DNA of 64,000 bases from Kalaharituber pfeilii (lineage: Eukaryota > Ascomycota > Pezizomycetes > Pezizales > Pezizaceae), in NCBI GenBank assembly GCA_015179045.1, contig WHUZ01000058.1, positions 248,001 to 312,000 on the forward strand. The letters run 5' to 3'. Positions 1 to 64,000 of this stretch are shown here, piece after piece (position 1 is the first letter of the stretch; the number at the start of each line of letters is the position of its first letter). A program made the position numbers and the translations under genes. Below the pieces are notes generated by a model that saw only the letters and a list, made by a program, of their open reading frames with translations, searched no databases and was not told the origin of the DNA.

Positions 1-117
1 CAAGACGGCGTTTGACAACGTGCCTGACATTGGTAGCAGGTCTTTGCTACTCATGGGTAAGTCAATTCTAGATGACCTTGGTCTGCTCAGACGGGAGGAC
101 CACGTGGGCTGCCTCCT

Positions 118-410
118 CTTTTTTTTTTTTTTTTTTCTTATTATCAGTACTCGCATGCCGCCCTAAGGGCTGTGGCGAGGGTTTGGGTACATAAGAAATA
201 AAGGAAAAGTAAAAGATAGTTACATGTGGTGCCCGCGACGCCCATTAATATTGCGGGTGGGTTGAGGTCAGTGAGGTTCCCGTATCCTCCGATGTAATGG
301 GAATGTACAGATACCAGGGGGAGAGCCAGTACCAGTTTACTTCCGTCCCCTGCCAGTGTTTCACTCGTACTGGCTGGGCTTCCACCATTCTCCTCCCAAT
401 CTCACCTTCT
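118..410 (-). mobile_element. 5'-truncated ORF1-type LINE (tail A)
   Basis: Poly(T) at 118-136 is followed by the tail A hairpin (antisense ACTCGCATGCCGCCC, then GGGCTGTGGCGAG), so the element lies on the minus strand. The rest reads on the minus strand as the C-terminal end of the ORF1 (gag-like) protein, KVRLGGEWW, like the copies at 20753, 25581 and 41916; a TGA ends it early where the better copies continue. I could not find a convincing target duplication, so the inner end near 410 is approximate. Confidence 0.6.
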
Positions 411-813
411 CCAGCTAGCTGCATAGGAACCTACATAATTTCCGACTTTTGGATCTTATTACTTTCTTTTAACTTGTTGTTTTGCAATAGGAATCTTGTC
501 AACCCACGGATATTCTACTCCATGCAAGAACCAAATCTTGATGGAGCCCATATCTGTGTCCATTCGAGTGAAGAATTGGTACAGGATCTGCGATTACTCT
601 CTCTGTGGGCGAATCTAGGCGGCAAACAGAGGATGGCTAACCCTTACGCAGATATAACACATAACTTCGCTACCATCGGATCATTCTCTGAAATCTGGAG
701 TCTGCACCCAGGGCGGACGGGACTGTCCTCACAAGCAGTCTATATACTCTCGTAAACGCTTTCCAAGATTCCGGAAGTAATGCTTGATGGTGATAATCTG
801 TACATGTATGGGC

Positions 814-1909
814 TTTTTTTTTTTTTTTTTTTAATATCATTACTCGCATACCGCCCTATGGGCTATGGGGTGGCGAGGGTTTAGATACATGAAGAATAAT
901 AAACGGGAAGATAAATAACGGATAAGGAAATAAAGTGAAAATATGACAGGTTACTCCGCCGCCCAGTCCAACACCTCCGCCAACGTTCTCTCCCCCCCCC
1001 CTCCTCAGATCTTGGCAACTCCTTTAGCCCCGCCTCTCCTCTAGGTAGCCTTTTCTTCCACGCCTCACACCTATTCATGATATGCTCGAAATTTTCGAGG
1101 TCTCTTCCGCACCATCTGCATTCGGGAGAGGTGTCCTTCCCTATTTGGTGTCTCCGCTGGCGTAGCCCCTTGTTTCCCAGAATTCCTGCGAGAGTGGATA
1201 CCCTCCTCCTGCTCCCCAGGTATTCCAGTGGTCTGTACGACAGCTGCAGTCTCTTCCTCTCTTCGGTTCTCCCCTCTTTGGCATCCTGTCTAATCCCTGC
1301 CTCAGTCACCCTCTCGTCTTGGTATTGCATTGCCGTGGCGACGTTCGCCGCCATGTCCGCCCTGGTGTTGCCCTTGACTTCATTATGCGACTTCACCCAT
1401 AGCACTGCTACGTCGTGGTCCCCCGGGCAGTCCTCTCTTCCCACCGCCTCCTTACGAGCCTAGCTGGCCCCTCCGGTGTCGGGTCTCCTCTCGCTATCCT
1501 TTGTAATCTCGCTATGGTGACCCTGGAATCCGTGATGACCAGCAGCTCCCCCTCTCTCTCCAGAGCTTCTCCCACGGCTATCAGCTCCGCGTCGTTCACC
1601 GTGCATCGCCTCCCCAGGTAGGCAGAAGTGTCTTTGCTAGCCTGGTGTACCCCGGCGCCTGTCTTGCCTTCTAATGCTGCCTTCCCCTGTTGCAATCTCC
1701 TGTTGAAGTGATCGTCGACTTTTAGTTCCCAGTCGACGTACAGTCCTACCAGCCTGTAGCTTCGTCCCTTTGTGCCTATAACGATGGTTTCGGCCTTCCG
1801 GGGGCCCAGCTCGAACCCCTCCTCCAGTGCCTCCTCAGTCAGCTTCGTGCGATGCTCCCGTATGTCTCTCAGCTCTTCAGTTGTTTCAGTGACTTATTGG
1901 ATAGAACGC
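814..1909 (-). mobile_element. 5'-truncated RNase H LINE with 12-bp TSD
   Basis: A 1096-bp LINE 3' end on the minus strand: poly(T), tail A hairpin, then the RNase H and zinc-knuckle end of ORF2. It is bounded by a perfect target duplication ACATGTATGGGC at 802-813 and 1910-1921, so both ends are exact. Reverse transcription stopped before the main polymerase motifs. A clade call (Tad-like) rests on RNase H plus C2HC at the ORF2 end and is inference. Confidence 0.88.
881..1866 (-). pseudogene. LINE ORF2 C-terminal fragment: RNase H and zinc knuckle
   Basis: Two overlapping reading frames on the minus strand make one ORF2 end. The upstream one (about 1866 to 1408) holds the connection region, then TVNDAELIAV (RNase H glutamate) and LLVITDSRVTI (aspartate). 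The downstream one (1444 to 881) holds AVLWVKSHNEVKGN and then the zinc knuckle CRWCGRDLENFEHIMNRC (C-x2-C-x7-H-x4-C). The frame changes near 1410-1444, in the WEERTARG stretch, so this copy is dead. The first RNase H aspartate (the TDGS motif seen in the copy at 22.4-23.4 kb) is not visible here. The truncated 5' side means no endonuclease or reverse transcriptase catalytic core. Confidence 0.85.
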
Positions 1910-1944
1910 ACATGTATGGGCATGGTACACCCGATGAGTCCCGC

Positions 1945-2007
1945 TTTTCTTTTTTTTTTATTATCAATATCACGTATCCCCGCTTGCATCTGTTCTTCGT
2001 GGCAGGC
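1945..2007 (-). mobile_element. Diverged tail B mini-element
   Basis: Poly(T) followed by TTATCAATATCACG and the antisense of the tail B hairpin (CCCCGC near 1978-1983, GGCAGG near 2001). It lies 35 bp beyond the LINE ending at 1909. Only a weak 6-bp flank match (GATGAG) was found, so ends are approximate. Confidence 0.55.
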
Positions 2008-2019
2008 AACCTCTGTAAC

Positions 2020-4208
2020 GTGGAGATGAGCGACATCGCTGCTATATAAGGGCACCGGCTGCCGCCTTTTGATGAGGCGACATTGGTCGATCCTAGTGGA
2101 AGCGTGAAATAGTAAGAACAATACCGTCGTCGCCTATCAGGGAGAAGAAATATCTTCCTCCCTCTGTTATATATGCTTTTGAATAAACTATATACCAAAA
2201 GCACAGCGCTTCTGCCTTCACCTTTAAATCACAGCTTCCCGGGCTGTATTTGCGTGGTGCAACCTGTACATACTCCACTGGTGTACGCAGACTGCTTCAA
2301 TCCGCTCCTACATCTGTTGCCCCGCCACTCTGCAAGCGCCGAACTCAACTAAGGTATAAACTTAGGCTAGCAACTTAGGACAGACTCATACCTCATGGTT
2401 GAATCCCCATGCGCGGGGCAAACCTCAAGACAACCCCTAAGTTGTACAGTATCCCCAACAGACGTAATCCTCATGAAAGCAAGTAATCACGCAACAGTGT
2501 GAAGAACTGCAATTGCTCGATATTCCCGAATTGTCACCAGTTCTCAGGCAGTTCAACTTAAAATCGGAAGGAATTGTGACGAACACCCTGTTCTGTCGCC
2601 CATATGGGCTGAAGTCCGGCTGCCCACTTCAGGTATACAAAAGTACGGATGGCATGTCCCTTCTGGTTCGGACTTGTAGCATCCCGCATACTTTCGAACT
2701 AGATGTACAGTTTTAAATAATGACTCCTCAGTCACAAAGTAGATGGAGTTTGAAAAATGGGCTGAAGGGCAGTGCAGCAAATCCACCCATATGGTCATCC
2801 AGACCCGCAAAGCATGGAATGATTCCGATGTGCATGCAAATTTTGTGATATGCCATTCATGCTCAGAAGACATGAGCAAGGTAGCAATAAGCAGACAGGG
2901 CGCTGGATTTAATATAACAATGTAGTCAGGACATCCGGTGTTCTTTACTGCTATAAACATGTACGTTTAACCGCGGGCTGCACCAGTACACTAAGCTCAC
3001 ACAGCAAGCTCATGCAATCGTTCATTGACAGGTGTACATACCAGAGGTAAGGCCATGTAAGCATACGCGTCCCCACTGTGGCCTTTGCCCACTGCCGTGC
3101 ATATGGCCTCGGATTGAATGTCTGATGCCGTTCGGCCAGGCCATACAATCTAGACCGCTGTGGCCACCTTACGAATACCCTTCAGCCGCTATAGTCCCTG
3201 CCGTAGGCTTGCACCTTGTATATGGGGTAATGTGAACCAAAAAAACAAAATAAAAATAAAAGTCCCAAGCCATAGCTCTATGGCCTTGATGGCGGAATCA
3301 TCCACCAGTCCCTGTCAACACCACAATCGCTGTAACTGGCCATGACAGGGTCATGCCAATCGCATTCATCTGCTAATGCCTCTCATGCAAGGACATATGC
3401 TCCTTTATGGGCCAAAGCAGCGTGTGCTCTTCCACGATGTCTACTTCCTACATTTTCTTTATTGCCCTCGGCGCCGTATACGAGTAATGATAAAAATAAA
3501 AAAATTTCTTTATGTCCCTACTCCTCTTGCTTTGTCAATTCACCAGCTCTGCCTTGATACGTCTCATGAACTATACGTTACGCTTCCAGAGTGGGCCTCT
3601 TCTTGCCATAGACTTTCAAGCCTGTATAGATACTTGACTTTGACCCTCAGAAGGTTCTAAATTTGGAACCAATGCGCATTGGACGTGGGTCGATGGATGG
3701 CCTTGCTGTTAAATCAGGTTCAGAGGTGGCCAGGACTGATCACTATCCTTACACGTGGTGCGACACTGATTATATAGCCCCCAGGTAGACCTCCGCCCGT
3801 ACCCCTTGATAGCAGCATTTGCCAAACATATGATCCGAGTCAGTCAATCAAACATATCGATCCCGCTGGATGCACACAAAATCGTCTTCCTTCGACAAAC
3901 ATATCCCCAATACTGTCCAATACTGTTGATAAATTTGCCTCCGCCATGAACCGCGGCACGCGTCCAAAACCTAATGGCCCAGTCCCTGTACCTCCTCAGC
4001 CAGAACCGACACCCCCGTACCCATTAAAAGCGGCTGCAATCGCCTGCCATCGGCTTGTAGCTTGTTTACTGGGTTATGTGAACGAATAAAAAAAAATTAT
4101 GGGCGCATTACGGCGTAGATAGAGTATATCCGAGAACAGGGTGAAAGTATAGGAAGCAAAATACCTGAGTTCAGAATGAATATTTTCAGATAATATAAAT
4201 AAGGTCGC
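2020..4208. other. Unassigned non-coding stretch with old LINE tails
   Basis: No ORF here looks like a known protein. Three degenerate tails are visible on the plus strand: tail B at about 3195-3260 (CCCTGCC, GGGGTAATGTGAA, A-rich), tail A at about 3466-3512 (ACGAGTAATGATAAAAATAA), and tail B at about 4041-4095 (GCCTGCCATCGGCTTGTAGC, then GGGTTATGTGAA and A-run). The rest looks like aged repeat sequence. Confidence 0.4.
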
Positions 4209-4435
4209 TAGAGTGCTTCACCTAGAAACCGATCATCACTGGGGAACCGATCAAACTGCTGAACCTACATACAGAGATGCTGTGAATGCAAATGACTCTC
4301 AAGTGGGCTCAAATCAAAGTCAGAGCCTGAGAGAATATAGTAAATTATTTCACACTTTCTTTTCTCAGTTTGTAGTACATGAGAGGGGACATATTCTAGT
4401 ATATATTCAATTTGATACTAGTATATACTGTTAAG

Positions 4436-5195
4436 TAGTTATATGTAAATAAAATTACTGAAGCCCTTTATAACTTACTTTATACTTTAGTACTTATACT
4501 AAACAAGTATATCTAGTCTTATAACTTTTAGACTTATATATAAAAAGGTATATTTTTACTTACTTACGTTAGTTATACTATTAAACTATTATTTTATTAA
4601 AAAAAAGTATAAAAAATTTTTAAAATTAAATAATAAAAAATAATTATATAAAAATATTTTTTAAATAACTTATAATTCTAATAAAATATTAATAGTAAAG
4701 TAAAATAGTAAAACTTAAATACTAGTATAGGTATTTCTTAGTTTAGGCTTATAAAAATAGCTTAAAAGTAACTATAAGTTTGTAAAAATAGTAAAATAGA
4801 TAGTAAAAAATTATATAAGAGTATTAAGTAAAAGTTTAATCAAGAATACTACTAGTATCTTAATTTCTTCTAGATATCTATTTAGTTTATTTATATAGAC
4901 TCTTTAACTATTAATATAATATAAATAAAATATATAGATAAAAAAATATAGTAGAAATATATATTAAAAAGATTAGTAGTAACTAATATATATATATATT
5001 AGTTTATAAGTCTTATATAGTTATTAGTATATATAACTTACTACTTGATATATATCTATAGAAAATAACTATACTATAAACTCAAAGTATATTATATATT
5101 ATTTAGTAGTAATTATATTTAATATATAACTTATATAAAACTAGTTTCTATATATTTTACCTTAGCTATAATATTAATAAGTATAAAAAATAAGT
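4436..5195. repeat. AT-rich RIP-like block
   Basis: Composition changes abruptly to nearly all A and T, with very many TA steps and no ORF. This is how heavily RIP-mutated transposons look in Pezizomycotina; the original element cannot be recognised. Confidence 0.7.
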
Positions 5196-5389
5196 CAGGG
5201 CTGAAGTCAAAATATAGGGTAGGCAGCAGATACTAAGGAGGCAATAGAATTCATGATGGGTAGAGACAGTTAGTACTATATAATATAGAGAAAGATATAT
5301 ACAGAGTTATGTATAGCCTGAGGGTAGATACAAGGTATTACATGAGGAGTAGAGAGGAACGTAAGGATAAGCTGTTACGGGCGTGAGGG

Positions 5390-5560
5390 GCTCGGCTACG
5401 CTGCGCCCGGAGGCCAGGTGTTACGGCTAAGGGATGTATATGGCGGGCCGGAAGGTGTATATACGGCGGGCCGAAAGGGCTACGGAGGTGTGTAGGCTGC
5501 GGGCCGAAATGGCTACGGAGGTGTATATATGACGGGCCGAAAGGGCAGCTACTCGGCGTG
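5390..5560. repeat. GC-rich minisatellite
   Basis: Three to four imperfect copies of a unit containing GCGGGCCGAAAGGGC, TACGGAGGTGTATAT spaced about 40 bp apart, in an island of higher GC between AT-rich blocks. It lies inside the LTR-like segment 5419-6058. Confidence 0.6.
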
Positions 5561-6058
5561 GGGCGCGCAGCGGAGCGGAGCGGTTCACGGGCGTAGTGAG
5601 GAAACGATAGGTTCAGAGTTATAGAGAACTTAGAACACCGCTAGTGTCTTGATTCTTCTAACTATGGTATCACTAGCCGGCGCTTATATAGACTTCGGCG
5701 CAGTCATACATAACTAGTTAACAAATGAATAACTGGCGACGTGGCAATTCCTTATCAATGCCAATACATGTAGTAATAGGTCAACGTAACAGAAACATAC
5801 AATAATAGTACAGACGCAATATAATGATATGTACTACTAGTGCATGTGTGCATATTAGCTTTAATAAGCCGAGTGCATGCAGAGTGCATGGGTGATCCGG
5901 AGATCATATCATCAATCGACGACACACACTTTCTTAGCACTTTCCTATTCGGGCGAAAAATGAATTCCAAGCCTAACGGGTGATCAGTCCGCTCAAGCCG
6001 CATTGGTATTCAGGGTAAGTATTTCGCGGGTCGCGTAAGTCTCACCTTAGCCGTAACA
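5419..6058. mobile_element. LTR-like segment with 14-bp inverted ends
   Basis: Starts TGTTACGGCTAAGG and ends CCTTAGCCGTAACA, a perfect 14-bp inverted pair of the TG...CA type. The TGT(T/C)ACGG start is shared with the solo LTRs at 38778, 47969 and 56238. No 5-bp target duplication is visible (CCAGG versus TAAGC), so it could be one LTR of a longer decayed element or a recombined copy. Confidence 0.5.
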
Positions 6059-8395
6059 TAAGCCTCCTTTATAGAGAGCTTAAGAATCTTAGCAGAAGAA
6101 CATTCTAAATATAAGAGAATCAAATAAGCCCAGAAACTTGATAGAGAAATAAACTAGTATAGGAGAAACTTCAAGCTAATGCAGAAGAATATTCTAAATA
6201 AATTATAAATGCAAGAGAATATTTAAAAATATATAAGTAGTAACTGAGATGCAAGTAGCTACTATATATAAGAACTTAGAGCTAATAGTAAGAATTGAAG
6301 GTTTTAGGTACTACTGCTATACAGCAGCTTAGCAGGAGTTTGGGCTGTAGTAGAGTTTTGAAGTCTCGAGTTTTATATATTATATATGAGAGAGGTATTT
6401 TAGCTATGATAGAAGTTGGTTTATTATAATAAGATATATATATATATATATAAATTTAACTTTATAATATATAATCTATATAAATATATTTAAATACTTT
6501 AATTATATTTTTATAAATATTATAAAACTTTAAATTCCTACTTTTAATATATTTTTAATTATATATAATATTATAAATTATATTTATTAGAAAATATTAT
6601 ATTAATATATAACTAGTAATTGAATAGTAAAGAATTTAGATTTAAAATTTAAGTATATATTATTTAAAGTACTAATATATTTATTTATATATTATTATAT
6701 ACTTATATTTATATATATTATAGATATAATTATTCTCATGCTATAACACCATCTTGCTAAGTGTCATTAAAAGGTACTACTAACTATAAGGCCCACTGGT
6801 CGAGTGTTTAGCTAACCCGATACTAGTTAGGCTAGTGGTAGTGGAGCTTTCTCAGTTAAGAAGTAAGTAACTACTAAGATTAGCAATCTTGGTTACTAAC
6901 TCTTCCAGTAGTTCCTGTTGTACTAATTCTTTACTTGTACGATAACCTTTTCTTATTTTTTCTTTGCTATTGGTAATTGCATAGCAATTAGAGTTATAAT
7001 AGTATTTTTAGATAGAGGCTTATATTAGAGGTTTTAAGTTCTCATATTTATTGTCTTAGGATTTATTATAAGGGTTAGTCAAAAAGAAAGGCTGTCACTT
7101 GGTATTTATTAGGGTCTAGCTTGATCTCCGGATTCCGTTCAAGCTGAATTGGTTAACAGCTTTGAAGAATTATATTTTATATAAATAAGAAGCCTGACCT
7201 CTGAAGTTAGAAGGGCAAGGACCCAGAACTCAACCCTAACAAATATAAAGCTTTCTTACTATCTTAACTACTTTATTTTCTATGACTTATATTTAATTAT
7301 ATTTTACATTACACTTAGTTATTTAGTAAATAGCTTACCCTCAATGTACCCCATAACAATATATACTAAGTTTAAAACTAATAGCTTAATAAGTATTATA
7401 TTAGAATTATTAAATAAAAATATTTAAAAAAAGTAGTAATTTTATAGTAATAAAAGTAAATAAACTAATAAAAAGTATAATAAACTTCAATATAAGTAAA
7501 AAAGATTTTTATAATTAAAGTATATAATATAGATTTATTTTTAATTATTATAAAAATAATTAAAACTATATATAATAATATATTAAATATTAAATATAAT
7601 TAATTATATATATAATAAATTAAGTATTAAAATATATTATAATACTTATAACTAAAATAGTTAATAAAATATAAGGAGTATATAATTATTATAAGTTTAT
7701 TATAAGTAAAATATAAGTAGTTAATAAATATATATATATATATATATACTATAAATATTATATAAATTACTACTATTTAAATTATAAAAAAAATTAAAAA
7801 GTATTAATAATTAATTATTTTTTTAATTTAAGAGATATTAATTTTTTATATTTATTAAACTTATTATAATAATAGTAAAAGTATTATAATTATATAAGTA
7901 GTATTTATATTAGTTCTAAGTTCTTATAAGTATATCTTATTAATTTTTAAAAATTTAATTTAAATTAATTTAAACTAATATAAATACTAACAAAAGCTAA
8001 TAATTATTTATAGTTTTTTAAAAAAAAAATATAATAAATATAAGTAATTTAATCTATTATATTTTAAATATATTATACTATATACTATAATATAACTTAT
8101 AAAATATATATAATACTATATTCTATTATAGACTTCTAATTATTATATTATCTATTAAAAATTATTTTCAAATAATTGTTAATTATATATTTTAGTTATT
8201 AAAACTCTTTTTACTTATATTTGAATCTATTATATCTCTTATTAGTCTGTTTAGTTCTATTACTACTAAATTACTATGAATCTCAAATATTAGTAGTTTA
8301 TACTTTTACTATAATACTTTTATTAGTATTAAACTTAGAATATATAATTATAGATATATAGTAATATATAATTAAGTATATTAGGAATGAAAAGT
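6059..8395. repeat. AT-rich RIP-like block with a short GC-richer core
   Basis: Mostly A and T with stops in all frames. Two less mutated stretches (about 6725-6990 and 7080-7350) keep mixed composition. No protein motif could be read. Probably one or more RIP-inactivated retrotransposons. Confidence 0.65.
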
Positions 8396-8569
8396 TTTTG
8401 CATCTTAAGCGTTATATGATACTAGCGGTTCTGACGCAGACTAGCTACCCGGGGTACACAGCTATCTGACTGCTACGCCTGGGTACTCATATTACTTCTT
8501 TTGACACCCGGAAGCTAGAGCTAAAATACAGTGCCTGGATACAGACCTCTGCTGTCCACTTCCAGACAC

Positions 8570-8627
8570 TTTTTTTTTTTTTTTATTTCACGTGACCCCG
8601 CTTGCAGCTGTTCGCCATGGCAGGGCT
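8570..8627 (-). mobile_element. 58-bp tail B retrocopy with 12-bp TSD
   Basis: Poly(T), ATTTCACGTGACCCCG, then the antisense tail B hairpin ending GCCATGGCAGGGCT. It is bounded by perfect copies of ACTTCCAGACAC at 8558-8569 and 8628-8639. It contains nothing but a 3' tail and poly(A), inserted by target-primed reverse transcription. Confidence 0.88.
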
Positions 8628-8639
8628 ACTTCCAGACAC

Positions 8640-11000
8640 ATATCCGGCCTTCCATTGTCAGGACGCAATTTCTGTTACTGTATTGTCAGGATGAGAGGTT
8701 AACTTTACTACCACACGATGAGCATGATGCTGCAACTCACCTTGCTGCCATGCTGCATCAATGATGCCATGCGAGATGTATTCTGCCATATACGAGAGAT
8801 TACCCTTGCCACCACGCGATGAGCATGATGCTAAAACTCACCTTGCTGCCATGCTGCGTGAATGCTGCCACTCTGCATGAACGTTGCCACACGGGATGTA
8901 TTCTGCTATAGATGAGAGTTTAGCCTCGCCACTATGCGATTTCCATCATACCCTAACCTGCCTTGCTGCCATGGTACGCTGATGCTGTCATGCTACGGGG
9001 CATGCTGCCATAACACGAGAATGTTACCATACTGCATGAATGCTGCGGTATTCGAGAACTTAGAATTATCACAGGCACGATAGGTACAATACCAGGACTC
9101 AATTGCTACTATGCTAAAGTACTCATGTTCTGCCATGCTGTTGAGGATCAAGCAGCAGGATTCAAGCTGTTGACCTGCCATCCAGAAGTTAGCAATCAGC
9201 AGCATGCGATGCGTGACTGAATAGACTCATGTATACTTACCTGCCGAATCCCTTTTTTGCTTTGGACAGTGATTTCTGTTATTCATTCCTGTTAGCGATG
9301 AAAAGAGATGAAAGGCTATCTGCTGACCTGTTAACCAGTCATTTATTGTCAAGTAGTTTGCTGTTTTGCAATACCTCTGTTGTGGTGGTAGATGTTTTCA
9401 TGAGCAGGAGACAGAAAAAGGGAGAGCATAACAGTGATACTAGAGAAGTCCCTTAGATTTCTCTTACATGTCAACCTCCTACTGGGCGCGGCTGAGGCAG
9501 GTAATATCGGAAATACTAGAGGCCTGTGCACTACGGCAACTGCCGATTATGCATTCGCCGTTTCCCAGCAGCTCTCCAGAGTTCACGTAGGCCTAACACA
9601 GTCTTGAACGAGACTACGGCCTAACAAGCAATTTAACATATAGTTCCACTACTACGACCCTCATTCCTGGTCTATGTATGTTGATTGAAGCCTTGCATTG
9701 ACATGATAGAAATTGTGCAAGCTTTACCACTGAATGACCAGAAGTGAGATAGATTACTATAACAAGTAATTTCCCACTCTACTCACATGTGAGTGGCCGT
9801 ACTATCAGGGGGATGCACAGACCGTGGCGCTGGTAAAAGTAACTCCAACCAAGCCTTCTGGGCTTGCCGGTAGTACTCGCTCGCTCCAGCCGCGCGCAGT
9901 AGGAGGCTGACACTTCGGAGGAATCAGAGCGACTCCTCTACTATCACTGTTATCCTCTCCCTCATTCTGGCTCCTGCTCATGAAAACAACTACCGCTGGC
10001 ACAGAGGTATTGCAAAACACCAAACTACTTGACAATAAATGACTGGATAACAGGTAAGCAGATAGCCTTTCATCTCTTTTCATGGCTAATAAGACTGAAT
10101 TACAGAAATCACTGTCCAAAGCAAAAAAGGGATTCAGCAGGTGAGTGTACTTGAGTCCATTCGCTCACGCGTCGCGCGCTGCTGATTGCTAACTTCTCGT
10201 GGGCAGCAGCTCGACAACTTAACATCTCCACAGCTCGAAAACTCGACAGCATGGCAGCATTCGCGCAGTGTTTTTTATTCACGCAGCATTGCAGCAAGGA
10301 GGATTATGGTATCATGTTCATCGTGTGGTGGCAAGGCTGACCTCTCGCATATGGCAGAATACATGCCGCATGGCAGTATTCGCGCAGCATGGCGGCAAGG
10401 TGAGTTGTAGCATCATGCTCATCACGTGGTAGTAAAGCTAACCTCTCCCATATGGCCGGATCCGCTCAGCATGGTGGCATCCGACGCACTATAGCAGCAT
10501 TCGCGCAGCATGGTAGCATGCGCGTAGCATAACAGCATCGGCACAGCATGGCAGCAAAGTGGGTTATGATATCATATTTATCGCGTGGTGGCAATGCTAA
10601 CCTCTCGCATGAGGCAGCCCTCGACGCAGCATGGCAGCATTCAACGCAGCATGGCAGCCTGCGACGCAGTATGGTAGCATTTGCGTGGCATCGCACATAG
10701 GCGTAGCATAGCAGGCCCTCCGGTGTAGATCCATTGATATATTGGCATGTATATACAATGAATATATCCTTTAAACGAGTAATTAAATTGGATCTGGGCA
10801 TAGAAAGGCTCAGTCCCCCCCCTACCATATAGTATTGCAATTGCATCCTGACAGTATAGTAATACAATTGCATCCTGACGGCACAGTAATGTAATTGTGC
10901 CCTGGGGGTATAGAAGTCCACCTGTGTCCTGGCAGAACAGTAGTGTAGTTGCGTCCTGATAATAGTAGTTCAAATATGGTTCTTGACACATAAGCTCAAT
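8640..11000. repeat. Large foldback (inverted repeat) with tandem-repeat arms
   Basis: The left arm (about 8640-9560) is inverted relative to the right arm (about 9820-11000) around a spacer of about 250 bp. The inner parts match closely: 9241-9510 against the reverse complement of 9880-10143, both holding TTGCTTTGGACAGTGATTTC and GTCATTTATTGTCAAGTAGT. The outer parts consist of degenerate short units of the GCTGCCATGCTGC / GCAGCATGGCAGC kind. The outermost parts share CAGGATG / CATCCTGA motifs. No transposase is visible. This fits a foldback-type transposon; hairpin-forming DNA or a dsRNA source are alternatives. Confidence 0.7.
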
Positions 11001-11608
11001 AGCTGTATCCTAGCGTTGACCCAACTTTAATGGTGTCAGGACGCCCATGATGCAAAAAAGACAGAAATATACTAAACCATTCTGGGACGCACCTATATAG
11101 CTTCTGGACGCACTTTCTCTTTCCTGATGTATATATATCCTCTGCCAACCCTTTGTCAGTACTTCAATCCATTTGAAAAATATTTCTCTAGGCATGTATT
11201 TCTATCCCATAGCTATACAAAGCCTCTATACGTCTTTCTTATAGAGCAATACCTCAATACTGTGATGTACTTAAGTAAGCAAAAATGTACTCTTTGACAT
11301 ATTAGTAACTTTCTACACATTAGTCTGATAGTTACAAGCCTTGGTATACTTGTCTGGCATAAGCAATAAAGTATAAATTGAGATGCAAAGGCCTTGAGTA
11401 ATCCCATTCACACATGGTCACTCGAAAGTATATGGTAGCACATGAGTGGATATATGCCCGAGTATACCACCCCTCATGTGCTATAAACTGGGGGGGGAAA
11501 GTATGGAAAATAATCTACTATATTCTCTCATGCTCTGGCTTTACTTTAAGCCCACTTGAGAGTCATTTGCATTCACAGTAGCTCTGTACATAGGTTAAGG
11601 AGTTTGAT

Positions 11609-11677
11609 AGTCCCTGCCATAGGCTGGTAGCCTGCATGCGGGGTTACGTGAATTTAATGAAAAGAAGAAAAAAAAGT
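11609..11677 (+). mobile_element. 69-bp tail B retrocopy with 8-bp TSD
   Basis: Flanked by AGTTTGAT at 11601-11608 and 11678-11685. This copy has the best hairpin of the family: the outer stem CCCTGC pairs with GCGGGG and the inner stem AGGCT pairs with AGCCT across a GGT loop. An A-rich tail follows GTTACGTGAATT. It interrupts the right inverted end of the element 4211-11724. Confidence 0.8.
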
Positions 11678-11848
11678 AGTTTGATCGGTTTCCCGGTGAT
11701 GATCGGTTTCTAGGTGAAGCACTCCACTTACCAATTGGACGACGTGATCTTTGTTCCTCATGTCATGAATATGCCGCACTGAATGCCTGGAAGGCCATAT
11801 CGGCCGGTTACGACTATATAGCACAGTTTGAGCACTCCTAACCCTCCC

Positions 11849-11883
11849 TCGCCATAGCCCTCAGGGCGGCATGCGAGTGCTGA

Positions 11884-11916
<33 letters not shown>
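11849..11916 (+). mobile_element. 68-bp tail A retrocopy
   Basis: Tail A hairpin (TCGCCATAGCCC, AGGGCGGCATGCGA) then GTGCTGATAT and a long A-run. Flanks CTAACCCTCCC (11838-11848) and CTAATCCTCCC (11917-11927) are a target duplication with one mismatch. It lies in duplication copy 1; copy 2 lacks it. Confidence 0.78.
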
Positions 11917-12094
11917 CTAATCCTCCCCTACCCTGACGTTGGCTCAATGGCCTACAAGTTTTGCGGGTAGCAACCATTACATAATGTATCTAGTTTAGGC
12001 ATCACAATGATGCCACAAGGAGTATGCTCGACACAATTACTTTCTATTGAATTGCCAAAACGCAAGCTCGTCCCTTGATTCACTTTCCCGCTTA

Positions 12095-12127
12095 ATGCGA
12101 TTAATGAAATAAAAAAAAAAAAAAAAA
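12095..12127 (+). mobile_element. 33-bp tail A retrocopy with 13-bp TSD
   Basis: Contains only ATGCGATTAATGAAAT plus A-run, between perfect ACTTTCCCGCTTA copies at 12082-12094 and 12128-12140. It belongs to the ATCGC/GCGAT subfamily. Only about 16 non-tail bases were copied. Confidence 0.85.
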
Positions 12128-14410
12128 ACTTTCCCGCTTATATATTATCACATTTGCAAGTAGCTATGACCACGTTTGCAATGTGATGTCCACTTAGAAA
12201 TAATAACGAGTTCCAAATTCTTGTTTCTTTGTGGCGAGTTGATCGTGGAAGCGTGCGTAAGTTAGGTTGGGCCAAAGCACGTTGAAATCGAACCCGCCCA
12301 TATGTCCATTAATAACTATAGGTTTCGCGGAAAGATAGTCACTTATGCATCCCCGCTAGCAAGGACATCATCTTGTCGCACCCGTGGGCGGTTTAAGAAA
12401 TGCTATTACACAAAAGAAAACAAAAAGAAAACCATCGTGAAATCAACAAGGCTCACCATGCCAACCGGAGCCCACAGGCAACCGATTCCATAGGCTGCCA
12501 TCAGGTGGCAATCCAGACAGCTGCACAATGACGATTAAAGTTCACTAAACATAGTTTCAGGAACACCATTCGTGGGGTGATTCTACTACTCGGGTACCTG
12601 CAGGAGATATTCTTTGTAATCAATCTGGCAGCGGAAATATCTCAATGGGGCGATCAGAGGTAACCGTGCAAATGGTTGCTGGGGTTACGAACACACCTAC
12701 TGTTCCGACGCACATATTACACCAAAACTGACCAAGCGCGATGACATATAGAATTTTGTATGTAACTTGTAGACTAGTTAAATTAAGGACTATTCTTCAT
12801 ATTCCACACCTTAGCTTCTTCAGATATGTTGCTTTGAAGGAATTTATTATTCATGAAATTTGCACTATAAATTGGCACAGGCTTGGCATATTTTTTCGCT
12901 GTGATGTCACTAGTATTGAATTCCACTTATTATACCTCAATTAAATTTGATACAAATAGTAGAACACTTGAATATCAATAGTTTATCTCATTCTAAGATG
13001 TCAGAAGCACATTTCCAAAGAAGTGGTTATTCACAAAATTCATGTTCTCATACGAAAAATACCAGAAATGGCAATTTGATATGTGAACTAGGCATTAAAC
13101 AACATTAAGCCAATGAAAACACTAATTATTAAGAGGCCTATTGGGGAGACTCTCTAGCCACAATTCTATAGCTATTCTGGTGAGCGTTGACGGGAAGTAG
13201 TACATCCTACTCTCCAGCGCACTTTGCATGGGAATTCCATGTAAATGCATGCCAAGACATCAATGAAAAACTCATGGTGCCATTAGTCGACCACAATGTT
13301 TTTTCAGTGCAAATAGAGGTGTTAAAAGCGAAGAGTAACCCTTTATTTGTTTTCTTTGAAAAGGGCATATAAAGTTCTATTCTGGTGGTTGAGATATATG
13401 TTGCCGCGCACAGTCAGTTTTGGTGTAAAACGTGCGTCGGGACGTGGTGCACGTCGGGTTGTGGTGAAAGACAGTACCTCTATGTTGACAACCAGGCTGG
13501 TGTGGAACAAGAAGGGTAAAATGTTACCATGAGGCTTTTAAGCTAGATTCAAAACAATAATGAGATCATTTTAGATTGTACGCCATAGGAACAACACTAT
13601 TGAAGAGTTCACGCGACCGGGTGATGTGCATCCAGAAGCGCGAAAGAATTCCACAACATTGTTTCAATCTCCATGCTGGGAAACCAATATGATCATAACC
13701 CTATAGTCGTGTGACATTAAGTTCTTTCACATTTACCACTATTATGTTGCCGTGGACTAGCCAATGATAGACAGGGAGCTCCACCCCATCAGAAGTGGAA
13801 TGTCCAAACCGGCCTGAAGGTTCACGAACTCAACGTTCCACACTTGTGTCACTGCGGGCTGAGTGGGTGAATGAAAGGCAAACAACCATACGATCATTTG
13901 TTTATGTGACATGTATGAAGGATCTCAATAGCTTTAGATTCATTCTAGATGGTCTGGTTGATGGGAACATACTGGAGTTCTTACAGGGGGATTCTAGAAC
14001 TACAGCCCAGTATCTGAAAAAGATTCACGAACAGAATATTACGCAGCTCTCCGGGATCCTATGATCAGGAGCTTCAGCCGGAATCTCCACGCTCCTGAGC
14101 ATGTTACGGTAGAAGCTTTTGTTTTTTCCTCCACTACTCGTATGTAGCCCTGCTGAACTATGACGAGAGCTATAGAGTGGCTACCTACCCAGGATAAAGG
14201 GAAAGAGAAATTGCGAAGCACTCTTCAGGGCTCCCCTCAATGCCTTACCTTCGCCACGACCCCTACACCCTCCGTGGGCCTGTCCACCCCTCCCTCGAAC
14301 GAAATCTTTTTCACCCCACATTAACTCTCTGGTTAAATAGAGGAGACAGTGGACGGATATCTGCGTTTTCCGCTTCACCTGCGACCATGTGCAGCAGCCG
14401 GTTACCTTAT

Positions 14411-14505
14411 AACTTACCTTTCCTCCTCTTTGTTCGCCACTGGCGTTTTTTTTAAAAACTTACCTTTCCTCCTCTTTGCTCGCCAATGGCGCCTTTTTTT
14501 TTTAA
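14411..14505. repeat. 46-bp tandem duplication
   Basis: A unit starting AACTTACCTTTCCTCCTCTT and ending in GGCG plus a T-run occurs twice in a row (14411 and 14457), followed by an A-run. Copy 2 of the large duplication has a single divergent version near 34555, so the tandem arose after the large duplication. Confidence 0.6.
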
Positions 14506-14875
14506 AAAAAAAAAAAAAATTTATCATTACAATAGCTACTGTTCTGTAGGTAACAATCCACATTGCTGTGGATAGCCAGAACTGCGGAGCTATGAACCTT
14601 AATTCAAAAGCATGCAAGAGGACATCCACTCCCGTATAATGCTCTCACGGCTTAGAGCTTTGTACGCAGGGGACGCGTAAAAGCTTACCCTCAAAAGTTT
14701 CACCGCTGGAGTTCGACCAAGGTTATAGGCTAAAAATATTCCGGCCGCGATAGTCGAATGTTGTCCGCGTAGTAAAATAACAACAATCTTTCTAAGCCCT
14801 CAGAGGTGGTACTGTCAACCCATGAAGCTTCTTGAGGGTTTCGCACCACTTAGAGATATGGGCACTAGTCACACC

Positions 14876-14932
14876 GTATCTCGCCGTAGCCCCCAGGGTG
14901 GCATCCGAGTAATGATTTAAAAAAAAAAAAAA
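14876..14932 (+). mobile_element. 57-bp tail A retrocopy with 10-bp TSD
   Basis: Hairpin TCTCGCCGTAGCCCC / GGTGGCATCCGAG then TAATGATTT and A-run, between TAGTCACACC at 14866-14875 and 14933-14942. Duplication copy 2 has the uninterrupted target (CCAGTCATGCCATGATAGCG near 34899). Confidence 0.85.
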
Positions 14933-15100
14933 TAGTCACACCATAATGGCGCCGTCATCTACGTTCAGCTCAGCTGCAGCCGCTATCAACAGACATGCAA
15001 GCATGCCATTACACTACTGTCGGTATTCTATTCGGTATTTGCGTTCTCTGGACACATTGAAGCTGTGACTGCCTCCGCGGACGTACGTCGTCGACTCTAA

Positions 15101-15107
15101 TATATAA
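15101..15107 (+). promoter_or_regulatory. TATA box of proline-rich ORF, copy 1
   Basis: TATATAA about 145 bp before the ATG at 15250. The equivalent box is kept in copy 2 at 39806, with conserved sequence between box and ATG (CATCACATTC, CGCTCATCAAGAAATCCAAG). Conservation in both copies is the reason to call it. Confidence 0.45.
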
Positions 15108-15249
15108 ACTGGCCCCAAACTGTCCTGTTGCCTTCTTGTCATCACATTCATTCCTGACATCAAGCTGCATACAGAAGATAACAGTGAGAACATTCCGCTC
15201 ATCAAGAAATCCAAGAAAGCAGATTTCGCGGTGTATACGCAAATTCACG

Positions 15250-15360
15250 ATGGCCATGTACACCTCAAGAGAGCGGCCGCCACCACCACCACCGTCTCCT
15301 CCACCACGCCCACCGCCTCCTCCACGCCCACCAAGGCCTGAAAATCCTCCATGGATCTAA
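15250..15360 (+). CDS. Small proline-rich protein, short copy
   Basis: A 36-residue ORF starting MAMYTSRERPP, then almost only proline with serine and arginine, ending in NPPWI. The ATG has a good context (CACGATGG) and is preceded by a leader conserved with the copy at 39968 (MATGTSREQPP), which is why I chose this start over the in-frame upstream ATG at 15136. No signal peptide or membrane segment. Function unknown; the proline tract is low complexity. It is much shorter than its partner and may be a truncated copy. Confidence 0.4.
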   Translation: MAMYTSRERPPPPPPSPPPRPPPPPRPPRPENPPWI

Positions 15361-15760
15361 TGGAGTGCGAAGGCTCGTTGGCTGGTCAACTGCGAAGTCG
15401 GGGGGAAACGACCTACAGTCAAGGGAGGAGGGTTAGAGAGTTGATGGGCTGGAAGTTTACGCGAAGCGTATTCCATTGCCCTTGCTTGACTTGAAACATC
15501 CAAGCAATGTCGGAGGGGTGGGACAGGTGACCAGGTTACTCGGAATAGGCGGTGAAGTTCCGTCAACGTCACCCTTAGTACACCAAATATCCGCATTTTT
15601 ACCTCCTTTCACGGTACCTGGGTCACAGGATCAGAGCAGGCTGCCTGTATGCCATCCGAAGCATGCAATACAAACGCTGCATACAGACAAACCTGTCATA
15701 TTGGATACCTGTCATACTGGATAACCTGTCATAATGCATAAACTTTGTCGGCCCAAATTT

Positions 15761-15980
15761 TCCAGGAAGAAGGGAAGGTTTAATGAGACCCCCGAAGGAG
15801 CACATGGGTTCAATCATGAAGCTGCTGGAATAGCTGGAGCAATAGACACTCTGGGCTACTCACTGTTATTCGTTTTCTGTTATTCATTTTCTATTTCCTT
15901 CTCACTTACCTCCTATGTATTTAGAACCTCGCCATAGCTCACCGGGCGGCAAGCGAGTAATGATATTAAAAAAAAGAAAA
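15761..15980 (+). mobile_element. 220-bp truncated LINE (tail A)
   Basis: Ends in the tail A hairpin (CCTCGCCATAGC / GGGCGGCAAGCGAG), TAATGATATT and A-run. The target duplication is TCGGCCCAAATTT (15748-15760) against TCGGCCCGAATTT (15981-15993), one mismatch. It holds 3' sequence but no complete domain. Confidence 0.8.
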
Positions 15981-16055
15981 TCGGCCCGAATTTGGGCCTG
16001 TGGGATTATTGGATGTTTTTATTTATTGGATGGATAAAAATTTCGCCGGCCGGTT

Positions 16056-16358
16056 GCAGGTGGTGTGGGGAAGAGGAGGAGACGACGAGACATTTGCTAG
16101 AACAGTGCAGAGTGTGGAGACGGAGATGGCCAGGGGGAGAGGAGCACGTCAGGAGACCACCGCGGGACAAAGGGGAGGGGGGGGAGGACCCGCTGAAGAA
16201 GTTGATGGAGCTGCTCGGAGAATGAAGAGTTCACTTATCTATTATTCTTTCATTTCTGTTATTCTGTTATCCGTTATGTTCTACATTTATATATAACACA
16301 TCGCCATAGCCCATAGGGCGGCAAGCGATTAATGATATTAAAAAAAAAAAAAAAAAAA
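16056..16358 (+). mobile_element. 303-bp truncated LINE with zinc knuckle, 11-bp TSD
   Basis: Perfect duplication GCCGGCCGGTT at 16045-16055 and 16359-16369. It encodes only the ORF2 end: CRWCGEEEETTRHLLEQC (C-x2-C-x7-H-x4-C) in the frame ending at 16225, ending in MELLGE. The 5' truncation falls just before the knuckle. The hairpin is of the ATCGC/GCGAT subfamily. Confidence 0.88.
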
Positions 16359-16514
16359 GCCGGCCGGTTTTCCGGATTTACTGGTAACTGGACCGGTCAT
16401 ACTAGATAGTTCTATACTAGCAAGGATCATTATGCTCAGTGATAGAATATTGATTTCTGTATACTAATTCGACAAACAGATAGGGTTATTTATCCTAGTC
16501 GTGCTCCTGTCTCG

Positions 16515-16769
16515 TTGGTAGATTTGCAGTTGAGAGGACTACTATTGTATGCCTATCATCTAACGGATACCTATCGCCCAGAACTGGCAGACCTAGATAA
16601 CGTAGACCCAATGGATCAGGATCAGCTTGAACAAGATGAATTCGAGGACCCAGAACCAGTCTCACTCCATGAAGCACATCATTTATTGTTCACAATTAAG
16701 TGGTTTGATCAGCAACAGGAGGTACAGCATAGAAGGATGAACAAGCAGCACTTGCCTTCTGCGGCTTGA
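16515..16769 (+). pseudogene. Possible transposase C-terminal remnant
   Basis: An 84-aa acidic ORF inside the pogo-type element, with DPMDQDQLEQDEFEDPEPVS then EAHHLLFTIKWFDQQQE. An acidic tail with an amphipathic EA..L......QQ helix is often seen at the C-terminus of pogo-like transposases; that match is from memory of the family style, not a motif of proven function. No DDE core is present. Confidence 0.35.
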
Positions 16770-16804
16770 AAAGTACAGGACTTTGTTGAGGTTGAAGCAT
16801 CTCT

Positions 16805-16846
16805 TTTTTTTTTTTTTTTTTTATATCATTACTCGCATGCCGCCTA
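16805..16846 (-). mobile_element. 42-bp tail A retrocopy with 11-bp TSD
   Basis: Consists of T-run then ATATCATTACTCGCATGCCG, between GAAGCATCTCT at 16794-16804 and 16847-16857. Only half of the hairpin was copied. Confidence 0.88.
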
Positions 16847-17173
16847 GAAGCATCTCTTGAAACAGGCCTCTATTACCGCTTATTTGGCTCCTGTATGGCC
16901 TCTTATGCATGTAGGTATCTGTTATTGCAAGTATTTACCTCGAAAATTGATCTCTGCACTCCAACCTGTCATACTGGATAACCTCTCATTTTGCATAAGA
17001 TTTCCCGGCCCGAGCCTTATCAAATATGACAGGGTTGTCTGTACAGGCTATCAGCCTTTAGAAGGGAAATACAAACGTTCAATGTCTCCTAGGACTAGTC
17101 CTTTTGTTTAGCCGCTTGTGGTGTGCAGATAATAATCTATGGGAAATGTTTACTCGAACCTGCCCGCCTGTGA

Positions 17174-17263
17174 TCTTTTTTTTTTTTTTTTTAATATCAT
17201 AACTCGTTTGGCCCTGTGGCTATGACGAAATAAAACATAGGAGATATGAACAAGATGAAAGCT
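17174..17263 (-). mobile_element. Diverged tail A retrocopy
   Basis: T-run, AATATCATAACTCG, then GGCCCTGTGGCTATGACGA. Short flanking duplication GCCTGTGA at 17166-17173 and 17264-17271. Confidence 0.6.
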
Positions 17264-17514
17264 GCCTGTGACCACTGACTAGTGCCTCGTTGTATAAACC
17301 CGAACCAAGATATCGTGTCACTGAAGGTCAAGGAGGACTACAACAAAACTATTGAAATGCTATGTACCGGCTAGCGCGAAGCTAACAGACTCTCGTCATA
17401 GGCCCTGCGGCGGTGCACGAGTAATGGTAACAAATAAATAAATAAATAAAAAGATAACAGACCGATTCCTGGCCTGTAGGTAGTCCGCACATAGGGGAAG
17501 ATCAAGCACACTCT

Positions 17515-17561
17515 TTTTAATTTCACGTGACCCCGCGTGCAGCTGTTCGCCATGGCAGGGT
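17515..17561 (-). mobile_element. 47-bp tail B retrocopy with 14-bp TSD
   Basis: Short T-run, AATTTCACGTGACCCCGC, then the antisense hairpin ending CATGGCAGGGT. Perfect ATCAAGCACACTCT at 17501-17514 and 17562-17575. Confidence 0.9.
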
Positions 17562-17650
17562 ATCAAGCACACTCTGACCATACTTGGTGAACCGAAGAGT
17601 TGGCCATTGCAGTCACAGGTTCTTTTCTACAACTCTAAGTCTACATTTTC

Positions 17651-17753
17651 AAGCCTGCCTCCGGGCTTTGAGGGTTTAGACCCAGGGGCCCCGCCATGGC
17701 GAACAGCTGCACGCGGGGTCATGTGAAATAAAAAAAAAAAAAAAAAAAAGTCA
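17651..17753 (+). mobile_element. 103-bp tail B element, longest copy
   Basis: Flanked by TACATTTTC at 17642-17650 and 17754-17762. Besides the hairpin and A-run it holds about 45 bp of upstream sequence (GCCTCCGGGCTTTGAGGG, CCCAGGGGCCCCGCC) shared with the copy at 43506. This is the furthest 5' that the family can be followed in the window. Confidence 0.75.
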
Positions 17754-17762
17754 TACATTTTC

Positions 17763-19290
17763 TCTATCTATTGCTTTTGAAGCCTCGTCCTGTATTCAAT
17801 AGAGATATCAACCAATTCAGTTGCTGGTTACATTTCTCTCTATTTCACAACAAAAACAAAGGTGTCAGGTGACATTGGGCAGAACCTAGATGCAAAATTA
17901 TTCGCTTCCGTTTGGTTTACCTTCATACCCTAACGTCCCACAAGGGCTCAGCTGGTAGAGGAAGAGTTTGAAGAGTTTCGAAGGGACCCGACCTGTCAGC
18001 AAAAAAGCAATTTAAACAGGATCTGCTCTCCTATTTCCCTTATCGAACACCGCCATACAATTTGCAACCTGACTGTGGTACACGGATAGAGGTTACCTTT
18101 CGAATTAAAATTTGTCAACTATTGTGCTCAGTCGAACTATAAATACCTCCTGGATGGAATTCTAGACCCCACGAGAAAGTGACACAGTCCTTGAGCATTG
18201 ATTTGTAAGCACCTTTTATTCCAAAATATTTTATTCTCCAAGTTCCCCCAGGGTGAAACGTTTGGGGAAGAGATTTCTCTCTCCACCTCCGTTGCTACCA
18301 CCGTCGGATCTGTGCCGTTCATCGAGGGAAACAGCATCCCCAAGGCCAAGCCAATAACGGAAGGCACCGACAACAACCTCCACAGAACGATTTTTGGAGC
18401 GACTTCGCAACCACAATAGGATTATCCATGAACCTTACTTGGATCAATAGTTTGAAGTACGCGGATTCTGTTGATCAAGTTTTTATCCTGAAAAAATGTT
18501 TTTGCCATATCCGCCACATGCGATGCGTCTTCTCCACACGCAATGTGACGTACCCACAGCCACTCACTGATCGGTCAAACACACGACATAGGCTTCCATA
18601 GAGGCTCAAGGGGTAGCCACCAAGGAAATTGGGTTGTACTGGTTACTCCACAGCTACCAGCACCTACAACTCCACCATCCCTACCACCAGACCAATCAAA
18701 ACTGCCACATTCTCACCTACCACTAGGTAGTCCAACTTCAAAATACACAGCTGTGATGACGGCTCAACAGCATCCACTGTTTCGCACGGGTACCGGTATC
18801 TAGAGCTGGCGGAACGAAGCCTCAAGGGCGGCCTCAATAATCAAATGTCAAGAAAAGAGTCTTCAATTGTCTTGTCTGTGCGTGTCCATATCTGTCCATG
18901 TCTGTATATCTCCGTGTATGTCTGTATCCATGTCTGTTGCTGCTTGCTTCCTGCTTCCACAGTCCTATCTACGTACAATTTATAGACCACCTTCGCCTTC
19001 CAACTGAGCCTATACATACATATCTCGCTTCTTAATCATAATTTTCTTCCTCATCCCATGCATGTGTCATCATGTGGCCCTACCGCTGAGTACCGCTCCG
19101 GCCCGCGTATGGCCTTATTCTTTCCATCGGTACCGTGGTTACCACCACACCGCCAGCTTTTGTTTTGTATTTGATATATCTAAGATTGATAGTGATAGCA
19201 GAAAGAGTAGATATCAAGGATAGATATGAGCTGCTACATCAGCACCTTAAGAATATCTAACTCTTTACAAGTGCTATTTGCAAAAAGTAC
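17763..19290. other. Unassigned stretch; possible LINE leader at 18200-18420
   Basis: No recognisable protein. At about 18210-18290, TTTTATTCCAAAATA followed by a CCAAGTT...AGGGT stretch resembles 44035-44090, which in turn resembles the 5' side of the ORF1 LINE at 43250-43460, so this may be an old LINE leader. The 18840-18960 part is rich in TGTCTGT/TGTCCAT short repeats. Confidence 0.3.
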
Positions 19291-19302
19291 TATAGAAATA
19301 AG

Positions 19303-19665
19303 TGTTGGAGGAAGGACAAAGTTCATTGATTAAAGTTCAACCTACGTACAGAAGGAAGTTCGAGACCTATTTATAATTGAGATCTCGAGTACAAAAAGAA
19401 TGTAGATATTTCCAAATAAGGAATGAAAAGGCAAGTCACGTGTATGTAACGTGCTGCTCACATGACTGTAGAAATATCTAGAAGTGTCAAGAGTAGAGAA
19501 CGAAGAGACAGAAACATCCAGAATACATGATGATGTATGACAAATGAATACATGACGTATAAGAGAAAATTAGAAAGTGGTAGAACATTAGAGAATGATA
19601 GAGAAGAAATAGAAAGAACAGAACGCGGTGGAAAGACTGAACATTATACTATGCCATTTTCAACA
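19303..19665. mobile_element. Solo LTR, 363 bp
   Basis: Starts TGTTGGAGG, ends TTTTCAACA (TGTTG...CAACA inverted ends), with the 5-bp target duplication ATAAG at 19298-19302 and 19666-19670. No internal region adjoins it, so it is a solo LTR left by recombination. Family unknown; the ends fit Ty1/copia or Ty3 types equally. Confidence 0.85.
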
Positions 19666-19739
19666 ATAAGGAGTCAGACTTTACCAAAATACATAAATCT
19701 ACTCCATCTATGCGTAATGTAGATCCATAAATAGAGTGA

Positions 19740-20160
19740 CTATCATATGCAGAAGCAGCTGCTCAAACCTCTGCAGCCCTCCTAAAGATAAGGCTAGCCT
19801 CTCCTATACTGCCCAGTGTTAAGTAGAGAGACCTACCTGCCCATGCCAAAGAAAATACTACTACATCTAAAGCCACTTCTACTATAACTAGCAAGCCCCT
19901 TTTACAAAAAAAAAAAAACAGAACTATAACCTGCCACTTCAATAATAGTAGTTTATAAGATAGTAGTGACTATGAGACTGAGGAATGTTAAAGATCACTA
20001 GGACTCCATAGCTGTTGAAGTAAGAGAAGAGAAAGCGAAAAGTGACTAGTTTAGTTATTGTTGACATAGAGGGGGCAGGTAGAACTAATCAAATACCAGA
20101 GACTCTACATATTGGAATTAAGAAGTATAGATGAGATATATATGAGTAGGATAGGGGAAG
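19740..20160. repeat. Decayed repeat shared with 45180-45570
   Basis: Colinear similarity with 45180-45570, for example ATAGCTGTTGAAGTAAGAG / ATAGCTGGTGAAGTAAAAG and GGAAGGAAAGACAAA / GCAAGGAACGACAAA. Many stops in all frames. Probably retrotransposon internal sequence, product not recognisable. Confidence 0.5.
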
Positions 20161-20752
20161 GAAAGACAAATAAAAGTAGATGGATAGGGCGCGGAACCTC
20201 TCCGGGCAGGCATGTCTACAAGGGACTGTATCATGCACTTTTGTAGCCCAGGCAGCGACAACAAATTTGGCATGCTTGGCGCTAAGGGCTCGGCGTCACA
20301 CTCCCTCTCCTCTGTACGTAGCCGACGCCGCCTTGATCACCACTTCTCCGGCCGCGCTTCGCTCCCCCACAGTCGCTTCTGCCTTCGCATATACCACCTC
20401 CGCCTCCCGTCCCTCGACAGCGAGTAACATGATTGGGAGGTAAGATGAGCCTCTCACGACAGCGACAGCGACAGCGCATCACTGAACTGAGAAAGGTCCT
20501 GCATAGGCTCCCCTCACCTCCACCACCCCCAACATAAATCGTCTACTCCCCCTTCAACATTTTATAACCCAGACGGCATTTTCGAGCCATATCGTGGAAA
20601 TTAGGCATAAGAGACGAATTGTGAAAGGAGATCTTCGAAGAAGTAAACAGTACTATGTTTTGAGAATTGAAATCACTGCTCAGTTGCTGGAAGAGTTATC
20701 CAGCCCTCGAAGTTTATCTATGAAGCGACCTTGCCCTTCCCTGTGCTCCAGA

Positions 20753-21301
20753 CGAAAAGGCAAAACGGCGTCAGCGCACCCGTACGCCTTCAAGCGAAGA
20801 CTTGATGACGCGGAGGCAGGGAAGATAGCCACCGCACCACCGGTCGAGACATCATCAAGACAAGCTGACGGCTCTTATGTCGCCACCACCACAACAAATC
20901 CATCAACCCCCACCCCCACCCCCACACCCGCATCAACCCCCGCGCCAACTCCCACTCCACCGCCCACGCCAAAGACCAAACCCCCTCACACCCGCAAAGC
21001 CAAATCCCCACCTCCGACCACTCACAACGCCAACACCACAAAGACCGGCATTGTAGTACACGGGATAGCCCTGAGAAGAGACCTCCGGAATGTCCGACGA
21101 TGGATGGAGGCAGCCAACCAGGACCTAGGAAGGATCACGGGGATCCGATGGCTAAGGAAAAAGCAGACTCTACTTGAGGAGGGAAAGAAGACAAGCTCGG
21201 TGGTGGTGTACCTGGATGAGGCGTCGGGGAGTGACAGGGTGAGACTGGGAGGAAGATGGCTCCGAGCAGAGCAGTATGACTGGGAAAGAGGCAGGAAGTG
21301 A
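20753..21301 (+). pseudogene. LINE ORF1 (gag-like) C-terminal part
   Basis: Open frame of 182 codons with no start of its own, because the 5' end was lost at insertion; the ATG at 20720 lies in flanking DNA. A Thr/Pro-rich linker (about residues 48-90) is followed by a conserved block GIVVHGIALRRDLRNVRRWM, ITGIRWLRKKQ, GKKTSSVVVYLDE and RVRLGGRWLRAEQYDWERGR up to the stop. The same block ends the copies at 25741 and 42060. It resembles the RNA-binding gag-like ORF1 of fungal LINEs; the function is inferred from position only. Confidence 0.75.
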
Positions 21302-21432
21302 AGGGCCCATTCCGTACTGAGCTCCACCCGCATCATTTACTAGCACCGCGGGCACTACATGTATTTAGCCGTTGATTCTTTTTCTTCTTTTAATAAAAAC
21401 CTCGCCATAGCCCATAGGGCGGCATGCGAGTA

Positions 21433-22167
21433 CAGTCTAACCTTGCTATACCGGACGAGTAAAAATCTGGCACTTCTTGTCCGGTATAGCAAGGTTCCGG
21501 TATAGAATAAAATGCTTGGCAACTGTAAAAAAGGGGTGGCAAAAATATGTATAGAAATTATTGGAGTAGGAAATAAACAAGTGCAGCAAACATTAACTCA
21601 ATCAAAGTCTATTCAACATGCATTGCTCTCACCACCTAGAAGAGGTCGAGCGTTACAAGCGCCTGCGAGTATTGATATAAAAAAAAAAAAAAAAAAAGAG
21701 CGTTACAAGCTCTTGGGGAGCATCAAATATGCAAGCATTGACTAGAGCCAAACATGCTACGCTGACTGTTTCTCTAAAAGCCTATCAATTCACACCAAAG
21801 AAGCAGCAAACTCTACAAGAATGTTCCAGCCTCCCAGCAGCAGCAGCGACAGCAGTGGTAGCAGCAATGGTGACAGCAGTGGCAGCATCGGTAGCAAGTG
21901 ATAGCAACAGCGGTGACAGCAGTGATGGCAGCAGCAGGAGTGGTAGTTAGCATTGACGGCAGCAGAGTGGTAAAGTGGGGTAGTCTAAGATGTATTAGTA
22001 TTAGCGCGTCCGGTATAGCAATTATTATTTGTATGGAGACAGGGGGGTACTTGTCTAGAGATCTCTGTCCGGTCCGGTAATGTTAGCGCGTCCGGTATAG
22101 CAAGGGCGATTTGTATGGGAAACGATTCTCCAAATTAGAGGCCATCCGGTATAGCAAGGTTAGACTG
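21433..22167. mobile_element. Pogo/Tigger-like MITE, 735 bp
   Basis: Ends CAGTCTAACCTTGCTATACC and its inverse, with TA duplicated (21431-21432 and 22168-22169). CCGGTATAGCAA motifs recur inside near both ends. No transposase. A Ser/Gly-type trinucleotide-like repeat (CAGCAGCAGCGACAGCAG) lies at 21836-21950. A 37-bp LINE tail is nested at 21661. Ends of this kind with a TA duplication are typical of pogo/Tigger elements. Confidence 0.85.
21661..21697 (+). mobile_element. 37-bp tail A retrocopy with 13-bp TSD
   Basis: GCCTGCGAGTATTGATAT plus A-run between perfect GAGCGTTACAAGC copies (21648-21660 and 21698-21710). It sits inside a MITE that sits inside a LINE tail. Confidence 0.9.
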
Positions 22168-22412
22168 TACTAATATAATAAAAAAAAAAAAAAAAAAATG
22201 TGCTCCAGAATGGAAATGGATGCGCCAAGGTGCAAAGTTTTGGTTCAGTCTACACAATAAGGAGGCCGCTTTCGAAGCAAACCAGATTGCGGCGTTGATT
22301 CAATTGCCAGGGTGCCTGCTTTGTACCGGGGGCCCCTAGTACCCTGTGCCTACACCCCTGCAGCCCCATCCTGCAACCCCTGTTTTGCCTCCGCACATGT
22401 TGGGAACCCCTC

Positions 22413-23392
22413 TTTTTTTTTTTTTTTTTTTTTTTCATTAATCGCATGCCGCCCTATGGGCTATGGCGATGTTTAGTTACAGTGGTATGATGGAAAAATG
22501 ATAATGAAAGAGTAAAGAAAAATCGATAATGAAAGAGTAAAGAAAATTGAACCGTCCTATTCCTCCCCGCCCATTCCAATATTTCCGCCATGTTTGTGTC
22601 CTTATCTAACTGTCTTATCACGTCTGCTCCTCTTGCGGTTTTCCTGTTCCATGCCGAGCAGCTACTCTTTATGTGATCCCAGGTCTCCGGCGCTTCGCCG
22701 CACCATCTGCACTCCGGGGAGGTGGCCTTTCCAATCCTGAATCTCCATTCCTTCAGTCCCTTATTGCCCAATATCCCTGCCATTGTGGCCAGATACCGGC
22801 GTTTGTCGACCTTTTGGAGTGGGCGGTAGTTCAGTCCGGCTTGGTTTCTTTCGGCAGCTCTGGATGCTTTGTATTCTTGTCTTATTCCTGGCTCTGTCAC
22901 TATCTCGTCTTCGCTTCGCAAGGCAGTGCCAACTTTCGCCGCTTGGTCCGCCCCCGTGTTGCCTTGTATTCCTTTATGGCTCTTGACCCACATGATCGCA
23001 AGGTCTAGATCACCCCTGGCTGCCCTTTCTTCCCAACGTCTCCTCACCTCGCTGGCGGCTCCGTCGGGTGTGGGGTCGCCTCTCGCTATCTTTTGTAGTT
23101 TTGCGATCGCCGTCTGTGAGTCGGTGATTACCATCAGCTCGCCTGGCACTTGTAGGGCCTTGCTTATCGCTATGAGCTCTCCATCGTTTACCGTGCTTCT
23201 CTTCCCCAGGTAGTAAGACTGTGCAGTGGATCGATGGTATACTCCCGCTCCCGTTGTGTCCTCTATCCTGCTCCCGTCCGTATACACCCCTTCCCATCCT
23301 TCGTCTGTCTCTCTTTCTATGATAGCTTCCCATTCGTCCTGCTCAGGTCGCTCGGTTGTGTGGGGAACGTGTGTAGCGGTAGCGGATTCCGG
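22413..23392 (-). mobile_element. 980-bp truncated RNase H LINE, 15-bp TSD
   Basis: Perfect TGTTGGGAACCCCTC at 22398-22412 and 23393-23407. Poly(T), ATCGC/GCGAT hairpin, then the ORF2 end. Best preserved RNase H copy of the window, so probably young. Confidence 0.92.
22454..23391 (-). pseudogene. LINE ORF2 end with complete RNase H and zinc knuckle
   Basis: One uninterrupted frame covers the whole insertion from its 5' truncation. RNase H motifs in order: VYTDGSRIEDTTGAGVY (first aspartate), STVNDGELIAI (glutamate), LMVITDSQTAI (second aspartate), IMWVKSHKGIQGNTGADQAA (His region and last aspartate). Then CRWCGEAPETWDHIKSSC, a C-x2-C-x7-H-x4-C knuckle, and a hydrophobic readthrough tail. In the parent LINE this domain removes the RNA template during cDNA synthesis. 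No start codon or RT domain survives, so it is a fragment despite the open frame. Confidence 0.88.
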
Positions 23393-23407
23393 TGTTGGGA
23401 ACCCCTC

Positions 23408-23981
23408 AAGCCTGGAGTAAGCTAGTGGAATATGCAGGCGCCTTGGAGAGAGTCTTCGTTAAGGTCCAAAATATCTAAATCAAAATCGAAATGGGCCAAA
23501 AATTGCGGACAAATATACGCTTAAGTAACAAAGCTTCGGTATGCAAAATCTGCAGCATGGAGGTGACCTTGCATGTTTTACCTGAACTGCGGTGATTTGG
23601 CAGGAGATACTGTAGCTCTCAGCTTCATGTCTCACGCATCTGAGGCTTATCCTACAAGATATTAGTCTAAGCGGTTATGAAGATCTTTGCAAGGCACTGT
23701 ATGCTCCTCTTTCGATCGCAGAACTGGTGCAGTGTCTATCGCTAGCTACATATAGGCCAATCCTACTCGAGAATGGGGCAGTGCACGCTACTGAGGTATC
23801 AAAACGGCTGCATGGGGGCTATTGGTAATCAGCCGCGGCGCTTCTCGATATTTACATATATGATACCACGAGAGCTTGCTCGCCGAAAAAATGGCCTGAG
23901 TTCCCCGGTGACTCTGATAATACCTCGTGCCTTCCCTCACCAAATACTACAGACTCATCCCTTTTATTACTTCCTGCCTTT
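23408..23981. other. Upstream region of the NLR pseudogene
   Basis: No recognisable coding sequence. It probably holds the promoter and leader of the NLR gene that starts at 23982; I see no clear TATA box. Confidence 0.3.
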
Positions 23982-24927
23982 ATGGATGCCTTTACGATCT
24001 CTACCGCAATTGCAGGATTTCTGTCTCTCGCACTCGAAATTGGAAAAATCCTAAGGGAATATACCGGGGAAGTCAAATCTGCCCCACAGGATGCTCAGAC
24101 CTTGCTAGCAGAGATAACTGCATTGAGTCACGTCCTTTAGCAGCTAATTAACTTTTTACGAAAGGATGATATCAAGGCAAATTTTCAGGAGACTTCAGCT
24201 CTATGCTCTGTAATTAAGATCTGTGAGGATAGAGTCAAACTTTTGCACTCAAAGCTTATGAAGTTCCAAAGTTCTGGCGGTTTCAAAGACCGACTCAGAT
24301 GGCCCTTTCATAAGCAAGACTGCCTTGATGCAGCCTCCACATTGCATCACTGCACGCAAGTAATTGAATTTTCGCTTACAATAGGGTGGTAGTTCTATCA
24401 TATATGTACCGTGGTTCTGAGATTAGTAACTAATAATGTGAATAGTGAGCTACTTTCCAAAACCTCGCAAGAGGTGAAGGTTATTCTATTGGATCAGCAA
24501 AGGCAAATGGACTCTATTTTGCGATTGTTCAAGGATATACCACCCTAGATGGCCAAAATGAGGGCTACGCTAGACATCATTTTGACTTACGTATCAGACA
24601 TTGATAAGTTGGTTATCGACATGCAGGAAATCAAGACTGGGGTCCAGGGTTTACAGCGGAATATAGATGGTACGATGTTCATGTTTCGTCGTTCACTTTA
24701 GAACCGTGCTGTTGACTTCCAGCTTGCCATTATATTAGCTGAGTATACAGAAAAGCTCCTCGCTTGGTTGTCCCCGCTTGAACCGCAGAAAAGACATCAG
24801 GACATCAAGGCTACTCGTATAGAGAACACAGGAAACTGGATTCTCCATAGCAGCCAATTTCAGTCATGGGTGAAGGGCGAAACGAGCGATCGCAGCGGTG
24901 AGGTTCTGGGTTGCTATGGCGAGCCAG
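23982..24927 (+). pseudogene. NLR pseudogene part 1: N-terminal domain to Walker A
   Basis: Starts MDAFTISTAIAGFLSLALEI, the usual opening of the N-terminal domain of fungal STAND proteins, and keeps that family's pattern: a helical region with LINFLRKDD and TQVIEFSLTI, then WLSPLEPQKRHQDI and ENTGNWIL just before the NTPase. A 60-nt intron fits at 24386-24445 (GTGGTA...ACTAAT...TAG), joining FSLTIG to ELLSKTS. In-frame TAG stops at 24138, 24546 and 24699 all fit CAG to TAG, as RIP would make. The part ends at GCYGEP, in the middle of the P-loop, where the transposon 24928-26886 is inserted. The protein would have been a cytosolic self/non-self receptor; this copy is dead. Confidence 0.85.
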
Positions 24928-25439
24928 CGGGATGACTCGGGACAGGTACTTTTTACCTGTCCGCTCAGGGACAGGTAGTTCCTTGTACGGTAAGCGGATC
25001 GCCAGTGGCGTGCGCTAATATGCAGAGTTTTCAAGGATTACGATTCAGAGGTACCTAGGCTAAGATATTATGTACTCGAGTACAATACCTGAACAACTAA
25101 ATAGGTGCATTGGAAGATACATGGGACCTTGATGCAACAAGAATAACATCCTGCGTAGCTTGCGTATCCTCAAGCTCAACTACACCTAAAGAGCCTTCCA
25201 TATGGCACTTTCTAGTATTTCTTGCAGCAGCTGTTCATTCAGCCAACTCAGCAGAAGTCATAGCATGCGCTTTAGCTTTTCCCTTGGTCTTTTTCTGACG
25301 AAATTAATTTAAAGCTAGTTGTACAAATTGCTGGATAATTGGCTGAGTACCATGACTAACAGGTGTGCTAGTAAACATTCGTTGCATGTGGCTGGTATGA
25401 GTATGCTCCAAACATGCAAAAATCTTTGCCTGCTCACCA

Positions 25440-25489
25440 TTTTTTTTTTCATAATATTGATCGCTTGCTGCCCATGGGGCTATGGCGAT
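25440..25489 (-). mobile_element. 50-bp tail A retrocopy
   Basis: T-run, CATAATATTGATCGCTTGC, GGGGCTATGGCGAT. Flanks GCCTGCTCACCA (25428-25439) and GCCTTCTCACCA (25490-25501), one mismatch in 12. Confidence 0.8.
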
Positions 25490-25580
25490 GCCTTCTCACC
25501 AGTAAGGGTGCCATATAACTGTTCTTGGTCATATAATGACCGTAGAAGGAGATGTCAGCCTTGATTAGTATATTGGTCTT

Positions 25581-26039
25581 TTTTTTTTTTTTTTTCTCAA
25601 TACTCGCGTGCCGCCCTATGGGCTATGGCGAGGGTCTTTATTAAAGTAAAGGAAAAATAAAATGTCGCTACATGAAACCCACGACTCTCACTAGTATTAT
25701 GGGTGGATGATCCAAGCCGATGCAGGGGGACGTCTTTTGCCTATTTCCGTCCTCTGTCTGACTCGTACCGGCAGGCTCTCAACAATCTTCCTCCTAGTCT
25801 CACCCGGTCTACTTCCATTGTGTCCTCCAGGTATACAACTACCGAACTTGTCTTTTTCCCTTCCTCCCTCAGTATCGTCTTGTTCCTCAGCCATCTGATC
25901 CCCGTAATCTTTCCTATGTCTTTATTGTCTGCTTCCATCCATCTCCGGACATTCCCGAGGTCCTTCCTCAGGGCTATCCCATGTACTACGATGCCTTCTT
26001 TGGGAGTGGTGGTACCGGGGTTGGATGGGTGTGTCGGGG
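25581..26039 (-). mobile_element. 459-bp ORF1-only LINE, 14-bp TSD
   Basis: Perfect AGTATATTGGTCTT at 25567-25580 and 26040-26053. Poly(T), tail A hairpin, 3' UTR with the GTATTATGGGTG stretch also seen near 250, then ORF1. No ORF2 between ORF1 and the tail. Nested in the MULE-like element 24928-26886. Confidence 0.88.
25741..26039 (-). pseudogene. LINE ORF1 (gag-like) C-terminus
   Basis: Reads GIVVHGIALRKDLGNVRRWM, ITGIRWLRNK, GKKTSSVVVYLED and RVRLGGRLLRACRYESDRGR to the stop at 25741. Sequence upstream of 26039 in the same frame belongs to the target element, not to the LINE. About 70% identical by eye to the copy at 20753. Confidence 0.75.
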
Positions 26040-26895
26040 AGTATATTGGTCTTGTGGCCGCTATTGAGGTATTGTAATAGGTAGATCTGTAGGTACTTCT
26101 CTGCCGGTCATTGCCTATTTTATGGGTGCTATTGGGCCTTTGATTTGCCAGCATGGATGGAGAAGCTAAAGAGGAATCGTTGATATTTATAAACTACAAC
26201 TATAAATCTAGTAACTAATGCATAGTCTTGAAAATAAATAATACATCATTAAAAGTATTCTGCTCTTTAGTAATTGGAGTACTTCAATGAAGTACAGAAA
26301 TATCATATCTATCACCCATATTGCCTATTTAGATATAAAAGGATATGCATAGGGGATAGGTATTGCTAAGCAGAATAAGACCGAGATGATAGGTAATGTT
26401 AAATGTTAGGTAATGCCGAGTGAGAGTGGGCATGGTAAGCTATTGAATAAGTAGAAAATATATGCTAGAACAGTTTTCAAGAGCCTTATATACTATCAAA
26501 ACTCTTCAGCCAAGTATTTACAAAATTGCGGTAACAGCTTTTTTTTTATTATTCGGCCATTTAGGACGCAGCAACAACACAAGTACATAATAAATGGTCT
26601 GTATTACTGGTAGACCTAATGGATGTATGGTCAACTTCGGAGGTAGTGGCAGCTGGCTTTGTTGAAAGACCACGCGTCCTGGCTATCAAGTGGTAATTGG
26701 TAAATGATACCGCGACAGCGGAGGCGAAAGAGAAAAGCTGTGAGTGGGTAGCAACCATATCTTCGATATACATGAAGTTGTACTCGGGTACATGCGAGCT
26801 CACCACCCTTGAAAACTCTGCATATTAGCGCACGCCACTGGCGATCCGCTTACCGTACAAGGAACTACCTGTCCGGAGTCATCCCGGCGAGCCAG

Positions 26896-29156
26896 GGGCC
26901 GGCAAGACTGTGTTGGCGTACGTATTGCTAGTACTTGTACCATCACTCTGTTCAGGGCACCTAGCGTTAACAACAGTATATAAAGCTCCATTCTCATCGA
27001 CTATGTATCCTCCATTGCGAATCGACCTGCAACAGGCATCACATATCTGTACTGTGACTATCGAGACCGCAAGGAACAGTGCTTAGTACATATTCTTGGA
27101 AGTTTCGTGAAGCAGTTGGTCTGGCAGCTCATATCATCAGGGGTTCCGTTGCCCGAACTCGTTCACCAGTCGTTTAAATCTGGTCTACACTCAAGACAAT
27201 GCCTTGAGCTTGACACCGCAAAAACTGATTCTTAAGAGTCTCTTGCAAGAGCTTGACCATACCTTCATTATAATGGATGCAATGGACGAACTGCAGGACC
27301 AGACACGAATAGATTTCCTCAAGATGACTCAAGAAATCCTCATCTTGCAAGCCCCCAGGACCAATAACCAACCGATGAATGCAAATAACTCGAGTCTGGT
27401 TCGGTTATGTTTCACCGCACGTCCACATGTTCAAGACCAGGTCACACTGCGTCTTGCTGTTCCAGTGAAAACATTAACAATTGTGGCCCAGGAGGATGAC
27501 ATTCAGAAATACCTTATGCACCGCATTGACAGTGACCCTTATCAAGATGCTATGAATACCGCACTGAAGGAAGAAATGCTGAACACACTGCCGAAAAGGT
27601 CAGAGGGAATGTATGCACTACCCAAGTCAAACATGTAATATACAATATGGCTCACTTTTGATGCGTAGGTTTTTGCTCCCAGCATTACATATCGAGGTGA
27701 TCCTAGACAAATTGACAGTGTCCAAGCGGCGATCTGCCCTTCGCAACTTGCCTCCAGGTCTTTATGCAGCTTATGATGGAACTATAGCTAGGATTCGAGA
27801 ATCACAATGTCGTAGCGAACTCGGAATGAAGGCACTCATGTGGACCTACCTAGCTGAACGACCGTTGAAGGTTATAGAGCTTCGCCATGCACTCTCAGTG
27901 GAGGATGAGGCTGAGGCTCTGGATGCTGAGAACATTCCCTCCGAAAATACAGTACTTGAGTGCTGCTGTGGATTAATGACAGTGGACGAGGAGACATCAA
28001 CTATTCGTCTTGTGCACTACACGCTTCAGGAGTATTTCAAGTCACGGCACGAGCAACACTTTCCGACTGGCCACAGCTCACTTGCAAGGTCATGTCTTAC
28101 CTATCTGAGCCTTATCACGTTATCTGCCACAGTCGCAGGTTCAGGATTGGCTCAGTTGAGTGAAGATTACCCTTTGTTTGATTACGCAGCTCGTCAATGG
28201 GGCCATCATGCGCGAAGGCAGTGTGATGAAACTCTTCACGCACTTGCCATTGCATTGTTCCAACAGGAGAACTTCTCTCAATCTCTCCCCCTAGTGCATT
28301 GTAACCTGCATGTTCCACGCTCTTTTTGCGCATTGATGAGCCTTCATGTCATTGCTTATTTCGGAGTTGAAAGCATATTTCAGACCTTAGTTCAAACTTC
28401 AGACCCAACCTGCGAGTCCAGCTGTAGCAACACAGCCTTGATGTATGCTGCTCATAGAGGCCATGAGGCTATAGTCCGCTTGTTGCTGGGCCGAGCAGAG
28501 GTAGACGTCAATATACGCAATAAATGGAACTCAACGCCACTCATGAAAGCAGCTGCTGGAGGACATGTAGCCGTAGTCCGTGTGCTGCTGGAGCGAGCAG
28601 ATGTGGATATCAATATACAGGATAGATGGGGCTCAACAGCACTCAGGGAAGCATCTATGAATGGACATGATGCTATAATCCGCTTGCTGCTGCATAGGCC
28701 GGATGTCGATATTAATACGCAGGATAAAAAGGGGAGAACGCCACTGTTCGAAGCAGCTAGTCGTGGTCATGAGACTGTCGTCAGTTTGCTGTTAGGGCGA
28801 GAGGGCGTGGATGCAAATGTACAGGATAGAGGGGGTTCCACACCACTCCTCGAAGCAGCTATCAACGGGCACGAGGCTGTAGTCTGCTTGCTGCTAAAGC
28901 GAGCTGACATGAATATCAATATACAGGATAAATCGGGCTCAACACCACTCCAGCAAGCAGCCGCTGACGGCGCTGAAGCTGTAGTCCGCTTGCTTCTGGT
29001 GCGAGCAGATGTGGATGTCAATTTGCAGGACAAAAAGGGGAGAACACCACTCTTCAAAGCAGCTACTCGTGGTGCTGAGGCCATAGTCCGCTTGCTGCTG
29101 GAGCGAGCGGATGTGGATATCAATCTACAGGATGACGTGGGCTCAACACCCCTCTT
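26896..29156 (+). pseudogene. NLR pseudogene part 2: NACHT NTPase and first ankyrin repeats
   Basis: Begins with the second half of the P-loop, GAGKTVLA. A 68-nt intron fits at 26918-26985 (GTACGT...TTAACAAC...AAG) and restores LASILIDYVSS, then GITYLYCDYRDRKEQ. A frameshift lies between about 27190 and 27235: one frame ends TAKTDS-stop at 27233, the next carries LLQELDHTFIIMDAMDEL, the Walker B motif. A 58-nt intron fits at 27611-27668 (GTATGC...GCTCAC...TAG), joining EGM to FLLPALHIE. Then LPPGLYAAYDGTIARI and the winged-helix region (LVHYTLQEYF), and from about 28430 eight ankyrin repeats of 34 residues (GSTPL..AA..GHEAVVRLLL). Stopped by the second transposon. Usual order for fungal NACHT-ANK receptors. 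Confidence 0.9.
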
Positions 29157-29305
29157 GCAAGCGGCCGGAATGTCTCTGTCCAGTCACTTTCTGACTGGAC
29201 AGAAGCCGGGATAAGTGACGCTAAACTATACAAGCGACCGCTAATCTACTAGTACATACAACCCATACTCGGAGTGCAGGGATAAATTGAAATCACGAAT
29301 TCTCG

Positions 29306-29346
29306 TTTTTTTTTTTTTTTTTCTTTTTTTTTAATACCATTACTCA
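29306..29346 (-). mobile_element. 41-bp tail A retrocopy
   Basis: T-rich run then AATACCATTACTCA only. Flanks ACGAATTCTCG (29295-29305) and ACGAATTCTTG (29347-29357), one mismatch. Confidence 0.8.
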
Positions 29347-29462
29347 ACGAATTCTTGTAGAAAAATTGGAATGCCACAGTACATCTCACACTGCCCCACC
29401 ACCAACCATTGCTCGCTTCATCTTACCTCACACAACGCATAAGAACAACAAACAATAATGTC

Positions 29463-29504
29463 TTTTTTTTTTTTTTTAAATATCATTACTCGCATGCCGC
29501 CCTA
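29463..29504 (-). mobile_element. Tail A mini retrocopy, TSD unclear
   Basis: T-run, AAATATCATTACTCGCATGC, CGCCCTATAA. Flanks ATAATGTC and ATAACATGCC are only vaguely alike, so ends are approximate. Confidence 0.6.
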
Positions 29505-29929
29505 TAACATGCCCGTGAGATCATTGCCGCTATGCCGGCTGCATATTTTAAAAAGCCTGAGAAGGGTGAAAGTTATGGGCTAAATTTGTTGAGAACCGCA
29601 GTCGGCTTAAACATCACTTGTCACTTCATTTAGATAGTACCGGTATTGGAGCATTTTCGCAATTACAGGGGCATGTTACACTGTATTGCATTGACATGCT
29701 AAAGCATGAATGGCAAGCTGCATCATCTCCTATTTATGAAGCTTCTGATTCTGTCAGAAATATGGGAAATGTTGCATGTACCACATGCTCAATTATTCTC
29801 CAATAATCTATTCCTTGTCACCATTTTCTATGTACATTTTATCTTCTTAAACAGTCAATACCACTATCGCTGATTCATCCTTGTTGGAATCTTGACAAGT
29901 CCGCATGGGACCCTCATCAACAGTGGACT

Positions 29930-30612
29930 ATGACGCTTGATACCACCCAGAGTTCAATATCTGCACCACTGATGACACCAAACCTCCTTCCTGATATCCA
30001 AGGCCAGCATAGCTTCGTTCAGACAGCATACAATCTCCCATTTCATTGCACAACCTTCTCAACTAGCAGCACATCAAGTTCTACAGTTTCAACATACAGT
30101 CCAAGAGGTACAAAATTGTGGAAAACTCCTAGTTTTCCAACCACTATTTTACCTTCTCCAGAACCAAACTTCCGGATACAGTTTCAAACCGCATCTAGCA
30201 CATCGACCTCACGTAATCCAAAACGCATTAATTCTTTTTTTATTTTATTTTTTTTTTTTTTTTTTATATCATTTATCGCTTGCAACGCATTAATTCAGCT
30301 CATGGACCTACTGGGGCTGAGGTGGCTGAAACGGAATTAGCTCAACGTCAAGCTATTCAAGAGCGCAATGATATTGCGGACAGTCATACTCAGGATGTTA
30401 TTGTCACGGTCCTGCACTCATGTAAAAAGGTGGATGAAGCACTGGAGTTAGCTGAAGAGATACCAGAGTACGATGATGTAGACAATTACACTCAGGATGT
30501 TATTGTCCTACACTTACATAGAAAGATGGATGAAGCGCGGGAGTTAGCTGAAGAAATACCAGAGTACGATGATGCAGATGTTATTGTTCTACACTCATGC
30601 AGGACCTTGGAA
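29930..30612 (+). pseudogene. Unknown ORF of TIR element 2, split by a 49-bp retrocopy
   Basis: The 5' part (29930-30234) is Ser/Thr/Pro-rich; the 3' part (30284-30612) ends in DVIVLHSCRTLE. Removing the mini-element 30235-30283 and one target copy joins SRNPKRIN to SAHGPTGAEVAE in one frame. The end holds two copies of LAEEIPEYDD in a unit with VDEALELAEEIPEYDDVDN, acidic and probably helical. Not recognised as a transposase domain. It could be the C-terminus of the lost transposase. Confidence 0.45.
30235..30283 (-). mobile_element. 49-bp tail A retrocopy with 13-bp TSD
   Basis: T-rich run, ATATCATTTATCGCTTGC, between perfect AACGCATTAATTC copies (30222-30234 and 30284-30296). Breaks the ORF of TIR element 2. 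Confidence 0.9.
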
Positions 30613-30763
30613 TAAGTGGATCGATGTAGGCATGGGATGTGGACATGGGTTGTACGTACTAGGAGCTTAGCGGTCGCTTTAGATATATATATAGTTTAGT
30701 GTCACTTATCCCGGCTTCTGTCCAGTCAGAAAGTGACTGGACAGAGACATTCCGGCAAGCGGC

Positions 30764-31286
30764 CGCTTACGGTCATGAGGCAGTAGTCCGCGCGCTGCTG
30801 GAGTGAGGGGATGTGGATATCAATCTACAGGATGAAGCGGGCGCGACACCACTCTGGCAAGCAGCATCTTCCGGGCATGAGGCTGTAGTCCGCTTGCTAC
30901 TGGAGCGAGCGGATGTGGACGTCAATATAGAAGATGAATCGAGTTCAACACCACTGTTAGAAGCAGCCACTTACGACCGCGAGGCCATAGTCCGCTTGCT
31001 GCTAGAGCGAGCGGATGTGAATGTCAATAAACAGGATAGATCTGGTTCAACACCACTGTCTATAGCAGCCGATAAGGGAGGTGAGGCCGTAGTTCGCCTG
31101 CTGCTGGAGCGAGCAGATATACATGTGAACTTGGCCGATCGCGTTGGAAAAACACCACTCTCCTTGGCCGTCAGCCACGGCCACAATGCTGTCGCCCGGT
31201 TGCTACTTGATCGAGGTGCGCAGTCAGTCGGCCAGTGCCAGAATTTCCCCTGTCCAAAGCGAAAGTTCAGCGCAATTGAGGACTAG
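30764..31286 (+). pseudogene. NLR pseudogene part 3: last ankyrin repeats
   Basis: Continues the array in frame once element 2 and one target copy are removed (LLQAA joins AYGHEAVVRALLE). One stop, TGA at 30804, stands where other repeats have CGA (LLERAD), again a C to T change. Four more repeats follow (ATPLWQAASSGHEAVV to AVARLLLDRGAQ), then a short tail SVGQCQNFPCPKRKFSAIED ending at 31286. In all the gene had about 12 repeats. Confidence 0.88.
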
Positions 31287-31376
31287 GTTCGCGTATCAAA
31301 TCGTTGCTGGAAACCGACGCCTGTGCCAGTTAAATATTGCCTGTGATATTCTTCTCTCTCAGGGTGTGTTTTTACT

Positions 31377-31450
31377 CGGCTCTGCCATGGCGAACAGCTG
31401 CAAGCGGGGTTATGTGATATATAAAAAAAAAAAAGAAAAAGAAAAAAAAA
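31377..31450 (+). mobile_element. Tail B mini-element
   Basis: CTGCCATGGCGAACAGCTGC, AAGCGGGGTTATGTGATAT and an A-rich run interrupted by G. No clear target duplication. Confidence 0.65.
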
Positions 31451-31603
31451 ACGCCAACATAATAACTTCTATTATGACCCTCAATGTCCCTAGCATACTG
31501 GGGTTTTGGAATCTTTGCTAGAGCGGAAGGTTGGATTGAATGTACGTACAGTAGTATTGCATCTAATTTATATTCACGTAACATATCTTAGACGCACGTG
31601 CAC

Positions 31604-31926
31604 TAGTGAGCGGCACGAGCCGAGCCAGCTGGAGCTCGACTGATCTTGAGCTCGAGCTGGCTCGAGCTCAAACGAGCCAAGATCATGCTTGTGTTTTTCT
31701 TGACAGCTCGCTAAAATGCTTAGCCAGTGCAGGGTTTCATAAACTGTAAATACTTAAGAGAGTAATAATTAGAGACTTGGAGCTCATTCTGACCTACCAA
31801 CAACTTCTAAATGCACAATTTAGCTGATAGTAGTGAGAAAGATGAAAATTTAGCTTAGTTTAGTTTAGTTTGTCAATATTATGTATATAATCAATCCAGG
31901 CTCGAGCTAGCTCGTGCCGCTCACTA
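31604..31926. mobile_element. hAT-type MITE, copy 1 (323 bp)
   Basis: Ends TAGTGAGCGGCACGAGC and inverse, with 8-bp duplication ACGTGCAC (31596-31603 and 31927-31934). Internal sequence nearly identical to the copy at 49164 apart from a 24-bp GAGCTCG-rich difference near 31640. Eight-bp duplications and TAGTG ends fit hAT. Non-coding. Confidence 0.9.
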
Positions 31927-31934
31927 ACGTGCAC

Positions 31935-32540
31935 AGCAATGTCCTTTCAAAATTTTCCTGAACCTACAATACATCCCTGTTGGTCGTAAAATTATACGTT
32001 GAGGTGCTTGATACTGAATCTAACAGAGCAAGGAAAGTTTATATACAGGAGATTTAGAGAAAACCATGAAGTAATGACAAGTATAAGTTTGCCTTAGTAG
32101 CTGATCCAAGATATGCTGCTGAAATCAGCTCCCCAGCAGCGATAATGACACGACATCCGAACATGAAGACTTCGCAGCTTACGTATTGCATCAGCTTAGC
32201 ATTGTTTAATACTACGACGATGATACATATTACTTTGAAGAGGGCGTAGGCAAAGTACTGTATCTATATACGGAACGTAAGGTTGTCGTCGAACCTCTAC
32301 TAACCTCCATCACATTATGGCCCTGTAAACACATCCGACAGTAGACCATCCCGTCATTATTTCAGACCAGACATTCCTGGAGGTCCCATTGTTTTTTTTA
32401 ATTTGAAATCTATGTCCAACATAGTAAGACTTCCTCCGTCAATATGGAATAGACCTAGTCTCTTGGATCGGGATGTTGACGTTATTTATGAGGGGGCAGT
32501 AAAGTACCACTTGAAGACGTGGTTGACGTTTGTCAATGGC
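31935..32540. other. Unassigned stretch
   Basis: No recognisable protein, repeat or tail between the hAT MITE and duplication copy 2. Confidence 0.3.
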
Positions 32541-33815
32541 GTTGATAGTCCCATAATTTCCATGGCATGGCTCGCGACTGACAACCAGCGCTCGAAAAGC
32601 CGCCTTTGCACCAATTTTGAATATATGGGACAATTTGAGCCCTCCTTCCTCTCGTTTTTAGTGACATCATATGTATGAGCTGCAACATTACCAGTAGCTA
32701 GCCATTAGATGATGTATGTACCTTGAGGCATCATTAATGTGTCACATGGAGTCTGCTCGCCACAAGTTCTTTCAGTTGAACTGTGAAAACCCAGAATCTG
32801 CTTCTATCACTGGAAATCCTGCTGGTCCTTGCTATCACACCTGTGGGCAAGGCAGCACGGAGGTAGCGACTACCTTGTTCCTCGAGTACAGCGGGTGATG
32901 GCTGTGACCAACGTTTGCAATATGGTGTCGGCTTAGAAAACAACAAGAACTCCAAATCCCGGTTCTTTGTGGCAGGTTGATCGTGAAAGCGCGCGTAAAT
33001 TGAATCAGGGCACGTATAGATTTTGAACGCCGTCATCTGTCCATTAATAACGCCATGTTGCCCGAAATGACGATGATATATGCATTCCCTGCTGGGAAGG
33101 CCATTGTGATATCTAGTATTATCTACAACGTTCACCATCTCAACCGAAGCTGAACGCCAGCCGAACCCATAGGCTTTCAAGGCTGAGAATCCAGAAAACG
33201 GCCTGGCTGCATCATGTCGATTAGAGTTCATTAAACATAGTTCAGGAGCACTAGTCGAGTGGTGATTCTACTACTCGGGTACCTGCAGGAGATATGCCTT
33301 GTGATGAATCTGGCAACGTAAATACTCCAAGTGGGCAATCGGAGATAACCGTGTGAATGATAGCTTGGGTTAGGGACATGCCTACCTCTACGTTGATAAC
33401 CAGGCTAGTAACGGAACGGTAGAAAAGGTCGATAATGATGTATCAATGTAATCTTTGCATATAGGATGAAGAGTCGCAAGAGACTCTGACTTATATACAT
33501 GAAGATAGCGCAGATTTGCCTTCAAGCCATAAAACCTAGTCTAGGTAACGATAAAAACAGTCACACCACAATAGAAAAGAATGCAATAAGCCACACCGTG
33601 GCGTTGAATATGCGGCTTTTGAGCTAGACTCCGCACAATTATGACAGCAGTCAACATTGTGTACCACAGGAAAAAAGATTATCAAGGAGTTGATGCTACC
33701 AGAAGATGTGCGTCCAGGTGCCTGAACGAATTTCACAACATTGCTTCAATATCCATGCTTTTTTAAAACCAATGTGGTCGTAAGTGTATAGCCTCGCAAG
33801 ACTATAAGTTCCTTC

Positions 33816-33849
33816 TTTTTTTTTATATATATATATCAATACTCACATG
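33816..33849 (-). mobile_element. 34-bp tail A retrocopy with 13-bp TSD
   Basis: T-run, ATATATATATATCAATACTC, ACATG, between TATAAGTTCCTTC at 33803-33815 and 33850-33862. Duplication copy 1 has the empty site (AAGTTCTTTCACATTTA near 13720). Confidence 0.88.
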
Positions 33850-35198
33850 TATAAGTTCCTTCACATTTAACAGTATCATAGTACGCCAAACACAGGGTGC
33901 ATCATCCAGATCATCTTAACCAACCGAGGTATTGAAATGCAACGTAAACCGCCCAATGTCCATGTGGCCGTTTGTCTATGGCTGTTTGCATTTTGAATCG
34001 CCCATCCACTCTGACTCACGCAAGTATGGAACGTTATATTGACTTCATGCCGGTTTGGAGATTCCACTTCTGGTGGATTGGTAGGAACATACCCTAAAGA
34101 TTACGGGGAGATTCAGGACGGACAGCTGAGAACTCAAAAGCGATCTTTACGCATAAAGTGTTATGCAGCTTCTCTGCAATTCCCCTATCCCATTCTTGAA
34201 CCGAACCTTCATGCCTCTGAGCATGGCACGATCCAATAAATTTTGTACGCATATGCAACCCCACTCGACTCTGACTAGGAGGGTTGGTTTATGAGACTAG
34301 ACTATGACCAGAGCCATTGAGTGGCTACCTACAAAGGGCGAAGGAAAAGGAAAGTAAGTGCAATTCACTCTTCTCCACTCCTCTCAACGTAATTTCTCCG
34401 CCACAGCCTCTGAAACTCCCTATACGTTTCCGCCTCCTCGTATAACAAGTTTCAACCCACTTTAACTCCCCGATTAAACAGACGAGACAGTGAACCGATA
34501 TCTGCAGTTTCCATTTCACATGCGACTATGTGCAGCAACCAGTCACTCCATAAGCTACCTTACCACCTTGTTGCCTGCCTATGGCGTGGTCTTCTGCATG
34601 TTACCACCCACCGTGTGGGTGCCGAGCACCACGGGCTGTGTACCTTATTCCGAAAGCATGCAAGAGGATATGTCCTCACGTAAAAGAGACTCGCGACTTA
34701 AAACCTTGTATGATAAGTTGTGTGGAAGCTTATCCTGACAAATTTCCCCGTGGCAAGTCTGGCCTACTTATGATCTCAAAATCTGTCACGGCGGCGGTCG
34801 AATTGAGTACAGCAACAGTCTTTCTGGGCAATCAGAGTGTGTATATACGATCAGCCATAAAGCTTCATGAGGGTTTCCCAGCTCTTAAAGATATGGGCAC
34901 CAGTCATGCCATGATAGCGCCGCAATCTACCTTCAGTTCAGCAGCTGCCAACATTGACAAACACGAGAGCATGTCGTTATGTGACTGTGCGCATTCAATT
35001 AGAAACCTAAGTTCCCTCAACATATAGGAGCTGCAACCATCTCTGCAACCTTACCTCAGAGACTCTGAGAATGATTCCAAGAGGCCAGGCCAACAGAAGG
35101 TTTGGACTGGCCTGGACCGTGAAATTCTAGGCCTGGCCTGGCCTGAACAATCAGGTCAGGCCGTAATCAGGCCAATCATGCCGGTCCAGGCCAATCAG

Positions 35199-35251
35199 GC
35201 GCCCTGCCATGGCGAACAGCTGCAAGCGGGGTAACGTGAGAGAAAAAAAAA
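35199..35251 (+). mobile_element. 53-bp tail B retrocopy with 11-bp TSD
   Basis: GCGCCCTGCCATGGCGAAC, then AAGCGGGGTAACGTGAGAG and A-run, between AGGCCAATCAG at 35188-35198 and 35252-35262. It sits within the GGCC array of the 4.7-kb element, whose own unit may contribute to the match. Confidence 0.78.
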
Positions 35252-35982
35252 AGGCCAATCAGCCCGGCCTAGGCCAACCAGGCCGGTCCAGACCATTCAG
35301 GCCAGCTCAGGCCAGCCAGGCCAATCCAGACCATTCCGGCCGGCCCAGGCCAACCAGGCTAGTCTAGGCCATTCAGGCAGGTTCAAGCCAATTAAACAAA
35401 TCACTCCACAGCTATCCAGATGAATTGAGGCCAGCATTTACCAATTTTTTTGAGTATTTAAATGAGTAGAATCTCTCATATATCTAGAATTCTAAACAGT
35501 AGCAGTCTACAACTTTAGTTCAGTATGTATCATACTTTATATTCAAGTGTATATATGTCATGCCGTAATAGGAATTAACAGGGATTAGTTCTTAGTAACT
35601 ACAATGTAGTAATCGACCCAAACCTCTCGAACTGCGTCAACAGCCACAGCTGTACAGCGCTCTACATCATTCTACAGCATTCTACAGCACTCTTCCATGT
35701 CGTCATGTATGTTTCTATTTTCGTCATGTTCAAGTAATACAATATTCGTATCTGCTACTCCTGTTCACTCTCTCTCGTCTATCTCTCTCGTCTATATATA
35801 CCTCTCCTACTTGCCTGTATGTAGTCTCCACTGATCAATGCACATTTATGCTCTCTTCCACTTCTCCTCTCTCTGTGCCTGCTGCCTCGTAGCACTCCTG
35901 ATCGTTGCCTCTGTTCTGCTGACCCCCGGCGTCGCTCTTACAGTTTGATCAGTCTCTCTTATCGCGCCTACTATTAATCGCT

Positions 35983-36273
35983 ATGGATAATACTCTTATG
36001 TACGAAATGGTTCCTTTAGAAGGGTCACCCTCATTGCCAACCACTCCCTTTATAACGCTATCAACTAGTGCCGCTTCTCAGAACTCCACTTCAATTCTCG
36101 ATTAGTTCAACATGCCTTCTAAGTTGTACTCCTACTTCCAGGACCTACAGGCCACTGTGCAACAACTCCATACTACAGTCGCTATCCTCCACTCAGTGAC
36201 TCCTGCCTTAGATTCTGCTACGACTGACTATGCACTGAAGACTAAGGCACTAGACATTTTTACAAGGAACTGA
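35983..36273 (+). pseudogene. LTR-retrotransposon gag N-terminal remnant
   Basis: Opens MDNTLMYEMVPLEGSPSLPT; after a TAG stop it continues FNMPSKLYSYFQDLQATVQQ and ends at a TGA (36271). The style, a Ser/Thr/Pro-rich start and a coiled-coil region before the capsid, suits a Ty3/gypsy gag; this is inference. Upstream 35575-35945 (CT-rich, ending CGTCGCTCTTACAGTTTGATC) may be the LTR edge. Both stops fit C to T changes. AT-rich RIP-like sequence follows directly and probably is the rest of the element. Confidence 0.45.
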
Positions 36274-36289
36274 TTCAAACTACGCTCCT

Positions 36290-37677
36290 TTCTTTCTCAG
36301 ATCTATCTTTATATCCCTATAAGTTCTCAACTAAGTAATTAAAGGTTCTTTATACTATATCATTTCTCAAAAGTGCTGCCTTTTTGTAGTTTGAACCTTA
36401 CCTCTACATCATATATTAGTATACTATCTCAATACTTTTAAGCAATTTCAGTGCCTTTTATTAAGTATTATAACCGACATACAGTAATATTAATACTTAT
36501 ACTAATATAGAAAGAATAATTAAATACTTATAACAAGTTGGTTCTGTAGTAGATTATATATTACTTGTTTAGTAACTTATTTTATTTTTTAATTAGAATA
36601 AATAAATACTTAAATAATAATTTTATAGAAGTCTTAATAATATAGTTAAGAATAAACTAGTTAAAAAAGAATACTTTAAGTAGCTTTTTAAACTAATTAA
36701 AAAGACTATATATATAGATAACTACTTATTTAAATAAAACTAAAAATTCTATATTAACTTAAATTACTTTAATTTTAAGCTAATATATTTTTTTATAGTT
36801 AGTATAAAGTCTACTTTTTAGTATATCTCTATTAATTATAATCTTTAACTATAAAAATATACTTATTATTATAAGTAAGATAAGATTTATAAGAAATACT
36901 TAAGACTTCTACTTAAATTATTATAAGATATATACTAAATATATAATTAATTATTACTAAATATTATAAAAATTTACTTTAATTTATAGACTAGTAAATT
37001 ATTAATAAAATATATATTAACTAAATTATATAATAGTATAATATATTACTTATTAATTATTAATAATATATATATATATATTAGCTACTATTTAGTATAT
37101 TTTATTATTTAACTTTTTATTAAAAAATATAAAGATTTTTTTTAATTTTTAAAAGTAATATTTTAATATTTAAATTATATTATAAATATTATTAAAGCTT
37201 CTTATATAATAATAATAATAAAAATATTTAAAATACTAAAATAGAAAAAAAAAATACTTAATAATAGTTAAAATTTATTATAAATTAAAATCTTATATGT
37301 ATTAATAAAATATTATTTTTTATATTTATTTAAGTCTTTAAAAATTAATTTTTTTAACTTCTTATAATAAGATACTTCTATAACTAAGATTATATTAAAT
37401 ATTACTTTTGTATACTATTAAATAAGCTTTTTTATTTTATAATATCTTTAAACTTTATATTTATTATATATATATAAAATAGTCTAACTAATAATTAATT
37501 AAATATAAAGAATTAAAAGAAATAATAATTATTTTAAAGTCTTTTTATATTATTACTTTAAAGTTATAAAATTATAATAATAATAGTACTATTTTTAATT
37601 TATTATTTACTATAGATAACTTTTTAAACTACTTTAAATCTACTTAATTAATATATACTTTATATTTAATTTTATTT
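36290..37677. repeat. AT-rich RIP-like block
   Basis: Sharp shift to almost pure A/T right after the gag remnant; no ORF. Likely the RIP-mutated body of that retrotransposon. Confidence 0.68.
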
Positions 37678-37689
37678 AGAAGAAAGCTT

Positions 37690-38515
37690 TTTTTATTTGT
37701 TTTTTTAAATATCATTACTCGCATGCCACCCTATGGGCTATGGCGAGATTAGTTACAAACCATAGAATATACTAAGTAAGGAAAAATCTCATTCCCCGTA
37801 AAGAAATATATGGAAATTCTCTCCGTCCCCGTACGTCCTTTATATGTCCGCCCAATCCTTATATTCCCAGGGGATCCTTGTCCTTATTCTCGGGTGGCTC
37901 GATCAGATCTTTCATTCCTCCCGGCCATCTTTTTTTCTACACCTGCATCTGTTGAGTACATGTGCAGTGGTTTCCTCCTCCTTCCCACACCACCGGCATT
38001 CCGAGCTGTCGGCTTTGCCCATAAGGTGTTTCCATTTTCTCAGCCCCTTGCCCCCAGTATGCCTGCCAGTATTGAGACTCTCCGTCCCAGTCGTGTGAGG
38101 GGTCTGTAGTTGAGATGCAATCGGTTCCTCTCTGTGGCTCTCCAGGTCCTTGATAGTTGTCGTATCCCTGCTTCTGTGACGACTTCATCCTGATATTGGA
38201 GGTGTGTTCCTATTTTGGTGGCTCTGTCTGCCTCTGTGTTTCCCTTGACCCACGCCATAGTGGAGTCTACCCCGTCACCTCCCGGGGTGAGTCCTAGTCC
38301 CGTTTCTCACTCTTAAGGCTGAGACGGCCTTATATACCCTTTCAGGGCCACTATGTGGATTGCGCCTTTGCACCTTAAGCCTTCGCTAAGCTTCCACTCC
38401 CTTCAGAACCAACTGCCGATAACTACACCCGCCGAGATGCAGTCCATGCCCTCATCTATGCCCAGTGGCATTTTGACCCTTAGGCCCCCCACAGGACTCG
38501 AAGCACAGGTTTCAC
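37690..38515 (-). mobile_element. 826-bp truncated LINE inside an AT-rich block, 12-bp TSD
   Basis: Perfect AGAAGAAAGCTT at 37678-37689 and 38516-38527. Tail A hairpin on the minus strand, then zinc-knuckle and RNase H end: VKGNTEADRATKIGTHLQYQ read from 38258 down. Normal base composition against very AT-rich flanks, so it arrived after the flanks were mutated. Beyond about 38270 the sequence is not recognisable as RNase H. Confidence 0.87.
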
Positions 38516-38527
38516 AGAAGAAAGCTT

Positions 38528-38770
38528 AATAGGTATTATACTTTAATAAATTCAAGTATAGTTCTTTATATAATAATTATATTATATTTAAGTATAAAAT
38601 ATATATATTTTAAAACTGTTTGAAGTATATATCTAGATTAGATTAAGACTATCAAAGAAAAGGTTTATACTATTGAATTAATAAAGTATTATTTCTTAAT
38701 TATTTTACATTAATTTATACTAATATTTATATTAAATACAAGAACCTATAAGATGCCACAAATCTATCTA
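38528..38770. repeat. AT-rich RIP-like block, continuation
   Basis: Continues the block interrupted by the LINE 37690-38515. No coding potential. Confidence 0.55.
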
Positions 38771-38777
38771 TAGTAGT

Positions 38778-39013
38778 TGTTACGGGTTCACCGCGACCGT
38801 AGTGTGGGCGGCCGGTGGAGCGTGCAAAAATGCGAAAAATGCACGCGCATACGAAATGTGCATATGCGACGTAGGTGACATGCGACAGCAAAGGCGTCGC
38901 AGTCGCATAAATGAGTGCTATATGAGCTACGCAGAGGACTAGCGAGCATCGCTAGTCAAGTGTCTTTTTGGCCTGGCGGACGGTAACTCTCTGCGTTTAT
39001 CACCTCCGCTACA
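38778..39013. mobile_element. Solo LTR, 236 bp
   Basis: Starts TGTTACGGGTTCACCGC, ends CACCTCCGCTACA, with 5-bp duplication GTAGT (38773-38777 and 39014-39018). The start matches the fragment at 45127 (TGTCACGGGCTCACCGC). Confidence 0.85.
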
Positions 39014-39805
39014 GTAGTATTAGCTACTCTAATAGCTATTGGCTTAGAGAGCAATCTTTTCAATTGAAAACAAAAATATCTACTATAAACGTCAGATGAA
39101 GATAAGTTGGATAAGTTTTTATCTTATACTATTATTGATAATATAAATTTACAAATTTGGCAAATACAATACTACTAAGATTATCCTATATTATATTTAT
39201 AGCATTAGATATTCTTGCTATTCTAGTAATAAGTTCTGAAACTGAGCATGTTTCTAGTAGTACTAGTTTATTAATTATAGATAGGTAAAATCAATTAAAG
39301 AAGGATATAATTGAAGCAGAGGAATGTTTGAATCCTGGAGTCATGCTAGAGCAGAAAGTATTGTCGCATTTAAGAATATTAATCAGGTATAAGAGATGTT
39401 CGATCAACTGGAGACAAAAGGCAAAAAGGGACAAGACTCCTAAGTTGTAGGAGGAGTAGCATGAATATATGTATCGAAATTTAACTTCTCATCATTTCAT
39501 ATGTTATTATCTCATATTAGAATAAGAGACCGAAGTAAAATCCCTACATCAACCGCCTGGACCTGTTCATGCCAGTGTTCTCAGTGGCCGGTACCGGCCT
39601 GGTTGGCCTGGGCCAGATTGAATGATCTGGACCTGCCTGGTTGGCCTGGACCGGCCTGAATGGCCTGGACCGGCCTGGTTGGCCTGGACTGGTCTGGTTG
39701 GCCTGGACTGGCCTGGTTGGCCTGATTCATGTGGATCAGGGCGGCCCAGGCGGTTTCAGTCCAATGCAGATCATGGCCTGGCCTGTTGGATTCATTGGAC
39801 TCATA

Positions 39806-39812
39806 TATATAA
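39806..39812 (+). promoter_or_regulatory. TATA box of proline-rich ORF, copy 2
   Basis: TATATAA about 155 bp before the ATG at 39968, equivalent to 15101 in copy 1. The 4.7-kb insertion ends only 22 bp upstream, so regulatory sequence further out was replaced. Confidence 0.45.
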
Positions 39813-39967
39813 CCTGCTGCCAATCTGTTCCCCAGACTGTTCCCTTTCACCATTGTCATCACATTCGTTCTCGACGTCACTCAGAGTACATAGACAACTG
39901 AGTAGAACATTTCGCTCATCAAGAAATCCAAGAACCCACATTCTTACCTTCTCTACACAATTTCACC

Positions 39968-40222
39968 ATGGCAACAGGCACATCAAGAGAGCAACCGCCG
40001 CCACCAGCACCATGTCCACCACCACCTCCACCACGCTGTCCAATACCATCTCCACCACCTTCTCCACCACCATCTCCACCACCATATCCACCGCCACCAC
40101 CACCACAACCGCCGTCACCACCATCTCCACCCCATCTCCATGATCCACACCACCACCACCCGCTTCTCACCCGCCATTTAAAATGGGTGCAAGGTGACCA
40201 GGTGACCGATGTATCGAAATAA
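39968..40222 (+). CDS. Small proline-rich protein
   Basis: An 84-residue ORF: MATGTSREQPPPPAPCPPPP, then a PPSPPP tract to about residue 57, a His-rich stretch HLHDPHHHHP, and a non-repetitive end LLTRHLKWVQGDQVTDVSK. ATG context CACCATGG is good. The leader from the TATA box to the ATG and the first residues are conserved with the 15250 copy. No signal peptide. Function unknown; it could instead be a spurious frame over a CCACCA-type repeat, although the shared start argues against that. Confidence 0.45.
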   Translation: MATGTSREQPPPPAPCPPPPPPRCPIPSPPPSPPPSPPPYPPPPPPQPPSPPSPPHLHDPHHHHPLLTRHLKWVQGDQVTDVSK

Positions 40223-40307
40223 GTGTGAAATCACGACCAGTTTGCATTTTTGGGGCCGCATTTTATAGGTACGCGGGCCGCAGGAGGGCAGCGCTATGTC
40301 TGCATGC

Positions 40308-40366
40308 GCCCTGCCATGGCGAACAGCCGCAAGCGGGGTCATGTGAAATTAAAAAAGAAAAAAAAA
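40308..40366 (+). mobile_element. 59-bp tail B retrocopy with 12-bp TSD
   Basis: GCCCTGCCATGGCGAACAGC, AAGCGGGGTCATGTGAAAT and A-run between ATGTCTGCATGC at 40296-40307 and 40367-40378. Confidence 0.9.
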
Positions 40367-40378
40367 ATGTCTGCATGC

Positions 40379-40904
40379 ACACTAGCAGAGGAATGCAAGT
40401 AAACATTCAATTTCTCAAATTGGCTTTAGTTTAGTCGTTTGTGTCTGGTTTGAGGGTATTAATCTTATTGGAAATCTTCGATGGAACTTAAATGTGCGCT
40501 ACCACGTCTGACCACTAACTTGTAATTCATTTTATAAACACTTTTCAAGATCAAAAGGTACACTATTTTGCGTAACCTTAAGTAGGTCTAGAATAAAATC
40601 AAATTCTCCCATAGGGCAGCCCCTAAGAAAGAGCATCTCCTTTCCAATCCCGAGTTTAGTAGATAAGGTAATGTTGTAAAAATATAGAGATAACACAGGA
40701 ACAAGTCTGAATTCCTAGGCCGCTTATCGCCACTTGCTATAGCAGGCCCATCCTAAATGATCTCAATAATACAGGATGAGCCTCCCAGGGCCCTTTACAT
40801 ATACAGAAAATGTGTAGCACCAAGTTGCAAGCAATGAATCAAGATAGTTAAGCGTGCGGCCTGTCTGGTATGCTCGGGCTTGATAACCGCCCTCGCTGAC
40901 ATCC
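40379..40904. other. Unassigned stretch
   Basis: No protein or repeat recognised. Confidence 0.3.
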
Positions 40905-40916
40905 GACCGTGGAGTT

Positions 40917-40981
40917 TTTTTTTTGTTTTTTTTTATATCATTACTCGCGTGCCGCCCTGAGGGCTTTGGCGATAAAAAATA
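40917..40981 (-). mobile_element. About 65-bp tail A retrocopy
   Basis: T-rich run, ATATCATTACTCGCGTGCC, GGGCTTTGGCGAT. Flanks GACCGTGGAGTTT (40905-40917) and GACAGTGGATTTG (40982-40994) agree at 10 of 13 positions. The stem is mixed here (ATCGC facing GCGAG), the one exception to the covariation. Confidence 0.65.
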
Positions 40982-41129
40982 GACAGTGGATTTGGAGGCG
41001 GATGGTGGTGGAGGCAGGAGGTGGCAGGCAAGCAAAAAAGGTTCCGGTGGGTAGGCACAAAAGCTGTTGTATGGGATGGCGAGGTTTCAGGCATGAGGCG
41101 CACCCTTGAAGCTGTTGATGGCAGGGCAA

Positions 41130-41197
41130 TTTTTTTTTTTTTTTTTTTTTTTTGAAATCTCACCTAACCCCGCTTGCAGCTGTTCGCCATGGCAGGC
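41130..41197 (-). mobile_element. Tail B mini-element
   Basis: T-run, GAAATCTCACCTAACCCCGC, antisense hairpin ending CATGGCAGGCC. No clear target duplication. Confidence 0.65.
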
Positions 41198-41572
41198 CCC
41201 TGGACCGAAGTCCTTATGGACCGGGGAACAGGCACCTGTGCAACCACCTACAAATTTGTCCCCTATAAAAGCAAAACAGGAACACATGGCTTCAAGTTAC
41301 TGTTTCCTCCGGAGTGCAGATGGCGCGGGGAGATCGAAGAGACGTCAGGACGCATCTGGGACGGATACCGAGTATGCAGATCGAAGTCACCAGGGGGAGT
41401 AGATGCAGTGAACCACCCACCGAAGGCGAGAGAAGGTGAGAGAGATCCCCTGACGGAGATGCTGAAGTGGGCGTAGCAATGAGCACAAATGAGGGCAGAA
41501 GAGCCCCCGGCGGGTGGAGTGCTTTTTATGATATGAATCTTGTATTAATTAGTTACCTCCTATGTACCTGTA

Positions 41573-41616
41573 GCGGCATGCGATTAATGAAATAAAAAAA
41601 AAAAAAAAAAAAAAAA
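41573..41616 (+). mobile_element. 44-bp tail A retrocopy, 12-bp TSD
   Basis: GCGGCATGCGATTAATGAAA plus A-run between TATGTACCTGTA at 41561-41572 and 41617-41628. First of two insertions at this spot. Confidence 0.9.
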
Positions 41617-41628
41617 TATGTACCTGTA

Positions 41629-41688
41629 ATACCCCCATGGCCACGTGCTACAAGCGGGGTTATGTGATTTAAAGAAAAAAAAAAAAAA
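41629..41688 (+). mobile_element. 60-bp tail B retrocopy at the same target
   Basis: ATACCCCCATGGCCACGTG, CAAGCGGGGTTATGTGATT and A-run between TATGTACCTGTA at 41617-41628 and 41689-41700. With the neighbour it makes three copies of one target sequence. Confidence 0.9.
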
Positions 41689-41915
41689 TATGTACCTGTA
41701 ATCTCTCCACAACCTGCAAGGCAGCACGCGAGTAGTGATATAAAAAAAAAAAAAAAAGGAGGAAATACAAAGCGACAGCCCAATCCTTCAAAAGAACAAT
41801 CAACCACGAATAGATAAAAATCATCCAGAACCATTAGGTAGTCATCTCCATTTCCTCCACATCTCTCTCCCTTTCCCCTTTCTGTCCATCTTTGTCATTC
41901 TGTCCAAATCATAGA

Positions 41916-43460
41916 TTTTTTTTTTTTTTTTTTTTTATTTCATTACTCGCATGCCGCCCTATGGGCTATGGCGAGGGTTTAATTTAACTAAAACAAAATC
42001 AAAACGAATACGGTCTTAAATACATGATGCCCGCGGTCTTTAGAAGGTGTTGCGGGGAGAGCGGTCAGCATCCTGAATCTTCATCTCCGTCCTCTTTCAG
42101 GCTCATACCGACACGCCTTGAGCCACTTCCCTCCGAGTCGCACCTTGTCCTTGTCTAGGTCTTCCTCCAAGTATACCACTATGGAACTTGTCTTCTTCCC
42201 CTCTCCGACCAAAATGTCCTTTTTCCTTAGCCATCTGATGCTGGTGATCTTTGGCATGTCTTTATTGTCCTCGGACAGCCATCTTCTGACGTTGCCCAGT
42301 TCCCTTCTCAGGGCAACGCCATGTATGACTAGTCCGGATTTGGCTTTCGTCGTCGTCGGGGTCGGCGGGGTAGCCTTTTTGGTGTCTTTTGGCGGGGTGC
42401 TACGGGGTTGTGGCTTTGGGTTGGCTGGGGCTGGTGCCGGAGCCGGGTTCGTGGGGTGGGGGTGGCTGGAGCTGATGCTGCAGCCGGGGCGGGTGAATTC
42501 GGGACCGGGGAAGGTGTCGTTTTTCCTGTCTTCCTCTTCCTCCTTGTGGGTGTCTTAGCCGGGGGAGGGGGTGTCTTCTTTCTTCCGGTCTTCTGTGGTG
42601 TTGTGGCGCGCTGTGGTGGAGTGTCTATGTGCCGTATGGGGCTGAAGCCCGACTTTGGTGGCGTAGGTGGCGGTGGCGGCGGTGTTGGCAATTGCGGAGG
42701 TGTGTCTAAACAAACGATGGGGCTGAGGCCCATCGGCGGTGCTGGCGGTGCTGACGGCTCGGTGTCTATGTTCTGGATGGGGCTGAGCCCCAGTGTCTGT
42801 GGTGGCGTTGGTGGTGTCGGCTCGGTGTCTATGTTCTGGATGGGGCTGAGCCCCAGTGTCTGTGGCGGTGGTGCGACTTGGAGCCCTGGGGGAATCTGGC
42901 CGGGTTGAAGGCCGAGGATCTCCTTCGTGTCGACGTTGCCGTCCCCTAGGAACCGTATTATCAGGGTCGCTCCTTTCCCCGGGGACGTCGTGTCTTTGGC
43001 TTTTTCCTTCCACATCTGTTCGACTATCTCGTACCAGCCGATGCCGTGTTTCCTCAGTTCCCCCCAAATATTGCGCTGCGTTGGGGGCGGAGTGGTGACC
43101 GCCGCTGGGGTGGGCGGTGGGGGGGTACCTTCTGTGTCTTTTTGCCCTTCGGTGGCATTTTTCTATTGGTTGTCTAGCCTTATCCGCGGTTGTCTATTGG
43201 CTCTTGGCGCCTCGACGGTGGGGTGGCAACGGTGGTGGTGAGCTGAGAGATCCTCAAGAATTCCCCCTAGCTGAGAGATCCTCAAGAATTCCCCCCTCGG
43301 GGGAAAAACGTAGTTCCGAGTGTTTGAGGATAAAAACTAGATCAAAAGACTCAGCTCGCTGAGCGCTTTCGATCTATGTGATTTTCAGCGGGGGGGACGT
43401 TGTGGTTGTGGAGTCGCTTCCAAACGCTCGTCCTGAGGTGGTTGCTGTGTTGACGTCTCC
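41916..43460 (-). mobile_element. 1545-bp ORF1-only LINE, 14-bp TSD
   Basis: Perfect GTCCAAATCATAGA at 41902-41915 and 43461-43474. From 5' to 3' (minus strand): a leader of about 300 bp, ORF1, short 3' UTR, tail A hairpin, poly(A). The leader contains a 25-bp direct repeat (GAATTCTTGAGGATCTCTCA twice near 43230-43290). It is the longest copy and may be full length for an ORF1-only element. Confidence 0.9.
42060..43158 (-). pseudogene. LINE ORF1 (gag-like), frameshifted
   Basis: Start MPPKGKKTQKVPPHRPPQ at 43158. A frameshift near 43080 leads to NIWGELRKHGIGWYEIVEQM and GATLIIRFLGDGNVDTKEIL. The middle is a Pro-rich array with about four degenerate units around LGLSPIQNIDTEP. After a basic stretch (KTPTRRKRKTGKTTP) and a second frameshift near 42330 it ends with the conserved block seen at 20753 and 25741 (SIRWLRKK, GKKTSS, GKWLKACRYEPERGR). 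Compared with the fragments elsewhere this shows the N-terminal domain. Likely an RNA-binding gag-like protein; dead here. Confidence 0.7.
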
Positions 43461-43505
43461 GTCCAAATCATAGAGGCACAAGTGGTGCCATTTACCTGAT
43501 AACCT

Positions 43506-43597
43506 ATGCTTGCCTCTGAGCATTGAGGGCCTCTGCCCAGGGGCCCTGCCATGGCGAACAGCTGCAAGCGGAGTTATGTGATAAAAAAAAAAGAAAA
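43506..43597 (+). mobile_element. 92-bp tail B element with 12-bp TSD
   Basis: Between ACCTGATAACCT at 43494-43505 and 43598-43609. Upstream part GCCTCTGAGCATTGAGGG and CCCAGGGGCCCTGCC match the long copy at 17651. It lies 45 bp from the end of the ORF1 LINE. Confidence 0.88.
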
Positions 43598-43904
43598 ACC
43601 TGATAACCTGACCTTCGCTGTGTAAGATAGACAGATAGTATCCACTACTGCCTTTCGATGGACCGGAGTGGTGAGAACTGGCGGAACAACGCACGACCAA
43701 ATGCAAGCGCGAAAATGTGAGCGCGAGTGCGAAAGCGTGGGTGCGAAAAAGGAGAGAAGAGAGCGTTGTTGATTGTATGTGCTAACAGTACCGGAAGTCT
43801 ATTTCAGATAGCCATGAATGCCTCACGTGCTGCCCTTATCTCACGTGCGTGCCATGCCAAGCTTGCCTTTACCTATTCCGTCGTCGTCACCACAGCTGGT
43901 GTTT

Positions 43905-44110
43905 AACTATCTGATTCCAGCGACAACCCCTTCGACAGGACGAGCGCTTGAAACCCTCTCCATAACCACAACGTCCCTCGAGCAAAACCTACATAGATCG
44001 AATGCACTCAGTGCGCTGAGCCTTTTGACCTTATTTTTATTCCAAAATACACAACTCCTCAAGTTTTCTCCTTAGGGTAAAGTTGCAAGAAACTTTCAGC
44101 ATTCTGCCTC
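43905..44110 (+). mobile_element. LINE 5' leader remnant
   Basis: ACAGGACGAGCGCTTGAAAC, ACAACGTCCC and ACATAGATCGAA match the leader of the element 41916-43460 read on its own strand (43440-43340). TTTTATTCCAAAATAC follows. It stands alone, without ORF1 behind it. Confidence 0.55.
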
Positions 44111-44264
44111 ATTGCTAGTACAATACTACTACAATAGATTCATAGCCTTAGGTATCTCAGCACTAACAGAGACAAAGATGGATGAGCTTTTAACTTGTAG
44201 GAGCAAATTAAATTTTGCTAGAAGAGGCTATATAGCATTAGATAACTTTGAGAAGAATAATTTT

Positions 44265-44975
44265 CTTCTTTCACTACGCGATCAGGAGAATGAGGGCGGT
44301 GGCAGAGGGAGAGATAACACACGACGGAGCTACACGACGGATGAGAAGAGCTTGGGAAATGAGGGTCGATAGGGGAGACTGGGACCTAGCAGTGTTATGG
44401 GTGAAGGCTCATAAGGGGGTGGAGGGTAACGAGTCCGCGGACAAAGCAGCAAAATGGGGGACGGCACTACAGTACAGACCGGAGATGGTCACGGAGGCGG
44501 GACAGAGACAGAAGGGGAGAAGAGAGAGAGCGGAGGAGAGGAATCGACTGAATCTGTCATATAGACCCCTCGAAAGGATAGGGCGGGACATCGGACGACT
44601 GGCGGGTTTGTTGGGGGGGAAGGGGCTGAGGGCGTGGAGGTGGCACATAGGGGAAGGAGATGGCCCGGAGTGCAGGTGGTGCGGTGAGAAGGAGGAGACG
44701 AAGAGTCATTTGCTGGGGGAGTGCAGAGTGTGGAAGAGGAGGTGGCCTGGGGGGGAAGAACACATAAGGGGGCCCCCCCGGGTAGGAGAGGGAGAGAGAG
44801 ACCCGCTGAGCAAGCTGATAGACATGTTGGGAGAGTAAGGGGGAGAGCGGGGAGAACGGAGAGAAGGGGGGGGGGAGGTTTCCTTATTTGAATGTACCTA
44901 ACTTTTAGCTATAACATCGCCATAGCCCTTAAGGCGGCATGCGATAAATGATATTAAAAAAAAAAAAAAAAAAAA
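44265..44975 (+). mobile_element. Truncated RNase H LINE
   Basis: ORF2 end, 3' UTR, ATCGC/GCGAT hairpin with a changed loop (AGCCCTTAAGGCGG), AAATGATATT and A-run to 44975. Target duplication not found; the 5' boundary is placed where RNase H similarity begins. Confidence 0.78.
44269..44838 (+). pseudogene. LINE ORF2 end: second half of RNase H and zinc knuckle
   Basis: Reads AVAEGEITHDGATRRMRRAW, LAVLWVKAHKGVEGNESADK (His region and last Asp), PLERIGRDIGRLAGLLGGKG and CRWCGEKEETKSHLLGEC, ending IDMLGE at 44838. Starts after the first three RNase H catalytic residues, so inactive, but no stop or shift from there. Confidence 0.8.
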
Positions 44976-45126
44976 ATAGCCTCTTATATAGAAGAAGAAA
45001 AGAACTATCTACAAGATGGCCAGATAGGGCCCTTATATACATGATGGGCCCTTCGGCCAAGAAGCAGAGGCACGGCGGCGAGTGCAGAATTTGACTTTTA
45101 CCTTGATGGTTGGGCAGCCGGCCGGT

Positions 45127-45175
45127 GTCACGGGCTCACCGCATCCGTGGGCGGGCTGTTGGTGGAGCGCGCCCT
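45127..45175 (+). mobile_element. LTR 5' fragment
   Basis: TGTCACGGGCTCACCGCATC and GTGGAGCGCGC match the start of the solo LTR at 38778; truncated after about 49 bp where the decayed repeat 45180-45570 begins. Confidence 0.5.
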
Positions 45176-45179
45176 AAGT

Positions 45180-45570
45180 ATTAGAAAGAGAGACTTATCT
45201 ACTAGTACTAAAGAAAAGACTACTACCTTTAGATTTTCTTTTACTATAAAGAATAAGCTTCTGTAACTAAAAATGCTTGAACTACAATCTACTAGTTTAG
45301 TAATAGTACTTTATAGAATAGCAGTTACTAAAAGAGTAGAGAATATTTAAAAGTAGTTAGAAGTAAATAATAAACTGGGTACAACAATCACTGGAGCTTG
45401 ATAGCTGGTGAAGTAAAAGTGAAGAAAGGAAAAGATAATTAGTGTAGTTGTTATTTAGCTGGAGAAGACAGGTAGAATTAAATACTAGAGAGTCTATTCA
45501 TTAGAGGTAAGAAGTACAGAGGGGATATGTATGAGTGGAATAGAGCAAGGAACGACAAAGGAAAGCAGGT
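45180..45570. repeat. Decayed repeat shared with 19740-20160
   Basis: See the partner at 19740. Here it directly follows an LTR fragment, which supports retrotransposon internal sequence. Confidence 0.5.
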
Positions 45571-45635
45571 GGGCTACCGTGGGTAGGACTGGAGAGGACA
45601 CAATGGAGACTAATTAAGAACCCATTGTATGTATT

Positions 45636-45669
45636 TTTTTTTTTTTTTTATTTCATTAATCGCATGCCG
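45636..45669 (-). mobile_element. 34-bp tail A retrocopy with 15-bp TSD
   Basis: T-run, ATTTCATTAATCGCATGCCG, between CCCATTGTATGTATT at 45621-45635 and 45670-45684. Confidence 0.9.
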
Positions 45670-46124
45670 CCCATTGTATGTATTGTTTCGCTTGGTCCAC
45701 TGCCTGCATTTGTTGACCTGTAGCCATGGTGAAGTTATGTAGATAGATATTAGGTAACATTGGTGATCTGGCCGAAAATCCAGTGTTTTTTTTGTTTTTT
45801 TTTATCTTTTTATATCATTACTCGCGTGCCGCCCGGTGGGCTATGGCGAGGTTTGGTTGAGTGTAGGATTAGATACATAGAGGTGGAAAGAGAGGTAAAA
45901 AGAAGAGTGTTAAGGAAAATAAATGTCCTTTCTGTCTCTATTCTCGGTCAACCCATTCTAGCAGCTCCATCAGTGTGTCTCTGTCTCCGTCCTTGGGGGG
46001 TTTTCTTAAGTCCGGCTCTCCCCCAGGCCATCTCTATTTCCATGTTTCACACCCTTGCAAGATGTGTGCGGTGGTCTCCAGTCCTTTCCCGCACCACCGA
46101 CACTCTGGGCTGTCCGCCTTTCCG

Positions 46125-46160
46125 CTCATCATAGCCCAAAGGGCGGCATACGAGTGATGA

Positions 46161-46193
<33 letters not shown>
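46125..46193 (+). mobile_element. 69-bp tail A retrocopy with 14-bp TSD
   Basis: CTCATCATAGCCC, AAAGGGCGGCATACGAG, TGATGATAT and A-run between TGTCCGCCTTTCCG at 46111-46124 and 46194-46207. It inserted, in the opposite sense, within the zinc-knuckle coding sequence of another tail A LINE. Confidence 0.92.
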
Positions 46194-46195
<2 letters not shown>

Positions 46196-46218
46196 TCCGC
46201 CTTTCCGATCTGGTGTTT

Positions 46219-46760
46219 CTAGTGACGTAGTCCTTTATTACCGAGTATTCCTGCTAGAGTGGCAACTCTGGTTCCCAGGCGTTGTAAGGGGCGGTACTCT
46301 AGACGCAGTCTGTTTCGTTCACTGGCCCTCTGAGCTCTCGTGAGTTGGTGTATGCCCGCTTCTGTGACCGTTTCGTCTTGGTATTGCAGGGAGGACCCGA
46401 CTTCGGCCGCCGTGTCTGCCTCCGTGTTGCCCTTCATACCAATGTGGGCTTTTACCCACATTAATGCTACGTCTAGGTCGCCTCGGCTGGCTCTCTCCTC
46501 CCACCGGCCCCTAACTAGTTGTGACGCCCCCTCATGGGTGGGGTCTCCGTTGGTGATTCTTTGCATCTTGGTTATGGCTACCTTGGAGTCTGAAATTATT
46601 AGCAGCTCGCCTTCTTGTTGGGTTAGTGCTTGGCTCATGGCAATCAGCTCCACGTCGTTGACTGTGCTCCGGGTGCCCAGGTATTTGGGTGTGCTCAAGC
46701 CGTTGCAGAATGATCCGGCGCCAATGACTCCTCCGATTCGGCTTCCGTCGGTGTAGACGC
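46219..46760 (-). pseudogene. LINE RNase H domain
   Basis: From 46698 down: STPKYLGTRSTVNDVELIAM (Glu), LLIISDSKVAITKM (Asp region; ISDS instead of TDS), VALMWVKAHIGMKGNTEADT, LARLGTR-type linker and TLAGILGNKGLRH, where the 69-bp insertion cuts in. Upstream in another frame, near 46750, GSRIGGVIGAG keeps part of the first motif. Frame breaks make it dead. Confidence 0.75.
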
Positions 46761-47313
46761 TATTCCAGCCTTTGTCTTCTTCCTCAGCAATGACCCTCTC
46801 CTATTCTCCTCTCTCCGTGTTCCTTGGGAGCACTGGTAATATTGCCAGCGGGAGGGAGTGTCAGTGTCTCAGTGTTCCTCTCAGGTATTTGCTGTCTTGT
46901 TGTTGGTTCTTGAGAGGCTCGTCCTGGAATCTCAGGGTTCTTGCTTCCACTCTGTTGCATTCGCCGTCTATGAAGCTGTCTATAGTTTCTAAGTTAGCCA
47001 GTCCTTCTACTACCTCTCATCTTATTCCCCATGGTGCCCTAGTTATCTCCCTGACTACCGTGTACTGCTATCTTTCTAATTCCCTGATCTTGTGGTCCTT
47101 TGGTGTCCCTTTTGCGTAGTCCGCCCATGCCCAATGTTGCTATGTTCCGGGCGATGCTCGAGTATAGTTGTCTTCTTTTGCAGGGGTGATTCTGGTCAGC
47201 CGGGATGCTACTCTCCAGGCTGCTTTCCCTGAATTAAGTCTCCTTTTATGATGGTCATTGTATTTGAGCCTTTAGTAAGATTCCTCCGACCCTACTATAA
47301 ACTCACTCAGGAA

Positions 47314-47700
47314 CTGAGTAGTAGTTGTATATTATCACACTGACTCAGTTATGCCACACATACAACCCAACCCGGCTCACTCGGCAGTTTCGAGTCAGGT
47401 ACGGCGTAACGGCGTGATAAACTGGCTCGACCTCATTACTTACCGACTCAACCCGACCCGCTCAGGTGGGATGTGAATGCTAAATGCATTAAATGGCATT
47501 GTATATCAAATTTGTACGTGGGCCGCTCATGTACTATAAAACTCGGTACTGACTTGACTCATACTCGGTGCGAAAACTGCTCGGCTCATACCGGCTCACT
47601 ACCGAGTAGTAGTTGTATATTATCATATCGACTCAGTCACGCCGTACATACAACTGATACCGGCTCACTCAGCAGCCGAGTCAGGTACGTTTTCCAGTGT
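47314..47700. repeat. Direct repeat of about 85 bp
   Basis: GAGTAGTAGTTGTATATTAT, GACTCAGT and CGGCTCACTC occur in the same order at 47317-47400 and 47607-47690, 290 bp apart. Further ACTCACTCAG motifs surround them. Non-coding; it could be a MITE or a decayed LTR pair. Confidence 0.5.
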
Positions 47701-47968
47701 GAGAAACCGACCCGAAAACTGACTCACTCAGAAAAACCGACCCACAACTCACACCGAGTGCGAATGCTAACTAAACTACAACTTGGAGAGGGAGTATAAG
47801 TTGTTGCGTGAAGAATTCAGAGGGATACGGTTAGGGGACCTCTTTTATAGAGAACTGCCCCCGAACCAGTTCTTTCCACAATGATCTATAGGCACAATAC
47901 AAGAAGCAGATAGAAAAAGGTAGATGCGACTGGAACTTGGTAGAAGTGTGAAGAACTTTCAGGGAAGG

Positions 47969-48206
47969 TGTTACGGGTTGCAACCGACCGTCTTGCAAAC
48001 CGTTGCACCAAAAGGTAGAACTACCGGTGACCCCTGGTAGTACGGTCGGGATATATAGGAGTATCCATGCATACGGGCTCTTGGTACCGGTTCGCGCCAG
48101 GTCTTCAGGCATAGCAGGGGTGGGCCGGTCACATGACCCGTAGCTCACTGCATTTTAGCCCTGCTCTGGGTACGCTGGCATACCGCCATGTCATACCGTC
48201 ATGACA
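47969..48206. mobile_element. Probable solo LTR, 238 bp
   Basis: Starts TGTTACGGGTTGC, ends GTCATGACA; flanks GAAGG and GAAGC match at 4 of 5 bases. The sequences next to it (AGAAGCAGATAGAAAAAGGT and AGAAGCAAACAGAAAGAGAT) resemble each other, which is unusual for a simple insertion. Confidence 0.55.
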
Positions 48207-48211
48207 GAAGC

Positions 48212-49150
48212 AAACAGAAAGAGATAGATGTAAGGGGAACATTGAGGGCAGGGGGCAGTATGTAGTGAGTTATCGACATCACTATTTAGGTTCTAGATTC
48301 TTTTAGTTTATTCTATATTTGTAGTGGCACTATACGGCAGCTGGGATGCTGGCAGTCATAATACACAGGTGGTTCATGTACCCAAACTATTAACCTATTC
48401 AAGATACATGTGTCTAGCTAATTTGTTTAGCTACAGCTCAAGTAAAGCAAGCATGACCAGTATCACCAATAGTCATACTATCATAACATTATACAAAAGA
48501 AATAAAGACCTCATTATTATCAAATTGGATCCCTTAAAGCACTCACCCACTGCTAAGGAACTACCCCGCTTCACAGATTCACTGATCCGCCTCCGGTATT
48601 AAGAAGCTATTATTTTCGACCACATACTCCTTACATTTCCCCATGGCTGAGGCGGAGCTAGATGGGCTAGCTTCTGCTCTGAAGCTTAAAACCCTCTCCT
48701 CCTAAGCACTGAATTGCTGACATTTATTTCTTAGATACATCAAATCCATAGCCACTTCACGGTAAAATAGTTTATTGGTTGTGCAGGATTCACAACAGGG
48801 ATTGTATGAGAACGGTTTGCGGAATTGTTATTATTATGTATGGTTACAAATCTCTATTTAAAAAAATAAAAAAAAAAAAAAATTGCGGCCGCTAAAATCT
48901 GGGCGGCCGACATGCCAAGGTGTCGGCCGCACTCAACCCCCCCATTTCGGGTGACTTTAGTTCCAGACCACGGCCAGAGGCCGGAAAATAATAGTCTGGG
49001 CACGAGAACATCTATAAGTCTAATTGAGATATCTATTGAGTCCCTAGTGCCATTCTGCCCCATAAACTACCGCTAAAGCTGATGCGGAAACCTTATCGGA
49101 CTGTTCACGCATAGAAATAAGAAACTCAGCAAGTTCCGGAAACGACTGAA
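48212..49150. other. Unassigned stretch
   Basis: No protein recognised. An A-rich run at 48858-48882 next to GCGGCCGC may be an old tail but lacks a hairpin. Confidence 0.3.
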
Positions 49151-49163
49151 GAAGGTCAACCAG

Positions 49164-49464
49164 TAGTGAGCGGCACGAGCCGAGCCAGCTCGAGCCAGCT
49201 CGAGCTCAAACGAGCCAAGATCATGCTTGTGTTTTTCTTGACAGCTCGCTAAAATGCTTAGCCAGTGCAAGGTTTCATAAACTGTAAATACCTAATATAG
49301 TAAAAATTAGAGACTTGGAGCTCATTCTGACCTACCAACAACTTCGAAATGCACAATTTAGCTGATAGTAGTGAGAAAGATGAAAATTTAGCTTAGTTTA
49401 GTTTAGTTTGTCAATATTATGTATATAATCAATCCAGGCTCGAGCTAGCTCGTGCCGCTCACTA
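49164..49464. mobile_element. hAT-type MITE, copy 2 (301 bp)
   Basis: Same TAGTGAGCGGCACGAGC ends as 31604-31926, with 8-bp duplication TCAACCAG (49156-49163 and 49465-49472). Confidence 0.9.
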
Positions 49465-49511
49465 TCAACCAGGCTACCTGCAACCGGAAGCTTTTTGTCT
49501 TCTCTGGTAAA

Positions 49512-49550
49512 CCTTTTTTTTTTTTTGCAATACTCGCATGCGCGTTCTAG
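49512..49550 (-). mobile_element. Decayed tail A mini-element
   Basis: T-run, GCAATACTCGCATGCGCG. No target duplication seen. Confidence 0.45.
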
Positions 49551-50089
49551 GCCCCTCGTGGCAAGACATTCGAGCGCTCAAGCAACCTGAAAGCCCCGAA
49601 ATTGCTCTGAACGGTCTAGGCTGAGAGCACTAGCTATCTTCTATAGAAACATGCTCTGCATGCTTGTTTCACCATAAGCCTCAATACCTATCACTCCAAA
49701 CCAGGCAAACCTCCGCTTCCGAATTTTGTACAGCCCTGAAGGTCAAGTAACCTCCGCTGGGAGAAGATTTATACATGCCCAAGAGCTGATGCAGTGATGT
49801 GTCAGGAAAATTGACTAACACCCTCGTAGTATCGGGCCGCGCCTGTAGAAAAAAAGAAAAATGCCATCATAATTGAGCGCGTTACCCTGAAGGATACGAA
49901 ATCCATCGCGCAATCGACAAATCTTGTGATTTTCATTCATAATCTAGTCGGCTTCATCGCAAGATTAGATATACATGTTCAGTGCCCACATCTCCATCTT
50001 TGCCACAGTAACTTGAGAATGATAGTTTACTTCTATCCTTATTCTTCTTCTTTATTTTTTTTTTATTTTTTTTTTTTTGGTTCCCGTGA

Positions 50090-50828
50090 TGGCGAGGTAA
50101 CGTGCACATAGCTATCATAAAACTTTTCCCAAATGATGCGTCGCTGGTGCTCAGATGCTATATACTCAACTAGTTCCCCACCCGCAGCGTAGCAATCCGA
50201 AAACTCGGAAAAACAAAGAAACAAGGTTTCACCAAACGTTACCGCACGGGCACCTGCCAAGCCGGAATGCATAGATCGACCGCATCAAGGTTACGCCGGG
50301 GTATCGAGAACAGTTACGCCGCATTATATAGACTCGAGGGCTGATGTCAGTGGTGGTATGTAGAATCGTCGAATTCATTTCGTTGCTCCAAGGCAGTTTC
50401 AATTGACACGGCTGCCAGGGCAAGCAACGCCACCACCACCACCGACGACGACGACGGGTACGCAGACCCCACTTTCGGCTCACGACTTACGCGGAGGGCA
50501 CGCCAGCACCGCGACTCGACTTCCTCTATCACTCCAGGTGAGCAGAGTACCAAGGCAGATTGATACCGACACACTCCCCAATGGCACCATCAAGAGCTAA
50601 CCGCACCTCCCGACGCGCATCCTTCATGTCCTCGCGCGCCCAAGCCGCCGCCGCTGCTCCCGCTGCTGCGTGGGGCTGCCCCGACCGGAGGAGCACGACC
50701 CGATCGAAGAACACATCACCAGCCAGCCGCCCCCGGTCGTTCTTGGCCGAATTAAATTGGGACAGGAAATCACAGAGCCGGTAACTCCACACACGCCACG
50801 CTGCAGGAAGACGCTCCCCCGTGGTCAA
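50090..50828 (-). pseudogene. Possible degraded gene, product not recognised
   Basis: Balanced-composition DNA with long open stretches in different minus-strand frames, in this order: 50828-50529 (LPAAWRVWSYRLCDFLSQFN, then an Ala-rich run, REDMKDARREVRLALDGAIG), 50574-50347 (ESRCWRALRVSREP, a Ser/Val run, SIETALEQRNEF) and 50272-50063 (GARAVTFGETLFLCFSEFSD, ASEHQRRIIWEKFYDSYVHV). Codon-like periodicity and protein-like composition suggest a gene broken by shifts or introns. No known domain is apparent. It might equally be two fragments. Confidence 0.35.
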
Positions 50829-51385
50829 CTTGAAGCCGATGCCTAAGCCTAGGGCAAATATGTGACCAAAACCAAAACCAAAACTAAAAAAAAAACTGGG
50901 GTAACGCAGTTTATGTCAACCCGCAATTTTGTTACTTGTCATAATCATCTAATGCGGTCCGGAAGCCTCAGGCGGAATCTGTCTGTCCGGAAAGGGTTTC
51001 GCGAGGAACCCCCCCACTGTGTGTGGGATTTGACCTCCCTTCTTCCATCCGCTGTATGTCCCGACGTTGCATTGTCTAGCGCCGCTACGTGCCCCTGATA
51101 GGTAGGGTTCTAGCTTGTTGGGTGCTTAGATTCATCGCAAGCGAATCACGTATTTCATCTTTCGCTGAGAGTACCTGTACAAAGTCGCCATAACGCGGAC
51201 TGGAGAGTGGGTTGTATACAAACAACGGCCGCCCACAAGCATATATATTGCTATCATACACTATTCTAAGCAATGGTCTCCAGGCTTCTACTCCATACCG
51301 CTGCCTCATCTGCACTTTGAGGGTGATCCCGAATTTTGTAACCCGAAACACACAGTTGTTCGATGGTCTCCAGGTTTGAACTATT

Positions 51386-51652
51386 TTTTTTTTTTTTTTT
51401 TTTTTCCTTTCATTAATCGCATGCCGCCCTAAGGGCTATGGCGATGTTTAGATACAGGTTGAAGAGATTAATAGAGAAATGTGAAAGGAAAATGGAACTG
51501 TCAAATCCCAACTGTCAAATCCCAAACCCAAAAGAAAAATGGAACTGTCAAATCCCAAACCCCGCTTATGCCTTCTCCGCCCAGTCTAGTAGCTCCGCCA
51601 GGTTAAAGTCTTTGTCCGGCTGTAGAAGTCCCTTCGCTCCACCTTGAATCCT
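51386..51652 (-). mobile_element. 267-bp truncated LINE with 19-bp TSD
   Basis: TCTCCAGGTTTGAACTATT at 51367-51385 and 51653-51671, the longest target duplication here. ATCGC/GCGAT hairpin. A small tandem, AACTGTCAAATCCCAAAC-like, repeats three times at 51494-51560. Confidence 0.9.
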
Positions 51653-52019
51653 TCTCCAGGTTTGAACTATTGGGAGTGTTGCTTCGCGACGGTTTCGGAT
51701 TGGTTCTTCAGCATTCACAAGAGGTCCCCAATACAAAATGTACTAAGTAGCACCACGGTATTAGATAGAGCTATAGAGTTCTCCATTGCGTTTGCATTCA
51801 CACACCTCGTCACTGACTTCAACCTCCTGTACTCCGTTCACGCTGCCGGGAATAGGGTCCATGTATACGAGAGTAGTAGTTACCCTTTCCTGTCAGCTGC
51901 TGAACCCCGACCTGGCTCAACTGTGGCGCGCTCAACACTGCGAATGATTCCCTCCCGTCATTTGACCATTTGTCCTGATCACAATCTGCAACTTCTAGCA
52001 AAAGCCTTGAGTTTTCATC

Positions 52020-52310
52020 TTTTTTTTTTTTTTTTTTTTTTTTATATCTTTACTCGCTTGCCGCCCCGTGGGCTATGGCGAGGTTGTTTAGGTACATGAA
52101 TGAAAATGTGAATGGAAATGTGAAAAAATGAGTGAACCGGTAGATGAAAAATATGAGAAGTATATCCCCCCGCATCACTCCGTCGCCGCCCATATGAGCA
52201 TTCTCACTAGTTTGTCCTCCCCGGTCTTGCCCCTTGGTTCCTTCGTCCCTTCCTTCCCTTCTGGTCATCTGAGTTTCCAGGCTCTGCATCTATCCTATAT
52301 GTGTTCTCTC
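52020..52310 (-). mobile_element. 291-bp truncated LINE with 9-bp TSD
   Basis: T-run, ATATCTTTACTCGCTTGC, GGGCTATGGCGAGG and 3' UTR; GTTTTCATC at 52011-52019 and 52311-52319. Confidence 0.82.
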
Positions 52311-52379
52311 GTTTTCATCGTATTGTGTTGACTTTCCAATGGCAATATCAACCGCGTTGGTAGTTGTATATACCTATTT

Positions 52380-52742
52380 TCACCTGCTTGTTTCGCACAT
52401 CAGCGACACGAACTGTGCACTGTCGGGATTCGGAACACCTGATTCGCAGGCAATGGGGGTAAACTGCGTCTTGGATGGGACAGAACGCACCAATGCCCCT
52501 GGTGTGTCATTGTAGTTGAAATGAAGGAAGATACGAAATTTCTCCTCCCATATGAACGTGTTGCTATGAGAGAGCAGAGGAGAATCGTTCATCTGACCTA
52601 CGGCAAACGCGACATTGGTCTGATTGTTGATCTTTCTGGCAAGAACTAGCGTAGTTGGAATAGCTCGCTGAATGATTTGATGGTCGATCAGAACTGTAAG
52701 TACTCGTGTTGTGGGGCCGGCTGATTCGTTGGAAGCGGACAT
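52380..52742 (-). CDS. Hypothetical 120-aa protein
   Basis: Intact ORF starting MSASNESAGPTTRVLTVLID with a clear ATG and no internal breaks. The middle (TTLVLARKINNQTNVAFAVG, NTFIWEEKFRIFLHFNYNDT, GALVRSVPSKTQFTPIACES) alternates hydrophobic and polar residues as in a beta-sandwich. No signal peptide, membrane segment or cysteine pattern. It recalls small fungal proteins of unknown function with VLARK.NNQ.NV and W.E...F motifs, a likeness from memory that I cannot verify. It is flanked by LINE tails but has none inside, and it is the best candidate for a live host gene in the window. Upstream 52743-52860 probably holds its promoter. Confidence 0.6.
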   Translation of the reverse strand: MSASNESAGPTTRVLTVLIDHQIIQRAIPTTLVLARKINNQTNVAFAVGQMNDSPLLSHSNTFIWEEKFRIFLHFNYNDTPGALVRSVPSKTQFTPIACESGVPNPDSAQFVSLMCETSR

Positions 52743-53056
52743 GCTGAAGGATTTTGAATACTGAGCGCTTGGAGGAATATCTGTGCCGTGCCAAGAGATA
52801 GATAATACTGTGACCGTGTTGTAAAATACGTTGTAGAATGTGCGGATTGGTAAATCAAGAGACTACTTTATTAACTTCTTTCACAAAGAGTCGCAGGGGG
52901 TTCTGCCTTATATTCCTGATGAATGATAGGCAATAAGAATAAGGCATCCGGAAGGTGCAACAAGACGACCTACAACAAGCATAATAGAAGGTGTAGTGAC
53001 GAAGTAAAAGCCACAATGGACAAGTGGGGGAGATACCGATGAGGATAGCAAGTCAG

Positions 53057-53112
53057 TTTTTTTTTTTTTTTTTAAAAAAAAAAAGGAATATCATTACTCG
53101 CTTGCCGCCCTA
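53057..53112 (-). mobile_element. Tail A mini retrocopy
   Basis: T-run, A-run, GGAATATCATTACTCGCTTG, CCGCCCTAAG. The A-run after the T-run is unusual. No target duplication found. Confidence 0.6.
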
Positions 53113-53208
53113 AGAACACTACCGAATACCTCAGTGGATGCCACGCCTTTAGCCCTATAGAAGCTCACGTCACGTTATGACCGACCTATAGGGTGTTTTG
53201 GGTCAATC

Positions 53209-53945
53209 TTTTTTTTTTTTTTTTTTTTTTTTTTTTATTTATTTCATTACTCGCATGCCGCCCTGGGGGCTATGGCGAGGTTAATTACATAGAATGGAGT
53301 AACATCAACTACGCATCATGACTAAACACAGAAATAGTAGGAAATCACCCCGCCGCCCAGTCTAGGATCTCCGCCAGCTTAACCCCCTCCTCCCTCTCCG
53401 TCTTCACCGGTTGTCTCAACTCCTCCTCCTCCCCCGGAAGTCTCTTCTTCCACGCCTCGCACTCGTTCATGATGTGCGCGAAATTCTCGTGTGCTTTCCC
53501 GCACCATCTGCACTCCGGTGAGTCGTCTTTGCCTATCTTATGTCTCCATTGCCTTAGTCCCTTGCTCCCCATCAGGCCTGCGAGGGTGGCTACTCTCCTC
53601 CTGTTTCCCAGGTATTCCAGTGGGCGGTATGCCAGTCGGAGTCTCTTCCTTTCCTCCGCTCTTCGTGTTCTGCTGTGCTGCCGCATGCCCGCCTCGGTGA
53701 CCACTTCGTCCTGGTATTGTAGGGCTGTGCCAACCTTTGCCGCCATGTCTGCTTTCGTGTTGCCCTTTATGCCTGTGTGACTTTCACCCACAGGATCGCT
53801 ATGTCTCTGTCTCCCCGCAATACCCTCTCTTCCCAGCGTTCTCTCACCATCCTCCCGGGTCCCTCTGGTGTTGGGTTCCCCTTGGCTATCCCCTGCAACC
53901 TATTTAACGTGACCCTAGAATCGGTGATTATCATTATCTGCGTCC
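53209..53945 (-). mobile_element. Truncated RNase H LINE
   Basis: Long T-run (to about 53236), CTCGC/GCGAG hairpin, ORF2 end. Similarity to RNase H stops near 53945 (IIITDSRVTL on the minus strand). No target duplication found. Confidence 0.8.
53345..53945 (-). pseudogene. LINE RNase H end and zinc knuckle
   Basis: From 53791: ESHTGIKGNTKADMAAKVGT, LEYLGNRRRVATLAGLMGSK, CRWCGKAHENFAHIMNEC, ending AEILDWAAG. A frameshift just before (near 53790) separates it from the ITDSRVTL part. Confidence 0.78.
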
Positions 53946-54399
53946 CGTGTGGAGAACATGAGTCGTGTGTAGCTGACGTTGCGAAAAGCTGATATTGTAC
54001 TGTGTTCTACCGGGATATTGCATAACGCCGGATAAGCGAAGATAAATTTATTACAAATTTCTGGGTCCTTCAATTGCATCAAATAGTTAACTAGACCTTA
54101 ACCATACATGGGAGAATAATTTTGGCACCTCAGTTTGGATTAATCGCAGGATGCCATGGTGTAGTGTATGAAGACATACCTGAACTGAATAGGCAATAAG
54201 GAACCTATGCTTATCAAATTAGGTACAGAGGGGCAAGAGTAAGGATGTCCTTAAGTATGCATAATAAAATCTCCAGGATCATATACACCAAGTTTGGTAT
54301 TGATATGAGCATTGTGGGAGAAGTGGTCGTTCGCTAAAAATATTCAGAAATGGTAGCGATTTGAGGGTAATGAAAGCAAGCAGGCTAAAGAACGGGCTT

Positions 54400-54427
54400 T
54401 TTTTATTATATCATTACTCGCGTGCAT
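54400..54427 (-). mobile_element. 28-bp tail A retrocopy with 11-bp TSD
   Basis: Only TTTTTATTATATCATTACTC plus GCGTGCAT between AGAACGGGCTT at 54389-54399 and 54428-54438. The smallest insertion in the window. Confidence 0.87.
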
Positions 54428-54539
54428 AGAACGGGCTTGAATATCAGTGGAAAGGGTACCTATGGCCAGACCATATGGTGGAGATTTATTTTCGGCAATT
54501 CTAGGACCCTATGTGATGATTGAAAGTTTACGGAATAGC

Positions 54540-54600
54540 ATTCTTTTTTATATATATATATCACAACCCCGCTTGCAGCTGTTCGCCATGGCAGGGCCTA
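54540..54600 (-). mobile_element. 61-bp tail B retrocopy with 11-bp TSD
   Basis: T-run, ATATATATATATCACAACCC, antisense hairpin ending GGCAGGGCCTA, between TACGGAATAGC at 54529-54539 and 54601-54611. Confidence 0.88.
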
Positions 54601-54732
54601 TACGGAATAGCGTGCTGTTCTCTATATTAGGTAAGAGATATTCTCAGTGTATGGATGCACTAAATTAATTCTACGCATGCTGTATTTTCATGTATAACAT
54701 ATAAAGAACGTTGAAAGTTCCTGAAGGAAAGT

Positions 54733-54785
54733 ATGAACAATAATAATAAGAATAATAATAATAATAGAATTAAAATATTTTGAAG
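54733..54785. repeat. AAT microsatellite
   Basis: Run of AATAATAAT with a few interruptions (AAG, AGAAT). Confidence 0.6.
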
Positions 54786-55069
54786 AAGTATAAGAATCAG
54801 TATCTGTATATAGCTTGGGAGGTGAAAGTATAGCAGATGTAAGTGATTTAATCTATCGTACGCGGTCATGCACTAGGTGGTAGGTATGTCAAACTATATA
54901 CTACATTATATCTTACCTAATATGGATAGTAGACAACTTCTGCTGCAATACCCATTTCAGCACCAAGCTTAATACATATGATCTTGAGTAGGCCGCCGCC
55001 ACCGTCACTATATGGTGATGCATATAATCACGCTAGCTGCTCTGTGTCTAATTTGATAAGCAGAGAAGT

Positions 55070-55534
55070 GACTAGGACAAAGGGTTTCGACACTGGCGGG
55101 CATACTAGGGGGCAAAGGCCCAAGACGATGGAGAGACGAGATAGGTTTTTTCTTTTTGTTTTTTTTTCACGTGACCCCGCATGCAGCTATTCGCCAAGGC
55201 AGGACAGACGAGATAGGTAAAGCAGACAGCCCGGAGTGCCGGTGGTGCGGGGAAGAGGAGACCATCCCCCACGTACTAGCATGGTGCAAGGTTTGGAAGA
55301 AGAAATGGCGAGGAGGGGAGGCGGACCTGCTCGGACCCCCGAAAGGAGACCAGAAGGACAAAGACGCATTGGTGGACATTCTAGAATGGGCGGGGCGATA
55401 GATGGACTTGGACGATCGGGTAGCCTAGTTTTCATTAGATGTTAAGCAGTTGATCCTGTTATTTCTCCTCTCACCTCTCATCTCTTATGTAGTTAAACCT
55501 CGCCATAGCCCTTGGGGCAGCACTCGAGTACTGA

Positions 55535-55566
<32 letters not shown>
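55070..55566 (+). mobile_element. Truncated LINE with nested tail B copy
   Basis: Flanks AGCAGAGAAGT (55059-55069) and AGCAGAAAAGT (55567-55577), one mismatch. Encodes STLAGILGGKGPRRWRDEIG, then, after the insertion 55148-55205, KADSPECRWCGEEETIPHVL...C and LVDILEWAGR (stop near 55401). CTCGC/GCGAG-type tail (TCGCCATAGCCCTTGGGGC). Confidence 0.85.
55148..55205 (-). mobile_element. 58-bp tail B retrocopy with 13-bp TSD
   Basis: T-rich run, TTCACGTGACCCCGC, antisense hairpin; AGACGAGATAGGT at 55135-55147 and 55206-55218. It splits the ORF2 end of the surrounding LINE. Confidence 0.9.
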
Positions 55567-55568
<2 letters not shown>

Positions 55569-56237
55569 CAGAAAAGTTTCCCGATTGCCTATTCAGGTAT
55601 ATCTCCGTACAGTACATCATGTGATCCTCCCATAAATGCAAACTGAGGGAAAACATATATTTCAGAATGTCTTAAAAGCATTTTTGTACAGTTTCGCTAT
55701 ACTCGAACATCGATTGCAGGCTCTACTGCAAAACTTCTCACGTTCCGAAGTACGCTATATCTCGGTAGAACACAGTATTTTGGAATAAAAATTAGATTAA
55801 TAGAAACAACTCGTGCAGAGCTCTTAACCCATTCAGGTATCGCGAGCTATCGTCTTGTGGGTTGGGAAGTATCTCCAAAAGCCTGTTCTGTAAGTGTTAG
55901 TGTCAGTGACGAAGCCATCTGTACTGGCATGCCGCCTAGTGGCATGAAGGCTATGGTGAAGGCCAAAGCCCTGAGCATATGAGAATCGGAAATGAATAAC
56001 TACTAGATGAGGTTGTCTCTTGTCGTTCTAATTGGACAATGTCTCTAGGAATATTAATTGGAGAAGGTGTGCATCATGCTGCGCATATTTTTGGCTCGCG
56101 AGGTATGTAGCAGGTTATCACCCTTCTTTCTGCCAAGTTCCTCCTCGCCTTCCACACCCTGTATGTCCCCATCACATCTGTTATTGTTTCTTCCTCCTCG
56201 CTGCCCCAGCTGTGCTCTCGGCCATCCACTTGGTAAT

Positions 56238-57007
56238 TGTCACGGGCCTACCCAGAAAGGCTGGGGATATCCGCCTGAGTTGACCCGTAAGGCTGCAGCC
56301 TGGCTGCTAGTGATCATTCGGCCTGGTCAACCGATAGCTACAGCAGGACAATACAATTGACATTTTTTTTTTTTTTTATATCATTGATCGCGTGCCGCCC
56401 TATGGGCTATGGCGATGTTTTAGATACATGAGAAAGAAGTAAATAGATATAGATAACTAAAGAAATGGGTAGATAAGAATTGATTCTGCCTAAGGAAAGA
56501 AAATTGCTAAATGTCTGCCCAGTCCAGTATGTCCACCAGTGTGTCCCTATCCCTGTCGTCTCCGTCTCTGTCGCCTCTGGGGCGGCAGAGGTCGTCCTCG
56601 CCCCTTGGGCATCTGTCTCCAGACTCTGCATTGTGTTAGTACGTGTCGAGTGATCTCGTAGTCTTCGCCGCACCAGCGGCACTTCCGGCTGTCCGCGGTG
56701 CCGATACTGTGTTTCCAGTATCGTACAATTGACAGGTCGGGTCACGGAAGTGTATCACAAGCAGAGCGCAGGGTTGAAGTGAGCTGCACCACTGAGTGGC
56801 AAGAGTACGCGTAGGCTAATTGTGCACAGCCTCAGCTACCAAGACGTTGATATTGATTGTTAAGCATAGATAGCGTACGCAATACAACATACAGTAGGCA
56901 TGCGCGGAGAGCTGGCTATATAAGGAGGGCCTTCTGCCCTGGAGAGATGGTCGCGTTGTCCTAAGTTACACCCTCACTTTAGCTACATTATCGTAGACTC
57001 CGTAACA
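56238..57007. mobile_element. Solo LTR split by a LINE
   Basis: TGTCACGGGCC...CTCCGTAACA with 5-bp duplication GTAAT (56233-56237 and 57008-57012). Subtracting the LINE 56363-56723 and one of its target copies leaves about 398 bp. A TATATAAGGAGGG box near 56918 and a CT-rich end fit an LTR promoter. Confidence 0.82.
56363..56723 (-). mobile_element. 361-bp truncated LINE with 11-bp TSD
   Basis: TACAATTGACA at 56352-56362 and 56724-56734. ATCGC/GCGAT hairpin; zinc-knuckle end with TTCGCCGCACCAGCGGCAC (CRWCG on the minus strand). Confidence 0.9.
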
Positions 57008-57052
57008 GTAATCCTGTGTTTCCACTTCCGGCCACCTCCTAGTTCCTTTCTC

Positions 57053-57232
57053 TGGATTGGGCGGGGCGATAGACTTTTCTCATCTCACATCGTTGTTCTC
57101 CTTCCCTTTAGGCAGACATTAAACAATTTTCTCACATCTCCTATCTACTCACATTTCTTTTCATTCATGTAATTAGAACATCGCCATAGCCCATAGGGCG
57201 GCACGCGATCAATGATATATATAAAAAAAAAA
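57053..57232 (+). mobile_element. 180-bp truncated LINE with 13-bp TSD
   Basis: TAGTTCCTTTCTC at 57040-57052 and 57233-57245. Begins at the last ORF2 codons (GGATTGGGCGGGGCGATAG) and runs to the ATCGC/GCGAT tail with TCAATGATATATATAA. Confidence 0.9.
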
Positions 57233-58245
57233 TAGTTCCTTTCTCCCAGACTCCTAGTTAGCACCTGTATACGGCCTCCCGAACTTTATTTTGGCCTATT
57301 CGTCTGACATACCCTATTCCCCCTTTTGGGCACTCCTCTTGCCCTGCGTTTTCTGCAGTATCCCGCCCCCGTCACCGCCTCCTGCGAGTAATGCAAGCAA
57401 GACCCCACTCCTGCTGCCTCGCCTGATCTCTCTTCGCTTTCTTTTACACCTGGCCTTCCACCCAGGTAGCCCCCCAATTAAAAGGCCGTTTTCCATTGTC
57501 GTCTCCACTGCCTCTCTGCATACCCTTGCTGCACCTCCCGATATCAGCCTGCTTTCTGTCACCTTTTGTCAGGTTGACATCACCAGCAGTTTATCCTCCT
57601 CTAAATCCCAAATTGCTTGAGCAACACTAGCATCTCTGCATCATTCACAGTCGCTCACTTCCCTAGATGTAAATTACCCTAACGTGATCCTCCTCCTAAC
57701 CCACTACCAGCCATATACATTCGGTACCTTCCAACCTTCGTATGTCCCACTGATATTGCCTGTTCTTACACCCGCTTTGGATGCAGCAGGTGGGGGAGAT
57801 GGTATAATTGAGCTTGGAATTTGCACTTTGTTGCCCAGATGTCCCTATTAACAGTCTTTGAGCACTTTTCTTATCTATCCCTCTTCCTCTTTCCCTGGAT
57901 CTCAATGCCCTTACCTGTGCTCTTGCTCTTTTGCTGGCTTCATCCCGGCCAATGTTGCCTCTTTTGGGGTGGCTCAACATCAGGATAGTGATCATCTGAG
58001 CAATTTGATGTGTTCTTGTAAATCAATCATCTTTGATTTAGTCGGCGTCCAACCTATTTTCAGGAAATCTAAACGGTTCAGGAAGATACAATATTATAAT
58101 AGAAATGTCAGGAAATCTAACGCCCAATGAGTGAACCGACTAGGGAACGATGTATCCCTAGAATTTTACTAGAACAAATTTTGAAAGGCCTCCTTGTCTT
58201 GAACAAACATGGCATCTCTGGGAGAGCATTTGTTATGTTTTTGTT

Positions 58246-58276
58246 TTTTTTTTTAATTATTATTACTCATATGTCG
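58246..58276 (-). mobile_element. Decayed tail A mini-element
   Basis: T-run, AATTATTATTACTCATATGT. No clear duplication. Confidence 0.4.
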
Positions 58277-58330
58277 CTATGAAGGGTAACAACGGTGCCA
58301 AAAGCAATACTAAGCGGAAAGCATCAGAGC

Positions 58331-58378
58331 TTTTTTTTTCTTTTTTTTTTTTATCGCGTATCGTAGCCCCGCTTGGGC
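58331..58378 (-). mobile_element. 48-bp mini retrocopy, tail B-like
   Basis: T-rich run, ATCGCGTATCGTAGCCCCGC, TTGGGC. Flanks AAGCATCAGAGC (58319-58330) and AAGCATCAAAGC (58379-58390), one mismatch. Confidence 0.65.
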
Positions 58379-58695
58379 AAGCATCAAAGCATCATGATAC
58401 TTTACACTGGAAACAGCAATATACTAGTGTCTGAGATGCAAATTCTCAAGCGAAGTATCATAATATACCCAGAACATGTGAGTTTTTTTGGTACTGTAGT
58501 TTTTTTTTTTTTTCGGTGTAGCAAGTGCGCGCAGATAGTAGTATTAAGCTACATGTTCAAAAACCAAGCAGACGTACAGCGGAACTCTTTCATGTTGTCA
58601 GGTATGGCGGTGTTTTCACAGTCTTGTTAGTACACTAAAACGACGACACATTTATTCCAAATTCCGACGGCATATAATTCACAAACACATATATA

Positions 58696-58881
58696 GTGTT
58701 TTACCTAGAAACCGATCACACATCGGGAAACCGATCAAATCCATTAACCTACGGACTTATGATGTTCTCTCATGCTTTACCTTTGATTTGAGCCCACTTA
58801 AGGCGTTCGCAGTAGCTTTGTCCGTAGGTTGATGGATTTGATCGGTTTCCAGGTGATGATCGGTTTCTAGGTGAAAAACTC
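58696..58881. mobile_element. 186-bp MITE with 60-bp inverted ends
   Basis: Ends GTGTTTTACCTAGAAACCG and GAGTTTTTCACCTAGAAACC (inverse), inner TIR GGAAACCGATCAAATCCAT. TA on both sides (58694-58695 and 58882-58883). Same termini as the large element 4211-11724, of which it looks like a deletion derivative. Confidence 0.82.
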
Positions 58882-58883
58882 TA

Positions 58884-59660
58884 ATTATTTATGCATCAGA
58901 TCAACAACCTATTAGCAACCTTAGAACAAACGATTCACGTGTTTCAACACCTTAACTGCGGCTCAACTTCCAACACATGCACTTAGCCCTACATTGACCG
59001 TACCACTTGAAACCTCCACAGTCCTGATTCATCCATTTGGATTAAACTGTATGCAATTTTCCTCACTCGCACCATCGCAAGCATCCATGCAAAAGCAACA
59101 AAATTTCAATTGCTAGAACTCGGCAACACAAAAGTCAATGACAGCCAATTTTACGCCGTTTTTCAATCAATAAACCTCCAGCCGCGTGCGTCGTGGAGTA
59201 ACTCTCATCTATAAGTACGGAAGTCTGCACGCCTCTGAACACGCATGAACATTACAATCTGGTCGCATGGTGCCAATCAATATCCTGTTCTCGTAGGAAG
59301 TTGAATACAGGACCGGTAGTAACGTAAATGAAAAAAAATAGGAAACAAAAAATAGGACGCAAGCAAAAATCAACTTTAAACAGGTAACGCTTTTTCCACT
59401 AGAATTTAATCATATGGATCCGGAGCATTAGAATCCAATCTGTTGTAACTTCTCACTCCCGGTCAATGAGCTAAACCTCATAAGGTCAAACTTCATCCTT
59501 CCTAAAATTCAAGATGCCAAAAAGAAACAGATGCCGAAGAGCGAGGGGATAGCAGGGTTTGTATTTCGCCGGAGAGTGTAGATAGCAGAAGTAGACAGTT
59601 AGAGCTCCCAAACCAATCAAGCGAGCAAAATAAACTCTCTTCTCTCCACAAACTTTAGAT
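58884..59660. other. Unassigned stretch
   Basis: No protein, tail or repeat recognised. Confidence 0.3.
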
Positions 59661-59662
59661 TA

Positions 59663-60524
59663 CTGTAGTTCACCACTTTCCCGGACACACCACTTTCCCG
59701 GACACACCACTTTCCCGGACACATTTACCACCAAAACTGCGCAACTTTCGCACTCAATATCTCAACAACCATAACAGCATTTATGAATGCGCTTTGTATA
59801 GCTATTAGACAAACTGTAATTCTTGCTATCTAGCACTTTTTCTTCATCAAAAATTGTGGGTGCAAAGGGATTATGGCTTGTCGCATTTTTGTTGGAAGGC
59901 TTGGCATTTATTTATATGGGATCTCCATACAAAACGTTCATAAGACTTGAATATAGTCCTACTCTTCAACGCTAATTACAATAGCTATGATAGTATATGT
60001 CCAGAATCACCTGAAGAGTTATAGTAAGGTGCTGCATTTAGTTTACTTTCATTTGTTGAATTGTAGAGTTGGTGTACAACTATCTAGTTTCTCATACAAA
60101 TGGTTTCTATGGGAAATATGAATATTGTGAATGATTTCACAACCACTACAGGTATTACCTAACTACGTTGCTCATAGTTTCCAACTGAGTGATCCTATTG
60201 AATGTGAGTGTCTGAGTTTTTTTCATGAATTGATTGCATGTGTAGCATGCAGAATTCGGGGGCGGTGACATTTGTATGGAGATCCCATACAAATAAATGC
60301 CAAGCCTTCCAACAAAAATGCGACAAGCCATAATCCCTTTGCACCCACAATTTTTGATGAAGAAAAAGTGCTAGATAGCAAGAATTACAGTTTGTCTAAT
60401 AGCGATACAAAGCGCATTCACAAATGCTGTTATGGTTGTTGAGATATTGAGTGCGAAAGTTGCGCAGTTTTGGTGGTAAATGTGTCCGGGAAAGTGGTGT
60501 GTCCGGGAAAGTGGTGAACTACAG
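59663..60524. mobile_element. 862-bp element with about 255-bp inverted ends
   Basis: CTGTAGTTCACCACTTTCCC and inverse, TA at 59661-59662 and 60525-60526. The near-perfect inverted arms run to about 59940 and from about 60265. The outermost arm holds CACCACTTTCCCGGACA repeated three times on the left and twice on the right. The spacer (about 59945-60260) is non-coding. TA target fits the Tc1/mariner/pogo group. Confidence 0.88.
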
Positions 60525-60526
60525 TA

Positions 60527-63500
60527 TCTTTTTAAAATGACGGTGGACACCCCTCTTCCAGAGCTGGACCTGAGAATGGTACCGAGACCCTCAATTCTAT
60601 GCCTCTCCCTTAGTGACGAGACTACCTCTTCATGCTATGCCTCTCTCTTAGTGACGAGACTACCTCTTCATGGCTTCTAATTGTAACTTCCATTACTAGA
60701 AAGAGCTTCATCAAGCTATTGGAAGGTAGGTAGCTCCTGACCCTCTTCCCCGGTACCCCCGCCACCCTCCCCACTTTCACTCCCGCTTACATCTCTCTCA
60801 CCGCCTGTTGCATTTCCGCCTCTCGTGCCGCCACTTCGGGTCGCTGCTTCTCTCGCCAGCTCTCTACCCCTTTTTTCGCTGCCTGCTTCTAGATCTTGTA
60901 ATAACTTTCCTGTCATTTCATTCTAACCACTGTCACCTCTCCTACCCTCCGCTTCTCCCACCCTCGTATCTCATAGGCCGACAACAAGGTTGACAGATAA
61001 GACGAGTGCCTCATAACAGCAACTGCAACCAGCAGGAAGACAAGGCTTCCATCCCCGCATTTCCGATTGCCTTTAGATCTCGCATCGCCTGACCAATCTT
61101 CTTCGCCTATACCTCCGTTCCCACTCCCTCTTCCACCCATCGTCCATACGCAGCGTGGCCGATAGCTCCTACCATCCCCTTGCCACAGCCACACCCCCGC
61201 CGCATTTTTCTCCTTGGCAGGTCGACTATTCCCATGTGCTTTGCTTACCTTTTTTCCTTCACAATTTTTTATTACACCTATGCCATCTCCGTTACGATTA
61301 CTTTGTGGTAACACGGGAGCTATGGGTGCACAGAATTTCCGAACAGGCTAGGTCGCTAATATGGTCGGCGGAGGGAAGCCATGCTGAGTTGGGCTGCCGT
61401 TGCCAAAATGAGAGAATGTACTAGTAATAACTCTTGAACAACGAGAAATCGGTACAACAAGCTATTACGAGGGATTGGTGCCATCACGAGAGCTCAAACG
61501 TGTGCGAACACAGGACTCCATGCGAACCCGGTTGTCGGCAGAGGGAGCTTGGATATTTGGCCGGTGAATTCCAAAGCGAGAGGTTGTCTCTCCTCTTAAA
61601 CACAAGCAAATAACTTACGGGTATACGGGGGTTGCAGGTACAGCAGAGGTGCTTTTTCCCCTTTAAAACCCAGCGAACAATTCTTGGGTAGACGTGGTTG
61701 TAGGTACATGGGGTAGTCTCGTGCCCAGACTAGTTCATGGGGATTCGGCGAGGAAAATAAGCTTCTGCTAATGCGACAATTCTTTTTTTTTTTTAAAATT
61801 TTTTTCTTTTCATTTTATATCAATGCTCCGAATTTGTGGCAAATCATTGTCGTAGTAGAGCCTGGTTGACCCATAGTTTTATAATCCACGAGGGGAGATC
61901 AAGGACGGAGAGAAGCGAAGGGAAATGGACCAAAAACGGCCGGTGTGAGCGATGGGAGGGAAGGGACAGTTCCCACCAATCTTGAGAGAACAGATCCCGC
62001 TGTAGGGAAGGAATGAGTAGAGCCAACATGCGGATGAAAGCGCCAGCTGCTTGACCTACCCCGCCCTCAGCCTCTCTCCACTCTCGAATAATCTCTTGGC
62101 GCAACCTTCATGTAGTTTTCATATGTTCGTGCTTCCTGATATAATTTTTCTTCATTACTACCGCATAATTGCTTATGCTTTAGCAGTTTCTTCTTTTCCC
62201 CATATTTTAAGTAGAGTTGTGCGCCTTCTAAAAATATTGCGGAATATGATGAAAGGTAGAGTTAACACCGGTACCGAGGTGCTGCCTATGGCTGACCTGT
62301 CCGGAAATCGAATTAGGTTTCTAAGGGCATCAGTTTCGTCGGATTCCCGAGCACATTTGGCACCTAGGTAGACTTTACCTTTTTTACAGTAAGGGTCTGG
62401 TTGTAACCGCGCAAGCATGCATAGGGATCTCGTTGCGCACAGTAAAAGCGATACTTTGTGAAATCAACACCAGCATAGTTCTACGCAAGCAGCTGAAAGG
62501 GCACAATTTTCAATCGTTGTCTCCAGGAAACATTTTTGCTTATACTAGTGCCCATGGAGCTGTACATTTCCCAATCGACCATTTGTAGATCGCACATAAT
62601 ATATGGTGTCCCGACGACAAACCTACCTTGATGTGCATGTAGATACTCACCAAAAGGACAACCTTAAAAAAATGCAACGATATTAAAAATGCCGAAAGGA
62701 CAAAAATATGGATTGCGGCCATGGAAATATAGCTTGCGCTGAATTCATGCAGAACGAAAAATATTCTCTTTTTGCACAATCTACGCCTACAGAAGCATCT
62801 GGCATTATGATACTCAGCCCTATGAAGTGAATACAATTCAATGACAGTAGCAATGAGATAACTGATAGCGAGGTAGAAAAAAAGGAGATAGCCTAAGTGA
62901 GAATAAGTTTCAAATTCAGTTAGCTATTAGCTTTACTCATGATATCAAAATGGCAACTCGAATGGTGAGAAATAGTGAGGATTAAGCGAGTGAGAAGCCC
63001 AGAATAGAGCCACAACATAGAAGACAATTGTCAATAAATTGCGAAAACAATTCATCGGAAAAGATGGATTGAGTAGAAAATATAGTACCTTGGGCTGAGG
63101 ATGTTTTTCTTATTTTGGTCACACAACCCCGCATACAGGCTATGAGCCTATGGCAGGGAGATGGGCTTGGTAATAGCCAACATAGTATTACGAGCTCATG
63201 AGTTCGCGATAGTAGCATAGCTGAGCTAAGACATACATGCAGCTGAAGTCAACTCTACAGCGACAATGTGACGACAATGTCTCTCAACAGTGTGATTGGA
63301 GCCTCTACTATGTAAGATTCTGAAGCATTCGGAACATTGGTTAAGCAGTAGACATATGTACTGGTAGTAGTTGGAAAAAAGTAGATTCTGATAGTATTTT
63401 CCAATAATATGTAGTCTTTTCAGCTTCTTACATACCATTCATCTTTTGGTTAGAGCAAGAATGATTGCATGAGAGTGGAATATGCAATACTTTACATGGG

Positions 63501-64000
63501 TTCTGCTTTTAGTCCACTAGAAGGGGAGGGTTCGTTACAGAAAGAGAAAATCATGGAGGAGGATTGTTCCGTGACTTCTTGAAGCTTCTTGGCAGTTTCG
63601 TTTGGTTTCTTCCGTACGGGAAGGCAAATTCAGTAAAGCAAGTACAACTAGTCTGGTTGCACTACCCCTCTATGTAGGTTAGAGTATAACCAAGTTCATT
63701 ACTACTTTGACTGGGCCGTTGCAATGCATTGCGAAGTCGGGAGGTGAGGTGTAGGTCACCTCGTGGTGAAACACTGATTACACTTGCAGTGTACGAGTAC
63801 AGTAGATGCAGTTGAGACAGTTATGAGCGGCAGAAATTACTTTATTGAGCCTCAAGACTGCACGGTTGTACGAGTACTCGAGTAGCGTACATATCAGTAG
63901 CTACCAATAGTGCTTTTGAGTTGGTTTGGCTATTAGTGATATGGAGCGTTTTGATTGGAGAGACGTCAACGTTAGGTACTCTGGCCAGGACTAGCCCCGC
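60527..64000. other. Mostly unassigned end of the window
   Basis: At 60589-60672 a 42-bp unit (TATGCCTCTCCCTTAGTGAC...) is repeated in tandem about twice. At 60716-61314 the minus strand has long open frames rich in Gly, Arg and Ser (LLQDLEAGSEKRGRELAREA), possibly the N-terminus of a LINE ORF1, not confirmed. A T-rich run with TATATCAATGCTCCG at 61782-61830 may be an old tail A. Nothing recognised from 61830 to 63110 or after 63160. Confidence 0.35.
63112..63158 (-). mobile_element. Tail B mini-element, well-paired version
   Basis: TCACACAACCCCGCATACAG, GCTATGAGCCTATGGCAGGG. Read on the minus strand the outer stem CCCTGC/GCGGGG and inner stem AGGCT/AGCCT are kept, as in the copy at 11609. 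Poly(T) is short and no duplication is clear. Confidence 0.6.

Follow-up and report, generated by a model that had tools for sequence, protein, structure and literature searches.

Most LINE copies are truncated at the 5' end, and whether the enzyme falls off or the template is damaged is a long-standing question. The two causes should mark one genome differently, with 5' ends inside a hairpin, in its 3' half, in the first case and at the 5' foot in the second. A genome-wide map of junctions would allow the two to be told apart with no assay, and would record RNA cut sites in living cells. The window studied here, which is the whole 64-kb stretch of Kalaharituber pfeilii DNA analysed, is a hot spot for LINE tails: it holds 47 by fuzzy matching, compared to 16 in the 200 kb of contig C1.

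Two LINE tail families, A and B, were distinguished, each ending in an RNA hairpin followed by poly(A). A pattern scan over the whole genome returned 3,305 matches for family A (1632 + 1673) and 1,418 for family B. The reversed patterns gave 0 + 0 matches against the 1632 + 1673, and reversed family B gave none either. Units of 30 to 60 bp present at such numbers are likely to escape repeat annotation. The sequence evidence leads us to give a probability of roughly 55% to the reading that the short copies are LINE 3' tails whose length is set mostly by the 5' end of the template, and not by random fall-off of the enzyme.

Tail insertions and their target-site duplications

Target-site duplications (TSDs) were scored around A-runs in the window and in contig C1, the latter sampled without bias as 20 stretches of 10 kb; AT-rich sites were excluded. 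A score of at least 9 was found at 31 of 76 tail-bearing A-runs, compared to 4 of 61 other A-runs (Fisher P = 3e-6), and a score of at least 12 at 21 of 76, compared to 0 of 61 (P = 1e-6). Among the three A-runs without a tail that are listed at 10 or more, one belongs to the divergent tail at 58331. A second sample comprised 140 tails matching the exact pattern, taken from the first contigs in the list (80 of 517 for family A, 60 of 1418 for family B). This sample, which includes known duplicates (copies L037, L051, L056 and L136 have one common TSD, and L074 and L075 likewise), reached a score of at least 9 in 70/140 cases, compared to 10/420 controls onto which a foreign downstream flank had been grafted; for a score of at least 12, the values were 45/140 and 1/420. 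The comparison with random A-runs, named in the initial annotation as a way to refute the insertions, thus came out in favor of the tails.

TSD lengths and insert-free sites were counted on 95 copies, after L074, L084 and L131, whose TSDs are false or ambiguous, had been dropped. Median TSD length was 13 bp, most values lying between 9 and 15. For 14 of the 95 copies, an insert-free paralogue is present in the same genome, five of these at 80% identity or more; for the insertion at 12095, a genome search returned its own site only. The copies have what is expected of retrocopies made by target-primed reverse transcription (TPRT), namely a TSD, a LINE 3' end followed by poly(A), and insert-free sites, here in-genome paralogues. 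That chance repeats or an assembly artefact around A-runs produce apparent insertions is a reading to which we give next to no credence: its sole support is the background of 4/61 at score 9, and it is contradicted by the reversed, grafted-flank and non-tail controls, by TSDs that are distinct from one another, and by the insert-free paralogues.

Once duplicates had been removed, the window contained 20 tail insertions of 28 to 103 bp with a TSD score of at least 9 (13 of family A, 7 of family B). The figure of 'more than 20' given initially is fair, since further copies score 8 to 9 in other scans (11849, 11609 and 58331) or were found by eye (17514 and 54540). The initial annotation had also quoted eight insertions as LINE 3' tails with TSDs, some shorter than 40 bp, and this was borne out for all eight, with TSDs of 11 to 15 bp. 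All are family A copies whose first base falls in the hairpin's 3' half: on the forward strand, 12095..12127 (33 bp, TSD ACTTTCCCGCTTA) and 21661..21697 (37 bp, GAGCGTTACAAGC); on the reverse strand, 16806..16846 (41 bp, AAGAGATGCTTC), 29307..29346 (40 bp, TSD with one mismatch), 30235..30283 (49 bp, GAATTAATGCGTT), 33816..33849 (34 bp, GAAGGAACTTATA), 45636..45669 (34 bp, AATACATACAATGGG; 45640-45669 in the A-run scan) and 54400..54427 (28 bp, AAGCCCGTTCT). The last was recovered by a tail-guided scan, and the other seven by an A-run scan that made no use of the tail motif.

5' ends and the tail hairpins

A conserved stem-loop near the 3' end, as in LINE tails of the stringent type, was found. 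For family A, covariation was computed on 88 of 94 distinct hairpins: 28 double-changed cells were observed compared to 4.1 after shuffling, a value reached in 0 of 500 shuffles. The family B hairpin is predicted from folding. Fold z-scores were modest, ranging from -1.0 to -2.8 across six RNAs, with two weaker than -1.4. The table of 5' ends retained 98 of 111 rows; those dropped were starts beyond -60 and duplicates, recognised by a common family and the same eight bases at the beginning of the TSD.

Among the 53 short copies of family B, 43 begin between -4 and +8 of the terminal hairpin's foot, 21 of them exactly there and 35 no more than one base away; the first inserted base is the first base of a predicted 7-bp stem. 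A second peak, with 8/53 copies, coincides with the foot of the second hairpin, where AAGCC opens the second predicted stem, and 2/53 could not be interpreted. There are thus two discrete 5' ends of the SINE-like kind in this family. In the 12 copies with a start above 0, the end of the TSD mostly corresponds to the missing hairpin bases (for example G or A before CCCTGC); three have indels in the hairpin, and one (L010) would need an overlap of 8 bases. Additional bases are expected where an enzyme reaches the end of its template. Such bases are found at the family B foot in 10/43 copies, as expected if the enzyme had reached that end, and in 8 of the 10 they differ from the upstream bases of long copies.

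Within the window, family B copies that start exactly at the foot are 40308..40366 (+ strand, 59 bp, TSD ATGTCTGCATGC) and 17514..17561 (- strand, about 48 bp, ATCAAGCACACTC), the latter found by eye and standing outside the 5'-end count because its A-run is below the minimum length of the scan. One additional base precedes the foot in 8570..8627 (-, 58 bp, GTGTCTGGAAGT), and two in 35199..35251 (+, 53 bp, AGGCCAATCAG). Other hairpin copies are 55147..55201 (-, 55 bp), with an imperfect TSD, and 54540..54600 (-, about 61 bp, TACGGAATAGC), seen by eye only. Two-hairpin copies are found at 17651..17753 (+, 103 bp), which starts at the AAGCC foot of the second hairpin, and at 43506..43597 (+, 92 bp), which has a variant second hairpin (ATGC..GCAT) and starts at its foot.

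Family A behaves in two ways. Starts between -5 and +1 of the foot account for 25/45 copies, whereas 16/45, among them all eight insertions quoted above, begin within the hairpin's 3' half. The 5' half has 2 starts, both doubtful, a split with P = 0.0017 under even use of the halves. Among window copies of the first kind, 25440..25488 (-, 49 bp, TSD imperfect), 46125..46193 (+, 69 bp, TGTCCGCCTTTCCG) and 11849..11916 (+, 68 bp, TSD score just 8) start at the foot, and 14876..14932 (+, 57 bp, TAGTCACACC) starts at -4. A divergent copy at 3463..3504 (+, 42 bp, TTTCTTTAT) is a doubtful case of a start in the 5' half. Outside the count, two B-like copies start in the 3' half, one at 58331..58378 (-, 48 bp, TSD with one mismatch) and one without TSD (L105), and about five of 46 family A contexts that have no score-9 TSD look like 3'-half starts (L057, L115, L116, L137 and L142).

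Some of the short copies interrupt other elements, as had been stated initially. The copy at 46125 lies within a LINE RNase H region, and two lie in another LINE tail: a family A insertion at 41573..41616 (+, 44 bp, TSD TATGTACCTGTA), which starts in the 3' half and is the first of two at the site, and a family B insertion at 41631..41682 (+), which follows a further copy of TATGTACCTGTA and starts at a hairpin foot with an indel. The length of the latter is 48 to 52 bp, the edge of its A-rich TSD being ambiguous. A third tail type (CCCTGCCATAGGCTGG..) was encountered at 11609..11673 (+, 65 bp); its TSD has one mismatch, and an insert-free paralogue exists.

A proposed trimming of the template and its alternatives

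Starting from the TSDs, the 5'-end positions, the conservation of the hairpin and the insert-free paralogous sites, all of which are observed, we infer a succession of trimming, by an exonuclease, then enzyme binding and run-off. The unit inserted by TPRT would be an RNA hairpin, some 10 nt and poly(A). The LINE transcript would lose 5' sequence, most simply through a 5'-3' exoribonuclease, and trimming would halt on reaching a hairpin, at the 5' side of its base; the LINE reverse transcriptase may be holding that hairpin. The enzyme would then nick the DNA, prime on the poly(A), copy the hairpin and run off the template, and joining of this end to the target would yield the TSD. A halt at the terminal hairpin would give a one-hairpin copy (about 39 nt plus A in family B), and a halt one hairpin earlier a two-hairpin copy (about 75 to 80 nt plus A). 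For R2, a working model has been put forward in which the template is shortened at its 5' end ahead of cDNA synthesis and a stable fold is a barrier to 5'-3' exonucleases (PMC11331408).

The excess of 3'-half starts (16 compared to 2 doubtful ones in the 5' half) indicates that a fold holds the enzyme up only as it enters, which leaves stops at the 5' foot to a different cause; the use of two feet rather than one fits trimming. In family A, the ends around the foot scatter from -5 to +1 and 16/45 starts fall within the 3' half, which calls for a second process; stops within this half may account for the shortest family A copies. Several observations were counted against trimming: the two B-like 3'-half copies, the five or so family A contexts, the modest fold z-scores, and a length class that is linked to subtype. 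Concerning the last, upstream bases are present in 12/100 exact copies of one subtype compared to 42/100 of another. Since length class tracks subtype, separate lineages, and not one common process, could be meant.

The initial annotation had suggested, as one cause of the short copies, a reverse transcriptase of low processivity; such an enzyme would drop off an intact template within tens of bases. The 16/45 family A starts in the 3' half, which is where a structure-blocked enzyme would stop, fit premature stopping, but the smooth spread of 5' ends that such an enzyme predicts is absent, the ends being grouped at hairpin feet and quantised at two of them in 51/53 family B copies. Moreover, there are longer copies with TSDs, up to at least 389 bp (9 of family A and 3 of family B among 70 with TSD). 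Low processivity is thus improbable as the main explanation, and smooth decay as the only cause was rejected on the positions of the 5' ends. About equally improbable, judged on the same junctions, is an enzyme that would hold the terminal hairpin and let go after copying the last stem base. The commonest end is exactly that base (21/53 in family B), and in zebrafish LINEs the element's protein does bind a stem-loop in the tail (PMC4176376), yet neither the second peak at the next foot (8/53) nor the long copies would be predicted.

A further possibility, which we hold to be unlikely, is a self-sustaining miniature SINE: hairpin-only copies would be transcribed in their own right and copied anew, with the transcript start as the fixed 5' end. 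Fixed ends do resemble those of SINEs. One subtype numbers 673 hairpins, of which only 87 have upstream bases, and the most abundant short sequence was counted 11 times in 24 short copies and 0 times in the 13 long copies compared. However, two fixed ends, one per hairpin foot, would imply a pair of start sites, and the subtype has LINE-length copies, as at least 9 of 41 exact CAGGGG copies run on into GAT..., the upstream sequence of a long copy (L089). The hairpin copies consist solely of LINE tail, and no promoter head of the known Pol III kinds (tRNA, 5S, 7SL) was found in the window, with 0 tRNA and 0 Rfam matches at gathering score. The 'deliberate minimal parasite' suggested initially may or may not apply: the main hairpin-only subtype has longer and LINE-length copies too. 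A hairpin-only lineage lacking LINE-length relatives, to which the comparison of 24 short and 13 long copies had pointed, was weakened by the genome counts.

Template trimming might itself allow replication. At about 42 nt, the hairpin with its poly(A) would be a replicator holding all that the LINE enzyme needs, transcribed from flanking promoters, cut at the foot by RNA decay and re-inserted. We regard this as quite doubtful; if true, RNA degradation would be a maturation step, and the unit would be among the smallest mobile elements known.

Relation to known elements and LINE-length copies

The copies share the LINE 3' end, poly(A), TSDs and variable 5' loss with 5'-truncated LINE copies made by TPRT, but are cut down to the last hairpin, and their 5' ends cluster at the feet of hairpins; truncated members are given as 100 to 1,000 bp in a review (PMC3747384). 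In a limited literature search, no description came up of LINE copies whose ends are quantised at the feet of tail hairpins. As in the stringent-type tails of zebrafish ZfL2-1 and ZfL2-2 and eel UnaL2, a hairpin adjacent to the 3' end is kept by covariation, whereas loops, stems and organism differ, and the tail here ends in poly(A). With R2 templates in PRINT, the likeness would be loss of template 5' sequence before cDNA synthesis, leading to truncated insertions, with folds that block exonucleases; that system is engineered in human cells (PMC11331408), while the present pattern of 5' ends is natural and lies in a fungal genome. Fungal SINEs with LINE tails (Mg-SINE/MgL and SINE2-1_BG/Tad1-24_BG) are also short and non-coding with fixed 5' ends, but Mg-SINE and SINE2-1_BG are listed with a tRNA-type promoter (PMC3747384), of which none was found in the window. 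Truncated snRNA pseudogenes moved by L1 resemble our copies in that truncation points are non-random relative to RNA structure; those are 3' truncations in single-stranded segments, explained by template events (PMC4476161), and ours are 5' ends at stem bases.

Longer copies carry the tail downstream of RNase H ORFs. In the window, a tail-carrying LINE copy of family A with an RNase H domain lies at 22413..23392 (-, 980 bp, TSD GAGGGGTTCCCAACA). A longer element with a family A tail lies at 41916..43460 (-, 1545 bp, TCTATGATTTGGAC), both ends being set from the A-run and the length; its ORFs matched no Pfam family. These LINEs may belong to the Tad1 clade, with which the RNase H domain is compatible. 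Among the 150 RVT_1 matches scored out of 1113 candidates, open frames reach at most 1290 aa, and one reverse-transcriptase match (C32:44276-45019) lies 1.6 kb ahead of a family B tail at C32:46589.

Tail families and evidence for insertion

Two families of LINE tails were distinguished, each ending in an RNA hairpin followed by poly(A). The 3' end of family A reads CTCGCCATAGCCC-nnn-GGGCGGCAYGCGAG, then TAATGATATT, then poly(A), and that of family B reads [G/A]CCCTGCCATGGCGAACAGCTRCAAGCGGGG, then TYAYGTGAWWT, then poly(A); a third tail type (CCCTGCCATAGGCTGGTAGCCTGTATGCGGGG) looks, by eye, like a variant of family B. Over the genome (78.0 Mb in 360 contigs), the A tail gave 1632+1673 matches with up to 2 mismatches, a shorter exact A pattern 267+250, and the B pattern 691+727; each reversed control gave 0+0.

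Longer copies with an A tail and a target-site duplication (TSD) lie at 22413-23392, with RNase H, and on the minus strand at 41916-43460, with ORFs lacking a Pfam match; an element at 20507-21400 (plus strand) also ends in an A tail and has ORFs without Pfam match. The latter two are perhaps ORF1-like non-autonomous elements. Their ORF ends (GIVVHGIALRRDL..) are alike, and also resemble the ORF preceding the B tail in L170, another genome locus.

The initial annotation had claimed a swarm of ultra-short retrocopies of LINE tails. That the short copies are insertions is confirmed by two TSD controls (a foreign downstream flank grafted on, and A-runs other than tails), both of which put the background at TSD score 9 at about 2-7%, and by paralogues lacking the insert. 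Among the sequences compared, an insert-free paralogue spanning the site was found for 14 of 95 short copies, and for 5 of these the identity was at least 80%; L010:6870-6930 and the insert-free locus L013 share 90.5% identity over 201 bp. A looser search gave more, such as the copy at 11609 against L006 and L051 against L010, and a whole-genome search for an insert-free site of the copy at 12095 found its own site only. Two tail insertions, one of family A and one of family B, went one after the other into 41561-41697, where three copies of the 12-bp target TATGTACCTGTA surround them; the same site was thus probably nicked on both occasions. A family A insertion with the TSD AAGTATGTATCAC is common to four loci (L037, L051, L056 and L136) and was thus amplified inside another repeat.

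Starting points and lengths of the short copies

Copies from the window and the further loci L001-L170 were pooled; with the search limited to 170 bp and duplicates removed, 98 short copies remained. Starts were counted from the first stem base at the 5' foot of the hairpin (position 0). Among 53 family B copies, 21 start at 0, 35 within one base, and 43 between -4 and +8; another 8 start between -31 and -40, where an upstream hairpin (AAGCCTGYCTCCGGGCTT) has its foot, and 2 are unreadable (L074, a false TSD, and L084, in an ATT repeat). In most of the 12 B copies starting beyond 0, the hairpin bases that are missing agree with the end of the TSD, and three of the 12 have a hairpin indel; L010, which would require an 8-base overlap, is the weakest case. 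One to four bases precede the foot in 10 of the 43 copies: in 2 of these (G) they equal the upstream bases of long copies, and in 8 they differ.

For family A (45 copies), 25 starts fall at -5 to +1 and 16 at 15-26, in the 3' half of the hairpin; 2 doubtful ones lie at 8 and 12, one at -50, and one at -11, this last event being present in three further repeats. All eight examples quoted in the initial annotation start in the 3' half; of the two copy classes, it had thus seen the shorter. These counts exclude two B-like copies (58331 and L105) and about five A contexts without TSD, all of which appear to start in the 3' half.

The length sample comprised 80 A places (of 517 exact ones) and 60 B places (of 1418), all drawn from the first 100 listed and hence from low-numbered contigs. 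A TSD score of at least 9 was reached by 34 A and 36 B copies, whose lengths were bimodal: family A had 25 copies between 42 and 81 bp and 9 between 136 and 389 bp; family B had 29 of 57-73 bp, 2 of 106-107 bp, 3 of 226-327 bp, and 2 of 28 bp, which are false TSDs. The remaining 70 contexts had no TSD at this score within the 265 or 415 bp searched, and many have LINE sequence upstream.

Hairpins, and proposed stalling and template shortening

Predicted folding energies were -13.5 kcal/mol for the A hairpin and -15.4 kcal/mol for that of B, whose predicted 7-bp stem opens at the first inserted base. Folding energy is by itself modest evidence, since the z-scores of six RNAs lie between -1.0 and -2.8. 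Covariation was examined in 88 of 94 distinct A hairpins, those of 30 nt, in which 95.8% of cells were paired. Both sides had changed in 5 pairs, against 2.3 in shuffles (matched or exceeded by 7 of 500), and 28 cells were double-changed, against 4.1 in shuffles (matched or exceeded by 0 of 500; slid versions gave at most 12); further pair types were not above shuffles (192 of 500).

An enzyme reading 3' to 5' would meet the 3' arm of the hairpin first and should stall there, which fits the counts for family A: 16 copies begin in the 3' half and 2, both doubtful, in the 5' half. A stop at the 5' foot would come after the hairpin had been opened, and is not predicted by stalling. That foot is where a 5'-3' exonuclease would be expected to halt, and a template beginning there would yield a run-off copy; the use of two feet and the extra bases absent from the template agree with trimming followed by run-off. 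A working model in which the template is shortened before cDNA synthesis has been put forward for the inserts that R2 makes in human cells (PMC11331408), and binding of the tail stem-loop by the LINE protein was shown for zebrafish LINEs (PMC4176376); by analogy, both may operate in Kalaharituber pfeilii. Intact long reverse-transcriptase frames are present, the longest of 1290 aa (of 1113 candidates, 150 matches were scored), which makes recent LINE activity plausible.

The short B copies might also form a self-standing lineage of hairpin only. Of the B subtype CTAC..TCACG, 673 hairpins were counted when up to 1 mismatch was allowed, and CAGGGG stands directly upstream of 87; the subtype CTGC..TTACG has 663, of which 251 follow CAGGGA; by hand counts from lists, exact upstream bases occurred in 12 and 42, respectively, of the first 100 exact places each (P = 2e-6). 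Of the CTAC kind, the two copies examined (L169 and L170) both begin at the second hairpin foot. The two-hairpin unit gave 135+112 genome matches at up to 3 mismatches, 63 of them exact. The long copy L089 has GAT upstream, and so do 21 exact units and at least 9 of 41 exact CTAC copies with CAGGGG; the hairpin-only subtype therefore has LINE-length relatives, which weakens the case for a self-standing lineage.

Setting in the window

The window is rich in repeats and contains LINE RNase H ORFs. For two ORFs of the window, every homologue with a name (7 of 7 and 34 of 34) belongs to Kalaharituber pfeilii, the Kalahari truffle; one of these searches scored the 7,994 candidates with most words in common. 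Its AT-rich blocks at 6001-8000 (20.7% G+C) and 36001-38000 (22.4% G+C) would fit the expectation after repeat-induced point mutation. An ankyrin-repeat gene is present in the region 24000-31300; inside or adjoining it are two stretches bounded by inverted repeats, 24969-26874 (68 nt, 100%) and 29164-30756 (67 nt, 99%), which resemble DNA transposons splitting this region. A short MITE-like element at 59661-60526 lies between the arms of two inverted repeats, one 46 nt long (100%) and the other 246 nt (99%), and a large inverted repeat at 9175-10206 has arms of 320 nt, 87% complementary, spaced by 392 nt.
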